DNA from: Liolophura sinensis
Taxonomy: Eukaryota; Mollusca; Polyplacophora; Chitonida; Chitonidae
Assembly: GCF_032854445.1 (NCBI RefSeq)
Contig: NC_088296.1
Coordinates: 10,512,706 to 10,576,705, forward strand
Direction of reading: 5' to 3'
Length of the DNA stretch: 64,000 bases
The notes below the pieces were generated by a model. It did no database searches and was not told the DNA's origin. It saw only the letters and a program-made list of their open reading frames with translations. Shown here piece after piece: positions 1 to 64,000 of the stretch. How positions within the stretch are numbered: position 1 is the stretch's first letter; every line of letters starts with the position of its first letter. Position numbers and translations under genes: made by a program.

Positions 1-796
1 TAAGACAAACGCCATTCTATCACACTTGTATTCGTTTGTATGTGGCTGTTCCAGGCTGGACATTAAGGAAGAAACCTCTTTCTTTAAACATGTGATATAA
101 CTAAAGACGTACAGCATAGAGATTAAAACCAGAGCAGGGACAACAGTGTTATAGGTGGTAAATGGTAACATGTGATCGGTGAAATTCGGCGTTTTTTTCA
201 GCTTACCTCTGTCAGGGTTTTATTCTAACTGTTCATGTAAATGCATAAATAGAAGCAATTTACACGCCCCCTGGCACCATGGCTTAAGTAGAACTAGGTA
301 AAAAAAATGCAGTGATGGTTATTGCAATATATTAAACGTCGACGGGGTAGAATTACCCAAAATGCTGTGTCGTCATCACGTACAATACAATACAAATAGA
401 ATACAAATACAAATACAATAACACTAAGACAATGCAAAGGGACCATGCCTCTGTGATGCATTGTCCATCAGCAGAATCCTCCTCTATGCAGGAATACAGT
501 ACAATAAAATTTAAGACGTACAGCATACAGAGACATCACACGATACTTTCGGTACCAGAACATGCGAACAACAACTTGAAGATGGCTTCACGTATCTCTG
601 ATTGGCTTTCAATGATACGACATGCGCTCAGAATGTTTCATGTTGTCCTGTGTAAACAAGCTCATTTGCAAGCAGTAAAACAATGAGACTTACCAATGTC
701 ATTTTGAACAGCGACGTGCGGATGTCTTTTAATGGGTCCATTACTGTCCGAATGACCGCAAGTGACTCCAAACTATATGATTGTGAACTATTCCTT
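1..796. repeat. 3' flank of gene A, duplicated at gene C
   Basis: Bases 1-800 align with 28930-29520: both open with CCATTCTATCACAC, CAGGCTGGA and CATGTGA, then a family B repeat, then GACATGCGCTCAG. No separate gene is seen. Short open frames here are not conserved. Confidence 0.75.
100..370 (+). mobile_element. Family B repeat
   Basis: A near full-length example: GACGTACAGCATAGAGA, AAACCAGAGCAG, GTTTTATTCTAACTGTTCAT, CACGCCCCCTGGCACCATGG and ATTAAACGTC in order. No coding capacity or terminal inverted repeat is evident. Confidence 0.75.
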
Positions 797-1470
797 TTAA
801 ACTTTCTGCACCTTAAGTTCGTCATACTCACTACCATCTTGCTTATGATTGCTTGTCAGCTGTACGTGACTGTCCCCATTTTGTCGGACAGCGCTGTCTG
901 CTTTGTCATATGCTGTGTCGTTTCTATGTGGACTTCCGTATCCGGCCTGCCCTGGGTTGAATATTTTCTGGACTTTCATCGTTTGGTTTTAAGCCATACA
1001 GTGTGTTATAATTGTCCGGGATGTTGGTGGTGGCATGGGAAGGTTTTACGTGAGGTTTGGACAAAACATTGTATGTGGATTCGCTCTGGAAAGTTTCTGA
1101 GGCCTGGCTTTTCTCGGTAGCCAGCTTTTTTGCGTCTGCAATCTTGTGATTGGAATCCTTGTATCTATGACCCTCACTAGGTTTCTGATGGTCGAAACTT
1201 CCTGCTAAGTTATACAAACTCTGTGGGTCATGATTCATCTCTGCCTGTGGCGGCAGGTCAACTTCCTCGTAGCGGACGTCAGTGTTGGACGGGAGCTGCG
1301 TACTGGAACCCAACACATCCGGTAGTGCTGGGTATGTAGAATTAATAACTCCGCGTTGTTGTTGTACAGATTGATCAGTGACATTTTCTTGAGCTATGAC
1401 GTTAGAACGTTTTGCCTGCCTTTCTAACCCTATATCTTCTTTAACTTCTCCACTCGAACAATTTCTTGCC
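797..1470 (-). pseudogene. Gene A exon 5, cytoplasmic tail with 1-nt insertion
   Basis: The tail begins ARNCSSGEVKED after acceptor TTGCAG. It keeps VRYEEV and STYNVL. It has lost the first ITIM-like tyrosine (IAQENV against IAYENI in C), NPTY (now NSTY) and TTYSAV (now KADSAV). Plus-strand text near 950 reads CTGCCCTGGGTTG where C has CTGCCCGGGCTG, an extra base that shifts the frame. The expected downstream frame is still open from about 979 to the stop at 797, which suggests a young lesion or a sequencing error. Confidence 0.8.
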
Positions 1471-1980
1471 CTGCAATTCAAAATGTATACATATTACTTT
1501 TGGTGAATATTCAATTTCTGAAGGAATATTTGTAAAAGGAAAACGCCAGCGTAAATTGATTTGTATAGGGTTAAAAAAAACTATTCTGATGACAATATAT
1601 TTACAATGTACTCTCGTCCTTACACTGACTATCTCAACAACAAATATGAAGACAAAACATTGAAACTATTACAAATGGATATATAACAGAGATATAGCAA
1701 TTTCAAAGTAAGCAAAACAACCAGGGAGAGAAAATCGAAAGCACCGCCATGCTATTGGTGAGCCTAGGCTTGCAAACTTTCAATTATAACCGGTCAGGTG
1801 GCAGTGTTTGTACAACCCCGCCCAGAAAACAATGTTCACTGTGACGCCACGTGGTTCTTGTTTTAATTTTGTAATTTAAAACCAAAGTTACAAATGATTT
1901 AACATCAAGTTTTTTTTTTTTGTTTTTTTTTTTACTTTACTAGCTTAATTATTGCCATTACGCATAATCCCTTATCTTAC

Positions 1981-2104
1981 CTGAAAATAACAACAACAGC
2001 TAGAACGACCACGGCCAGAAGAACCACTCCGCCTATACCTACTGCCAGACCGATCGTCAAGGCTGAGGAACTCACGACTGTAGATGCAGCTGGGGCTGTA
2101 ATGA
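1981..2104 (-). CDS. Gene A exon 4, stalk and transmembrane helix
   Basis: A 124-nt exon entering in phase 1 and leaving in phase 2. A short Ala/Ser/Thr stalk precedes a membrane helix of about 26 residues beginning [14 protein letters not shown] and ending VVVIFR. The core helix is nearly identical in A, B and C. The acceptor is CGTTCCAG and the donor GTAAGATA. Confidence 0.85.
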
Positions 2105-2292
2105 CTGGAACGTAGTAAACAACAACATGATGATGGGGTGAGGACAATAGCATTCGAAACCTGATTGGCATCCACATACTATTCTTATCTTATATATTTC
2201 ATTAGGGTACTCAGGGCTATTTTAATATTTTGTATGAACCGACGACAGATTTATGCATGGGAGGAATCATTCACAGATCAGACAAAATCCCC

Positions 2293-2510
2293 TCACATCA
2301 TAGATTATAGCTTACAATCCCTACGTGCCTCATAGATTATAGCTCACAATCCCTACGTGCCTCAGATTATAGCTTACAATCCCTTCGTGCCTCACAGATT
2401 ACAGCTTACAATCCCTTCGTGCCTCACAGATTACAGCTTACAATCCCTTCATGCCTCACAGATTATAGCTTTCAGTGACTCACAGATTACAGCTTACAAT
2501 CCCTTCGAGC
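2293..2510. repeat. 31-32 bp tandem repeat, about 6 units
   Basis: The unit is CAGATTATAGCTTACAATCC followed by CTTCGTGCCTCA. It lies in the gene A intron between EGF2 and the membrane exon, with the last units truncated. Confidence 0.9.
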
Positions 2511-2795
2511 TAGGAAGAGTGCATTGTGTCTTATAGATAAGATCGTGATACAGGTTCTTTAAAAAATTAGTTTTTAGAGCGAATTATGTGTAAACATCTC
2601 CTTATCCTGCACATATTGTGAGATATCTTATGTCCTTCTGTTGTACAATACAAACGGCAAATGTAATCCAGTATACGACTATTAACTCTAGAAGGTCTAC
2701 CACGTGGAACCGGCCCCGATATCACAGTTGGTAAAGCCTCCGCGTCGGGAGCGGTAGATCCAGGCAAAAACTGGGGGGCCCGTATCAGTATAATA

Positions 2796-2960
2796 TAATT
2801 AAAGACGTACAGCACAGAAAGTAAGACCAGAGCAGCGGCAACAGTGTGATAGCTGGCAACTGGTCCAAAACCAATGAAATAGGGCATCTTGTCAATTTGC
2901 CTCGGTCAGAGTTTCATTCTAACTGTTCATGTACATGCGTAAACAGTCTAAGCGCAATGA
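2796..2960 (+). mobile_element. Family B repeat, 5' half
   Basis: Starts TTAAAGACGTACAGCACAG and fades after the TGTTCATGTACATGC block. Confidence 0.7.
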
Positions 2961-3227
2961 CTGGGATAGTTCGGCTTACTTCCTTGGTTCAATCCATAAG
3001 GTCGAACGTATTTGACAACTTCCGTTTGCCACACCACAATATCTCATTCTCGGTACAGTGTTTATTTATTTACTTGATTGTATTTTAACGCTATGCGCAG
3101 AAAGTTTTGATACATACAACCACGGTCTGTTTCCTTTGCAGAGGCCACCAGAATGCCTGTGCTAAACAACCGCAGTTACTGATTAACTTTCCCATGTATG
3201 ACGTAGAGCTGTGTATATCAAACTGGT

Positions 3228-3352
3228 GGAATCTATTTATTTATTTAACTGGTGTTTTACGCCGTGCCCAAGAATATATAACTTGTACAAAGGCGGCCAA
3301 CACTATGCTGAGAGGAAAACCACGACCATTCGTATATTGCTGACAGACCTTT
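3228..3352 (-). mobile_element. tRNA-SINE, tail half
   Basis: Reverse orientation, TTTATTTATTTAACTGGTGTTTTAC through GGCGGCCAACACTATGCTG. The head is missing. Confidence 0.7.
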
Positions 3353-3439
3353 ATTCTCAAGTCGCTCATCATATTGCTTTCGTAAGTACGTAAGTTCAGC
3401 TTGAACATTTGGTTATGACCTGCTCCTTGTTGAATAATA

Positions 3440-3700
3440 ATGACGGCCCCTGCATCAGCATTATGAAGGCCCCTGCATTAGAATGATAAAGGTCTGAATA
3501 TCAAGATGCAAAGATCCCAGTATAAGAATAAATATCCCAGCATAAGGATGATAAAGATGCCAGTATCAGGATAAAGATCCCTACATCAGGATGAAAAATA
3601 TCCCAGCATCCGGCTGTAAAGATATTAGCATCAAGATCCCATTATAAGGATAAAGACATCCGCATCAGGTTGATAAAGGCCCCAGTCTAAGGATGAAAAG
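3440..3700. repeat. Degenerate short tandem repeats
   Basis: Variants of ATCCCAGTATAAGGATGATAA recur every 20-27 bp. In gene A intron 3. Confidence 0.7.
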
Positions 3701-5054
3701 GCAGGCATGTTAATACAAGGCCAGATTAAACAGTTAGACTTTCCTCCATATAGTCATTGCCATGTTTGCTGATCATTTTGGTTCTAGAAAGGGAACCAGC
3801 AAAGTACCAAAGATAGAAGAAAAAAACCTACAGAACAGGTATCTCACAATATATGAAGTCATACATTGTTGATTAAATCTTCAGATTTGATTATTGAATT
3901 AATTATTGTCTTTACATTTTGTCTAGTTTCTGTTTGCAAAGAGATATTAGGATTCAACTCTTAGTTATAAAACCGTTCATTGCCTAGATGTTTCACTGAA
4001 GCAGACGAGTAATGGGCCAGGTGTCAAAACGCAAAATTCATAGAAATGAACGTGTACGTCTTTACAGGTCCATGGACTCACCATAAACAGTGTCCTTCCA
4101 TTGTGCTTGGAAGTATCCTGGGTTGTCCTCCTAAACCTGTCTGTACCAAATCAACAACTGGCACACCAGACAAAAATCAGACAACGTAAGAGTATGAATC
4201 ATTCCTTGTACATATCTTATTTTATCAACTCTTGGTTTTATTGAATATGTGACGCCGGTTATGGATGGAAGAAAGCGGATTGCCCGGTTTGTCACGTGCT
4301 TGACAATCTTGACTTAAAGCCACAATCTGGGCTCGCTTACCCCAAGGATCATACAACACCTACGATTAATTCTAGAATTCACTTTACAATCGATTGTAAA
4401 AATAAGTTACACTGCTTGCATCCAGGAGATTGTAAGACCATGGTAACTTTTCGGGTTATAATTTTTCGGAGTTTCGGTACCGATTGTAGGCCAAACTTGT
4501 CTTGTAGACAAAACAGGCCTGTGTACCACTGAATAACTTATTCTTGTGTTCATTTTCAAAAGTTATACATCATACTTATTCAGCAGATAACATCTAATGT
4601 GAACATCCGAAAAAATGCTCTGGTAGCATTTTTCTGACAATTAAACAGCACATGTTTGTAAATCGAGTATAGATGTTAGGCAAATATCTGCAGTTAAAGG
4701 CAAAGACCACAGTAAATTAAAGTATATATCACATAAAAGACCATTAACACTGTCCAAGAAACACGTTCGATTTAATTGGGCTTTTTTCCCCTTTAAATAG
4801 TTCGCTTCAATATTCATTGGGCTAGTGTATTAAATCTGTGCGCGTATGCATTAATGAAAATAGCAGTCTATATGTGTTAGGTGGCAAACACCTGATACGA
4901 AACAACTGGCCCCAGTAGTCAGAAAAGGTAACCGTACGATCCAAAGTTTGACAGGTGTTTTACTTGATGAAAGGTTCTTGCGTATTGTGCCAAATAAACA
5001 ATCAAAGAAAAATAAATCATTAGCACAGGATATGTGATGTGTCGAAATACTCAC

Positions 5055-5186
5055 CGAGACATTGCCCTGTAGATGACCGTCTTGCGCCGATGGAACAATC
5101 ACACGCTTTTACCCGTGTATTATTAACACGCCTCACGCTGCATGTGGTGTTGGCAAGACAATTGTGCCCATCAGACCCACAGTTTC
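5055..5186 (-). CDS. Gene A exon 3, EGF-like domain 2
   Basis: A 132-nt exon, phase 1 to 1, with six cysteines and the end signature C-D-C-S-x-G-x-R. That signature is shared with the EGF2 exons of B (CDCSAGSER) and C (CLCSAGAQR). The acceptor is GATGAACAG and the donor GTGAGTAT. Confidence 0.85.
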
Positions 5187-5431
5187 CTGTTCATCAACAA
5201 GAGAGTAAACTGCACTTCCCCGCTGTGATGGCCCAAAGCTATAGCATTTATTAAACAACGTTAACCGGCCGTATTTCACTTATTGTTTTGCAGTTACATT
5301 GTTCAGGCTACTCACTGATCTGTGAGGTAGATCCCACCTTTATAGTCATGATGCACTGAAACTTTAACAAAATGTATCACTTTGTAAAATAGTGCCATAA
5401 TAGCACTAACCTTATTGTAACAATAACTTAC

Positions 5432-5563
5432 GCAAACAAAACTTGTCAGGGATTCCTTGTTGTGTGAATGGACCATACCATCCGTCCTGACACTCACAGT
5501 GCTTTCCCTCCACACATGACGTCCTATATCCGCATTTCTCTTCACACATATCCGCTGTAACGC
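5432..5563 (-). CDS. Gene A exon 2, EGF-like domain 1
   Basis: A 132-nt exon, phase 1 to 1, with six cysteines in EGF spacing (C-x3-C-x5-C-x5-C-x-C-x15-C). The acceptor is CCCAACAG and the donor GTAAGTTA. It corresponds in position to 21174-21305 in gene B and 38573-38704 in gene C. Confidence 0.85.
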
Positions 5564-5599
5564 CTGTTGGGAATGAAGATTAAAAAATCTCTGGTATAC

Positions 5600-6570
5600 C
5601 ACTTAAAACAGCTTCGAATTACCACTAGGCAAATTATTTTAAGCGAACATGAAGTCAGCCTCTAAATTTGCAATACTTCTCAACGTTTCCCAAAGATGTT
5701 CTAAAAGTGTTTAAATTCTACGAAATTATAAGGGAAATACGAAATGATCCCCTCTATCTAGCCAGTCCTTTGGTTACTCCATGTTTTTACCATGTTATCT
5801 AGCTAGCGTGTCGTCACACCAGTTAGGAGCTTTCCTGTAGCATTGTTACTTAAGTCAGTGGCGTTTCCCAAATTCAGTGTACCTGGTCAAGCATGAAACT
5901 TTTCAGAGAAAATTAAAATAAGCGGCAGATACCCATTCAAAAGTTTTAGCGCTTTCTTTCCCATATTCACGAACTATATTTGAGTTTAAAAGTGCACCAT
6001 TGGGGTAGACATTTTCGTAATAAATTTGGCTTCGCGGAGGAAATTTTATGCAAGAAAACCTTCTCATTCTCACGCAATGTGTGTAAGTGTTGTTGCCAGC
6101 TCGCCCAGACAACTTACTGCAGACGACTGTTCAACATATAAGTAGTGGGACATAGGGAGGTAGCTCTTCCACAAAACTCTATGACTGTTCATTTAAAAAA
6201 AGCTTTTATGTGAAGAGAAACATAACAAATACATAACATTGAAATAATAAGGCTGTGGTCGTCAATGTTGTTTTCGATTTTTCCTTAAAGAGAAAAACAC
6301 ACATTAAAATAAGGGACCACCTCTAGCTGTATATTGTCTGCGTTATGATATTATCAATGGTGATATAACATAAGTTTAATCAATATATTTGCAACAGAAT
6401 ATGGTATCGTCAGCCAACAAATAAGATCGGCCTGCACTCTGATCTTAATTTTTTAAAAATTTTTTAATACATTCCTAAGTATTGTCAGAATTGATATTAA
6501 ATGCATGCGGTGTGATATAAACAGCAAACGTACATTCAAATAAAAAGACACACCTCACAGCTTTATTAGA
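5600..6570. other. Gene A intron 1, no feature seen
   Basis: AT-rich sequence. Short open frames (for example 5903-6112 minus) have no domain or splice support. Confidence 0.5.
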
Positions 6571-6649
6571 ACATTGGTACGTTAAGATGATATACACAAT
6601 GGGATAAAAAATAGTTCTCTTAGATAGATAAAAATAATCTTAAATATAC

Positions 6650-6795
6650 ACCGTGGACGAAGCCAACATGAGCTGGACTTGAACTCACGGCGAGCGCATT
6701 GGTGAGAGACTTGTGGGTCATTGCGGGGCGCTGGCGTGCTTACCCCCTCGGCCACGGAAGCCCAGTAATCGCAAGGCCAATTAGCAAATAAAAGT
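6650..6795 (-). mobile_element. tRNA-SINE head with unusual flank
   Basis: It contains GACTTGAACTCAC (B-box-like) and CTCGGCCACGG (A-box side) and continues into CAGTAATCGCAAGGC, a flank shared with the copy at 7500. Confidence 0.7.
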
Positions 6796-6879
6796 TCAAC
6801 AATACAACATGTTCTCAAAAACGCTTTTCTGCTGAAAATGCTATTTGCAAAGGAGTTTTCACTCTCTTTTTCTGATTTT

Positions 6880-7420
6880 GGCATCATTTTTGATGTTTTT
6901 TTCTCGTTTCGTGTTTAACAGTCAAATGGCCACAGAAGGTCACACTAACAATCAAAAGCTGGTAAGTGTTTTGACGTCACAAAATATCGCGTGACGGTTT
7001 CAGTGCTAGTGATTTGCCATATCTAAAAGAGTTTCCACAAATTGGCAACTTCGAGGGAACTGTCCTTCCGTGAATTTTTCGCAATTTTGAATTCCACCTC
7101 CTCAAAATATGCTTTTTTATTCTCAAATTTTCTCGAGGAAAAACACTAGTTATCTATTAAAAGACGGGGAAATTAAATCCCCTGTGAAAATGATCACACG
7201 GGCATATTTTAGTGAATGAATTCTCTCTTTTTTCCAGGTCATAAAAAGATGATAAACTAAATTCCACACTAACACTTAATTTTCCCCTACTTGGTAGCCA
7301 ATGAGAAGCCTTTATTTCTCCCCACGCTTTGCAGAATAACTTTTATTCTCTTTTTTCAATGGCTAAATAAACAGAATTCGAAAACTTTCCGTTCCGCGGT
7401 CCCGTACTAAAATCTATTGA
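6880..7420. other. Gene A intron 1, no feature seen
   Basis: Nothing beyond ordinary AT-rich DNA between two SINE heads. Confidence 0.5.
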
Positions 7421-7499
7421 ACGGTGTGAAATTTATTTTGATGTCCCGTGAGATTACTTCATTTCGTCATTGCTCTGGCTTGAGTTGTCCTGATGTATC

Positions 7500-7730
7500 C
7501 TCTTACTTATTTATTTATTTGGAGGAAACCGAGGGAGATCTGCGGAAAAAGGGAGTTGGCGGGGGCGTAGGGCGTGGACGAAGCCAACATGAGCTGGACA
7601 CTTGAACTCACGGCGAGCGCATTGGTGAGAGACTTGTGGGTCATTGTGGGGCGCTGACGTGCTTACCCCCTCGGCCACGGAAACCCAGTAATCACAAGGC
7701 AAATTAGCAAATAAAAGTTCAACAATACAA
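7500..7730 (-). mobile_element. tRNA-SINE, body deleted
   Basis: Tail and head are fused with a GC-rich patch (GGCGGGGGCGTAGGGCG) between them. The flank CAGTAATCACAAGGC matches 6765-6795. Confidence 0.7.
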
Positions 7731-8159
7731 AATCGAGCATATGACGGAATCATGCAAAGGGAATAGTCAACAATTTTCAATGAAGTTGGACTGACGCAAG
7801 TAATGCTATATGCACATGAATTAAATCAGCATTCAAATCGTGTACCATGTTAGAAGATGTCAATACTGAAAAGATTTGTCTGAGTTGCGCTTTGATGGCA
7901 ATGTTTCATATATCCAATATGTGATCTTATTCAACACGGTGAATAAAAGTCCCTAGCCCGGGTTAAGGTGAATTATGGAGACAGTTATCAAGCAGAGTGC
8001 CAGAGATTCTCAACACCCTTATATATACTTATATACTATATTTACTTCCATGTACCAGAAAACTGTAGAGTATAAAAAATTTATGTAATAAAAAAAAAAA
8101 GATTGATGAAAACGCCACAATGGGAAATTTATAGAGCAGGTGCTAGTTAAGTGATAAAA

Positions 8160-8355
8160 GGGTCCAGTTGGTCTAGCAAGTCACACCGCAGTTGATTTAT
8201 GGTGGGAGGAAACCCACGATCATCTGCAGATTGCTGGTAGACCTTTTCACTTAAGCATCGGCTGGACTTGAACTCACAGCGACGGCATTGGTGAGAGGCT
8301 CCCGTGTCATTGCTCCGCGTTAGCGTGCTAACCAACTGTGCCACGGAGGCCCCTG
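8160..8355 (-). mobile_element. tRNA-SINE lacking its tail
   Basis: It runs from ATGGTGGGAGGAAACCCACG to GTGCCACGGAGGCCCC. A/B-box-like parts are intact. Confidence 0.75.
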
Positions 8356-8444
8356 CCGCAGTTGACCGATCAACGAGCGCTAATGAAAACATCGTGAGGA
8401 GATGCGAAACTTAAGCGGTGGAGGCAACGTTACAGTTAAGAGGA

Positions 8445-8590
8445 CTACAGCATGGTGATTAAAACCAGTTTTCTTCTGCTATGTTTTATTATAACTGTTC
8501 ATGGTTATGCTTAAATATTACCAACTTTCATGCCCCATCCGAGCACCGTGGCGTTATGTAAAAAAATATGGTGTTTATGGCAATTCATAA
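8445..8590 (+). mobile_element. Family B repeat, internally deleted
   Basis: GACTACAGCATGGTGATTAAAACCAG joins directly to TTTTATTATAACTGTTCATG. Confidence 0.6.
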
Positions 8591-8939
8591 AACCTCACCG
8601 GCCTTCATTTACTCTACTGCTGCATTGTCGTAATATTTAGTCAATAATCTCATGAAAACAATGCCCATGGATCAGGCTTGTGGAGTGTTGGTATTGCGCT
8701 AGAATCCTGATAGACTAAAATACAACTTCAGCGGGCGGAAAAGTTTCTGGAGCTTCTTGATAATAAAACTAACAATGTTGCGATCGTGACATGATCTGGT
8801 CGTTTCAAAGTCTCTTGGGTAGTATTACCTTGATGACATTTGTTGCATCGCTCGCCGATGTTACCAGCATCGAGGAGTAATAATACTGCAATGAGGCGAT
8901 GAAGGTCTAATCCGGCTTCCATTAACAGCTAGATACAAT

Positions 8940-9920
8940 ACAGCATTACAACGCCCACTTTTCGGAATTAATCACCTTAGGCATGTAGTTGTCATTGCAT
9001 GGGTGTATTCATCCCACTGACAAGTTACATGTGCACTCACACATTATGTAGAGCCATGGCCCAAAAATGATCAATTTCAAGTATCTAGCATACATGTAAG
9101 TGTGATCTGTTGGAATACCGCCCTTTTGAAAATGAGACTCTCCCCAATCAGCTGTCTGTTTCTTCATCAGGACATAGTACGCTGTTCCTGCGACACCTCA
9201 AGTAGTTTCTGCTGTAGTATCTGGCCAAGTGTTTCATGCACCTCCGTGGGCAGCTGCAATTTTTTTTTATGTTTTCAATGTCTTCGCACACAAGTAAACA
9301 GCTACACATGGCTCACACATACTAGTTAAGTACCTTTTGATCTTTCTTCTTGCTTTCCCTCTTTTGAGCTTGTCTCTCATCAAGGCTTCAGTGAACTTTG
9401 CCTGGTTTGCCGGGTTGCCTTGTCCACCCCCTTCCCCTCCACCAGGCCCCCTCCCCCTGGGAAACTTAACAGATGTCTCATATATGTACCGGCGATTTTT
9501 ATGTCCATTCCTCATGCCCACCCAGGAACACCTAGTGTGGAACCTTATTACGGATGTAATTTCTCACTGATTATTTTTGAGGATTGTGTTATAAAGAACA
9601 GTTCATTCCCTGTTTTTTGAGCCTCTTCAAAATGTCCTGGGAAGGTTACCTTGCTGACTGTCTGAATGACCGACGTGCCTGTACTGTGTGGCTTTCTCTT
9701 TGTAAGTGGCAAATTAATATTTCTCCCCCCTATTTATCTCTTGTAGATGCCAATGCCACACTTTGGTGTTTGTTATGTGGAAAGTCTTAATTCAGTTTGA
9801 GACAACAACACAGGTGGTGGCATTCTTTTGCACTTTGGGCCGAGGTAAGGCAGCCAACCAATGGCAGCCACGTGGGAGGCGGGTAAAGGGGCGGGGGAGT
9901 GGGTGTTCTTTTAAAGGGTT
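8940..9920 (-). other. Candidate small nested gene in gene A intron 1
   Basis: A possible exon at 9334-9456 (acceptor GTTTCCCAG, donor GTACTTAA) encodes a Gly-rich linker followed by a basic helix (FTEALMRDKLKRGKARRKIK). A possible terminal exon at 9167-9253 (acceptor ATTGCAG) reads LPTEVHETLGQILQQKLLEV before a stop, although the phases as written would select another frame that also stays open (CPRRCMKHLARYY). Upstream at about 9850-9915 are ATTGG, CACGTG, CCCGCCCC and TTTAAA elements, which look promoter-like. Product not recognised. It may be a transposon relic instead. Confidence 0.3.
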
Positions 9921-10880
9921 TTATCATATGAATCAGTATGTAAAAGGGATATTATTCTTTTCTTAAGCCCTATCCATGTAAACAGTGCCTATGAGCATTT
10001 CTATATCAAATTGGATACGTGTTTACTTTGATGTTGATCAAAATGCACTTTTCTGGAATTTTGAAAGTCCGCTTTGATATTTCCCTGTATCGCTGTTAGT
10101 CAAATATTCACAAAATTTTTTGTCAAATAAATTACCTATCTTTTGATATATACTTTGACACTTTTGGCCCTTAACTTTTTTAGCACTGCTGTAAAGGAGG
10201 AAATCTTTTAAAAAATCCATTATTTTCTAAATGTTTGTTACTGGAAAATGCTAAATACTTGATCATTGGAATTTTTTTCATTTTTGTTGCCGATAAACCT
10301 CCAATTTTTCCAAAGCATTTGACCTGGTTGAAATATTTTGAATGATATGTGCGAATGATATTTGAACTTCGTGCTTGATAGTTATCAGAAGCGGACAAAC
10401 AGACACATTTCCAAGATAACGGTACCCCAAGTTACATCCCTCCTTCTCAAAAGTTTTTGCATGTATCAAGCCCTAACGTTGTGTGTGAGATTGAGAGGTG
10501 TTAGGAAGTATGTGATGCAAAAATTATTGATTTTGATAAAATCAATGTGTGATAGTATACAGTACCCCATTACAAATTCTGCTTTCCGGGAGAGAATGTA
10601 ATTTTGTGTATTGTAGGGTGTAAAGTCTTTTTTCACTGCCAGCTTGCCATTTTTGATGTACAGGTGCATGCTTGGAATCAAAATGATGGAAATTGTCTAA
10701 ACATTGAGCACGTACGAGTTTTAATGATGAAAGTGTGAAATTCTTGGCAAGAGGACACAAGGAGGCGGGTGGTGATGAGGCTGCGAGTGACATCCCATTG
10801 GCGTTGCTAGCCACCATCCCAGATGCCGGCATAGAAAGATCCAGGTTTTGACTTTCATGTCAAGATTTTAATGGCTTCTT
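9920..10880. other. Unassigned single-copy-looking stretch
   Basis: No SINE or family B sequence is visible here. Short frames on both strands (for example 10542-10832 minus, rich in Ala and Ser) have no recognisable domains. It may belong with the nested candidate gene or a DNA transposon. Confidence 0.3.
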
Positions 10881-11064
10881 GCTCACAGGCTGGGGCAGGT
10901 ATGCACCAAAGCTTATTGACGACGGAATGTTTGGGACTGAGCTACAGCCCTAAACGTTAACATTGTGACTTGAATATTCTTCGAAATTATTGAACTTTCA
11001 AGTGAAAAAGTCTTATGAGCAAAGCTTGCATCTAACCTGTGGGCTAAATCTCGCTGTTAAGCGG

Positions 11065-11284
11065 AAGGGACTTTCACCAATGCTGTCGCTGTGAGTTCAA
11101 GTCCTGTTCGTGCTGGCTTCTTCTCCTCCTGTAAATGGGAAGGTCTTCCCGCAACCTGCTGATGGTCGTGGGTTTCCCCGGGTCGTGGGTTTCCCCGGCT
11201 CCCACCATAGTGCACTATACTGGCCGCTGTCGTTTAAGTGAAATATTCTTGAGAACGGCGTAATCGCCAAATAAATAAATAAAC
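11065..11284 (+). mobile_element. tRNA-SINE, near full length
   Basis: GTGAGTTCAAGTCC to the AAATAAATAAATAAA tail, with an internal duplication of GTCGTGGGTTTCCCCG. Confidence 0.8.
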
Positions 11285-11287
11285 CTA

Positions 11288-11465
11288 AATACGAGGCATG
11301 CGAGGTACGGGTTCAACCCCAGCCTTGGACAGAGAGTCACACTCTCACTGTTCATAGGTCCGGCCATGCATGGTGAAAATGAACAGTCGTTGTGCTGGTG
11401 TTTGTCTTCAACCAATATGTCGTGCCAGTTTGTACGTTGCACGTGGAAAAGCTTGTCAGTAACAG
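11288..11465 (+). mobile_element. SINE-like family D, copy 1
   Basis: GGTACGGGTTCAACCCC (B-box-like), then GTGTTTGTCTTCAACCA and GCACGTGGAAAAGC. Similar to 46985-47210. Confidence 0.6.
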
Positions 11466-11919
11466 TAATAACGTCTCTGTTGAACTTTAGCCTGCTACAG
11501 TGTTATTATGAACAAAAACTCAGATAACATTGCTGTGTATTGAATATGCTTCGAAAGTTGTGCTTTCAAGTGAAAAAGCTATAAAATTAAACCTTGCGTG
11601 CAACCCTTGGGCAAAATCTCGTTGCTGAGCGGAAGAGAATAGTTTTAGCCTGCGTCATAAAGTAAGTGGAGATAGATACACCATACCTCTAGTCTAATTC
11701 GAACATTAGCTCAGGTGAACTAAGGAATGAGTCTGATGGACATACCGAACAATTATATAGTATATAGCAACGGTAACAATGACTAATGACGTCTGATAAA
11801 TTGTAAGTAACATCACCACATTTTACCTTTATATATTTTGTTCTAGGGACTTATAATTTGTTACTGTTTAAGCCTTATCATTTAGAACAGATTTGTCATT
11901 GGGATAAATAGACTTCAGA

Positions 11920-12560
11920 CAAACCTTAACCTCAGACAGACCTTAACCTCAGACAAACCTTTACCACAGTCAAATCCCAGTGTTAGACAAACCTTCATCT
12001 AAAAACAAACATAACCCAATACAAAACTTAACTTCTGTTAAACCTCTGATACACCCGAAACCTGAAACAAGCCTTAAACCGCAGACGACCCTTAAACCTA
12101 AACTTTAACTTCAAGCTTTAACGTGACAAACATGATGCTGGGACAAACTATAACTTAAGACAAAACTTAAACCTCAGATCAGCCTCAAACAAACTGCGAC
12201 TTCAGACAAATCTTAAACGGCAGACCAGCCTCAAACAAACCACAACTTAAGACAAATCTTAAACTGCAGACCAGCCTCAAACAAATCACGACTTTAGAGA
12301 AATCTTAGAGTGGAGACCAGCCTCAAAACAAATCACTTCAGGTAAACTTTAAACCTTATACCAGCCTCAAACAAATCATGACTTCAGACAAACCTTAACC
12401 TCAGACAAGCCTCAAACACACGATAACTTCAGAAAACGTTCGCCTCCGACAAGCTTCAAACAAACCACGACTTGAAACAAACCTTCACTTCACACCAGCC
12501 TCAAATAAACCTCAACATTAGACAAAAGTTCACCTCAGGCAAGCCTCAAAGAAACCATGA
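11920..12560. repeat. Degenerate tandem repeat in gene A intron 1
   Basis: Variants of CTTCAGACAAACCTTAACC and CAGCCTCAAACAAACCA alternate over 640 bp. A short version exists at 44830-44960, the matching place beside gene C exon 1. Confidence 0.8.
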
Positions 12561-12739
12561 CTTCACCAATGATGTTCATTTGAAACAAGCCATGCGCCTG
12601 GCGCAGTGCTTATGATACATGAAACATAATTATTGCCCAGCTTTTCTTGCATTTATCCTTTTCTTATTTATTCTTTTATATGTAAATCCCACCAGAGGGT
12701 TCCATATGCTTCTTGACAAAGGCATCTTTCTTGGAAACT

Positions 12740-12826
12740 TAATTTATGTATTTATTTGATTAATGTTTTACGCTGTCCTCAAGAATATATCACTTACACG
12801 ACGACGGTCAGTATTATGGTGGAATA
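12740..12826 (-). mobile_element. tRNA-SINE tail fragment
   Basis: TATTTATTTGATTAATGTTTTACGC through CAGTATTATGGTGG. Confidence 0.7.
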
Positions 12827-12893
12827 TATACAACTGATATAATTTTGTTTCTCCTGTCTTAGCTCAAACATTTCCAATTTTGATCTAACTCAC

Positions 12894-12972
12894 CAGAAAT
12901 ACATGTGACCGTCAAAATGACCAGTGTAATCAGAATTCGTGTCCAGCGTCTTGGAAGCCTCAGAGATTCCAT
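12894..12972 (-). CDS. Gene A exon 1, signal peptide
   Basis: ATG at 12972 opens MESLRLPRRWTR followed by a hydrophobic run (ILITLVILTVTC), a typical signal peptide. The donor GTGAG follows 12894, leaving phase 1. The start is supported by paralogues B and C, which begin in the same way and share a GACAGC(A/G)(G/A)ACA-type leader immediately before ATG. Confidence 0.85.
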
Positions 12973-13260
12973 GATTGTCTGCTGTCACAGTTATAAATAA
13001 GCCTGGTGCTTCACAATTACACACCTCTACAGCCTGATCCACACATGTAAGCTTATAGCTTTATGCGCATGTATGAGTATATGCTTACGCAGAAGCTGGT
13101 AACATACGCCTGGTGATGGGACTGCCTTGTTATGTCAAAAGTAAGCCAACTGATGCTGTAAATGCATGGAATCACCTGGGGCCTGTACCCTGTACATGTC
13201 TGTGTACAAGAATGTTTGATGTGATCAGATATGACAACCATAAACGAGAGTATAATATGC
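12973..13260 (-). promoter_or_regulatory. 5' flank of gene A, conserved with gene C
   Basis: Blocks shared with 45379-45660 include TGTAATTGTGAAG(C/A)ACCA and AAGCTTA-TAGCTTTATGCG. A TATA-like TTATTTATAA lies at 12991-13000. The leader just before the ATG reads GACAGCAGACAATC. Confidence 0.45.
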
Positions 13261-13329
13261 ATAGCTCTGCTTAACCCATGGCTAGTGACTTCATGTTCAC
13301 TGTGTTAAATAAGATCGCCACGTGGGAAA

Positions 13330-13420
13330 TATCTATTTATATGACCGGCTTTTACCGCCGCACTCAATGTTTCGCTTTATAGACGACGGTGGCCAGCTTT
13401 ATGGTAGGAGGAAACACGGC
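13330..13420 (-). mobile_element. tRNA-SINE tail fragment
   Basis: A diverged example: CTTTTACCGCCGCACTCAATG, then GGTGGCCAGCTTTATGGTAGG. Confidence 0.6.
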
Positions 13421-13554
13421 ATTGCCTGGAGTAGTTCAAGTAATGTCGCGTGATCTTTTTTTCTTTTTCTTTTTTTTTTTTTTTTGCATTTAAATATTTT
13501 AAATAAGCTGTCTGACGTAGTTTGACGTCCTTGTCACGAATCAGGTCTTGCTTG

Positions 13555-13735
13555 CTTCCTGTAAGTCGTCTCGGTGAAGCAGCACAAGATAAAAGAGCGA
13601 TGGAACTCCATCCTGCAACATTGGAGGAACATTACACGTATATGCACTCTAAGGACTCCTTCGTTGTCATATGTCTGAAAAAATTGTACAACATTAAAAC
13701 GCTAAGCACTCACTCATGTTGTCACATTACACATG
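13555..13735 (+). mobile_element. SINE-like family C, copy 1
   Basis: GTAAGTCGTCTC(A/G)GTGAAGC to CTAAGCACTCACTCATG. It is shared with 31480-31650. Confidence 0.65.
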
Positions 13736-14546
13736 TTACGTCATCTCTAGAAGCTCCTGCCACGGGACAGAGAAACCTCTCGGGTTGAAATTGTGAAACT
13801 GAATCATGGGAAATCTAATGTAAACTGCTGCTACAAGAACTGACCACACCTTGAAACCGAAACTTCGTATTTAAAAACTACTGCTTCGGTGATCATTGTT
13901 GCTGTACAGTTAATAGCATATTGACTATTTGTAAATGTCTAAGTAACGTTCGGAGCGTTCGGAACGTTTTTCCCACCATGCATCAGCTGTTTTTCAAACG
14001 TTTGCTGTGCAATAGAGAGAAAAAAAATACATTGCTGGGGCGATACGTCACATAATGCCTTCGAGATGGAAGAAAAGTGTAAAGTGCCGAGGAGACTAGC
14101 TATAGGGAAGTTGCATACTTCTGGGTACTTAACTTCTGATGTTATATAATGCATATACAATCTATTCGTGTCTAGGATGGGTGTAGAAATATTGTAAGTT
14201 CCCCATCCGGCGTAGTCTGATTTTGCTGATCACAAATCGGGTTTTCTTTCTTTCGCGGAATGTATAGTTTTGTCCTAAATTGCTAGTGAAAAACTACTAT
14301 AGTTGCAAAGGTGAAAATTGTTGTGTCAAAAGGACTATAAATGTACTGTATGCATGCTGAAAATGACTAAGGTGTGTGAAAAAACACAGGTCATGCACGC
14401 CATCAAATGTTGTCCAGATGGCGAATTGCTACATTTGGCACATGTATGCATCTATGATGTCTATACACTTAATGTAGCTACGTCTGTACTACATTTGGCG
14501 CATGTATACATCTAAGATATCTGTATACTGAATGCAGCGGTAAAAT

Positions 14547-14575
14547 ATCTATCTATCTATCTATCTCTATATATA
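14547..14575. repeat. (ATCT)n microsatellite
   Basis: Six ATCT units followed by a short AT run. Confidence 0.9.
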
Positions 14576-14759
14576 TCCATTTTCGACTTATAACTTATAT
14601 GCTCTAATATGAAACATATAAGTGTAAAGAAGACTTGTTTGGAAATCTGAAGCGAATCATGCGACTACGTTTTGGACTTGTTAAACCCATCATACACTAA
14701 ATGGTAATGCAGGTAATGCCAAAATTTTCCCCAACCCGACCTGATTACAAGAAGGTTTA

Positions 14760-14928
14760 AACGCTAGCGCAGCGTAATGACCCGGGAGCCTCTCACCAAA
14801 CTGGTCGATGTGAGTTCAAGCCCAGCTCATGCTGGCTTCCTCTCCGCCTGTACGTGGGAAGGTGTAAGTAAAAATATTACTGAGTACGGCGTAAAACACC
14901 AAACAAATAAATAAATCAATAAATATCA
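14760..14928 (+). mobile_element. tRNA-SINE with deleted centre
   Basis: The head (CGCAGCGTAATGACCC, GTGAGTTCAAGCCC) jumps from GTGGGAAGGTGTAAG to the GAGTACGGCGTAAAACACC tail. Confidence 0.78.
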
Positions 14929-15309
14929 CTCACGCTAGTCAGTCAAGTCAAGCCTATAATGGATTCCGAAAATTTTTTTCTCCACAATTTATAATTTTCA
15001 GCATGCCTTACTTTTCCCGCAATTTTGCCGTTGACAGGAAGCGTTTAGGTGTCATTTTCTTGAAGGTTTTATGCGCTTGAGGTGAAATTTAGAATGCAGA
15101 TAGTACACGGTGTGGCAAGTGAAGCGTTGAAAAATGTGTTATATTGTTAACTGTGGAAATGTACTGATTACCGAATTCGTCACGTGATCAATAGTCTCCG
15201 AATTTCTTTTCTTTTTTTTTTTTTGATGAAAAGTGGTAAGGCCATGGTGGGATTGGCCGTACCGCTTCCGACGCCACTGCAGCATACTCTGCTGTCAGGA
15301 TTCCTAGAA

Positions 15310-15480
15310 AGAGGACTGTGTTTTGGTTCTTCACATTTACATACCCATAACCTGATCCACTCGTTAGTAGCTGTATACATGTATATGTGCACGGTAATGT
15401 ATGTAATGCATAAGTCGGCATACATGAAACTCATTCAAGCATAAACCCGGATGCTGCTGGTGGGCTAAGCTTCCCCTAGG
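15310..15480 (-). promoter_or_regulatory. Orphan copy of the receptor 5' flank
   Basis: The plus strand contains GGTTCTTCACATTTACA, then CCTGATCCAC, then CATACATGAAACT, in the same order as the flanks of genes A and C. No signal exon follows. It lies between A and B and looks like the remains of a duplicated or lost paralogue. Confidence 0.5.
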
Positions 15481-15489
15481 CATGGTCCC

Positions 15490-15650
15490 TTTGCATTGCT
15501 TCAATGTGATTGTCTGTTAAATGTTGTGACAACACAGAACTTTGAGTAATTGTGAACCAGTGACGTCTAATAAACTTCTAATTAACATCACTGCATGGTG
15601 GTATGGGGCGTGTGTCGCGACTATTTATGCATTTACATGAACTGTTGATA
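15490..15650 (-). mobile_element. Family B repeat, 3' half
   Basis: Reverse orientation: GGTCCCTTTGCATTGC, then GACGTCTAATAAAC, then GCATTTACATGAACTGTT. Confidence 0.55.
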
Positions 15651-15839
15651 TCACAGCCCCATAGAACAGGATAATGTCGAAGGGCTGCTTTTGATGACTA
15701 AATAGTACGACGGTTGATACCACAGCCGCATAGAACACCATAATGTGTCCAATAATGTGAGCTGGCTTTTAAGCACTTGCAATTTTTAAGTTGCTGTCGG
15801 AGAGATCCATGGTGTAGTACACACACAGGCCATTTCCCA

Positions 15840-16000
15840 TTTTTATGACGCCTCCCAGGTTATAGACAAACCACCGACCTTCGTCAGTTACCTGACCATC
15901 TATTTAACTTAAAACTGCAACCGAAAGGGCAAATGCTGGATTCGAACACGCCACCTCATTTGGTTACTGACCTGATTGTCGCAGCGAGCCGGCGCTTTAA
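15840..16000 (-). mobile_element. tRNA-derived SINE, another family
   Basis: The minus strand has GGCGTGTTCGAATCC (near-perfect B box) and a diverged A-box side. Not a tRNA gene, as no cloverleaf folds out. Confidence 0.45.
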
Positions 16001-16437
16001 TCGTCTGAGAAATTACACGACTGGAGTACAAAACTAGAGTGCTTAACTAGAGCAAACAATTAGAGCAAACAATGCTGAGTAGTGCATGATATAACATTAC
16101 AAAGTTTTAATGGAAGGTTTGATTGTCATACACATCATGATTACTGAAATACTAGAGAACAGAATCAGACATAACCGTAATTGGAGTGCACAAAGCTTGC
16201 GTGGTACACAAAATGGGCAAGTCCGTGCCTTTGTTAGAGAGACCATTTTCTGTTGGTTCCCTATTACAGTGACGTCACTGCTTTTTTCGGGTCCTAATGC
16301 CGCTGTTGACAGTTATATAAGTCTCCTTAAAGGACATTTTACTTCATTTCATTTACCTCCATTTTATATTGCGAATCCAAAACACTAAATTAATTAAACT
16401 ATTATCGTGGCTCTTCTAAAAATGACACCCTTTTATG

Positions 16438-16470
16438 TATATTATATTATATTATATTATATTACATTAC
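16438..16470. repeat. (ATATT)n microsatellite
   Basis: About five ATATT units run into ATTACATTAC. Confidence 0.9.
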
Positions 16471-16928
16471 AAACTCTTACTCATGTAATAAATGAGTACG
16501 TGTAGACAAAATATTATAAAATAAAAATATTTTAAGACAACAGCAAAGGTTCATACAAGTAAGGTTAATTCCATGTTATGAACAATATATTATAGATTCT
16601 AACACAAATGCCAGTCAGTGTACGAGTCTCTCACGCCATGGACTTTGGGCTTTGTCGAGAACCACAGGTCGTGTTCTGTCCACTGTTAGGAACGTTTCAG
16701 AAGAATGAAAACAACACACATATTACATCAGTGGTCTCAGAATGGCTCCCCACGGCTAAACATGGGTTCAGATCTTTTCCTGCTGCCCGATGTAAAGAAC
16801 TTCACATGGTTCTTTTGAATTTTGGAAAGCAAAAAATAATCACTATTGTCATTGTTTTTGAAATACCAAATCGGCGATTGTGGTAATAGGTGTTATGCAA
16901 AACTAAATATGCTTGAGAACTGTTCCTT

Positions 16929-17628
16929 TTAAACTTTCTGGACTTTTAGTTCATCATATTCCCCACCATCTTGTTGTTCATTGTTTGACTGTTGTACGAA
17001 ATCGTCTTTACTTTGTCTGACAGCGCTGAACGCTGTATCATACTCGACGTAATCGTTCCCATGAGGATATCCGTATCCGGTCTCTCCGGGATGAAGGTTG
17101 TTTGAACTTTCATTGATCGGTTTTAAGTTCATGTCATAAAGAGTGCTATAATTGTCTGGGGTGTTGGTGGCAGCGGAAATGGTGGGTTTTACAGTAGGTT
17201 TAGATAAAACACTGTATGTAGAATCACTCGGGTAAGTCTCTGGAAGGTTGTTTTTCTCCACACCGAGCTGTACTGCTTCAGCATCATTAGTCTTCTTGTC
17301 CCAGTACACGTCTTTGTACTCATTATTGTCACTAGGTTTCAGTGTCTCGAAATTTCCTGCCATGCTATACAAATGGAGTGAATCATTATTGAGCTCTCCT
17401 TGTGGCGGCAAGTCCACTTCCTCGTAGCTTACGTCAGTGCGGGATCGGATCTGCGTACTGGAAGCTAACACATCCGGTAGTACTGAGGACACTGGGAACG
17501 ATGGATTGGCAAGTCGACTTTGTTGTACTGCGCCGTCTTCGTAAGCGTGCCTTGTGATTTCAGAACGGTTTTCATGTGCTTCTAAAGGTATATCTTTTAT
17601 ACCATCACATCTTGCACGATTTCTTGTC
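16929..17628 (-). CDS. Gene B exon 5, cytoplasmic tail
   Basis: The acceptor CTTGCAG leads into TRNRARCDGIKD and an open frame to the stop at 16929. Tyrosine motifs seen: VSYEEV, STYSVL, NYSTLY, VEYDTA and the terminal EYDELKV. The LPDVL and YEEVDLPPQ blocks are shared by all three paralogues. Confidence 0.88.
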
Positions 17629-20600
17629 CTGCAAGTCAAAATATTTATGGTACTATGTCAGTTTTGATTGGATATGTCAACTAGGAATATCTGCAAATGG
17701 TAACTTTCACCTAAATGACGGATGAAACGTTCAAAGCTAAAAAAAAAACATTCATATATGCTCTCAACTGATATTTCAGCGTAATACTCAAAATAAAAAA
17801 TATAAAAATACAACCTATTACAAAACGATTGCAAGCGCAGGGCATCTCTATGAGTGAACATTGATTGGTTCTCTCAGGCATTACATCCAGTTAAACGTCT
17901 TTGAATGTGCTTCTGCATATTTGGTTACAAGATAATTATACTCATAGTAAAACTGAAGGAACTTAGAGTGAGTGACACACTAGTTTTTGCGGTCATATCT
18001 TGTGGCGTTGATTGAAATCATCACGTAACTCACATATTCAAAGAAATGTTACAAGACAATATATGTACACGCCATATGCAGGACCCGCTGGTATATTACT
18101 GTCCATATAAGGATAGTTTACAATGTTATGCCACACCCTGTTGCTTTACGGTCGGTAACAATATATTCGTTTCTTTGCGTGGAAGGCGACTCAGTTGTGC
18201 GCTTTTTAAACACCAACTGCTTTGCACTTACATTGGCAATCACATTGCTTACCTGAAACCAACAACTACAGATAAGAGGACCACAGACAGAAGAACCACT
18301 CCACCTATACCTACGGCCAGACCGATTACCAGCGCTGAGGAATCCTTGGCTGTATCTGTAGATGGGGATTCAGCTGGAGTTGTAGTAGTAGTTGTAGCCG
18401 TAGCTGGGGGTGTAGCGAATGAGTGAAGCTACAATTGAGGAGTTTTGAGTCGGAACTCTTTTGTTGTCAAAGGTAAAAACAGTCCAACTGTATCATTTGA
18501 TTTGTGAAAAATGTTAAACAACCTTTGTTGACATTAATTTACTAATAACTTGTCTCGAACTTTTCCAGAAGCACAAGTCACACGTCTTTCCTCACATACG
18601 TTCAGATTCTCAATTTTCGTCTAATCTAAATTTCTTGTTGTGAAGATTTCTTCAAACGGCCATGTTATAGTGATTGTGATCAAAAATAGTAGCCTAACAT
18701 TTCTGACAGGTATTATGATACAGTTGCACTTTTTCTACCTTCATCGATGAAAGAGTTCGAAATCAAAACACCCCTATTAAAAATGAAAATAAGGTAAACC
18801 ATGAAAGACAACAGCAGAGTACACGATCATCATGGTGGTGTTAAGAAGTATAAGACTACTACAGTATTCAAACTCTGCATCTAATTAATCGGGGGTACTC
18901 GAGAATATTGAAACAGCTTTGTATGTGGATAGAACATGTTTATCAATGAATGGAACCAGACACACAACCAAGTTTAAGGCTGCTGACATGTGCTCAATTC
19001 GAACCTGCGGGCTCGCTCGCCAAGTGCGTTGATCAGTTGCCAGCGAGACTTAAGTTAGAACTAGTGTCAAACAAGAGAGAAATAGTCAACAAAGTCCTGC
19101 GTCTGCTGTATAACAAACTGACTAATAAATTCTGATAACTTAGTTCACCAACAAAGAAAACATGCATGAGATGCAGAATGCTGAGATGTAGTAAGACACT
19201 TGAGCTTTCAAGGGCATTGGTGACCGACTGCTAAAACACTTTAATTATTTTGTAAATATAACTGTGAAATTTCTTCGTCGTCGTCTTCCTGTTGTCGGTT
19301 GTTGCGATGAGAGGACCCTCTGAAAAACACAAGCTTTCCATCACCGTGTACAGAGCTCCCCTGTATTCTCTCATACATTCTTACACTGAATGCACCCCAC
19401 CTCTCTATCCTCTCTCTGCCTATATCGCTCCTCACAGGCGCATGTGTAGTCCGCCTCCCCCCCCCCCCTCCAACCGTGTTTGTACAAAGTGTTGTTCCGA
19501 CACGTCTGGATTTGCGGCACACTCGCCGATATTTGAATGACCTTAAGCGGAACTATGATTCAGTACATTTAGATTCACATACATCCTTAAATTCATCTTG
19601 CTTCCTTGAGAAAATGACGTCATGCTTGAATTTTCAGATCATTTTACAAATATTTAGAAAATAGCTAGTATCCAATATCACCAAGACAAAACTAATATTT
19701 GATTACAACAGACGCATATACAGGAAAATACCAAAGCCCGCTGCGGACGTACGAAATATAAAGACAGCTTAGAAAGTAAAACCAAAGCAATGTGATGGTA
19801 AACAAATGGTCACACGTAACTGGTGAATCCGGCTTCTTGGAGGATTGGCAGTTAAAACAAATATTTGTTTCTCACAGACGTATAAGCACAAACACCAAAG
19901 CCCCGTGCGAAAGTGTGAAATATAAAGACAGCTTAAAGCGCAAAACCAAAGAACTGACAACAATATGACGGGTACCAAATTGTCACAGGTAACCGATGAA
20001 ATCCCGCATCTTGTTAGTTTACCTCAGTTTGGGGTTTTGTTTGTGTCTATGTGATTACACGAAAGGTATTAACTTGTACGTGTCATTTCACTATGGCTTT
20101 AGCAAGATTAGGTAATACAATTACGGTGATGGTTAATTGCAGTGTATTTGTCCTAACTGTCCTAAACTTAATACATACATAATGTGAATAATCTCTCACC
20201 TACACATTCTCCTGTAGATGATGATCGTTCTGACCCGGCTGAACAGTCACACACTTTTACGTCTTTATTCTTGTAAAGAATCGTTCTACATTTGGTGGTG
20301 ACAGAGCACATCTCCCCTTTAGTCTGACAGATCTCTGTTTTATAACAAAAGTTTTAAATACATTTCCAAGGAACATAAGCCTACGTTATTGTATTTGTCG
20401 CATGGAGGTAAACTGTCCTCAATACAACCCGCGATGATTTCACAAAAGATGCTGCCAGTGGTCCAGTGTGAGTTCAAGTCCAGTCTATGCTGGCTTCCTC
20501 CCCAGGAATCTCTGCCACCAACCCGCAGATGCTTGTCGGTTTCTCTCCGGTTTACTCTCACCATAATACGTGTAATACCCTTCACTGAGGCACATACTAA

Positions 20601-21651
20601 TCAACTAGTTCAACATACGTTTTTAAGTTAGATCTACATACAAACTAAACTCCCAATCAGGTCTCTTTGTGGATATCATTATTATAAATTCAACAGCGTT
20701 TTCCGTTTTTAAACAGTTTTGTGGATACCAGTCTGTGTTCTATATAGTTAGATGAAGACAAATCGCCGTGTTAGGCACTAGAACAGATTCTAATTTTTTT
20801 GGTGATTTCCCGGCTCTCACTAAGCATGCATGGGTGACGAAGTCTAACGTTCACTGAAGAATAATTGTTTTCCCCCAATATAGTGTGCATGCCTGTACGT
20901 CACATGTGAAAACGTTCCTCGATAACCTGCTAAATGCCCGTGTTTTAAACTCCGGTTTCCTCCACAGCCATTAAACTGATCGACATCGTACAGGAGAAAA
21001 ATTCTTCACTATGGCGTAAAGCAACAATCAAATAAACATTTAAATCTGACCTGATACGGTATTTATTTACGAAACACATGTTTTGGTTATTACTTACGGA
21101 GCACATATTCTGGTGTTTACTTACGAAACATGTGGTGTTTACTTATGAAACACACGTTGTGGTGTTAACTCACGGAAGCAAAAGGCAACAGAGTTTCCGG
21201 TTGCGGCTTGAAGAGAAGTGAATCCCTCTGTACAGTTACAATACCTCCCATTCACACATGACGTTCCATGTCCGCAATTCCCGCCACATTCATAAGTGTT
21301 AAGACCTATGGGAGAGATTGTTTTTCATTGTAGAATTATAACTCGAGATAACCCGACAAAAATAAAGAAAAAATCCGGAAGGAAATTTATGCTGTATTTT
21401 ACGTTATTCTCAAACTACAGGTGACAATAGCGATTGGTTGACGATTGAAACATTATCAACTGACACATAAATTGACGAATTTATGTGTAAATCGGCCGTT
21501 GTCTAGTATCAAGAAATACACATTAAATCATTGACAAATCTGTTCCTCTAGTCTTAGCTCTAGCACGCTGTAACTCACCTGTGATACATATGGCCGCCAG
21601 AATGACCAGTGAAATCAAAACCTGTTCCCTTCTCTGTCTCTGCCATTTCAT
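16929..21651 (-). CDS. Gene B: EGF-domain type I membrane receptor
   Basis: Five intact exons on the minus strand: 21579-21651 (signal), 21174-21305 (EGF1), 20200-20334 (EGF2), 18253-18403 (Thr/Pro stalk and membrane helix), 16929-17628 (tail). The joined CDS is 1191 nt, giving 396 residues. It is the most compact paralogue. The stalk is longer than in A and C (151-nt exon) and rich in Thr, Ser and Pro, probably O-glycosylated. The tail keeps VSYEEV, STYSVL and the terminal YDELKVQKV. NPxY has become NPSF, and the ITSM-like tyrosine is Phe (DTAFSAV). A dead cbEGF exon lies in the intron at 19385-19532; skipping it leaves the frame intact. Predicted surface receptor; ligand unknown. Confidence 0.85.
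18253..18403 (-). CDS. Gene B exon 4, Thr/Pro stalk and transmembrane helix
   Basis: A 151-nt exon, phase 1 in and phase 2 out. The stalk begins ATATTTTTPAESPST, 27 nt more stalk than A or C, and is followed by the conserved helix [14 protein letters not shown]. The donor GTAAGCAA follows GGTTTCAG. Confidence 0.82.
18430..19240. other. Gene B intron between dead cbEGF and membrane exon
   Basis: No exon or repeat recognised. The frame at 18950-19135 plus is unsupported. Confidence 0.5.
19385..19532 (-). pseudogene. Decayed calcium-binding EGF exon in gene B
   Basis: Aligned to the cbEGF exons of gene C, the acceptor AG has become AA (TTCAAATATCGG against CAG-ATATTGAT) and the calcium-binding DIDEC has become NIGEC. 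There is a frameshift in the middle, and a run of 12 G on this strand sits where C has a single GTNGGCAAC. The remnant is 148 nt instead of 135, so inclusion would break the frame. The donor GTAAG is still good. It lies between the EGF2 and membrane exons, exactly where C carries its four cbEGF exons. Confidence 0.8.
19740..20165 (+). mobile_element. Two family B repeats in tandem
   Basis: AAATATAAAGACAGCTTA occurs at 19755 and again at 19918, each followed by an AAAACCAAAG block. The second continues to the GATGGTTAATTGCAG end. Confidence 0.65.
20200..20334 (-). CDS. Gene B exon 3, EGF-like domain 2
   Basis: A 135-nt phase 1-1 exon with six cysteines; the closing part reads CDCSAGSERSS. The acceptor is ATAAAACAG and the donor GTGAGAGA. 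Confidence 0.85.
20458..20580 (+). mobile_element. tRNA-SINE body
   Basis: GTGAGTTCAAGTCCAGTC to CTCTCACCATAATACG, inside gene B intron 2. Confidence 0.7.
21174..21305 (-). CDS. Gene B exon 2, EGF-like domain 1
   Basis: A 132-nt phase 1-1 exon with six cysteines (pattern starting CGGNCGHGTSC). The acceptor is CCCATAG and the donor GTGAGTTA. Confidence 0.85.
21579..21651 (-). CDS. Gene B exon 1, signal peptide
   Basis: ATG at 21651 starts a basic N-terminus (MKWQRQRREQ) followed by the hydrophobic core VLISLVILAAIC. The donor GTGAGTTA comes after 21579, phase 1. The leader just upstream matches those of A and C. Confidence 0.85.
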
Positions 21652-22195
21652 GGTTGTCTGCTGTCGGAATTTCCGAGTTCTTAGTTTTAAAGTTCTTTAG
21701 ATCTTCACAGGCATACAGCCACATACAGCCTATTACCTATGTGTGTGTGTGCCTATACCGCAGCCCCAATGTTTAATTAATTGTGTAATGGGTTTTCAGA
21801 TGTTAACTTCCTTGTCGTGCCAAAAATTAACCCAACAATGTACAGAGTAAAGCGGACTGTGTCATGAACCGTGAGCTGCCTTAGTGTATTTCCGCCTGTA
21901 CAACATGGTGGTCTGAGTTACCTCAATAACAACCACTTCCGCAAGGGTCCTGTTTACTGAGATTGTTAGCTATATACCTAATACACCCCACTGAGAATGT
22001 GCTGCTCTCTACGTTCGCCCTACATCACTCCCACCACTATAAAATTTTGTACAAGTCTTGAACAAAGCCGAGGTCACTAGGGTCACGGTGATGAGGCAGG
22101 AAGTGTTGTCAAAAAGGAAAAAAACTATCACTTTTGTTTCCAATAATACTTTACATGCATGGGTATGTAAGGAGTATATATGTACTTGTACCCGA

Positions 22196-22269
22196 TAAGT
22201 TGATGAGTATAGGTTGATGAGTATAAGTTGATGAGCATAGGTTGATGAGTGTAAGTTGATGAGTATAAG
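22196..22269. repeat. 14-bp tandem repeat, five units
   Basis: The unit is GTTGATGAGTATAA/G, upstream of gene B. Confidence 0.9.
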
Positions 22270-22504
22270 AGTTACGTGGGCTGAATCAGTGGCCCAGGAG
22301 TACTAACTATAGTGGTAATATTGTACCGTCCCCTGCCCCGTCGCCTCCCCTCCCTGACTTCTCCTGACTGCTTCTAACAGGCTCAGTATAAAATTCGAGA
22401 CAAAGCCTTAGAAATCTTTTCAGAAAATGATTACACCTATAAGATCATGCCACTTTAAAACTCACTCACTCCTTGTGAATTAATGCGGATACAAATTCAA
22501 GCAT

Positions 22505-22590
22505 TGTGCTAGGGGGCGTGTAACTTGTTGCTATTTAAGCATTTATATGAGCATTTAGAATATAGCCATGAGGTAAATTGACAATATGTC
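22505..22590 (-). mobile_element. Family B fragment
   Basis: GTGCTAGGGGGCGTGTAACTTG, then AAGCATTTATATGAG, then GAGGTAAATTGACAA. Confidence 0.6.
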
Positions 22591-24095
22591 TTTCGTATAT
22601 ACGTGTATGTCAGCATATTCTTCCTGCTTTAAAATGGATGCAACATGTAGTCTTAGGGCTATGTATGTGTACATATTTAAAAAAAATATTTAATTTCAGT
22701 TAAAGAAAACGCGTAGTGTTTTAATTTTCACCTTTATTCTTAGACTTGAGGCATATGACAAAAACCAGAATTTTGGAAAACAGATTCCTCTGCAGTATTC
22801 AAAGTCATTTTTCCACCATTGAAGACAATTACCGATTTATTTACAAGAGCAAAGGCAAACCGGTTATCTGGGATACAATGTTCATCCCAATATACAAAAA
22901 GCAAAACACACTCCGATTTGTTTTGCTACATTATAAGAGCTGTAATCTGAGGTGTAGCAATCTACATTGAGACCTGGGACCGGGTTCACGAAGCTCATTC
23001 AGCTAAGTAACCCCGTACATATCATGGCAACGTATGTTGTAGAAATATAAGGTGCACTCAGCTAAGGGCTTCTTACACTAAGTACGGTCTTCATGAAACT
23101 AGCCCCTACCCTTTTGTTGGTTGGGGGAATTAAAAATAACTGCTATCGGTTGAAGAAAATAAATTCTTAACTATATATATGATTTTGATCTTTTTTAAAT
23201 TGACAATATCACAGGTATGGAATGCCAACCGACAGGTAGTGCTTGGAGAAAACCCATGCACTTTTATTTCATTATTGTTTAATAACGGTTATCAAGTGCA
23301 TGGGCACGTGTGATTGTGTGTGTTAAAGGCGGGGTGATTGGGAACTGAGCCCACCTGCCGTAAATATATGTATGTACATTTGTTCATGTATTGCCAGATT
23401 CTATAACTGTTTGAAGCTGCAATTAATCAGAACCTGATGTGGGCTTATTCGTCAACACGCATGTCAGTATACGTCAATCACAACGGGAATGTGCGGTTGG
23501 AATGGGACCTAATGCACGCTGTAAAAATTTCGTAAAGCTAAGAAATACACTAGATGACCTGCGAAAATGGGGAAAATAGCTTTTGAGAAGCGGACATGAC
23601 TACATGTTCTTGTGTTCACTTTAACCTTATAAAACCCAAGTACCATGAAGATTATAAACAAAATTAGAAGGAATATGTTTATAATGTAGCAGAGAATTTA
23701 CTGGACTGTACTCCTAATGTGCCAATCACCAGCTGGTCAAACAACCAAACCCGTTTGCTTGTTAGTTGGACCTAGATTATTGTTCGGAAACAAAACAGGA
23801 GCAACTAAAGTAATACTTAAAGGTTGCTCATATCACTTCAGTTGGAACGAGAAAAGACACGTTGTGTCAATCAAGCTGGGAGATGTGGTTGGAGGAGAGA
23901 CTACAAAGGCTACAGTCTTCTTATTTTGACAGAATATGCAAAGCAGCAGACCGGACGTATATAGGAGCCGGGGCCAGAAGTTAAACTATGGCTAAAGGCC
24001 TTAATACAGCCTCAGTCAGACACGCAGAAATTATGACACAATAGCGGTCAAGGAGTGAGAAAGGATAACAGGAAATGTTTTCAAGGACTGAGGTA
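22590..24095. other. Intergenic region upstream of gene B
   Basis: Open frames at 22746-22970 and 23717-23929 plus have no recognised domain. The latter may be the 5' side of the YqaJ relic. Confidence 0.4.
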
Positions 24096-24099
24096 TTTT

Positions 24100-24300
24100 T
24101 GTTAACCCCAAATGTCCATTCTCCAGACTAGTTGATAGTGATCTTCTTATTGAAGTGAAATGCTCATATGTTGCATGGGATAAGAAGAACACTTCCATCA
24201 ACGTCCCATCCCTAAAGGAAAAAGATGGAACCTTCGGCATGTGAGGGAACCGCGTCTACTATTACTAGGTCCAAAGTGAGATGTATTACTCAGACAGATC
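24100..24300 (+). pseudogene. YqaJ-type exonuclease relic
   Basis: The plus frame reads SRLVDSDLLIEVKCSYVAWD, with D and E-V-K spacing typical of YqaJ/lambda exonuclease-like nucleases, then a stop, then YYY-stop-VQSEMYY, where the family has YYYQVQ. Two stops in about 60 codons mark it as dead. Such domains occur in some invertebrate DNA transposons. Confidence 0.5.
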
Positions 24301-24956
24301 TGCTCTGGATTTGTTGTCTGTAAAAAGTTCAGACGGAAGTTATTTGTTAATTAAATTCAAAAACATTTTCCCATGAGTATTCTTCATAACAGTGTTATTA
24401 ATTAAGTCGACACGATTAAATGTAACCTATTCAATGGGCGAAAGTATCTCTGGTTGTTTTTTGACTTATGTTAATGCAGTCTACATTTTGTTCCTGTTCA
24501 TATCTGAGAAATAACGCTATCGCTAGGACACTGACACAGTGGGATTACCCCACTGTTACTGTTCATGTGTCCAATGTGGCGTGCTTATCTGTAGGCCACA
24601 CGTTCATCAGTAACTTGTCGAAAGTTAGAGGTTTTACCTCGCGCACTTTTGCATAGAATACATTCGTTTAAGCAAGTAAATGTTAATGCTCAGTCAGTCA
24701 GAAATACAAAGTACTGAGAGTTACTTGAACAACACTATAGAAAATAATGTTTTCATACTCTTTGTTAAGCTGGAGGCCCTACTGGTAATTAAGTTTCCTT
24801 ATTTAAGGCATATGAAGATGGACATGGGCTAGATTTGTTTGCTTACCAGTGGCGTCTAACCAATCAATTCTGCTTGAGAAATGCTAAGGGATGTGTAGAT
24901 TGCTACAAGTTATACAGTAAAATGAACAGTTAGAAGAAAACCTCGACTGAGGTATA

Positions 24957-25360
24957 TTGACAAGAGGGTCATTTCACCGGTTACCCGTGACCATTTGCCA
25001 AATGTCACACCGTCGTCGCTGCTCTGGTTTTACTCTCTATGATGTAGCCGCATTTCACCGGTTACCCGTGACCATTTGCCAGATGTCACACCGTCGTCGC
25101 GGCTCTGCTTTTTACTCTCTATTCTGTAGCCGCATTTCACCGGTTACCCGTGACCATTTGCCAGATGTCACACCGTCGTCACAGCTCTGGTTTTTACTCT
25201 CTATGCTGTAGCCGCATTTCACCGGTTACCCGTGACCATTTGCCAGATGTCACACCGTCGTCACTGCTGTGGTTTTACTCTCTATGCTGTAGCCGCATTT
25301 CACCGGTTACCCGTGGCTATTTGCCAGATGTCACACTGTCGTCGCTGCTCTGGTTTAATG
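24957..25360 (-). repeat. Five-copy 81-82 bp satellite derived from family B
   Basis: ACCGGTTACCCGTGACCATT starts at 24976, 25057, 25139, 25221 and (as ACCCGTGGCTATT) 25302. The unit is the reverse complement of the inner part of the dispersed family B repeat, so one element expanded in place. Confidence 0.9.
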
Positions 25361-26314
25361 CTGTTTAAACCAAGGTGCTAGGGGGGCGTCTTGTCGCTAA
25401 TCAGTCCCTCCATGATCTCTAGCAGTCTGTCATGCGCTATCAGGTTTACCTAGAAAAGACAGATAAACCAACCGTCTCAGCCTATCTCTTAACATTAGAG
25501 CGAAGGCACTGCCTTTGATGTTTCACGGATTTTCTGGTTATTTACACCATACCACCTTTTTTTTTCTTACACATAAGCTGAATTGAACGAATAAAGAGAC
25601 GATTAAGACATGAAAAAAAGCCGAAAGCTGAAAACGATATATATACACAGGCACACGCTATTATACACATATTTCATGCTGCCGTTCTGTTTCACTAGAC
25701 TCACCTCCTTTAGAATTCAGAAGGAAATCTGGAAATTTCACCCTTATATAAATCAGAAGCAAATGTAGCATATAAGCCAGTTCTAATCCTTTTATTTGCA
25801 GAAATAAACTGCATGAAATAATATTATCCGGGGAGGTAGACGTACCAGCGTGACACAATCGATGATGTTTGAAGTCATCTCTACTTAATATGTATTTTTG
25901 CATTGATAGTGACGTAAAAGGTCTCAAAGTTCACAAATTCGAGCTCAGTGTAAGCTGACTTTGGTTAAGTAAATGAATGACGAGGCTTTCAACAATGGGC
26001 CAGACAAGATTACATCACCAGTTAATTCAATTTAAACAATGTTCTCTGTTTCACCCAAAGGTAAGCATTTTTCAGCGAACTCACTTTACTTGAATCTCAC
26101 TGATTTTCTCGCCTTGTAAAGCCACTTAATTGATTCTTTATTTTGCTTTATTTTCTTAACAGAAAAAAACTGATTATAACTTTATTTATTAACTTTAATA
26201 ATATCATTTCCGGTATTATTTTAAGAACTAATGTGTTTCCGAAAATGAATTTTTACGTACGAAACTTTTGGTGAAATACAGAATAAAAATAGTTGAAATA
26301 CAATGACAATCTCC

Positions 26315-27110
26315 ACGGACATATACGCTGTATACAAACAATACAAGAATACATATAGAAATAAACAATGACTTTGTTACATTACACTGTATATAGACAA
26401 TACAAGAATACATATAGAAATAAAACAATAACTTTGTTACATGACACTGTATATAGACAACACAAGAATACGTATAGAAGAAAACAATGACTTTGTTACA
26501 TTACACTGTATATAGACAACACAAAAATACATATAGCAATAAAACAATGACTGTTACATGACACTGTATATAGACAACACAAGAATACGTATAGAAATAA
26601 ATCAGTAACTTTGTTACATAACACTGCATGTAGACAACACAAGAATACATACAGAAATAAAACAATAACTTTGTTACATGACATTGTATATAGACAACAC
26701 AAGAATACGTATAGAAATAAAACAATAACTTTGTTACATGACACTGTATATAGACAACACAATAATACATACAGAAATAAAACAATGACTTTGTTACATG
26801 ACACTGTATATAGACAACACAAGAATACATATAGAAATAAAACAATAACTTTATTACATGACACTGTATATAGACAATACAAGAATACATACAGAAATAA
26901 AACAATGACTCTGTTACATAACACTGTATGTAGACAATACAAGAATACATATACAAAGAAAACAATAACTTTGTTACATGACACTGTATATAGACAACAC
27001 AAGAATACATACAGAAATAAAACAATGACTTTGTTACATGACACTGTATATAGACAACACAAGAATACATATAGAAATAAATCAATAACTTTGTTACATG
27101 TATATATATA
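26315..27110. repeat. 60-bp minisatellite, about 13 units
   Basis: The unit contains CAAGAATACATATAGAAATA then TTTGTTACATGACACTG. The period is 60 bp almost throughout, with one 3-bp deletion near 26550. Because 60 is divisible by three, long frames stay open on both strands; they are not genes. A (TA)n tract closes it at 27100. Confidence 0.95.
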
Positions 27111-27955
27111 TATATACATAGTCTTACCACGATATATAAACGTTCTGATGTGATCTAAACTGCCAGGTGTACTCAGTAATCGTCAATGGTGTAATATTAA
27201 TCAATTTTACATAGACTTTTGAATAACCGGCTTATGGCGCGAAACACCAGGAAAAAATCTACTTCAGATATATCCCGCTCCTGGTGTTAAAACTTACAGA
27301 AATGAGCCCATCCGATTCCACTTAGGCCATTTGCCGAGGTGACTGAGCGGCCCGCTTACGCTTACGTGACATAATCAACATACATTACGACATGTATAAA
27401 CATACATTCAAGTTTACAATAGAAACGAAATTTATCTACAAATGCACAATAAGTGATTTTAAGTACGGTACGCAAGTTATATATGCCAAGTAATCAAAAC
27501 ACTTAGTTAAAGAAAACGTGTTGTTATCATACCGATTAATCCCACATAAATTTATCGTTGAACTTTATTAAGTCGTGAGTATATTGAATAAAGTTGTGAT
27601 GTACAGGTACAGCTGAATATATCTTACTGGAATTTACTTACGGAGGCCACATTTATGCAGTTATACTACAATTTGGACAAAGAAATATCTCATATTTAAA
27701 GCAAACACATAAACATATGAAATACATATTCGTAAATAAATGACAAAAATTAATATAACAAAAAGTTTACAAAAATTTAAAACATTTAGAAATGGAAATC
27801 TTTTTGAATACATATATGTAAAATAATAATAACAATAACAGACCAACTGAACTTTTTAACATTTTCACATTTTTATAGAATTTTTATTTACATCATTCTG
27901 ATGTCATAAGCTGAACACAGTCAGTAAAATTTGTCTTGTTTGGTCGTGACACAAC
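27110..27955. other. Intergenic, strongly AT-rich
   Basis: No gene. A weak tRNA-like patch (GAGGTGACTGAGCGGCC near 27340) is probably an old SINE head. Confidence 0.4.
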
Positions 27956-27959
27956 TCTT

Positions 27960-28290
27960 ACATAAAGTCTAATGCAAAACCAGAGTACACAACTATATAG
28001 ATTATAGAAGAGTATACAACTAAAATATAAAGCCAGAGCATTACATTGAAATTAAACCGAAGAATACAACTAAATACTAATACTTGATTCTAAAACTAAA
28101 GCCCGCGTCTTGAATACACAACTGTTGTACAAAGTATAACACTAGACAACAGAACTAGAGTACACAGCAAGGGTACACAACTATAGTATACTACTAGTGT
28201 ACAGCATACAGCGCAAGCACATAACTAGATTGCAGAGATAGACAGCACAACTAGAGCACACATCTAGACAGTTAACTATGCCACTCAACT
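27960..28290. repeat. Degenerate ACTAGAGTACACAA-type repeats
   Basis: Irregular units of 20-26 bp around ACAACTAGAGTACACA. A small related patch lies at 16015-16080. Confidence 0.6.
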
Positions 28291-28369
28291 AGGCCTCTGA
28301 CCTTGTTTAGTTTTGAAAGGGGAAAGAGTACAGAGCTTTCCTGATGTCTAGTTTATTTTTTTATGATAT

Positions 28370-28430
28370 AATTACTTATTGGTGTTTTAGAAAACCGGGC
28401 TAAGGAAAACCCACGAGCATTCGCAAGTTA
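28370..28430 (-). mobile_element. Short tRNA-SINE fragment
   Basis: TTGGTGTTTTAGAAAACCGGGC then AACCCACGAGCATTCGC. Confidence 0.5.
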
Positions 28431-28684
28431 CAAGTAGATGTTCCAACGTACTGCCAGAGAGGATGAGCTTTATCAACATAGACATCTAAATACATTTACT
28501 GATTTCTTAAAAGGGAAAACGTTATGAGAAAAAAACATGTTTCCTTTTATAGCACAGTTCCATAAAAGTATAGCTAAATACTGGTTTAGTACATTGTATC
28601 TCCATCATGCCTTGTAGATACATTTGTGTTATATGCACATAAATTCGTAGGGAATTAGAACGAATAATAAGGCAATGTTGTACT

Positions 28685-28810
28685 TTGTTAAAACTTCCCC
28701 ATTGCACCTTGCAAAATTTCCACAATGTACTTTGTGACATTTTCAGATTGTGCTTTGTGACACTTCCGCATTGTAATGTGTGAATTTTCCACTTTGCACC
28801 TTGTGCAATG
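28685..28810. repeat. About 32-bp tandem repeat, four units
   Basis: The unit resembles CATTGCACCTTGCAAAATTTC with alternating TTGTGACA. It is 3' of gene C. Confidence 0.75.
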
Positions 28811-28924
28811 TATACAATGTATAATGTTTTCAATGAAGCAAGTTCATCAATGCGCATAGTTAAATCGTTTCGTGCACAGACCTATCCAGTCCGGCTTGCA
28901 TGCACGCTCAGTATAATATACTGG

Positions 28925-29521
28925 TGTCTAAATCAAACTCCATTCTATCACACTGGTATTCGTTTGTGTGTGACTGTTCCAGGCTGGATTAAGCAAAAAA
29001 TCCTTTTCTCAAGCATGTGAAGTAATTAAATTCGTACAGCATAGAGAGTAAAACCAGACCAGCGGCGACAGTGTTTTATAGTCGGCCAATGGTCACACGT
29101 AACCGGTGAAACACGGTCTCTTGTCAATGTACCTCTGTCAGCGTTTTATTCTAACTTTTCATGTAAATGCATAAAATAACAGCAATTTACACGCTATTTT
29201 TACAAGGAATACAGTACAATATAATAAAAGACGTACAGCATAGGGAGATGTCACACTATACGTCAGATAACTGAACACGCAATCAACTGAAAGATGGCAT
29301 CACGAATCTCTGATTGCCTTTCTATAATACGACATGCGCTCAGGTGGTTTCATGTAATGTGTAAAAAAGCTTTTTTACAAGCAAAGAGGCAATGAGACTT
29401 AACAATTTCATTTTGAACAGTGACGTCTGGATGTCTTCTTACAACATTATAATGGGTCCATTACAGGACTGTCCGAATGACCGCACGTGACTCCAAATTA
29501 TATGCTTGTGAACTGTTCCTC
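28925..29521. repeat. 3' flank of gene C, duplicated at gene A
   Basis: The counterpart of 1-796. It lacks part of the family B repeat tail and has small insertions. AATAAA on the minus strand near 29145-29150 could serve as a polyadenylation signal but lies within the repeat. Confidence 0.7.
29025..29200 (+). mobile_element. Family B repeat beside gene C
   Basis: At the same relative place as 100-370 next to gene A, so it was present before that duplication. Confidence 0.7.
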
Positions 29522-30206
29522 CTAAACTTTCTGCATCTTAATTTCATCATACTCATTACCATTTTGCTGTTCATTGCTTGTCAGCTGTACGCCATTGTCC
29601 CCAATTTGTCTGACAGCGCTGTATGTTGTGTCATATTGGACGTCATCGTTTCTATGTGGATTTCCGTCTCCGGCCTGCCCGGGCTGAATATTTTCTAGAC
29701 TTTCATCGTTTGGTTTTAAACCATACAGTGTGTTATAATTGTCCTCGGTGTTGGTGGTTGCAGTGGTAGGTTTTACGTGAGGTTTGGACAAAACATTGTA
29801 CGTGGATTCGCTCGGGGAAATTTTGGAAGCCTGGCTTTTCCCCGTAGTCAGCTGCTTGGCTTTGTTGTCTGCAATCTTGTGATTCGAGTACAGATACTTG
29901 TATTCACTCTCACTAGACTTCTGATCGGCGAAATTTCCTGCTAAGCTATACAAACTCTGTGGATCATTATTCAATTCTGCCTGTGGCGGTAGGTCAACTT
30001 CCTCGTAGCGGACGTCAGTGCCGGATGGCAACTGTGTACTGGAACCCAACACATCCGGTAGTGCTGGGTATGTTGGATTAGCAACCCCGCGCTGTTGTTG
30101 TACAGATTGATCAGTGATGTTTTCGTAAGCTATGACGTCAGAACGTTTCCTCTGCTTTTCTAACACTATATCTTCTCTAACACCTCCGCTCGAACGATTT
30201 CTTGCC
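29522..30206 (-). CDS. Gene C exon 9, cytoplasmic tail
   Basis: A 685-nt terminal exon after acceptor ATGCAG, with stop at 29522. It encodes residues 332-559 and has the fullest set of tyrosine motifs among the paralogues. Confidence 0.9.
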
Positions 30207-33200
30207 CTGCATTTTAAAAATTATACACATTAGTTTCGTTAATTATTTAATTTCTCAAGGAATATTTACAAATAGAAACGCCACGCTTGAAATGTCTGAT
30301 ATAGGGTAAAACAAAAAACTGTTCTGACGACAATATTTTTATATACTACTCTCGCTTTTCAACTGATTGACTGACTAAATATGAAAACTAAACAATCAAA
30401 ATATTACAAATGATTGTTACAAACAATTGTAACTAATCAGGTGAAAGTATTTATATAGACCCTCCCAGAGTACAATGTCCAGATGGCCGTCATGTTGCCC
30501 TTGTTTTACCATTTTGTTATATAAAACATTGGTTACGAGTGATTCAACATCGTTTTTCCAGTTACACCAATATGATATGGTGTATTTACTGACCATTTCC
30601 AGATTAATAGCATATCAGAACAAAAAAACTGTAGACCTATCTCCCAAAATAGCTAAGGTTATAATATTTCTCGACATTTTTTTTAAGTGCCACAACTCGA
30701 TGATGTTTTGAGACGAATCACATCTGAGGGAATTCCACAATGTCAAAATGTTAAACCTCGTCACAATGCTCAGCTTTTGGTAGTGGTAGTTACAATTTTG
30801 GTATCATTGTCTTCGATTATATTCATGAGGTAACTAAAATGTTGATCTATAAGGCTCAAAAATAAGTATCTCAAGTTCTGATTTCATAAAAGGCTGCTGT
30901 TGGGCACAATCCCATTGGTTACCTGAAAATAACAACAATGGCTAGGACCACAACGACCAGAAGAACCACTCCGCCTATACCTACTGCCAGACCGATCGTC
31001 AACGCTGAGGAATCCGCGGCTGTAGATGCAGCTGCGGCAGTTACAACTGAAGCGTAGTCAACAACAACAACTCAGTATATGAGCTTTTTGATGATTTTTT
31101 AACACAGTAGCGTTAATCCACATCCTAGTATTACGTTATATATTTTATTAAGAAACTTTGGACTACTTTAATAGCCCATAAAACGGGGAATGTTCAGATT
31201 TATGGATGGAAGGAATCAGACGCAGGACGAACAGAAATCACCGCACTTCGTCAGGTCAGTGACCGACTGGTTGCCATGAGAGAGATTTATTCGAATAAAT
31301 GGGTAGAGAATTCTCCGCTTAAACCAAAAACAAAGTCAAAAGAAAATCTTGAAGCCATTGCTCTATTTGATGCATGAAACATATTCAGTAGTTGAAATCA
31401 GGCCAACATGCAAATGTTCGCTTCCTTGGGTTAACCCTTATCAGTATAATGGCTCAGGCGGGGCGGCTTACTTGCCTTCGGTAAGTCGTCTCAGTGAAGC
31501 AGCACTAAATAAAAGAGCGGTGGAAATCAGTCCTGCAAGAAGGAGGCACATTACACGTACATGCATCCTAAGGATTCCTTCGTCGTCATATGACTGAAAA
31601 ATTGTTGAGTACGACGTTAAACCCCAAGCACTCTCTCACTCATTCACTCCTTGGGTTAAACTCCAAACTGGGACAAACACTTCCTGGTGCCCTGATTTGA
31701 GGTCGAAACGCACATTTGCTTGTCGTTCTGCATTTACTTACTTTTACTGCACCCCAACTCTTCACCCTCTTTCGCCTTGTATCCCTCCGCACACGCACAC
31801 GTGTAGTTGCCCTCGGTATTTGCACAAACAGAGTTGTTGCCGCATGTGTTTGGATTTTCGGTACACTCATCAATATCTATATGGCACGTTTAAAATATAT
31901 TTTTGGAATATATATATATGAGTGCAGAAATGATGGAATAAAAAAATCTTTCTTCAGTAAAATTCAAATGGTGCAATAGTTTGTTTTTCATTTCCGCTTT
32001 CTTGCAAGCAGAGCCATTATAGTATAAAATATACATGACAATCAACAGAAGAGAGGTTGTAAATTGAAATATAGATATACAGTTAAATGCACTAGTGGCA
32101 TATAATGTTTTGTTCTATGGCTAAAGTCGCCAAAATATTCAGAGGCGGCGCTGATACCATGTGGTTGCTGAGGTAAATTGACAAAAGGCCGTATTTCACC
32201 GCTTACGTGTGGACATTCAACAGCTATCAAACCTTCGTCGCTGTTCTGGTTTTACCCTCTATGCTTGACGTCTACATTACATTCCTTGTTTATGTGCATG
32301 TAATCGACTCAGTGTAGTCACCAGAATAATTACAGTGTAACGGAACTGAGATCAAGTTTTCGGCATGATGCAACACCGTAATCATGACGACATTGTATGA
32401 ATAAATGGCTGATTATGGTCTAACACCACATTGTACTGTGCGTGTGGACAGGTCTACGGACAGCCGCCTGAATCTGTCCTTTCTTCCGCTGGTACTTTAT
32501 TCTTCCTTACCCAGATTGCATCCCACGTCTTCACCCCCTTTCTGTCTATACCCCTCCGCACACGAGCACGTGTAGTTGGCCACCGTATTTACACAAACAG
32601 AGTTGTTACCACATATGGTTTGATTTTCGGTACACTCGTCAATATCTGCAGGACACACGTGAATCAGAAGCTTTAATAACAACTGCACTTTTACACTTGT
32701 GCCTTACATGGTGTTCATTTTTCGTTTGTTGCAAGCATACCTAACAACTATGATCTCTGCACCTTTATCAACAAAGTCAGTAAACAGAAAAGAATATGTA
32801 AATTTCAGAATAATTATAAATTCATTTTATCAACTGTATATAATATGTTGTTCGAGATCCAAGGCTGCGGAACTATTTAGAGACGGTGGTGATACCACGT
32901 GACTTCATTGTTAATGTAACCCTATCAATGGAGTCACCACAGTCATTTACACTAACTGATTTGGGATCAAGTCTTTGCCATAATAATTTAGTGAGGCAGC
33001 GCCATAAGCATTTCGACACATTGGATGATTAAATGGATAACGGATTAGGATCTAACACCACATTGTATTGTCGATGTGGACAGATCTTTGGACAGCCGCA
33101 TAAATCTGCCCTTTCTCCCTTGGTATCTTATATTTGCTTACCCACATTGCATCCCACATCTTCACCCTCCCTCTGCCTGTATCCCTCCGCACACGCGCAC

Positions 33201-36200
33201 GTGTAGTTGCCCACCGTGTTTACACAAACTGAGTTGTTACCACATATGCCGGGATTGTCAGTACACTCATCAATATCTGTATGAAAACATAAGCATACAT
33301 GACAAATGCACTGTTACATGTAACCTGCCTATTTCTACAGTAGAACATGAGGACTCCAATGCTTTATATGTTGTTCATTATTCGTTTGTTGGGAAAATAC
33401 CCGCCAAACTATGAAATCTGCATCGTTTTTTCTCAACAAAATCAGTAAACAGAAAATATGTAAATTTCAAAACAATTAAAAATTAATTTGACCATCAGTA
33501 TATAATATTTTGTCCTATGCCTAAGGTTGCGGGACAATCTACAGGGCCGTGGTGATACCATGTGGCTTCCTGTCTAATGTGATCCTATCAATGGAGTCAC
33601 CACAATCATTACACTGTGACTGAGATGGGATCAAGTCTTCGGCATGGTGCTTTAGTGAGGCCGCACAATAAATATGATGACACATTAGTTGATTAAAAGG
33701 ATGACTGGTTAGGAACAAACGCCAGCATTGTATCATAGGTGTGGACAGATCTTCGGAAAACCGCCTGTATTTACCCCGTTTTTCTGCCTGTGTTTACATT
33801 TACTTACCCATATTGCACCCCACCTGTTCACCCTCTCTTTGCCTGTATCCCTCCGCACATGTGCACCTGTAGTTGCCCACCGTGTTTTCACAAACGGCGT
33901 TGTTGCCACATCGCTCTGGCTTGTTGGCACATTCGTCGATGTCTTGTTAGGACATTTCAAGCATAAGCGAGATATGATTAACTACAAGAACATGGCACAT
34001 CTGTGACATGCAGCCAATATACTCTTCAAATGGGGTCAACAGAGTACTGGTTTCAAAGCTACCTTTCTAATCGAGGCCAAGATGTCCTTTATAATTACCT
34101 ATTTTTTTGTACAATCTCCCATTAAATATGGTGTGCCATGGGTTATATTTTAGCGCCAAAGATTGATTTGATTCACGTTTCACGCCGTTATTTCAATGTT
34201 AAAAAGTGTTTTGCCCTATTGGACTTATTGTCCTCTTTGTTGATGATATCATCTTTCCCCATTCGCCGGGAAATATCAACGAAACCATAAATACTATGAC
34301 ACATGAACTTACAAAATTGGAAGATTGGTTATATGGAATTAAACTCTCATTAAATATAGGTAAAACAAAAGTAATGATTGTAAAAACCGTCTTGAAAGGG
34401 TTTCCATCCGATATTTCCAACATGTTTACGGGGAAATAATTAAAGTAGATTTTGTCGTAATCTGCCTTTGCATTATTTTGAATGGTAAACTTCGCTGGGG
34501 GTCTCACATAAATCAGACATGTAGGAAAGTATCTAGAAATATCCGGCATTCAACATATTAAACAAAGTGTTAATAAAAACACACTTTATACTTTATGATT
34601 CTATGACATTTTCACATGTATCATATGATATATTTTTATGAAACAATTTATTTTTAATACAATTTCGGGTTTCGCTTGAGTGGTCAGCCTACTATAGTGC
34701 AGAGCAATATCCCTCGAGCCTGCATGTATCACAAATATTTTTTTTAAATAGTGTGTAGAGCTTGGGTCGTTACGTGTCACTGGCTGAAGGCAATTTTGAC
34801 AACGAATATGACTTTCCAGATAGCTGAATATACTCTACTCGTTAAAAGAAATAGAATATAGTTCAATTCATGCTGACTTCCTCTCCGATCTGACGTGGGA
34901 AGGTCTTCCAGCCACCTGTGCATGGCCATATTGTTGGCGGCCGTCGAGTGAGTGCGGCGATGTTAAACATCAATCAAATGAACAAATAAATATTAAATAT
35001 ACACACAGACAACCGCTATTTCTTTTCCAAATATGGGCTATTTCTCTGTCTTTCAGTTTAAACATACTGCTCTCTTATTCATGGAACTACAAATTTATAA
35101 CAATTTCAGGTTAAATCAATTTGCTAGTGTCGTCCAGGCCCATACATTAATTCATCATGCGGAACAACACCCTCTACATCCGTCGGCTATTTTATCTGTG
35201 AGCGTTGACAAGAAGAGAAGATTAAATTTACCAAAAGTAGAAGTATATAAGTAAATACTGAGACATGAAAATGGGGATGAATGTCACAGGGCTGGGGTTT
35301 ATCACCGTACTTAAGAATATTTGACATTATATACGACGGCGACCAGCATTATAGTGGAAGAAATCAGGGACCGCCCTGGGGAAACCCACGACCATCCGCT
35401 GGTTACTGTCAAACCTTCCCACATGCTTCTTTTGGAAACATTTTACACGGTAATTTGATACATACAATTACCCGACTAGAACTTTAAACTACAATCTTTA
35501 TAAACCAATTTATCGCTCGACACCGTTCCACGACTGAACCATGGCCTTGCTACAAATATCTAACGAACATACAGAAGTAATACCGCGCCAGCTACAGGTG
35601 TAAACCTGATTCGAGCCAGTGGCCTTAGTGGGAGAGCCAGCGCGGTACCCTGAGAATCAAAGCTTATGACTGATGTAAAGTATTACTCACCCAGACACTG
35701 TCCTTTAGCAGACCTTTGTGCTCCAGCTGAGCAAAGACACACGTGTCCCAATAAGGTATATTTACACGCGGTGTTGACAGGACACGCGCCCCATGTAGTC
35801 CCACATCTTTCTGTTTTACGACAAAAAATGTTCAATACATTTTCGCGCAAACAGGAACCAGTTACATAAAGTTGTATTGGCCACCGCAGAAAGGTATGAT
35901 GATTTCACATTATGATTGCATCTATACGCCCATAACGATGTCTTTCGTTTTTCAAAAGATTGTAAAGACATTTGCAATATCGTTGCTGTGTACCTTATTC
36001 TTTATAATCTGGGCGAGAGCTATCCATCATGTAAAGTAGTTACACAGACGTAAACTAGGATTTACTGTTAACGTACGCAGAAAAACATTACCGGTGGCAA
36101 ATTTTCACAGGCACAATAGAGTGTGGATGTGTGCATGAGGGTACAAAACGTACACATTTGCTTTTCTAGGAGAAGCAGCATTACTATATTATAGATACAC

Positions 36201-39200
36201 TGTTAAATTTGTGTGTGACCGTCACTCACGAAGACAAAACTGAAGCGTGTCGGTTGTATCGACCATTCCCTCTACATCCGTCAGCAATTTTATCTGAGAG
36301 TTGACAGTAAGAGAACATCAAATTTACCAAAAGTAGAAGTATATAAGTAAATATTAAGAAGACATGAAAGCAAACTAAATTTTATTCCGTGTTCTAGGGT
36401 TAAAAGCATTTGATGACTCCATGGACACATTTCGTAGATGATGTAAGTCAAGCAATGATTTATTGGATAGCAATTTTACTCCGAGTTTATACGATTATAT
36501 CAGAGTGGTGTGTGTGCCTTATACGTCCTTCTATTTTGTCAAGATGATCGATATTTTGACGAGCTCACTTTTATTGAATTAATATCGGCCCTGCGACCTG
36601 CAGACTGCCTTTTCACAGACGTTTTGCCGTTGTGCTGAAGATATACGACACGTCTCAGATGGGCAGTTAGATATTTTCGACTCAGTTTGCAATTTAATAG
36701 TCTTAAAAATGTTAAAAACATTTTTACCACACGTTGTTGATGTTAACTGTTTTATAAAAAAAGAAGGGATGGCATTGTTATTGACGCCCACATTCTCCAC
36801 AATCATCTTGCCCCAATTATCGTCCAACACATCCGTGACTCCGTAGGTATATACAAAAAATAACCAACGGGTGAGGCTGTATTACCTGGCTGTTTGGTAA
36901 ATATCACAGTTTATCCAATGCGGACTGACCAGTCAGAAGCAAAGCATTTCTTCGGTAGTAATAATTAAATTTTACTTTGTCAGGTTTATGAGTAAAAAGC
37001 AATACCATCTCCCTTCACCAAGTGCTTGGCAACTCTCCTGACTAATTGACCTCTTGTCAGTTTATCCCAATTAGGGTTTCATTCTAACTGTTCATAAAAA
37101 TGTTTAAAAAGTAGCAATTAGCACCATGGCTTAAGCAGAATTAGGTAACAAAAACGCAATGATCTTTACTGAAATATTTTAGACGTCACTGGTCTAGAAT
37201 TACTCAAATGCTCTGCTGTCATTACATTTAATATATAACTTGTGGCGGCATCACAAATAGTACCATTTCTAAAGTCATTGGTATGAACCGACCAATGATT
37301 GGTACCGTATCCAATGAGGGGAAGAGGAACTTACATGAGGCTGTGCATGCAAAAAAAACGCATTATTTCAGGGGCCAAATTCCAACTCTGGGCAGTATAG
37401 AAATATTGTTGCATTATCCACAAATATGATAAGTATGAATGTTTTAATCATACAACACATTGGTTTAATCATTTAGTCGCTTTCATATTGAGGAAACACC
37501 CACCCACTCTCCTGTATTTCGCGATCTCTCTTTAAATGAACACTAGCACAACCGTTTAAATATCAGTACACCCTTTACGTGCCGCAGAACGAACTACGGT
37601 GTGTACAGTTTTCTAGCAGGTCACGTGTCAGAACTTACTCCTTACTTTTGATTATTTATTTATTTGATTGGTGTTTCACGTCGTACTCAAGAATTTTTCA
37701 CTTATACAACGGCGACCAGCATTTTTGTGCGAGGAAAACGGACTGGGCCCAGGTGAACCGTGGCTTTGCAACTACAACAAAGGTGAGAGTTTAAAACAAC
37801 AAACAGATTTTGAGATATATATGGCAAGAGAGATAACAGGCCATGTGACAGTGCTCATTATGCATGGCTAGCGCCACTTGCAACATTTCTTCCAATGGTC
37901 ACACTGTGATAGAAAAATATAGTCTACAGTGCGTGAACCTGATTTTCTCATGGCCGGAAATATCTGCTATCTGGGTTGTTAAATTGTGACGAACGTGTTT
38001 TCACATTACATTTGTTATTATATCTATTATTCACAATATTAAGTCTTGTGATAAATTAGAAACAAATTTAAATACAGGTAGCATTTATTTATGTGATAAC
38101 GGCGGTCAGAATTTTTGCCTGAGGAAACCGCGTATATTCTGAGACACACCCATGACCATCTGCAGGTTGTTGGCAGACCTTCTCATGTACGACCGTGAAC
38201 ACCATGAGCTGAACTTGAAAACACGTGCAGGACCTAAATTACCTTCGTATTAGAATAACATGAAAGTTACACGTATTTCAGAGTATTAAAGACAAATTCT
38301 TGAACTTTGTGTTTTTAAAATGTAGCAAGCAGAACTGTATGAATGCTGAAGTTTTCTATGGGATTGGCTTCGACATAGATTTGAGAAGAACTAAAAAATC
38401 CAAGCTGACTCCTTTACTGACAGCTTTTTACACAAAAGTTTTTGCAAGTAATCAATGCACACACGTATAATTTTTCTTCAAACAAAACTTTAAAATCGTT
38501 GAGTAAATATACTGCATTAGATGCAATTTTAATTATGTGTAAGAATTATATCTGCTTATGCTGAGAACTTACTTGAGCAAAATGGCACATTACTTCCAGG
38601 TACAGGCCTTAAACCAGCATATCCTGGTTTGCAACGACAACCACTCTGCCCACATGATATCCCATGTCCACATGTTGTCCAGCCGCAGTTCATAGCTTCC
38701 ATACCTATGATATGCATAAGGGAAATCAAATCAAAGCGACAAATCACACAAGCTAAACAAGTGCTAAGAACAAATATTTACTTAAATAAGTAATAAAACC
38801 TATAATACAATTACTATTTCATTATTATCATTGAACAAGGCTGAAAAACACTTTCCAACACGTGGGCATGTGGTTTGCTAAATTATGTTAGCTGGGGAAA
38901 ATTGACAAGAAGCCGTGTTTGACCGATTGCGTATGACCATTTGCCAACTATCACACTCGTCGCTGCTCTTGATTTACTCTCTATGGTGTACTTTTATGGT
39001 GGTCTTTTGTAGTATTACATGACATATAGTTTGGTGTATTCCAGTTTTTTTCTGTACTGTGATTCGGACTGTGACACAGTGTAAAACTAAATTTAGGGAT
39101 TTGAAGCTAAGTATTTTCAATGGCCTGTAAATTGAAAGCTATAACCACTTTGTAAAGTTTGTAAAGTCTGCACCAAACGGTAGCCCCAGATATGTTCATT

Positions 39201-42200
39201 CCGTGGTGTTTGAAGCATTTTAGCTAACAACCATCTACCTGAGTAGAACGAGATATCCCGTCCGTTAATGAAAAGCTTTTCAAAATTTATTTGATTGGTG
39301 TTTTACGCCTTACTGAGGAATATTTCACTTATACGACAGTGGCCAACATTATAGTGAAAAGCATTATGATCACATGTAACTGAAGGAAATGTGGCCTCTT
39401 GTCAGTTTACCTGCTTTTGTTTTATTACAATTGTTCATGTAAATGCTTCAACCACAGCAGTTTACACGCCTCCTGGCACCATGGGTTAAGGAGAATTAGG
39501 TGAAAATATGCAGTGAAGTTAACTGCAGTTAATTAGACATCATAGGTTTAAAATTACTCAACAATACATAACTGTTCAAGGATCTCCTCTCACGCCGACC
39601 TCAAAATGGCACAATTTCAAATCTGAATTTGTAAATTATCAGTGTTTAGTTAGTAGCATGTTTAAGAATCTTGTAGGGGGCCTCCGTGGCTCATTTGGTT
39701 AGCGTTCATCCAGCTCATGTTAGCTTCCTCTCCGTCAGTACGTGGCAAGGTCTGCCACCAACTTGCGTATGGTCGTGGGTTTCCCCCGGGCTCTGTCCGG
39801 TTTTCCCTCACCATAATACTGACCGCCGTCGTATAAGTGAAATATTCTTGAGAACGGCGTAAAACATCAATCAAATAAATAAATAAATAAGAATCTTGTA
39901 ACTGGCGTACACGTCTAGAGCTGTAACAATCTACATCACAAATCAGTTATTCATAAACTAGTCCGTTAAGGAAACGCCATCTAACGTCACACTAAAGAAC
40001 TAAACTATGAAATATACCGTATAAAGGTATTTCCACTTGGGGTTTCTCTACTCTCTCTAATCACTTACTGTATTAAACTGGTCACCAATACATTAGCTTT
40101 AAAAGAAACAAAGTCGTCTTGAGTTTAACTACATACAAGGGGTATCATTCAAGGGAATGTCTCGTTGTTCAGATCATCGAGTTGCTAGAATTTCTTATTA
40201 GCAACATCTATGTAAAATTTGGGGAGACCATATATCAAACGGGGACAAATTGTTCCCCATATTGGCTGACCTATACATGTTCTCGTATGAATACAACTAT
40301 ATGCTGAATCCATTACAGCGTAATCCTCACCAGGCCCGATCTTTCTCATTCGCTAATCGCCATATTGATGATTTGCTAGCTTTAGCCGATCCAAACATAG
40401 CAAATATAAAATAATTAAGGCGTACAGCATAGAGAAAATACCACAGTAGGGACAAGACGATAGGTAATAAATGCTCACAGGAAAGCGGTGAAATACGGCC
40501 TGTTGTCAATTAACGTCATTCTAGGTTTTATCCTTACTGTTCATTAAAATGCATAAATAGTACTAACGGCCCCCCCCCCCACAGGTATTAGGGTGGGTGC
40601 AAATTGTTCTCCATACTGGCTGACCTATGTTTGTTCTCGTATGAATACGACTATGTGCTGAATCTATGTATTCCTCACCAGGCCCGATCTTTAACATTCG
40701 CTAATCGCCATAGTGATGATTTGCTAGCTTTATCCCACCCAAACACAGAAAATATAAAATAATTAAGACGTACAGCATAGAGAAAATACAAGAGAAGCAA
40801 CGACAGGTTGATAGCTAGTAAATGCTCACAGGAAACCGGTTTACATTCATCGTGTCAAATCACATTACCACGTTGGATATTTGCTCTCTTGCAATCAAAC
40901 CGCAACTGAGATACACATTTTAATAACTGATATACTAGCATGGCACCAGATTTGATTACCGATTTCATTCATTCACCTACAACATTATTTACGTCTTTCG
41001 AACATCAATGGAAAATGTTAATGGCTTCTCTTTGCATCATTCCGTCCATATTTCGTACTTCATATACCTTGTTTTTTGTGGTTTGTGTTAAACGTCGTTT
41101 TGAGAATAGATTTATCTCAAAATCTGCAGTGAGTGTAACATTGTTACTGGCAAATATATACATTGGTCAGGATATCAGATGATCTAATACATAGTCGATT
41201 CTAATTCCATTTAACCTGAGGCTGAGGGCTGTACAGGTATGTCTATATATTACTTCATTACATTCACCCGTCCCCCCCCCCCCCCCGCCCCCTCAATCAA
41301 CCACCACCATAATGCTAGCTGCCGTCGTATAAGTAAAACATCAATCAATTAAATCCTTTAACATAGTGGTTTTATGAACAGTTAGTATCAACGCGCATCT
41401 GAGATTCATATATTTGCATTCGACTTCGAATTTGACTTGACTTTCATCATTGCAAACTGTTGGCTGCTTCTCTTTGGTGATTGTAACAGGCATGCAGTTA
41501 TTTTTGTTTCTAATTCAGGTGTCTGTAACAGGTATGTAGTAATATCCGAATCATAAATCCGCAGTTTTCACAATACCGCAATCTAGCAATAATGGCTATA
41601 TCCGTCTTCCTTAGTAGGTTCATGTAACAGAATGACCTTCTCAAGAACCTATCATCACTTCCTGATGATAGGAAAACAACTTCAGACTTAAGTAGTTGAA
41701 TTTTTCAAACATTTTTTCCCGCCTAAATGTATAACCTTAAACACTTTGACTAGCACATAAACTTTATTTCAGAATATTTGATATTGCATTACTGGATAAG
41801 GTAAGGTCAAATATATGTCTATTAACAATTTCTCTAACTCCGCTACTTCAGGTAAATCGACGTTGACATACAAGCCTTATTGCATATCTTCCTTAGGTAA
41901 CGTTAACCTTTGTACAGTGTCTTCTGAAGCTCGGCGTTAAACTTCAGTCAATTAGATAAATATTGACATCTTATCTCTCGGATACTGTATCTTTACTGAC
42001 ATCTTTACAATCCTTTACAGTGTCACTGATGTCTTTACATACAGTGTCTTTGTTTACATCTTTACCCTATGATACAGTCTTAATTGATATCTTTACGCTA
42101 TGATACAGTGTCTTTATTGATATCTTTGCCCTATGACACAGTGTCTTTATTGATATCTTTACCCTATAATACAGTGCTTTGTTGATTTATTTACCCTATG

Positions 42201-45200
42201 ATACAGTGTCTTTATTGATATCTTTACCCTATAATACAGTGTCTTTGTTGATTTATTTACCCTATGATACAATGTCTTTTTTGATATCTTTACCATCTGA
42301 TACAGTGTTTTCATTGGTCTTTACCCAATGATACAATCTCTTGGACATTTCTACCCTTTTATAGAGTCCATATAGTGTCCATATTAGCATTTTACCCCTT
42401 CTTCAGTGTCTTCGTTGAAAACTTTACCCTATGATATACTTTGCTGACTTCTCTACCCTTTGATACAATGTCTTTATTGATATCTTTACCCTATGACATC
42501 GTGTCTTTATTAATATCCTTATTCATTAATACAATATCTTTATTAATATTTTTACCTGTGCTACAATGTCTCGTTTGATATCTTTACCCTCTGATACAGT
42601 GTGTTTCTTGATATTGTTGTATTAATATTCTTGTTTATTATTATTTTTACCCTCTAATACACAGTGTCTTTATGGACGTCTTTACAGGTCTACGTCAGCA
42701 GTTAGAATAAAACACTAAATGAGGTAAACTGACGAGAGTCCGTATTTCACTGGTTACCTGTGACCAGTTGGCAACTATCATAATGTCGTCACTACTGTCG
42801 TCACTGCTCTGGTTTTACTTTCTGTTGTAGTCTTCTTTATTGTACACGTCTCGCCTTCTAACACCTGTTAGATCCCTTGATTTTACTATACGTCTCAAGT
42901 TACCGATTCACAAAGTAATGCGTCAAGGATACTCCATCAAACGTTTTCATGTTATGGAGTATAACACTCTGGTTGGCGATTTGTTTCATAGTTATATAGT
43001 TGTATTTAAGTGCGCATTATACATATGTATTCAACTGGAAATTATACACTTGTATTTCAATGGAAATTAAACATTTGTATTCAAATGGAAATTATTCACC
43101 CTACGAGTCCATGAGCCCCGCTACGTGCTACCAGCTCTATTTATATAAGATATGCTGACATATTTACTCTCCACTACAGTGTCTTCATTGACCTTATTTA
43201 TCAGCTGGCAGTGTATAAAAGACTATGGCATAGAGAGCAACATGAGAGGAGCGAGGACAGTGTGATAAGTGGGAAATTGTCACACATAACCGGTGAAATA
43301 CGGCCTCTGTGAATGTACATTATTTAAGTTATTATTATAACTGTTCATGTAAATGCTTACACAGCAGCAACTTACACCCCACATAACACCGCGGCTTATG
43401 CAGAACTATTTTTCTGCCTATATTCAATATTGCCGTTAGTCAGTGACGCGTAATAAACATGTTCTACACAGAAATGCTGGACGTCCATATTCTGGCAAAG
43501 AAAATGAACTTAGAAAACTAATTTATAATGTTAAACTGCATAAGCTCGGTGCTAGCGGCAAGACTTCATTGCCTCGGGTGACGTCATAATTATTGAAAAA
43601 CCAGGGGTATGTTGGATATCGGGCGGAGTTTTCCTTGTTTTGACGGAAGGGCGATAATTAAACTGTTACCTGAACTGCCATCGACTTTACTGTAAATCCA
43701 GTTTCTGACATTGCCATATTTGACATTGTTCGCCCGTTTTAGTATAACATAACCTTCATGAATGAATTTTATTTTATCTCTTGTAGTATATGATCTCACG
43801 ACAGTATGGTGTTAGGAAATTTTAAAAACAATGTAGTCTATTCATAGATCAGTATTAATGTACGCTGCGCTACTGCGTGGAGCTGCTCTCCATGCCCATG
43901 GCCCAGCATGCCACTTGTTCTTGAATAGTTTTGACTTCGCCCGAGGCAAAGCATTCTTGGAGTTGAAAACAGGCTTACGGAGTTTAACATTAACAATTAG
44001 AAAAATTATTCTTAGTGTATGTTGTATTAATGTACAACATATCAATGTGTAGAGTTTGTGTTGTTACGTGTCAGAAACGAAAGGTAATTTTGGTAGTGAG
44101 TATGACTGATTTTACAGAGAGCTGAATATAGGCGACTCTCTAAAATTCACATGTTCATCTTCTCTTGTTACGGTGTCGTTTTGAAGGAAATGTCAGCTAA
44201 CACTGATATATCTCTTTTCCTGTTGCAGGGTTCTCTTTAACAAAATTTTCAGGTAACACTGATGTATGTTGAATACTCTTCGAAGGGCTTTTAAAAAATA
44301 TAAAACGAACATAATGTTCGGATTTGCATCTAAACCTCGGGTGACAAATCGCTACAAAGGGATTTTTAAGTAGGATCAGAAAATGAGTGGGGATAGCTGC
44401 ACTATAGCTCTGTTCTATTAACACTATTATTAACATTTGTTTACGTGGACTTTTCGATCATTCAGGTTGAAGTACTGGAGTATTATACAGTATGTAGCGA
44501 ATGTAACGCTTTATGTTTCATTATATCTGGGAAAGCACCAACCAAAAATACGATCGGAAGTTCATTATGTCAAAACTCGAATGTTTCATCAGACATGTCC
44601 TCCTAACACATAGCAAACTGACATCAGGCAAAGCTTGATCCAAGACAAACCTCCTTGTCTTTACTAGTATTTAAGCATTTACATAAACGGCGTAAACCCC
44701 AGCTAAGGTAAACTGACCAGAGGTAGGATTTCACGGGTCACGTGTGGTATTTGCCAGTTATCACACTCTCGTCGCTGCTTTGGTTTTACACAGTAAACCT
44801 GTAAGTCTTGTATTATATTCAGTCAATCCAACCTTAATCTGAGCGAACGTTTAAGCTCATCCACACACAAGTCTTGGCCTCAAGCAAAACGTAAAGCCCA
44901 GAACAGCCTCAAACAAATCATGACTTCGCACAAACACTGACATCAGACAAGCCTTGCGGAGCTTACATAATATAAGTCTGAAGTGATAACAGGAAAATCA
45001 AATGACGGAGCCTTGCGAATATTTGTAAAAGTGTCCTTAATCAATGAGATCCCGCGTTCGATCCTAACCCCCGCTTGCTAGACTAATTTAAATTTTACCT
45101 CCAGAGCTAAACTCACACGGTTGAGTATTTGTCACTGTCTGTACGGTAACAAGAAAAACGTGTAGCTGCTAGCGTCAATACACAAGTGTTCAGATCGCTC

Positions 45201-45378
45201 CGTTAAGGTCGACAAAGGCGAAAATACACTGTATACAACTGAGGAAATCTGTTTCACCTGCCCTGGCTCTAACACGGTTACACTGCAGGTATAACTTACC
45301 TGGGACACATATCGATGTCAGAATGACCAGCGGAATCAGAATCTGTCCCCAGCGTTTTGTGGGCGTCTGAGATTCCAT
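29522..45378 (-). CDS. Gene C: EGF/cbEGF receptor with tyrosine-rich tail
   Basis: Nine exons on the minus strand: 45300-45378 signal, 38573-38704 EGF1, 35691-35810 EGF2, four 135-nt cbEGF exons (33808-33942, 33142-33276, 32511-32645, 31742-31876), 30923-31046 stalk and helix, 29522-30206 tail. The joined CDS is exactly 1680 nt, giving 559 residues. Domains: 27-70 EGF1, 71-110 EGF2, 111-290 four cbEGF, about 306-331 membrane helix, 332-559 tail. Tail motifs: IAYENI (Y359), NPTY (Y378), VRYEEV (Y399), STYNVL (Y468), YNTLYGL (Y489/Y493), TTYSAV (Y527) and terminal YDEI (Y551). Several fit ITIM or ITSM consensus and one is a PTB-type NPxY. Known from the family: CED-1/Draper/MEGF10 engulfment receptors use NPxY plus YxxL. 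Inferred: phagocytic or immune surface receptor. This is the most complete of the three paralogues. Confidence 0.88.
30923..31046 (-). CDS. Gene C exon 8, stalk and transmembrane helix
   Basis: A 124-nt exon, phase 1 in and phase 2 out. An Ala/Thr stalk precedes a helix starting [14 protein letters not shown]. The acceptor is CGCTTCAG and the donor GTAACCAA, a weaker donor than in A because +4 and +5 are AC. Confidence 0.85.
31480..31650 (+). mobile_element. SINE-like family C, copy 2
   Basis: It ends TTGTTGAGTACGACGTTAAAC then CACTCTCTCACTCATTCAC. It lies between the gene C cbEGF4 and membrane exons. Confidence 0.65.
31742..31876 (-). CDS. Gene C exon 7, cbEGF domain 4
   Basis: A 135-nt phase 1-1 exon starting [15 protein letters not shown], six cysteines, ending ELGCSK. 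The acceptor is CCATATAG and the donor GTAAGTAA. It is the membrane-proximal cbEGF. Confidence 0.87.
32165..32290 (-). mobile_element. Family B insertion inside a duplicated exon unit
   Basis: GAGGTAAATTGACAAAAGG to TTTTACCCTCTATGCTTGACG. Its presence explains why the cbEGF3-cbEGF4 spacing (769 bp) exceeds the other two (631 and 666 bp). Confidence 0.7.
32511..32645 (-). CDS. Gene C exon 6, cbEGF domain 3
   Basis: A 135-nt phase 1-1 exon starting [15 protein letters not shown], six cysteines, ending EDVGCNLG. The acceptor is GTCCTGCAG and the donor GTAAGGAA. Confidence 0.88.
33142..33276 (-). CDS. Gene C exon 5, cbEGF domain 2
   Basis: A 135-nt phase 1-1 exon starting [15 protein letters not shown], six cysteines, ending EDVGCNVG. 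The acceptor is TTCATACAG and the donor GTAAGCAA. Confidence 0.88.
33808..33942 (-). CDS. Gene C exon 4, cbEGF domain 1
   Basis: A 135-nt phase 1-1 exon starting [15 protein letters not shown], with the [12 protein letters not shown] hydroxylation-type pattern (C-x-N-x4-Y-x-C-x-C). The acceptor is CTAACAAG and the donor GTAAGTAA. Confidence 0.88.
34040..34620 (+). pseudogene. LINE reverse transcriptase fragment
   Basis: Frames in order give [11 protein letters not shown] (34055), a YGVPWV block equivalent to GVPQGS, FVDDIIF (catalytic, near 34237), [20 protein letters not shown] and a KVSRNI segment with TLYTL. This is the usual order of non-LTR (CR1/Jockey-like) reverse transcriptases. Frameshifts and stops make it inactive. 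It sits in the gene C intron before cbEGF1. Confidence 0.7.
34748..34850 (+). repeat. Dispersed repeat, copy 1
   Basis: GTGTAGAGCTTGGGTCGTTAC to GATAGCTGAATATACTC; matches 44046-44140. Confidence 0.6.
34867..34990 (+). mobile_element. tRNA-SINE body and tail
   Basis: CATGCTGACTTCCTCTCCG to AACATCAATCAAATGAAC. Confidence 0.7.
35160..35270 (-). repeat. Duplicate of the remnant-exon flank
   Basis: It shares CCTCTACATCCGTC and the run TTTACCAAAAGTAGAAGTAT with 36265-36370, about 1.1 kb away. It contains only the intron-like part and the first bases of the decayed exon. Confidence 0.6.
35300..35425 (-). mobile_element. tRNA-SINE body
   Basis: CCGTACTTAAGAATATTTG to GGTTACTGTCAAACCTTCCC. Confidence 0.7.
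35691..35810 (-). CDS. Gene C exon 3, EGF-like domain 2
   Basis: A 120-nt phase 1-1 exon, the shortest EGF2 of the three genes, with six cysteines and the signature [11 protein letters not shown]. The acceptor is TAAAACAG and the donor GTGAGTAA. Confidence 0.83.
36230..36370 (-). pseudogene. Remnant of an extra EGF exon in gene C
   Basis: Bases 36230-36266 match the end of an EGF1-type exon (a D-T-L-Q-F-C-L ending and donor GTGAGTGA). Upstream the cysteine pattern is lost. An AG acceptor (CAACTCTCAG) would give a 64-nt exon that breaks frame. The segment 36266-36370 recurs at 35160-35270, so exon and intron pieces were duplicated and decayed. It is left out of the gene C model. Confidence 0.5.
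36380..37025. other. Gene C intron, no feature seen
   Basis: Frames at 36539-36830 minus are short and unsupported. Confidence 0.45.
37030..37210 (+). mobile_element. Family B repeat, 3' part
   Basis: CTCTTGTCAGTTTATCCC to TTTTAGACGTCACTGG. Confidence 0.6.
37652..37760 (-). mobile_element. tRNA-SINE tail half
   Basis: TTTATTTATTTGATTGGTGTTTC to a GGACTGGGCCC end. Confidence 0.7.
38080..38225 (-). mobile_element. Diverged tRNA-SINE
   Basis: GATAACGGCGGTCAGAATTTTTG, GACCATCTGCAGGTTG and CATGAGCTGAACTTG in order. Confidence 0.6.
38573..38704 (-). CDS. Gene C exon 2, EGF-like domain 1
   Basis: A 132-nt phase 1-1 exon with six cysteines; the middle reads [14 protein letters not shown]. The acceptor is ATCATAG and the donor GTAAGTTC. 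Confidence 0.83.
38885..39000 (-). mobile_element. Family B fragment
   Basis: AAAATTGACAAGAAGCCG through CGTCGCTGCTC to ACTCTCTATGGTGTAC. Confidence 0.6.
39285..39352 (-). mobile_element. tRNA-SINE tail fragment
   Basis: ATTTGATTGGTGTTTTACGCC to CCAACATTATAGTG; it abuts a family B copy. Confidence 0.7.
39360..39560 (+). mobile_element. Family B repeat, 3' two-thirds
   Basis: It begins directly after a SINE fragment. CTCTTGTCAGTTTACC, CACGCCTCCTGGCACCATGG and AATTAGACATC are in order. Confidence 0.65.
39677..39893 (+). mobile_element. tRNA-SINE with A box, B box deleted
   Basis: GGGGCCTCCGTGGCTCATTTGG (A-box-like) joins TCCAGCTCATGTTAGC, skipping the B box. The tail is complete. Confidence 0.8.
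40119..40410 (+). pseudogene. Penelope-like RT fragment 1
   Basis: It encodes the [12 protein letters not shown] block, a damaged MGTNC segment and [13 protein letters not shown], where the two aspartates are kept. Adjacent at 40410 is a family B repeat. Confidence 0.65.
40410..40570 (+). mobile_element. Family B repeat joined to Penelope fragment 1
   Basis: AATTAAGGCGTACAGCATAG starts right after the RT text. It ends at the poly-C run. Confidence 0.65.
40598..40755 (+). pseudogene. Penelope-like RT fragment 2 (duplicate)
   Basis: A near copy of 40248-40410, including GCAAATTGTTC, the tyrosine-rich stretch and the DDLLAL block, and again followed by a family B repeat. The ATT of IDD has become AGT. 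Confidence 0.65.
40763..40845 (+). mobile_element. Family B repeat joined to Penelope fragment 2
   Basis: AATTAAGACGTACAGCATAG to GGAAACCGG: the same junction as at 40410. Confidence 0.65.
40880..41110 (+). mobile_element. Penelope-like 3' tail fragment
   Basis: AATCAAACCGCAACTGAGATAC and GTGTTAAACGTCGTTTTG resemble 52090-52330, downstream of the large element. Non-coding. Confidence 0.4.
41272..41286. repeat. Poly-C run
   Basis: Fifteen C in a row; a similar run of 11 lies at 40570-40580. Confidence 0.95.
41375..41480 (+). mobile_element. Second Penelope-like 3' tail fragment
   Basis: TATGAACAGTTAGTATCAACGC and the GACTTCGAATTTGACTT area match the order seen at 52080-52160. Confidence 0.35.
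41960..42680. repeat. 31-34 bp minisatellite in gene C intron 1
   Basis: About 20 units of GATATCTTTACCCTATGATA followed by CAGTGTCTTTATT, increasingly degenerate toward both ends. Confidence 0.9.
42720..42840 (-). mobile_element. Family B fragment
   Basis: GAGGTAAACTGACGAGAG to TTTTACTTTCTGTTGTAG, with a small internal duplication of GTCGTCACT. Confidence 0.65.
42890..42990 (+). pseudogene. Penelope-like RT C-terminal fragment
   Basis: CAAGGATACTCCATCAAACG and GAGTATAACACTCTGGTTGG match 51635-51705 in the large element (protein GYSIK then EYNTLVG). Confidence 0.55.
43013..43098. repeat. 29-bp repeat, three units
   Basis: The unit is TTGTATTCAAATGGAAATTAT with small changes. It directly follows the Penelope-like fragment at 42890. 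Confidence 0.8.
43210..43470 (+). mobile_element. Family B repeat, nearly full length
   Basis: AGACTATGGCATAGAGAG, then ACATAACCGGTGAAATACGG, then TGTTCATGTAAATGC, then the 3' end. It lies just before the MITE at 43569. Confidence 0.65.
43569..43949. mobile_element. MITE with 18-bp terminal inverted repeats
   Basis: The left end TTGCCTCGGGTGACGTCA (43569-43586) and right end TGACTTCGCCCGAGGCAA (43932-43949) are inverted with 16 of 18 matches. The 381-bp interior has no coding potential. A second copy lies at 63586 onward, interior inverted. Confidence 0.75.
44046..44140 (+). repeat. Dispersed repeat, copy 2
   Basis: GTGTAGAGTTTGTGTTGTTAC to GAGAGCTGAATATAGGC; same orientation as copy 1. Confidence 0.6.
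44665..44805 (-). mobile_element. Family B fragment
   Basis: TATTTAAGCATTTACATAAAC to GCTTTGGTTTTACACAG. Confidence 0.6.
44830..44960. repeat. Short version of the gene A intron repeat
   Basis: CAGCCTCAAACAAATCATGACTTC and CATCAGACAAGCCTT match units at 12220-12420. It has only two or three units. Confidence 0.6.
45300..45378 (-). CDS. Gene C exon 1, signal peptide
   Basis: ATG at 45378; the N-terminus [12 protein letters not shown] is followed by [12 protein letters not shown]. The donor GTAAGTTA lies after 45300, phase 1. It is similar in length and sequence to exon 1 of gene A. Confidence 0.85.
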
Positions 45379-45660
45379 GAGTGTTCGCTGTCAGATATCC
45401 TATAAAGTGGGCTCTTATATGGTTCTTCACAATTACAAACCTAAACCTGGATTGTAAGCTTTTAGCTTTATGCGTACGTATCTGAGTGTCCTTATGCAGA
45501 AGTCGATATACATGAAACTTAAATGGGTTATCGGTTTTGTGAGAGTACTTCCTGGTTATTTCCAAAGTTAGCCCTCCGCTCCTGTAAACGTCCGATATCA
45601 CGTGGGACCTGTACCTTACGTTTGTTACAAACCGTGACCTAACTATACATATTTGTGACT
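45379..45660 (-). promoter_or_regulatory. 5' flank of gene C
   Basis: It shares the conserved blocks described for gene A. TATA-like ATATAAGAGC lies at 45411-45420, 33-42 nt before the ATG, and CTTTATAGG lies closer still. The transcription start cannot be fixed by eye. Confidence 0.4.
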
Positions 45661-45837
45661 CCATAGGAGGATATTTGGTGTCCTATAGCTTTGTGTCACA
45701 GCACACAGAAGAGAATAATATGTTTTACAAGTTGTTATTGGTTCATGTTTACTGAGATGGTATATGGACGCCATGCACGACGACTATATCGAGTGTAACA
45801 CATTTACATGTACTTGGACAACAGGGTCATGGACCGT

Positions 45838-45985
45838 ACGTGGGAAGGTTTTCCAGCAGCCAGCGGATGATCGTGGGATTTCCCCGAGCTCCGTCAGGTT
45901 TCTTCCCACCATAATGCTGGCCGTTATTGCATAACTGAAATATCCTTAAGTACGGAGTAAAACACCAATAAATAAATAAATACAG
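45838..45985 (+). mobile_element. tRNA-SINE body and tail
   Basis: CGTACGTGGGAAGG to AACACCAATAAATAAATAAATAC. Confidence 0.75.
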
Positions 45986-45999
45986 GATGGTGAACATGT

Positions 46000-46980
46000 G
46001 GCATCTTGCAGAACTACAAATGCATTCCGTGGTGGGTACAATGTACAAATTAGCTTTAAGTCAGGAGGTTTGTCAGGCACCTGCCCGAAGGTGGTGGTTT
46101 ACTCTCGGGACTTTCAGTTTCCTTCACCCATGAATCTCGCTGCTGTACAACCTTAAGACAAAATGTCTTCAGTGCGGCTTTCAGTTAGCGTTGCACTCGA
46201 CTAAGATATTGATTTACGTCATCTGAGAGTTGTTGGTGACTGCTTCTCTTTGTTGAAAGCGCCCTAGTTTAGTGCTGTGTATAATATTTCAGGCAGGTGG
46301 TGGTTTGTTTTGAACACTGTATTGGAAATGGTCCTGTGATTGTGGCACGTCACTTATATGGTTGTCGGCTGGAATGCGATTGTCAGTTTCGACGCCAAGA
46401 TTTAAATAATAACCAATACAAAGAAATGAAAGATATTTCATGTTCTTTGTTAGAATAATCAAATGATAACCTATGTTTTTTGTTATTTAGTTTGAATACA
46501 TCCATGTGTATCATATAACGCAAGTGATTCTCCATGTAGAGTAAGGCCGTTCAATAGGTTAAACTAGATTAGTTAATCACAGATTGGTCTGAAAAGTAGA
46601 TGAATGTCATGTATTGGCCACCGTAGTTTAGTCGATGCATGTTAAATATTTCGCAGAAAATTCTATAGGATTGCATGCTGTGGTCGTTTACACTTAATAC
46701 ACGGAATAAAGTGAATACGAGTTTTAATTAGTATTAATTAATAACTTAATGACGGCTTGTTGGGAGGTATAGTATCAGATCAAGTATTAATGGACTTTCC
46801 TATAATTAACAATTTTGTGATGACGTGGTATTTACCGTTGCATTAAGACTTCTGTGTATTCGCATCGGAACATATGCGTATGCTATTACGAAGCTAATTA
46901 GTGACGTGTGATGGAGACAGCCATTTGGATTCTTTAATATTTACTGCCATACCATTTAATTATCAACACGGGAATGAAAT
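46000..46980. other. Intergenic region upstream of gene C
   Basis: A faint match to Penelope 3' tail text at 46190-46370 (GACTGCTTCTCTTTG and ATTGGAAATGG). Otherwise nothing. Confidence 0.4.
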
Positions 46981-46984
46981 GTAG

Positions 46985-47210
46985 AGGGTAAAGTACGCGA
47001 CTGTTAACAACGGGATACACGTGGTGCGGGGTCAAACCCGGCATTGGACAGAGAATCCCGCTCTCAGAACTCAGCAATTGTACGGGTGTTTGTCTTCCAC
47101 CAGTATGGCTTGCCAGTTTGAACGCCACACGTGGAAAAGTTCTGCCATAACTTGCCAGAGGTCGACGGTTCACTTCGGCACTCGGGTTCCATTGAGCGTA
47201 ATCAATTAAT
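46985..47210 (+). mobile_element. SINE-like family D, copy 2
   Basis: GCGGGGTCAAACCCGGC, then GTGTTTGTCTTCCACCAG and CACACGTGGAAAAG, in the same order as copy 1. Confidence 0.65.
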
Positions 47211-47214
47211 CAAT

Positions 47215-47310
47215 CATTTATTTCATTTTCATTCCACTGGTGTTTTACGCCGTACTCAATATTGTTTCACTTATACGACGGCGACGAACATTACCGTGAG
47301 AGGGGTGAAA
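47215..47310 (-). mobile_element. tRNA-SINE tail half
   Basis: ACTGGTGTTTTACGCCGTACTC to GAACATTACCGTGAGAGG. Confidence 0.7.
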
Positions 47311-47564
47311 TGAAATCACTTTAAACATGGGGGATTAGCAATCCACTGGTGATAAATGTGCACTAAGACGAAACGTACAACCGATTAGCAATGAACGAAG
47401 CAATGAACACATTAATGAATGAATGAATGATTATGGATTTACATCGGCAGTATTGCAGCCATCTCGTGACGGGACAATCATCATAGGTGTCCAACAAGTA
47501 GCACCAGGTAGGCTAGCGACTATCAAGTGAATGAAAATGAAATTATTTTAAGCTTTGGGGATTA

Positions 47565-47725
47565 GAATATAACTAAAGACGCACAAGACAGGGAGTAAAA
47601 CCAGAGCAGCAACGACAATGCGACAGCTGGCAAATGGTTACACGAAATCGGTGAAAGACGGCATCGTGTCAACTTATTTCAGTCTGGGTTTTATTCTAGC
47701 CGTTCAGACAAACACATAAATAGTA
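47565..47725 (+). mobile_element. Family B repeat, 5' half
   Basis: ATAACTAAAGACGCACAAGAC to GTTTTATTCTAGCCGTTC. Confidence 0.65.
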
Positions 47726-47772
47726 ACAAATTGTTTCTGTGGATGGACATGCCCCGGGATTTTTAACAAATA

Positions 47773-47925
47773 AGCAATGGACATAGGTTTAGAACAATGC
47801 ACATATGTGTTGAACAATGGGCATATGTGTCGAACAAATGACATATGTGTCGAACACTTGACATATGTGCCAAACAATCAGCATGTGTGTCGAACAATGA
47901 GGATAGGTGCTGAACAATTAGCAGG
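47773..47925. repeat. 22-bp tandem repeat, about 7 units
   Basis: The unit is GAACAATGGACATATGTGTC with point changes. Confidence 0.88.
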
Positions 47926-48109
47926 TAGCTAGTACCTGATAAACGCTTGGTATTAGGAATCTATTGGCCATGTTGTTAATTGTTACAGCCCTCTAAACCG
48001 GTGCTCATTGTTATTTTCCTGTTTGTTGGTGGTATGTTATCAATGTCCTGAGCCAGTCACATGGACTAATGTGTCGTTCTCGCAAGAGGCAGAAATGGCT
48101 AAGTTAGGT

Positions 48110-48480
48110 AAAGAATGAGTGGGTGTTCGACAAACTTGTTCCGTGATTTGATTGATAGCTGGTGTTGTGAGAGTTCTTCCTCAAAGTGATCGCAGTCTAA
48201 GTTGACGGTGTTCTGGTCTGTATGGGTTTGTTTTCGATGAACGTTGGCTTATATATAGTTCAGTGTTATCGAATCTGACCAAAGCGTCTAGGAATGGTAA
48301 CTGGTGCTTGGGTTCTGTCTTCATGGCATATTGGAGGCACGGTGTTGATTTTTGAGATGTTCTAACAACTTATTAGAGTGTTCCTCATGTCGTGGTTTGA
48401 TAATGGTGTCGTTGACTTTTTTGATGGAGCAGAAAGGGGATCGTGGGGATGTTTGAAGGGCAGCGTTTCCTTAGCGGGTC
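48110..48480 (-). pseudogene. Penelope-class RT fragment, minus strand
   Basis: The minus strand reads VNDTIIKPRHEEHSNKLLEH then LPFLDALVRFDN, matching the usual YVDDT...H...FLEHLN and LPFLDVLV order. The catalytic YVDD is replaced (KVND) and later stops occur. It seems a different lineage from the element at 50350. Confidence 0.55.
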
Positions 48481-48524
48481 ATGAATAGAGTGTGTTATTA
48501 CTTGCGAAATAAGGGGGTTCCTTA

Positions 48525-48595
48525 TTGGCCGCAGTCGTATAAGTGAAATATTCTTGAGTACGGCGTAAAACACCAATCAAGTAAATAAATTTATA
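48525..48595 (+). mobile_element. tRNA-SINE tail fragment
   Basis: GGCCGCAGTCGTATAAGTG to ACCAATCAAGTAAATAAAT. Confidence 0.7.
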
Positions 48596-48984
48596 CTTGC
48601 AAAATAAGGTCAACTGTCTCTCCGTGATGTAAATGAATGTAATGTATGTCTCCTCAGATTGTCTAGTCAGGTGACGATGTAAAAATGAAGGTTGTAAGCT
48701 GCCCTGCGACAACCGGACAACGCCAACAATAGCGAAAGTTTTGAAAACGTCACAAGAATAACAATTCACGTATTCTGAATGGTAAAGGTAAAATGGCGTA
48801 GTGATTCCAGATAATATTTATTGCATCGCCCTTAAGTCGATATTGCTTGTATCCTCATGGCTTCTACCTTTCCTGCTCCTATAGTTCTGTTGTTTTTTTT
48901 AACGTCTTAATCCAATTTATCTGATCAACTTTGTGAACTTATTATATACCATTATTTTTGGGGGTATATTATACATTATCATAT

Positions 48985-49198
48985 TATAATGCAAGCGATG
49001 TACAAATCGACAGAAAACACTTTGGACATACTGACGTATTCAAAGACTTTTGGAAGAGACTTGTTCCATCATCAGGTGTAGCAGCACCTGGTGTAGGCTT
49101 AACTGATGATGGCAGAAGTCTCTTCCGAAAGCTTGTGAATAAGTCATTATGTAGAAAGTGTTTTTGTCGTTTCGTTCATCACTTGCATTGTGAAACCT
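48985..49198. repeat. Long imperfect inverted repeat
   Basis: A left arm of about 93 bp (AATGCAAGCGATG... to CCATCATCAGGTG) pairs with a right arm ending CATCACTTGCATTG, roughly 80 percent matched by eye, around a short loop near 49085-49100. A small hairpin (GGTGTAGCAGCACC) sits in the loop. Foldback structures of this kind can belong to Penelope-like elements, and one lies 500 bp away. Confidence 0.65.
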
Positions 49199-49218
49199 GT
49201 CCATACTCATATCTTATG

Positions 49219-49418
49219 TGCGGTCGCTATGAGTTCAAGTCCAGCTCATGCTGGCTTCCTCTCCGGCCGTACGTGGGAAGGTCTGGCAGCAACTTGAGGA
49301 TGGTCGTGGGTTTCCCCCGGGCTCTGCCCGGTTTCCTCTCACCATAATGCTGGCCACCGTCGTATAAGTGAAATATTTTTGAGTACGGCGTAAAACACCA
49401 ATCAAATAAATAAATAAA
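49219..49418 (+). mobile_element. tRNA-SINE, well preserved
   Basis: GTCGCTATGAGTTCAAGTCC (B-box) to the AAATAAATAAATAAAA tail; only the first part of the head is absent. Confidence 0.85.
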
Positions 49419-49699
49419 ATCATATTTTATCATATTAATCGATTAGGCTCTCCTCTGAATGGATTGTCACCGGTCCTGCCACTTTCGACTTTGCCACTTT
49501 CTCATATATTCAGCTCTTAATTAAAAAAATGTACAAGGGTTGAATATAAGATAAGTATGAGACTTTTGTAGTTATAGACAGACACATTATGAGAGAACAT
49601 AAAATTCTTCTTACACATTTTTTCAATGAACATCTCCAGATAAAGTCATGAGAGTCTAACATTCGAGGCGTGAGATTAAAAATCCCGACAATCGGGCCG

Positions 49700-49820
49700 T
49701 CACTTGTTCAACGGCTGTCAGCATCATGGTTGCAGGAAAACGGATAGAATCCACAGGTTGCAGGAGAGGATGGCATTATGGGCTGGGTCATTTTGCTGCG
49801 TTAGCACGCTAACCAACTTG
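49700..49820 (-). mobile_element. Diverged tRNA-SINE
   Basis: GGCTGTCAGCATCATGGTTG, then GGGTCATTTTGCTGCG, then TTAGCACGCTAACCAACTTG. Confidence 0.6.
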
Positions 49821-49829
49821 GGCAGTTGA

Positions 49830-50175
49830 CAGGCTATATACTGTTACTGTACACTGACATCGGCCCAGTCGGTTGAAAGCGTACATGTGTATACTGAGAT
49901 ACGATGAATTGTCACCGTTCCAACCGCTAAGTGGCCTATATCCTGAGTCACAGGAAGTAGGTAACTTATATACTGAGTTACAGCAGATCACACCTAGTTA
50001 GCATATATACTGTACAACAGTACATCGGCACCGTTTCGACAAATAGTTAGTTTATATACTTAGTTATAGTACACTGAAACCATGCCGAGTAAGAGATAGC
50101 CTTTATACTGAGTCGCAGTACATTGACTCCGTGGCGCCGGTAGAAAACCTATATACTGACTCACAGTACACATAG
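49830..50175. repeat. Minisatellite array, left part
   Basis: About six units of 55-60 bp containing ATATACTGAGTCACAGTACA and a GCCGACCAG-like block. Confidence 0.85.
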
Positions 50176-50349
50176 GCCCGTTCATCTGATAGTCTACTAG
50201 TCTCTCTAAACCAGACCATCCTAACCTGCCGGTACCCTACCGGTTTTCGGCCTGCCGACATACCCATCACATTCGTATACATGTGGGCAGTGATGTAATC
50301 AGTGTTAGCCAATGAACGTACGAGAAAAAAGCCTTTGCGGAAGACTACA

Positions 50350-52420
50350 AATTTTCATTGGTTGAAGTGGGGGTGGATTTTTCGGCACTTACCGATTTGC
50401 TGGCGATTGTCAAAAAGAGGATTAGTTTAGCTATACACCGTATAGACATTCATGCTCTACCTAAAGTTAAACAGGCTCTGAAGGACCCCACTGTGTGAGA
50501 AACACTCGCTGACCTTCATGGTAAATTTGTCTTCACTGTAGCAGACAAGGCTCCTAATAATGTCATTTTTATTTGCAAGAATTACTTTTATCAAATTCTT
50601 CTTCAAGAGCTATGTAAATTTACAACGACATCCACGTATTCTGCTACTACATGTGCTCTGGAGGAACTATTTAATAAACACAAATCCTTTCTTAAAGAAA
50701 GGCGCATAAATATACCTACCCGTCATACAGAAATACCACAACTTTACTGGATTCCTAAAATGCATAAATCCCCATACAGGCTCTGTTTATTGCGGGTTCA
50801 AGAAGTTGTACCACCAAACTCCTGTCAACTCTACTTACGAGAGCGTTACAAGAAGTAAAGCCATTTTGGAATAAGTATTGTTGTGCCATAACAAAAAATT
50901 CAGGTGTCAACTGCATGTGGATTCTTAGCAACTCCAAACATCTGACAGAAGAACTTGATGCTTATATGCATAGGCCCTATACCGTACAAAGACGTATTCA
51001 CATGGGATTTCTCTACTCTCTATACTACAATTCCTCACAAAGATCTTATTGAAAGAATATCGTCGTTAATTGTCTCGGTATTTACTAAAACAGGTGACCG
51101 TTACATTCACGTCAGAAGCAATAAGGCTTTCTTTAGTTCTACTATTTAAAAAGGTTACCACTCATGGGATGTTACATTATTTATTGAATTACTTGGATTT
51201 CTCATTAATAACATCTATGTGAAATTCGGGGATGCCAGTTACCAACAGTGCATATGTATTCCAATGGGTACCAATTGTGCGCCTCTTTTGGCAGACCGAT
51301 AGGGCTTACATGTTTTCATATGAAAACCACTATATGCAGAAATTACTTAAAAGTAATACTTTAAAGCTCGATCGTTTTCATTTACCAAGCGGTATATTGA
51401 TTATCTACTGGGGTTAAATAACCCCCATATTGCTGAGGCGGTAAAGGAAATCTATCTTCCTTCATTGGATTTAAAGGAGACAATATTTGATATTGTACAT
51501 TATCCTTATTTAGATACCAATATACCAAAGGGTCCTGCATATGGCGTATACCTATCTAACCTTGTAGCATTTGTCAGATCATGCGTAAATTGTGATGACA
51601 TCACCAGTTGTTAGTTCAGAAACTAGTTTGTCGAGGATACTCCATCAAATGCCTTCATTCTAAGTTTCTCAAATTTTACAATGAGTATAACACTCTCGTG
51701 GGCAGGTATGAACAGAGCGTTCAGAATCTTTGGCGATCTGCGTTGTGATCAACCACATAGACGGCGCTGTTATCCCTATGTACATATCTATCGTAAACAT
51801 GGGTTTTAACAACATAGATGGCGCTGGTTGCCGAGTGTAACCGTCTATCTTGTAGCCAGCTTTTATTCAGACCAGCATGTCACGTGTAACATCATAGATG
51901 GCGCCTCTTGTACTATGAGATCCTTACATAATAAGGGGAAAGACGTAATCGTCCGTTACTTTTGAATCACAATCTGTTCGGTTAAGGTCTGTAACGCTCG
52001 TCATTTTCAAATTAATACCGCTTATCCTGGGGCTAGGGGCCGTAAAGGGAGCCATGCTCATTACATCTGCATGATGCCCTTATGAACAGTTGTAATCAAA
52101 GCGCGACTGAGATACCTTGTTTAATTGTTATTTGACCTGGAACTCATTCATGGACTACGAATTTGAACTTTGATATGGAATTCATGCCTGGAATATCAGC
52201 TGTCTGCCCGGCATCATTGAGAACCGATGACCGCTTCTCTCTTGTGTGTTACCGGCTTTATTTCCTATTTGTATAATTTCTTAAATACCTTTTGTCTTTG
52301 GGGAGCTAGTGTTAAACGTTGTTTTGGAAATGGATCTTGCGATTATCGACTTGGAACACCCTTTACGGACTACGAATGGTATACGAATGTCGGACATGGC
52401 GCGTATAGGCCTATACATTA
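50350..52420 (+). pseudogene. Penelope-like element reverse transcriptase, degenerate
   Basis: Read across several frames, the plus strand gives the Penelope-type order: VADKAPNNVIFICK (about 50540), IPQLYWIPKMHKSP, a SCTTKLLSTLLTRALQ block, FTWDFSTLYTTIPH (51000), the FLINNIYVKFGD region, IPMGTNCAPLLAD (51255-51295) and RYIDYLLGLNN near 51385. The catalytic YIDD is now YIDY, and stops and frameshifts separate the blocks, so it is dead. Sequence from 51700 to 52420 is probably its 3' tail, since similar text recurs near 40880-41110 and 41380-41480. Known: these elements move by target-primed reverse transcription and often carry a GIY-YIG nuclease; none is seen here. Confidence 0.75.
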
Positions 52421-52430
52421 ATATTCATCA

Positions 52431-52700
52431 TTAAGCCAGAACTGGCAAAAGTAAGATGTCGACCGAAGAAGTGCTGTTTGTTCGTTTCCCACTGCTCTTT
52501 AATATCCTGCAGATATCCCCCCTCTCTCGTGTGCGGGTTTCCTCTTTCCGTATAGCCTTTTCTAATTTATTTAGTCTCATGAAACATGGCATGCAGACAT
52601 AGCCCTCACCTTTCACCACAACAACGTCAGGGAAGACGAAGTGGAAGAGTCCAGGAGCTCCTTCAAATCTTACCTTCCGTCGTCAAATCACACCCTGGGC
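52431..52700 (-). other. Candidate zinc-binding exon
   Basis: The minus frame runs VRFEGAPGLFHFVFPD to GYVCMPCFMRLNKLEKAIRK and a basic region, stopping at 52431. One CxxC pair is visible and the upstream partner cysteines are not in frame. Upstream at 52900-52960 are ATTGG and TGACGT motifs. It could be the start of a small gene or a mobile-element host-like domain; not recognised. Confidence 0.3.
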
Positions 52701-53021
52701 TGTCACAATGCGATTATTCACTGTGGATACTCGCTGTGCTAAACAAATTTTACATTAAACCTTGAAATCCACACAAGCTTTCCATTTCTTTGGCGTGCCC
52801 ATCGAGTCGCATGATTGTCGTATATAGAGCTATAGGTGACTGCACATCTCAACGGTCATTTACTGTTTACGACTTCCCGCCAGGGGATAGTAAGTAGTTT
52901 CCATTGGTCGGCCAGGATTGTGTTGAATAGCTATGTTTACGTCACCGTATTCGAGATGTGCAGGCTTTTCAGCAGAGGTTGAGTAGACTCACGGCTACGG
53001 TCCTCCGCACAAGGAGAGTAA

Positions 53022-53670
53022 TAGCCTACATACTGTCACGGTACACTGGTACCGAGAAAACTACATACATGTAGTTAGTCTATATACTGAGTCACAGTAC
53101 GCTGGCGATCTGGCACTAGTTGTTAGCATGTATACTAACTCACAATACAGTGGAATCGACCCGTTCCCTTCATAGCCTATATACTGCCACGGTACACTGA
53201 CATATGCCCGACCAGTTGTTAGCTTGTATACTGAGTCACGGTACATTGGCACCGTTCCAAAGGGTAGGTAGCTTATATACTATATCACAGTATACGGACA
53301 TCATGCCGGCCAAGAGATAGCCTTTATACTGATGCACAGTATGTTGACATCATGCCGACGAAGAGATAGCCTTTATACTGATTCACAGTACATTGACACA
53401 GTGCCGACTAGTAGTTGGCTTATAATACTAACTCACAGTACACTGACATCATGCCGACCAGGAGATAACCTTTATAGTGATTCACAGTGTATCGATACCG
53501 TGCCGACTAGTAGTAAGCCTATATACAGAGTCACAGTACACTGACTTCCACCCGTTCCCTTGATAGCCTATACACTGAGTCACAGCACATCGTGCCGACC
53601 AGCTTCAACACACACTAGCTCACAGTACTGTGATATAGGCCCGATGAGTTGATAGCCTATTACAATATAT
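53022..53670. repeat. Minisatellite array, right part
   Basis: About twelve units of the same sequence as 49830-50175, in the same orientation. The 2.85 kb between the two parts holds the Penelope-like element. Confidence 0.88.
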
Positions 53671-54038
53671 TAACTCCGGTCCTATCAATAGGTACATGTG
53701 CCAGATAAAAATACAGAGAACTAATGAAGAATCAAGACTGATATTTGTAACATCTGAGGCCTGATCCGAATCTCTTTGGTTAAACCACGGACGTCCCAAC
53801 CTCTCCGCCAAAATTAGTGTGGTGAATTCAGGCGACATGAAAATATTCGATGTTGGGAGTAAAAATATTTTCACACACGTATATTACTACTAAGGATGAT
53901 TGATGTCGTGTAGTAAACATACTGATGTGTTGATCAGGAAACAAGCATTCTAAGGATTAGCGTAAATGTTTCCAATGTGATTTCCGTGAGTCCGCACCTA
54001 AAATCAAGGGAGACAATCGTCCAGATGAACACCGTGGG

Positions 54039-54217
54039 CTAAGAGACGATTAACCCAACAGCCAGAAAAATGGCCAGAAGAACGTAAAGTCCTGACGCCA
54101 CACAGACAAGATAGAACGCCCAGGTGTAGGAAAACACCTGGAACGAAATCCCAGGAATTCCAAATCCCATCGCCATGCTGTTAGCGAATATAGCGATGCC
54201 AATGATGTTAAATACAG
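54039..54217 (-). CDS. Claudin-like exon 3
   Basis: The acceptor CTTTCCAG is followed by an open frame of 59 codons to TAG. It holds the rest of helix 3, a short second loop with a Trp, and helix 4. Confidence 0.82.
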
Positions 54218-57005
54218 CTGGAAAGAGAAAGAAAAGAATTTATTTATTTGTTTGATTGGTGTTTTACGCCGTGCTTAAGAATATTTTACTTATACGACGG
54301 TGGCCAGTAATATCGTGGGAGCAAACCGGGCAGATCCCGGGGGAAACCAACGATCATGCGCATGGTGTTGGCAGAGCATTCTATGTACAATAGGAAAGAA
54401 AGCCAGTAATAAAGAAAGCAATAGCAAATTTCCTGTGGGTTAATGCAACAATGCAACTATCTAAAACCATTGCATGCTTTGACGCCACAGTGTTTTATTA
54501 TTAATAGTGCATGTATGAAAAAAATAATACATGTGGACAAAGTTCTGTTTTGACGTGATTATAAATGCAGTAAAAAGTGATAGTCAGTGAAAACTCCATG
54601 ACAAGTTATCCCCCTTTACGTGTTATACGGTTTGTTCTAATAGCTCTGCTATTTGAACGAGAATATGAATATAAATAAATTAACAAGGTGCAAGAAATTC
54701 TGTCCATAATGGAATCTAGAGATTCAAGACAAAACGTTATTGTGTTGCCATTGGAGGTCATCTAACAATATCAATACAAGTTTGGTCCCTTTGCTGTTTT
54801 AATGTTATTGTACGTTAAAATGTGTTGACAACATTGCATTTTGGGACGTTAAACAAATTGTAATCAACGTCACTGCATTTTTTACCTAATTCTACTTTGG
54901 CCATGGTGCTAGGGGGCGTTTGACTTGAAAATACTGAAGCATTTACCTGAACAGTTGGAATAAAACCTTAACAGACTTAATTGACAAGGGGCCTTATTTC
55001 TACGGGTAAATGTGAACTTCCTCAATTAGCAGGATTTTCATAGCTGCTCTGGTTTTACGTTCTGTGCTGTACATCTTTAATTATATTTATATATAACATA
55101 AGTTACAATATTTGAAGATAAAACCTCTACAGCAGAATACACTATTTTAATATATACATTTACATATAAGCTTTTTTCAGATGAAGATGTATCAACTCGC
55201 TCAAAGTGATTTACAATGTCTTGAATTCAGGAAAGGTGTATAGCGGGAGAAAACCCAACCAAGCCCGACAAGAAGTGCGATGCCAGACACGCATACGTGC
55301 GCTTCTATTCGATGTTTTTTATATTTATTTGACAGGCGTTTTATTTATTTATTTATTTGTAAGGTGTTTTACAACGAACTCAAGAATGTTTCACGTATAT
55401 GACGGTGACAAGCTTTAGGTTGGGAGGAAACTGGGCAGAACCCCGGGGAAACCCAGAACCATCCGCAATTCCGTGGCTGACCCACGTACAACTGGAGAGG
55501 AAGAGGTATGAACCGTACTTGAACTCACAGCACCCACTCACGCGGTGTGACAACAATCGGACAACACGGCGGCCTGATACACTTACCTGTTGCCGTGTTT
55601 AAAAGAAAGGCGGCTATTGTGGACTTCCTATTCTGAGCCTGTGATCTGCATACGTATACCAGCAACACGAAAAACGCAGGCAGAGACATCAAAAATCCGA
55701 TTGCCATCATCGACTGAAAGCCTTTAAACCAGTCTGTAAAACAAAAAAAAAAAAGAAAACACACGTAGTTTACAATTATACATGTACGAGTAAAGTCATA
55801 TTCATATCACTATGCTGGATATGACTGGAAGCTATACCCAAATGTTATATAAGAGGTGTGTGTAAAATGTAGGTATAAAAACCAACAGTGCTGTTTCAGC
55901 ATACTGGACATTTTAATTTAAAAAAATTTAATACGTTTGAAGTGAACAAATTTGACTGCACTAAGCTACCGAATTTTTTTTCTGTTAAAGATCGATATTT
56001 CATCTTGGCCTCGATTTTATCAAACATTTCTTCAATTCTTTAGGTGTCACATATTTAATTTCGCAGATATCTACTGTTGTCGACTTCAGTAGCAAATATG
56101 GTGCCTGTTCCGGCTATGGCAGCTGTTATTTTGAAAACTTCAGTAGAATGTATATTATTTACAGGTAGAAAACACTGGGAAGTAATTTTAAATCAAGTGT
56201 GTAAAACATCTCATGATTCCTCAACTTCTTACTAAACTAGAGGCGAAAAAAATGTTTTTGTGCTATTGCCTTTGAATAAATAAAATGGCACTCTGGCACT
56301 GGATTTCGTTGTCAACAGTTTATCTTTCGGACAGCCAGTACGCACCTTACAAGAATTTTGCAAAAGTTAGATTTCAAAGCATGATGGACCTGCGGACGGT
56401 CGTGGGTTTCCACCGGCCTCCCACCATAATGCTGGCCGCCGTCGCATCAGTGAAATATTCTTGAGTACGGCGTAAAACACCAGTCAAATAAATAAATAAA
56501 TCAAAACATGATGGACACTGGTTTGGCTTGTTCGATGCAAAAGATGAAATGGGCGGATTACCGTCAAAAGATGGTTTACCGATGCTGTTTATGACATATG
56601 TACTCTTCGGATGACTAAGGGAATCTGTGGATAACAAAGGTTTCGCATTGCTAACGTTAGTGAAATTGTCCGCGTGAAGGTCGGTTAGACCGAGTCTGAG
56701 CGCTACGTTGGTAGCGTCTCCGGTAACTTTGGGTAATAACAGACCTGCCAGATGCCAGTTTATGTTGATGTATTAACTCTCTTACCATATTCAATTATAT
56801 TTCCTGAGAATTCACATTTGCGCCATCCATCTGCAGGTTCCGAGCAAAACATCCATACACCAGCGTTGAATACCGCAGATCCTTCGATGCCCAAACCAAA
56901 CCAGTAGGGGGCGCCAAAAGCTGTGGCATTCAGGGCGAGTGCTATTAAACCGAGAATGACATGCGCTACGTTTATCCTCAAAACGTATTCCCCACCCGGA
57001 GCCAT
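54039..57005 (-). CDS. Claudin/PMP22-like four-pass membrane protein
   Basis: Three exons: 56786-57005 (start MAPGGEYVLRIN), 55587-55733 and 54039-54217 (stop). Both introns are phase 1 with consensus borders, and the CDS of 546 nt gives 181 residues, close to the usual claudin-family length. Four hydrophobic segments are visible: one before the first loop, one in exon 2 (GFLMSLPAFFVLLVYV), one spanning the exon 2/3 junction and one near the C-terminus (YLVCVASGLYVLLAIFLAV). The first loop carries the family signature G-V-W-x2-C-x9-C (GVWMFCSEPADGWRKC). Known of the family: tight or septate junction proteins and related tetraspans. The exact subfamily cannot be told. The C-terminal tail is almost absent and I see no PDZ-binding motif, unlike many vertebrate claudins. 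Confidence 0.85.
54238..54375 (-). mobile_element. tRNA-SINE tail and body
   Basis: It lies 20 bp from the claudin-like exon 3 acceptor: TTTATTTGTTTGATTGG to GTGTTGGCAGAGCATTC. Confidence 0.75.
54784..55085 (-). mobile_element. Family B repeat, best full-length reverse copy
   Basis: It runs from GGTCCCTTTGCTGTTTTAATG to GTGCTGTACATCTTTAATTA, about 300 bp, which defines the probable element ends. It lies in claudin-like intron 2. Confidence 0.7.
55316..55525 (-). mobile_element. tRNA-SINE with doubled tail
   Basis: Two tail starts occur in a row (TTTATTTGACAGGCG and TTTATTTATTTGTAAGG), then a full body to a diverged B box (CTTGAACTCACAG). Confidence 0.75.
55587..55733 (-). CDS. Claudin-like exon 2
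   Basis: A 147-nt exon, phase 1-1, with acceptor TGTTTTACAG and donor GTAAGTGT. It carries the second helix, a basic cytoplasmic turn (CRSQAQNRKS) and the start of the third helix. Confidence 0.85.
56385..56512 (+). mobile_element. tRNA-SINE body and tail
   Basis: CCTGCGGACGGTCGTGGG to CAGTCAAATAAATAAATAAAT. Confidence 0.78.
56786..57005 (-). CDS. Claudin-like exon 1
   Basis: It encodes the first membrane helix (VILGLIALALNATAFG) and the first extracellular loop with the W-C-C signature. The donor GTAAGAGA is phase 1. An in-frame ATG at 57005 is the only methionine before the helix. Confidence 0.85.
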
Positions 57006-57158
57006 AGTCGACTAGGTCGAAGACGGACTTTCGGATAACGTGACTGTGTGCTCACGGTTGTTGTTGTTTTAGTTGGTTTCGTTGGGCTGTATTTAACGGA
57101 TTTCGAATTGTTTCATGAGTCCCCGGCTTGAAGTGACAATTTGGGCTGGACCGGTGTG

Positions 57159-57166
57159 CCTTTATA
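57159..57166 (-). promoter_or_regulatory. TATA box of the claudin-like gene
   Basis: The minus strand reads CTATAAAGGC, 154-161 nt upstream of the ATG. That would place transcription start near 57135 with a 5' leader of about 130 nt. No competing TATA lies nearer except a weaker TTAAATAC. Confidence 0.45.
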
Positions 57167-57334
57167 GGATCATTTAGGTCAGCCAATAGGGCTAAACTGA
57201 CAGACCGGGGTAAATAATAAAGATTAGAGGAAATCAACCCGGCTATCATAAATATCTGTCGCGTGTTATCTTGATAGTTTTTCTTTACACATTACACATT
57301 AATCGGCCGGACGGTTATGTCGGGTTCACGCCCC

Positions 57335-57530
57335 GGGCCTCCGTGGCCTAGTGATTAGCATGCTGATGTAGCGCAATGACTCAGGGACCTGTGAGTACAA
57401 GTACAGCCTGTGCTGGCTTTCTCTCCAGTCACACGTGAGAAGCTCTGTCAGCAACCTGCAGCCGCCGTCGCACAGGTGAAATATTCTTGAGGACGTCGTG
57501 AAACTCCAATCAAATAAATAAATAAATGGT
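57335..57530 (+). mobile_element. tRNA-SINE with both boxes, shortened body
   Basis: GGCCTCCGTGGCCTAGTG and a B-box GTGAGTACAAGTAC, then CAGCAACCTGCAG jumps to CCGCCGTCGCACAGG. Confidence 0.8.
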
Positions 57531-57889
57531 TCGCCTCTCACACTTGGGTTATGCATCATTTGGCATATCACGAGCACCCGGTCGAAACCGGGTTCAAAAC
57601 GACCATAAAAGATGGTATTGTTGAGCCAAATAAACAGCCAGAATAAACAAGATTATATAAACGGAATGGGGGAAGGGGTGTTATTTGGACAATAGGGAAG
57701 TTTCGATTACGAACTGATTCATCGCTAAGGGTAAAAAAGTTTTACTCTGTCTTGTGACTTGCCAAAAATTTTAGGGAACTATTTCTCATCACAATTATTA
57801 TAACATGGACATCTGAAGTTGTTTCACAAAAAGTAGTTAAGAGAGAGATGAATATTAAAAGAATAGTAAAATGTCGACAATATCTTAAT

Positions 57890-58840
57890 TCTAGTAAAAT
57901 CATTATGGTGCCGAGGTCATATTAACTCTCATTATCACATGACTGTTTTGGTGCTGAAGTCATAATAACTTTTATTATCATTATTAGATTTTGTGATGCC
58001 GGGATCATTTTGACTCTCATTATTAGTTTTTTGGTACTGAGGTCATATTGGCTCTCACCATTACATGGTTATTATGGTGCTGAAATCATAATGAGTTTCA
58101 TTATCGTACAGTTTTTGGGGTCTCATGATTAGTATGGTGCTGATGTGATACTGACTCTCATCATTACATGATCATTGTAGTGCCGAGGTCATATTGCCTC
58201 TCATCATTACGTGATTATTTTAGTGCTGAGATCATATTGACTCATCATTTCACGATTATTTTGGTGGTCTGAAGTCCTAATGACTTTCACTATCATATAG
58301 TTCTTTGTGGTGCGGAGGTCATATTGAATTTCATTAACAGATGATAATTATGGTGCCGAGGTGATACTGACTCTCACCATTACATTATTATAGTGATGCT
58401 AAGGTCATTTTGACTCTCACAATTACATCATTGTGATGCTGAGGTCATATTGACTCTCTACATGACAAGATTATTATGGTGCCGAGGTCATATTGACTCT
58501 CATTATTACAAGAGTATCATGGTGCCGAGGTCATACTGTCTCTCATCATGACAAGATTATCATGGTGCCGAGGTAATACTGCCTCCCATCATCACACGAT
58601 TATTTTAGTTCCGAGGTTATATTGTCTCTCATCATGACAAAATTACCATGGTGCCGAGGTCATAATGTCTCCCATCATCACATGATTATTTTAGTGCCGA
58701 GGTCATACTGTCTCCGGTCATCACATGACTGTTTTAGTGCCGAGGTCGTACTGTCTCTCATAATGACAAGATTATTGTGGTTCCGAGGTCAAACTGTCTC
58801 TCATCGTTACATGATTATTTCAGTGCGGGTATTATATAGT
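57890..58840. repeat. 41-44 bp minisatellite, about 21 units
   Basis: The unit is TGGTGCCGAGGTCATATTGA followed by CTCTCATCATTACATGATTAT. Units are more uniform toward the right end. Confidence 0.92.
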
Positions 58841-58889
58841 CTATATAATTTAATTAGCACATAATCATTGTGCTTATTAAGTCATGTTA

Positions 58890-59072
58890 TTATTTATTTA
58901 TTTATTTTATTTTATTTATTTATTTATTTGATTGGTGTTTTACATCTTACTCAAGAATATTTCAATTATACAACGGCGACCAGCATTATGGTGGGAGGAC
59001 ACCGGACAGAGCCCGAGGAAGACCCACGACCATCCGCAGTCTGCTCGCAGACCTTCCCACTCACGGCCGGGT
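58890..59072 (-). mobile_element. tRNA-SINE tail and body
   Basis: A long (TTTA)n start, then GATTGGTGTTTTACATC to CACTCACGGCCGGG. Confidence 0.8.
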
Positions 59073-59299
59073 ATTAAGTTGATAAGTGTATTACGCTGTG
59101 CTCAATAACTGCGGTCAAAGGATGAATAAACACGCAAACAAAATGCTACATACAACACGTCTAGTCGTAAGAAGCCATTGACAAAAAAGTTGCATTACTT
59201 TAATGGAGAAATTTGATGAAAAAGTAAATATAGAAAAGTAAGGTCAAGGTTGAGTAATGGCATCTCTCAGATTACGAGTTCGGTTTATAGATGCAGCAA

Positions 59300-59412
59300 G
59301 AGAGCCCAGGTGGCCGCTTTGGTGTTCCGTACCTAGGGATCACAGTACAGGCGCACGAGAATCCAGGTGGCCGCCTTGGTGTTCGGTACCTGCGGATCAC
59401 AGTACAGGCCTA
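59300..59412. repeat. 57-bp direct repeat, two units
   Basis: CCAGGTGGCCGCTTTGGTGTTC recurs 57 bp later with four or so changes. The repeat is GC-rich against an AT-rich background. Confidence 0.9.
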
Positions 59413-59479
59413 TGGTCATTAACCCCTCAGCTTGGACATAACAATGGTATCACAAGATCTGAAGTATAAACTGGGTCTG

Positions 59480-61130
59480 ATAACAGAAACATTGCATACC
59501 GATACTGTGGACGTGAGCGCAGGAGGTGAAAGCAGGGACTGATATAATTGTTCGATGGCCTTACTATCGTGTATGGCAATGCGGCAGGTCAATGAACGAT
59601 AAAACTGTTTGTCTGTCGTCTGGTACTTGACTTTTGTCGTCCTAACAACATGACTGCGGTTATATCATGACATTGTCACGTTGTGCTAGACTATTATATT
59701 TATAGGACTGCCTCCTTGATCGTTACACAAGCACATTGTTTTTCCTTACTATGTATTTAGTAAATTTCTCATCTTCAACCTGAAAAAATATATATCCTAA
59801 CTTTTGCGTGGTAACATGCCATACCTCAACATGCAACATGCACTCACCCCTACAACATATCAAAAATCAACCTTGTACGATCGCCATTTGTTGAGTCGTA
59901 GTTGCTGGAAGTGAAGACATAGCATTATGTCACCTTGGTAACCTCTAGGGTGTGGGTAGTAACATTCAGCAAAATGTTTTGGTTGAGTTTTAAACAAATA
60001 AAATACTGACATGTTTTAACTATAGGTGCAAAATGGCAGTGCAAAATGTATAGTGTATCAACAACCTATAATGTCTTTGAGGCAGTATTATCCAATTAAT
60101 GCTCCTTCACTCTTCAGTTTGGAGGCAAATCTGGCCTCCAGTTTCACCACCAATTGCGCATGTGTAACCTACAGCGCTATGCCTTGGGAGAGTTCCATAA
60201 AACCCAGCGAACTATGGGGGTGCCACAGTCATATTTAAATGAAGAAACAAAGATCATTACCCCTTAACATCTTTACGTATAATTTGTGAGGAAAACACAA
60301 ACTGGTTAGTCAAAGTATGCGTATACATTGTTCTGTAATCTGGTTGCTGATTGGCCAGGTTTATTGATTACAGAAAAAAACTGTACACACACCTCGATAA
60401 ACCATCATCAGTTGGTGTTTTTCCAACAAATTAAACGTCATTTTTTGACTGGAAGACCAGAAGTGAAATTTCCCAAATAAATCAACTGACTACTTTTTGG
60501 TTGCAGCCAGACCCCACAGCTGCTGTGAACTGGGAGATGCCATGTTTAAATGAGCTAGATGTTAATGTGAACAAAACGAACAAAATGTCTATGGCCGCAA
60601 AAGTATAACATTTTTGATAGGGCCCAAATAGCAGGCTGCTAAGAAACGATCGCAAGGCCGATGAAATTGTAGCCCGCATATTTGTGCAGGTCTGCGAAAA
60701 CAAAATAAATGTTTTATAGCTCTACCTGCATTGTTAGCAAAGGTAAGGCTATGTAGCAATTTTTCCGCACGGAGTCTAAATTTATGGAATGCGAGAGGCT
60801 GTGAGGCAGATCAGTGTTCGTTCTCAATGTTGCTGTAAACGCTTACACCCTCCTCCCCCTTAACACTTGCGAACCATTTTGTCGTATCGCAGTGAAAATA
60901 TAAATTGCCTTCTTATCGCCATGTATGTTCACACATAAAAAAAAAATCAGAAAATTAATATTTAGAGTGAAGAAAGTAAAAACGTTTTTCTGGGAAAAGT
61001 TCCGGCAAAGAAAAATCGAAAATGATACTACGAATCTGTAAGTTTTCAACGGGACAATACAGACCCACATATATGCTTTGTTTCATGATAGCATGAAATA
61101 GGGACTTTATACGATTAGTAACAGGGTTAT
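59480..61130. other. Intergenic, no gene recognised
   Basis: The frame at 60026-60238 plus lacks domains, and splice sites were not convincing. Confidence 0.45.
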
Positions 61131-61134
61131 AAAC

Positions 61135-61322
61135 AGACTGCTCATGCTGGCTTCCTTTCCGGTCGTACGTGGGGAGGTCTGACAGCAACCTGCGGCTGGA
61201 CGTGGGTTTCCCCAGGCTCTGTCCGGTTTACTCATACCAGAATGCTGGCCGCCGTCTTATAAGTGAAATATTCTTCAGTGTGGCGTAAAACACCAATCGA
61301 ATAAATAAATAAATAAATAAAA
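61135..61322 (+). mobile_element. tRNA-SINE body and tail
   Basis: GCTCATGCTGGCTTCCTTTCC to a five-unit AAATA tail. Confidence 0.8.
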
Positions 61323-61474
61323 TATAAACAGACTGAAATAACGGTAAAATGTTGTCTTCCAGATATTAACTTAATTCGTCTGTACTTATTTAATAAGTGG
61401 GCGCAGCGCATTTATTTCACCCGGAGAATTAGCGAGTTTAATTTAGTCCATACACCACATACACGGGCCATTGT

Positions 61475-61738
61475 TTTATTTATTTATTTATTTACTTCAT
61501 TGGAGTATTACGCCGTACTCAAGAATATTTCTGATACGACGGCGGCATCATGGTGGGAGGAAGCCGGGAAAAGCCAGGCGGAAACCCTTGACCATCCACA
61601 GGTTGCTGACGGATCGTCCCACGTACGGTCGGAAAGGAAGCCAGCATGAGCTGGACTTGAAGTCAGAGCGACCGCATTGTTGGGAGACCTGTGGGTCATT
61701 GCACGGCGCTGGCGTGATAACCAGCTCGGAGATTTTAT
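61475..61738 (-). mobile_element. tRNA-SINE, essentially full length
   Basis: It goes from the TTTATTTATTTATTTAC tail through GACTTGAAGTCAGAGCG (B box) to TAACCAGCTCGGAG near the head. Confidence 0.82.
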
Positions 61739-61749
61739 ATTCAACAGGT

Positions 61750-61930
61750 AGTTTGTTTATTTATTTTTAAAATTTTGATGTCTGTGTTTTAGGCCGTACT
61801 CAAGAATATTTCACTTATGACGGCGGCCAGCATTATGGTGTGGAAGGTGGGGGGGTGGGGGGGGGACCGGGCAGAGCTCGCGGGAAACTGACGACAATCC
61901 GCACGTTGGGGGAGGACCTTCCCAGCACAG
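61750..61930 (-). mobile_element. tRNA-SINE tail half, second in a row
   Basis: GTGTTTTAGGCCGTACTC to GGACCTTCCCAGCAC, with a G-rich expansion at 61847-61868. Confidence 0.75.
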
Positions 61931-62099
61931 TTAGATTATTCAAATTATAATCAAAAGTGGAGAATTTATAAAATTTTTCTTTGCCTGTAAGTAGCTCCAG
62001 CATCGTTTTGAATGTATAATTTCTTATATACAAAAAAATGACATCGTTATGCCACACTTGAAGGAACGCCAAGCTATAAACGCTAGAATAACAAACTTT

Positions 62100-63580
62100 T
62101 ATAGCATTTACGACTTTAATTTATATTATATGCGCGCCACTACAATTAGCGGATGTAAATACCGCGGCCCGTGTATTCGTGCTGCTCTCACATAAGGCTG
62201 GCATATCTTGAACTTATCTGGGCGCTATCCACTTCTGTGTGGATGCCTTCTGATAGACCGCTAGGCTGTTGTATTGTAGTGACTAAAAATAACAGCCTAG
62301 TGTATGTCGAACTTCAACCCGAACGTGACTGCAGGTGCGAACACTATACGGTAAGTCAGACCAAAGGGAGTTAACTCGTTCTTGTCGTTGACCTTCTGTG
62401 CCACAGTAGGGTTAAAGGCCCTCCTAAGTGGTAAGTGAAGTTATTTAATAGGGGCTGTATTCTTTGTGTTCAAAACGAGCATTCTGGATAATAACAATTT
62501 ACTGCAAGGAAATAACTTTCCTTTCTGTATATGGGGAGAGATACAGACACACATTTTTGTTGAAAACAGCATACCATAGAATATCTATAAAAATATAAAA
62601 CATTCAACATTGATTTAAAAAAAGATACAACATATAGATGCTGTATGTATTAAAATGTATATATTTTAAAATATTAAAAGCAACCAACAGTTGTTGTGTG
62701 TTGAAAGAAGCGTATCGTGTTGTATGAAGACAATACAAACAGTAGGAAACAGTAAATCAAAAAACACAATGTAAAACATTGCTATCGGTTTCGTGATCGC
62801 CCATGCTTTGCTGTGCCTGGACTAAGCCAGACGTCCGTATTCATCCCAGACTGTACATAAAAAAGTCTTCACAAGCCTACTCTTTGGACACTCAATGGCA
62901 TTGCGACTTGCGTACTTCCTCCGGGGTATTTTCAGCCAATCACCCATCGACCCTTAATTATAATTGTTTGTTTCGAGGCAAATGCATTTACGTTCGGATC
63001 CGATTTATTCCTTGAAACAGCATTATGCTCCAGCACTACGCAGTGCTGTAAACGTTGATCGATGTGTTGTTATTGAAACGAACAGGCAGCGGAAAATCAC
63101 TGTGTTGTCAGGCAGTAGCGGTGGTAGCGAAAGAGGCCTTTCGAACACCCGATCGATGTAGCCCATGTTGTTGTTGTTTCGCCATTGATTCTATCACGCC
63201 TTATTCCCGCTCCTCCGATAACCCTTAGCGCGTCAGTGTGCAGTGGAGTAATGTTTTTCGCTAGCATTTCGACGTCTATTTTGAATTAAATTTCATTCGC
63301 AATGCAAATGTTTCCATGCACCACATACTTCTCACTGCAGTCACATCCTATGTTGTTCCGAACTTAGTGTCAATAACTAAGGCGGAATCTAACTGAACCC
63401 TCACTCATGGATACTTATGAAGGAAAGTCATAGGCATTGAAGGGTTAATCTGGCTCAGTAAATCAAGGTAAATGTCGGACATTGCTTGCTTGATTAAATG
63501 AAGATGCATTACCTATGCATAGTTCCATATATAATATTGAAACATGGTGAAATTATGCAAGTTCATTTTCGACGCCAAAA
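62100..63580. other. Intergenic, possible first exon at 62171-62350
   Basis: An open frame on plus ends at a good donor (ACGGTAAGTCAG near 62350) and encodes several cysteines. No partner exon lies in the window, so it is only a weak candidate. Confidence 0.2.
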
Positions 63581-63585
63581 ACGCA

Positions 63586-63607
63586 TTGCTTCGGGTGAAG
63601 TCATAAG

Positions 63608-63638
<31 letters not shown>

Positions 63639-64000
63639 CAGTGACACGCTGGGGAATGGAAATCCAGGGTAATTTGTTGTACGTTAGGTGCACCAACATG
63701 CGGTTAGAACAAACTCCACGCAGTAACACAGCCTACACTACACTCTAAGCGAATAGACTACATTGTTTTTACAACAAAATTTCCTAACATCCAGATTTAA
63801 AACCATACTGCTGTAAGATCATATACTGCAAGAGACACGATAAAATTCATTTATTAATGTTATATTATACTAAAACGTGTGAGCAGCATCAAACATGACA
63901 CTGTCAGTAACAGAGTTAAGTCGACAGCAGTTCAGGTAATTAGTGTCGCCTTCCTTCAAAACATGTTTAACTCCGCCCATTATCCAGCTTACCACTGTTT
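63586..64000. mobile_element. Second MITE copy, cut by the window end
   Basis: It begins TTGCTTCGGGTGAAGTCA. From about 63700 the text is the reverse complement of 43605-43870 (for example GAATAGACTACATTG and GATCATATACTGCAAGAGA). A run of about 29 A at 63615-63640 sits just inside the left end. Confidence 0.7.

Follow-up and report, generated by a model that had tools for sequence, protein, structure and literature searches.

The stretch of Liolophura sinensis DNA that we analyzed (the window; 64,000 nucleotides, positions 10,512,706 to 10,576,705 of NC_088296.1) carries, between positions 797 and 45378, three head-to-tail genes, A, B, and C, all on the minus strand. Each is made up of a signal exon, an N-terminal exon with six cysteine codons, an EGF-like exon with six more, a membrane exon, and a single tail exon. 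The introns of the three models are 100% GT-AG and in phase 1 throughout, save the intron between the membrane and tail exons, which is in phase 2. The exons were placed as follows (positions in the window, strand, feature).

797..1470, minus: gene A tail exon of type 1; the frame, shifted relative to C, is open to about 924
1981..2104, minus: gene A membrane exon; GLAVG is the GxxxG motif
5055..5186, minus: gene A EGF-like exon 2; six cysteines
5432..5563, minus: gene A N-terminal exon; six cysteines
12894..12972, minus: gene A predicted signal-peptide exon; assigned from its sequence
16929..17628, minus: gene B tail exon, type 1, complete
18253..18403, minus: gene B membrane exon with a Thr-rich stalk
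19392..19533, minus: gene B calcium-binding EGF exon, broken relic
20200..20334, minus: gene B EGF-like exon 2
21174..21305, minus: gene B N-terminal six-cysteine exon
21579..21651, minus: gene B signal-peptide exon
29522..30206, minus: gene C tail exon, type 1, complete
30923..31046, minus: gene C membrane exon
31742..31876, minus: gene C calcium-binding EGF exon 4
32511..32645, minus: gene C calcium-binding EGF exon 3
33142..33276, minus: gene C calcium-binding EGF exon 2
33808..33942, minus: gene C calcium-binding EGF exon 1
35691..35810, minus: gene C EGF-like exon 2
36230..36293, minus: possible relic of a second N-terminal exon type (N_A') kept in paralogues; borders by eye, tblastn 7/10 amino acids at E 0.34 only
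38573..38704, minus: gene C N-terminal six-cysteine exon, N_C type
45300..45378, minus: gene C signal-peptide exon

An earlier note on this DNA had described three tandem genes with a common exon plan. The three minus-strand genes, their modules, and their intron phases bear this out, except that gene C has four additional calcium-binding EGF exons. Gene B keeps a broken relic of one such exon (approximately 19533-19392), and a search for one in gene A found none. The products of genes B and C are complete, at 396 and 559 amino acids, respectively. The gene A tail is frameshifted relative to that of C, and its open frame therefore stops near 924, while the 3′ part (955-800) runs on in another frame. 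A, B, and C each have a GxxxG motif in the membrane helix, where no charged residue was seen, and the tail blocks LPDVL and YEEVDLPPQ, which the note had reported as shared, are present in all three genes. An Rfam search of the window gave 0 matches.

The EGF_CA profile matched four stretches of gene C (E 6.4e-32, 110 bits against a cut-off of 27; Pfam). In the Pfam scan at E<=1, gene C returned EGF-type families and one sub-cutoff match, gene B three sub-cutoff matches, and gene A none; at this threshold, we found no Ig or lectin domain in A, B, or C and no recognised enzyme domain in their tails. The number of EGF-type modules is two in A, two in B, and six in C. Among solved structures, the best matches of the C modules were the EGF modules of CD97/EMR (ADGRE) and NELL, with which gene C has this module alone in common; neither group is known to have a tail like that of the chiton receptors, which for their part have no seven-pass domain. 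The N-terminal module was modeled with a pLDDT of 75.4, and an EGF domain was absent among the 15 matches listed in the structure search. Module 2 (pLDDT 80.8) matched EGF domains with a best probability of 0.96 but an E of 0.35, with none at E<=0.001.

A search with the tail yielded 49 matches and 40 distinct tail-1-like places at E<=0.01, of which 36 are on the same contig as A, B, and C and 20 lie within 9.9-10.6 Mb. Another 17 places were tail-2-like (see below), the matches of both kinds having been merged into places by hand. The receptor cluster with phosphotyrosine-type tails proposed in the note is thus strongly supported and comprises far more than three genes. The genome search for the EGF family listed none on C2, with 150 of 1421 candidates scored. 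An open exon with at least five cysteines and a GTRAGT donor was recovered at 44 of the 52 fetched exon loci, by a script that puts GTRAGT donors first; the eight loci without an exon by this rule (L051, L052, L066, and L079-L083) were dropped. The six cysteines are retained in 42 of the 44 exons (one is missing in L054 and in L076) and without exception in the two sets of 24 and 17 sequences picked for alignment. Several family copies are broken. The architecture of the family consists of a signal peptide, at least one variable six-cysteine EGF-like module, zero to several calcium-binding EGF modules, one helix, and a single-exon tyrosine tail. An open-access literature search found no description of this family.

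As claimed previously, the gene C tail contains NPTY, IAYENI, VRYEEV, STYNVL, and TTYSAV. Its four strict ITIMs (0.5 expected) and six YxxL/I sites (1.4 expected) were each reached in 0/500 composition-preserving shuffles; its single NPxY and single ITSM are unremarkable (34/500 and 51/500 shuffles, respectively). NPxY, IAYENI, and TTYSAV occur in C alone among the three genes. The counterpart sites are NSTYP and IAQENV in A and NPSFP and TAFSAV in B, and the two tails differ from that of C by 21% and 43%, respectively. Across the aligned type 1 tails, two YxxL sites form the core (20/20 and 19/20) and an ITIM fit at Y136 is found in 15/20, with NPxY in 10/20 and an ITSM in 11/15. Based on the last two counts, we rejected a universal NPxY/ITSM tail: of the combined NPxY and ITIM/ITSM tail envisaged for these genes, the ITIM and YxxL/I enrichment in C holds, while NPxY and ITSM belong to only some members. 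The YxxL core is retained at places whose tails match C by only 33-47%. The paired YxxL, rather than NPxY or ITSM, is the deeply conserved and oldest core of the tail, a finding that is new here.

Outside the window, sister genes with a membrane exon of the same kind bear a second tyrosine tail (type 2). The type 2 tail exon has a proper donor and acceptor and is joined at the same phase-2 intron as type 1, and the two open copies have 6 Yxx[LIV] sites against approximately 1 expected. A canonical ITAM, Yxx[LI]x(6-12)Yxx[LI], was rejected for both tails (0/20 for tail 1 and 0/7 for tail 2). When a tail-1 gene was compared to a tail-2 gene, exon regions of the ectodomain were 96.9, 98.3, and 98.8% identical in DNA. 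Near-identical ectodomain exon regions (97-99% DNA identity) therefore carry different tail types in two paralogues, which is also new here. Of six core type 2 tails, only two stay open throughout, and the second tail may therefore be in decay in this cluster; g10347, the tail-2 gene in the best-matched pair, is among the broken copies. One gene, g9931, is an open natural chimera of both tails. The match between tail 1 and tail 2 is weak (profile comparison P 0.058; BLASTP E>=0.06 with this chimera set apart); both contain the core YE(E/N/D)(V/I)-x14-(I/L/M)Y-x2-A, a pattern drawn up after seeing it. The ectodomain and tail trees are discordant for A, L002, L003, and B, the discordance being weak (AU p 0.054 and 0.051).

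The earlier note had also suggested that the ligands of these receptors may be changing fast. The pN of the N-terminal exon exceeds that of the tail in 10/11 gene pairs, with variation concentrated between cysteines. Its pS likewise exceeds the tail pS in 10/11 gene pairs, and because the N-terminal exon outdiverges the tail at synonymous sites too, we conclude that the N-terminal module and the tail have mixed exon histories, which is new here. In close groups, the ω of the tail is 0.46-0.58, no lower than that of several ectodomain groups (0.44-0.62); together with the raised pS, this indicates that much of the contrast reflects exon history, not selection. Values of ω >1 were seen on loops chosen after looking and did not repeat in a hold-out set, where the loops gave a pN/pS of 0.99 and the non-loop ectodomain codons 0.56. 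Of the suggestion, these values support the faster divergence of the ectodomain but not positive selection as such.

These rates, along with the several broken copies, would suit receptors for development or adhesion whose numbers grew through neutral tandem duplication, the loop divergence being relaxed constraint, and EGF receptors do serve also in adhesion, development, and gamete binding, which counts against an immune reading. The near-complete retention of the six cysteines and the YxxL core held in divergent tails argue against such neutrality, and we regard it as unlikely. A different concern is that haplotypes left unpurged in one assembly account for the near-identical copies, which would make the cluster smaller than counted. 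One pair of loci, 103 kb apart, shows 98.4% identity over 3.28 kb, and heterozygosity has been published as 1.24% (PMC11068029). However, the N-terminal exon of this same pair differs by 6.0 nonsynonymous versus 1.0 synonymous changes in 43 codons, and the A and B tails are far more distant from C; we consider the haplotype explanation improbable, and A, B, and C stand whether or not it applies to the near-identical copies.

Alternatively, the proteins might belong to the CED-1/Draper/MEGF10/PEAR1 engulfment family, with an expansion in chitons. Like the A/B/C family, CED-1, Draper, and MEGF10 are type-I receptors with an EGF-type ectodomain, one membrane pass, and YxxL, sometimes NPxY, in the tail, as in C and half of the aligned tails. 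They are, however, defined by an EMI domain and a long EGF array, with 17 EGF-type repeats in MEGF10 and 18 in CED-1 (PMC8092387, PMC1762421). No EMI domain was matched in A, B, or C (Pfam, E<=1), and the single EMI match reported by the search of the whole genome, which an exon-split domain can escape, is on C10, not C2. With 2-6 EGF-type modules instead of approximately 17, no long array, and NPxY missing from half of the tails, we rejected membership, which now appears very improbable; the likeness drawn in the note survives in the tail motifs only. Draper combines ITAM and ITIM isoforms on one receptor through splicing (PMC8092387), whereas here the two tail kinds come from separate genes of one cluster, with no ITAM by pattern. 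The Nimrod proteins (NimC, Eater) are marked by the NIM repeat and a CCxGW motif; compared by eye, the joined A, B, and C proteins differ in cysteine spacing and show no CCxGW.

Paired receptors join near-identical ectodomains to opposed tails, one with an ITIM and the other with an ITAM or with a charged helix and an adaptor. The allorecognition receptors of Botryllus (fuhc) and Hydractinia (alr) converge on ITIM/ITAM-type tails, and paired ITIM/ITAM families, including the NK-type receptors, resemble the chiton genes in their clustering, tyrosine tails, and ITIM-fitting sites (PMC12065747). The chiton family also has two tail kinds on similar ectodomains but, in contrast to these Ig or sushi receptors, has an EGF ectodomain, no canonical ITAM, and, in A, B, and C, no charged helix residue. 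That convergence, a diverging ectodomain over conserved tail tyrosines, and tandem turnover could also reflect gamete-recognition or allorecognition receptors, with variable EGF modules that discriminate self or mate rather than pathogens or corpses. Chitons are solitary, however, which leaves fusion allorecognition without an obvious role, and we give this reading only a small chance.

We think it probable, on balance, that A, B, and C are part of a tandem-expanded type-I receptor family for phosphotyrosine-signaling recognition with two tail outputs, and we infer an immune or phagocytic use. This receptor-family reading is favored by gene models whose splice sites and phases agree, by paralogues with like modules, by the kept YxxL, by the tail exchange, and by the higher pN of the N-terminal exon. 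It is also supported by two precedents, the Draper ITAM/ITIM tails (PMC8092387) and a mollusc EGF-receptor cluster, the SudRes1 MEGF/RPTP cluster of Biomphalaria sudanica, which is tied to parasite resistance (PMC12297450). The latter shares with the chiton locus one-pass EGF receptors and a variable ectodomain and copy number; its receptors have galactose-binding and intracellular phosphatase domains (PMC12297450), whereas A, B, and C have a docking tail and neither domain at E<=1 (Pfam). The cluster points to a recognition system that has so far gone unstudied and that probably acts in immunity or engulfment, the likeliest use being recognition of an immune or phagocytic kind.

In the mechanism we propose, the distal modules would bind a changing ligand, and the receptors would cluster via the helix and ligand. 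A Src-family kinase would then phosphorylate the YxxL, YE(E/N)(V/I), and YDEL sites. The phosphorylated tail would recruit SH2 proteins, either kinases of the Syk/Shark type or phosphatases of the SHP type, and, where NPxY is present, a PTB adaptor such as CED-6/GULP could dock. With two tail types on near-identical ectodomains, one ligand might be read with two outputs. More tentatively, the locus may represent the lineage's own EGF-based paired-receptor system: a several-Mb cluster in which duplication and recombination have placed fast-evolving EGF-like recognition modules, along with alternative first exons, on two ancient tails of distant homology, so that a single ligand would produce outputs that are opposed or graded.

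Little of the cell-surface recognition of molluscs has been mapped so far. The main text of the five-genome chiton paper makes no mention of EGF, immunity, gene family, or expanded (PMC12005716), and immunity is not mentioned in the L. sinensis genome paper (PMC11068029). One ectodomain type on two tyrosine tails would, if true, be an EGF-based counterpart of the Ig, lectin, and sushi paired receptors, and the phosphotyrosine switch would again have been reached from unrelated ectodomains. The genes offer well-defined candidates for studies of chiton haemocytes.

As a minor observation, the hit lists place the second N-terminal exon, N_A', in several genes without a detected first-type signal exon, so that the two sets of exons may be alternatives or may serve together, and we therefore set aside the idea that the two kinds of signal exon are each strictly tied to one of the two kinds of N-terminal exon.

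Predicted gene models describe receptors whose conserved tyrosine tail comes in alternative forms: type 1, carried by the three head-to-tail minus-strand genes A, B, and C, and type 2, carried by sister genes outside the window. In A, B, and C, all exon borders of the joined models are GT-AG. An earlier note had given the three genes the same exon plan and intron phases; the phases hold (phase 1 as far as the membrane exon, phase 2 before the tail), but the plan does not, as C alone has four calcium-binding EGF (cbEGF) exons (Pfam EGF_CA, 110 bits versus a cut-off of 27). B has a broken cbEGF relic at 19533-19392. The B and C models are stop-free over 396 and 559 aa, respectively, and the A model gives 337 aa before the frame changes within its tail: relative to C, the frame shifts after ENIQP, the open frame ends near 924, and the remainder (955-800) is open in another frame. 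Either a genuine break in the gene or a mistake in the assembly could account for this change; HiFi coverage of the published assembly is given as 14x (PMC11068029).

The two small six-cysteine modules were not recognized by Pfam, A giving no match at E<=1 and B three weak matches, all below cut-off. The modeled second module of C (pLDDT 80.8) matched mainly EGF domains in the PDB (best probability 0.96, E 0.35), with none of 39 matches at E<=0.001. Because the modeled first module (pLDDT 75.4) found no EGF domain among 15 weak structure matches, its label "EGF-like" rests on C-x-C spacing and a phase-1 exon. Other features of the window were identified by eye:

55525-57011, minus strand: open frames of a putative claudin/PMP22-like protein with four membrane passes (GVWMFCS)
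26228-27182: minisatellite with a unit of ~60 bases; several of its frames are open, which puts repeat artefacts into the ORF list
near 24950-25381: second repeat array
40202-40414 and 50499-51614, plus strand: short open frames that look like retroelement reverse transcriptase

The genome searched comprised 609,464,459 bases in 632 contigs; the published chiton assembly is described as 609,495,693 bases (609.5 Mb) in 632 scaffolds (PMC11068029), and a correction to the genome paper gives the species as Liolophura sinensis (PMC12441733). Searching with the C tail gave 49 matches at E<=0.01, which we merged by hand into 40 places: 36 on contig C2, which holds the window at 10512706-10576705, and two each on C4 and C13. 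Those on C2 fall at 9.9-10.6 Mb (20 places; the core), 7.5-8.6 Mb (11), and 13.0-14.6 Mb (5). Ectodomain and membrane exons matched mostly the same regions, with extra matches at 18.6-18.8 Mb of C2, and the cbEGF part also matched many unrelated places. Copy counts are rough, because only the best candidates were scored. Haplotypes left unpurged may also account for some near-identical copies: a pair of loci separated by 103 kb shares 98.4% identity across 3.28 kb, to be set against a heterozygosity reported as 1.24% (PMC11068029).

To describe the type-1 tail, we aligned sequences from 20 of the 40 places: 14 are core tails, A, B, and C among them, and the remaining 6 come from other parts of C2. 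Two rows are identical proteins, and the A and L006 rows extend only as far as their breaks. In C tail numbering, tyrosine is present at Y136 in 20/20 tails, each within Yxx[LIV], at Y157 in 19/20, each YxxL, and at Y161 in 20/20, which argues that the old tail core is a YxxL pair with Y161 adjoining the second. Conservation is lower at Y106 (18/20), Y67 (YEEV; 17/20), and Y86 (16/20), and Y219 (YDEL-type) is kept in 15 of the 16 tails with a letter there. An ITIM fit at Y136 was found in 15/20 tails, NPxY in 10/20, and an ITSM-fitting site in 11 of 15 where that position is filled; the usual ITAM spacing fits none of the 20. The tails of L011-L014 (C2, 10.39, 10.495, 10.01, and 10.25 Mb) contain an internal duplication of a YNVL...YNTLY module.

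Five core membrane exons had no C-tail match behind them. Downstream of four (in g10207, g10187, g10347, and g10438, named by kb position on C2) lies another tail exon, predicted to splice to the membrane exon at the same phase 2; as read from genomic sequence, the donor is (C/T)AG|GTGAGG and the acceptor TTGTATTACAG|GAGAAATATG. The type-2 tails of g10207 (RRNMSST...PYENISEE...GIYTSAS...TIYTTLTQ...PYEAISEE...TLYTNLTQ) and g10187 are open to the stop and have 6 Yxx[LIV] sites versus ~1.0 expected (0/500 shuffles). In the fifth gene (9.931 Mb), the tail is an open chimera, its first part type 1 (66.7% identity to B across 45 aa) and its second part type 2 (56% over 51 positions); we therefore take tails to be exchangeable between genes. 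A type-2 search gave 21 matches at E<=0.1, merged by hand into 17 places: 7 in the core, 7 at 7.8-8.4 Mb of C2, and 3 at 13.6-13.8 Mb, those outside the core being open pieces taken as candidate tails. Both tail kinds are thus matched in all three C2 regions. Leaving out the chimera, the six core type-2 tails comprise two open copies, two with the same stop following PP, and two with frameshifts. The type-2-tail gene L032 (C2, 10187572) has, unlike its listed relatives, an Asp in the membrane helix (VGIDGVILL); in the activating receptors of vertebrates, adaptors are bound through charged residues of the helix.

Similarity between the tails was not significant by BLASTP (E>=0.06 against C, B, and L011) or by profile (P 0.058), the sole profile match aligning YENI..IYTSA to YEEV..LYSLA. 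The pattern YE.[IV].{14}[ILM]Y..A, chosen once the spacing had been noticed, occurs in 13/20 type-1 and 5/7 type-2 sequences. We regard a possible common origin as a lead only.

Closely similar ectodomains are found with both tails. Between g10317 (type 1) and g10347 (type 2, interrupted), DNA identity is 96.9% in the region of N_C, one of two N-terminal exon types (219/226 bases, 10 gap columns), 98.3% in that of the other, N_A' (237/241 aligned bases, 20 gap columns), and 98.8% in that of the second EGF-like exon, EGF2 (159/161 aligned bases, 0 gap columns); g10207 (type 2, open) and g10317 share 98.7% over N_C (227/230), and membrane helices are alike. Exon histories are mixed: L002 and L003, almost identical in the tail (pS 0.035), diverge in the N exon (pS 0.233) and EGF2 (0.305), and A and L002 have a lower pS in the N exon (0.098) than in the tail (0.239). 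Ectodomain versus tail tree tests point in the same direction, each marginally (AU p 0.054, 0.051). Eight genes have both N-terminal exon types, each exon open with good splice sites; g10187 also has two intact signal exons, and search match lists suggest that other two-N-exon genes may too. As an example of a type-2 gene, g10207 has a good signal exon, N_C, N_A', EGF2, and two clear cbEGF exons, plus one frameshifted cbEGF and one open without a clear donor in the scan.

The N-terminal exon exceeded the tail in pN in 10/11 gene pairs (exception A-L002), and in pS in the same 10, so part of this contrast reflects different exon history. Pooled by Nei-Gojobori, w was 0.43 for 14 type-1 tail rows (one, L009, being B itself), 0.46-0.58 within close tail groups, 0.86, 0.62, 0.55, and 0.62 for N-terminal exon groups, 2.08 for the N-terminal exon of four very close genes (two identical), and 1.03, 0.59, and 0.44 for EGF2 groups. 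Change is faster between cysteines, loops C1-C2 and C3-C4 being the most variable within exons: w was 3.07 and 0.76, respectively, in N_A' and 1.57 and 1.68 in EGF2; for N_C it was undefined in C1-C2, where no change is synonymous, and 2.38 in C3-C4. Loops C2-C3 and C5-C6 gave 0.36-0.84. In a codon model of seven genes, with the first model parameter taken as w and the loops picked on the same data, w ~2-3 was preferred over w=1 in loops C1-C2 and C3-C4 (2dlnL 5.6, or 7.0 once kappa is included), as was ~0.5-0.7 outside them (2dlnL 5.9, or 2.4 once kappa is included). Positive selection on the loops was not supported in a hold-out set made up of five three-gene groups and one pair, where pN/pS was 0.99 in the loops and 0.56 in the rest.

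As described in PMC8092387 and PMC1762421, Draper/MEGF10/CED-1 tails are phosphorylated by Src-family kinases and then read or erased by Syk/Shark kinases or the phosphatase Corkscrew, NPxY binds CED-6/GULP, and Draper has an ITAM and an ITIM-bearing isoform. By our reading, the variable modules would bind ligand, ligand-bound receptors would cluster, SH2 proteins would dock on the tyrosine tails, and two tail kinds would give two outputs. Our best guess at the use is an immune or phagocytic one; rival possibilities are gamete or allo-recognition and simple adhesion. Each ingredient is already known: a snail EGF-receptor cluster is tied to resistance (PMC12297450), and other clustered recognition receptor families signal through tyrosine tails (PMC12065747). 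The literature searched did not show one large cluster that combines EGF-type ectodomains with two tails.

Contig C99 of the same genome contains seven tandem copies of cox1, one of them matched in part, an arrangement that looks like a mitochondrial circle assembled as repeated units. Under invertebrate code 5, cox1 is open, and mitochondrial frames recognized by eye run nad3, nad2, cox1, cox2, atp6, an order known from chitons and other molluscs.
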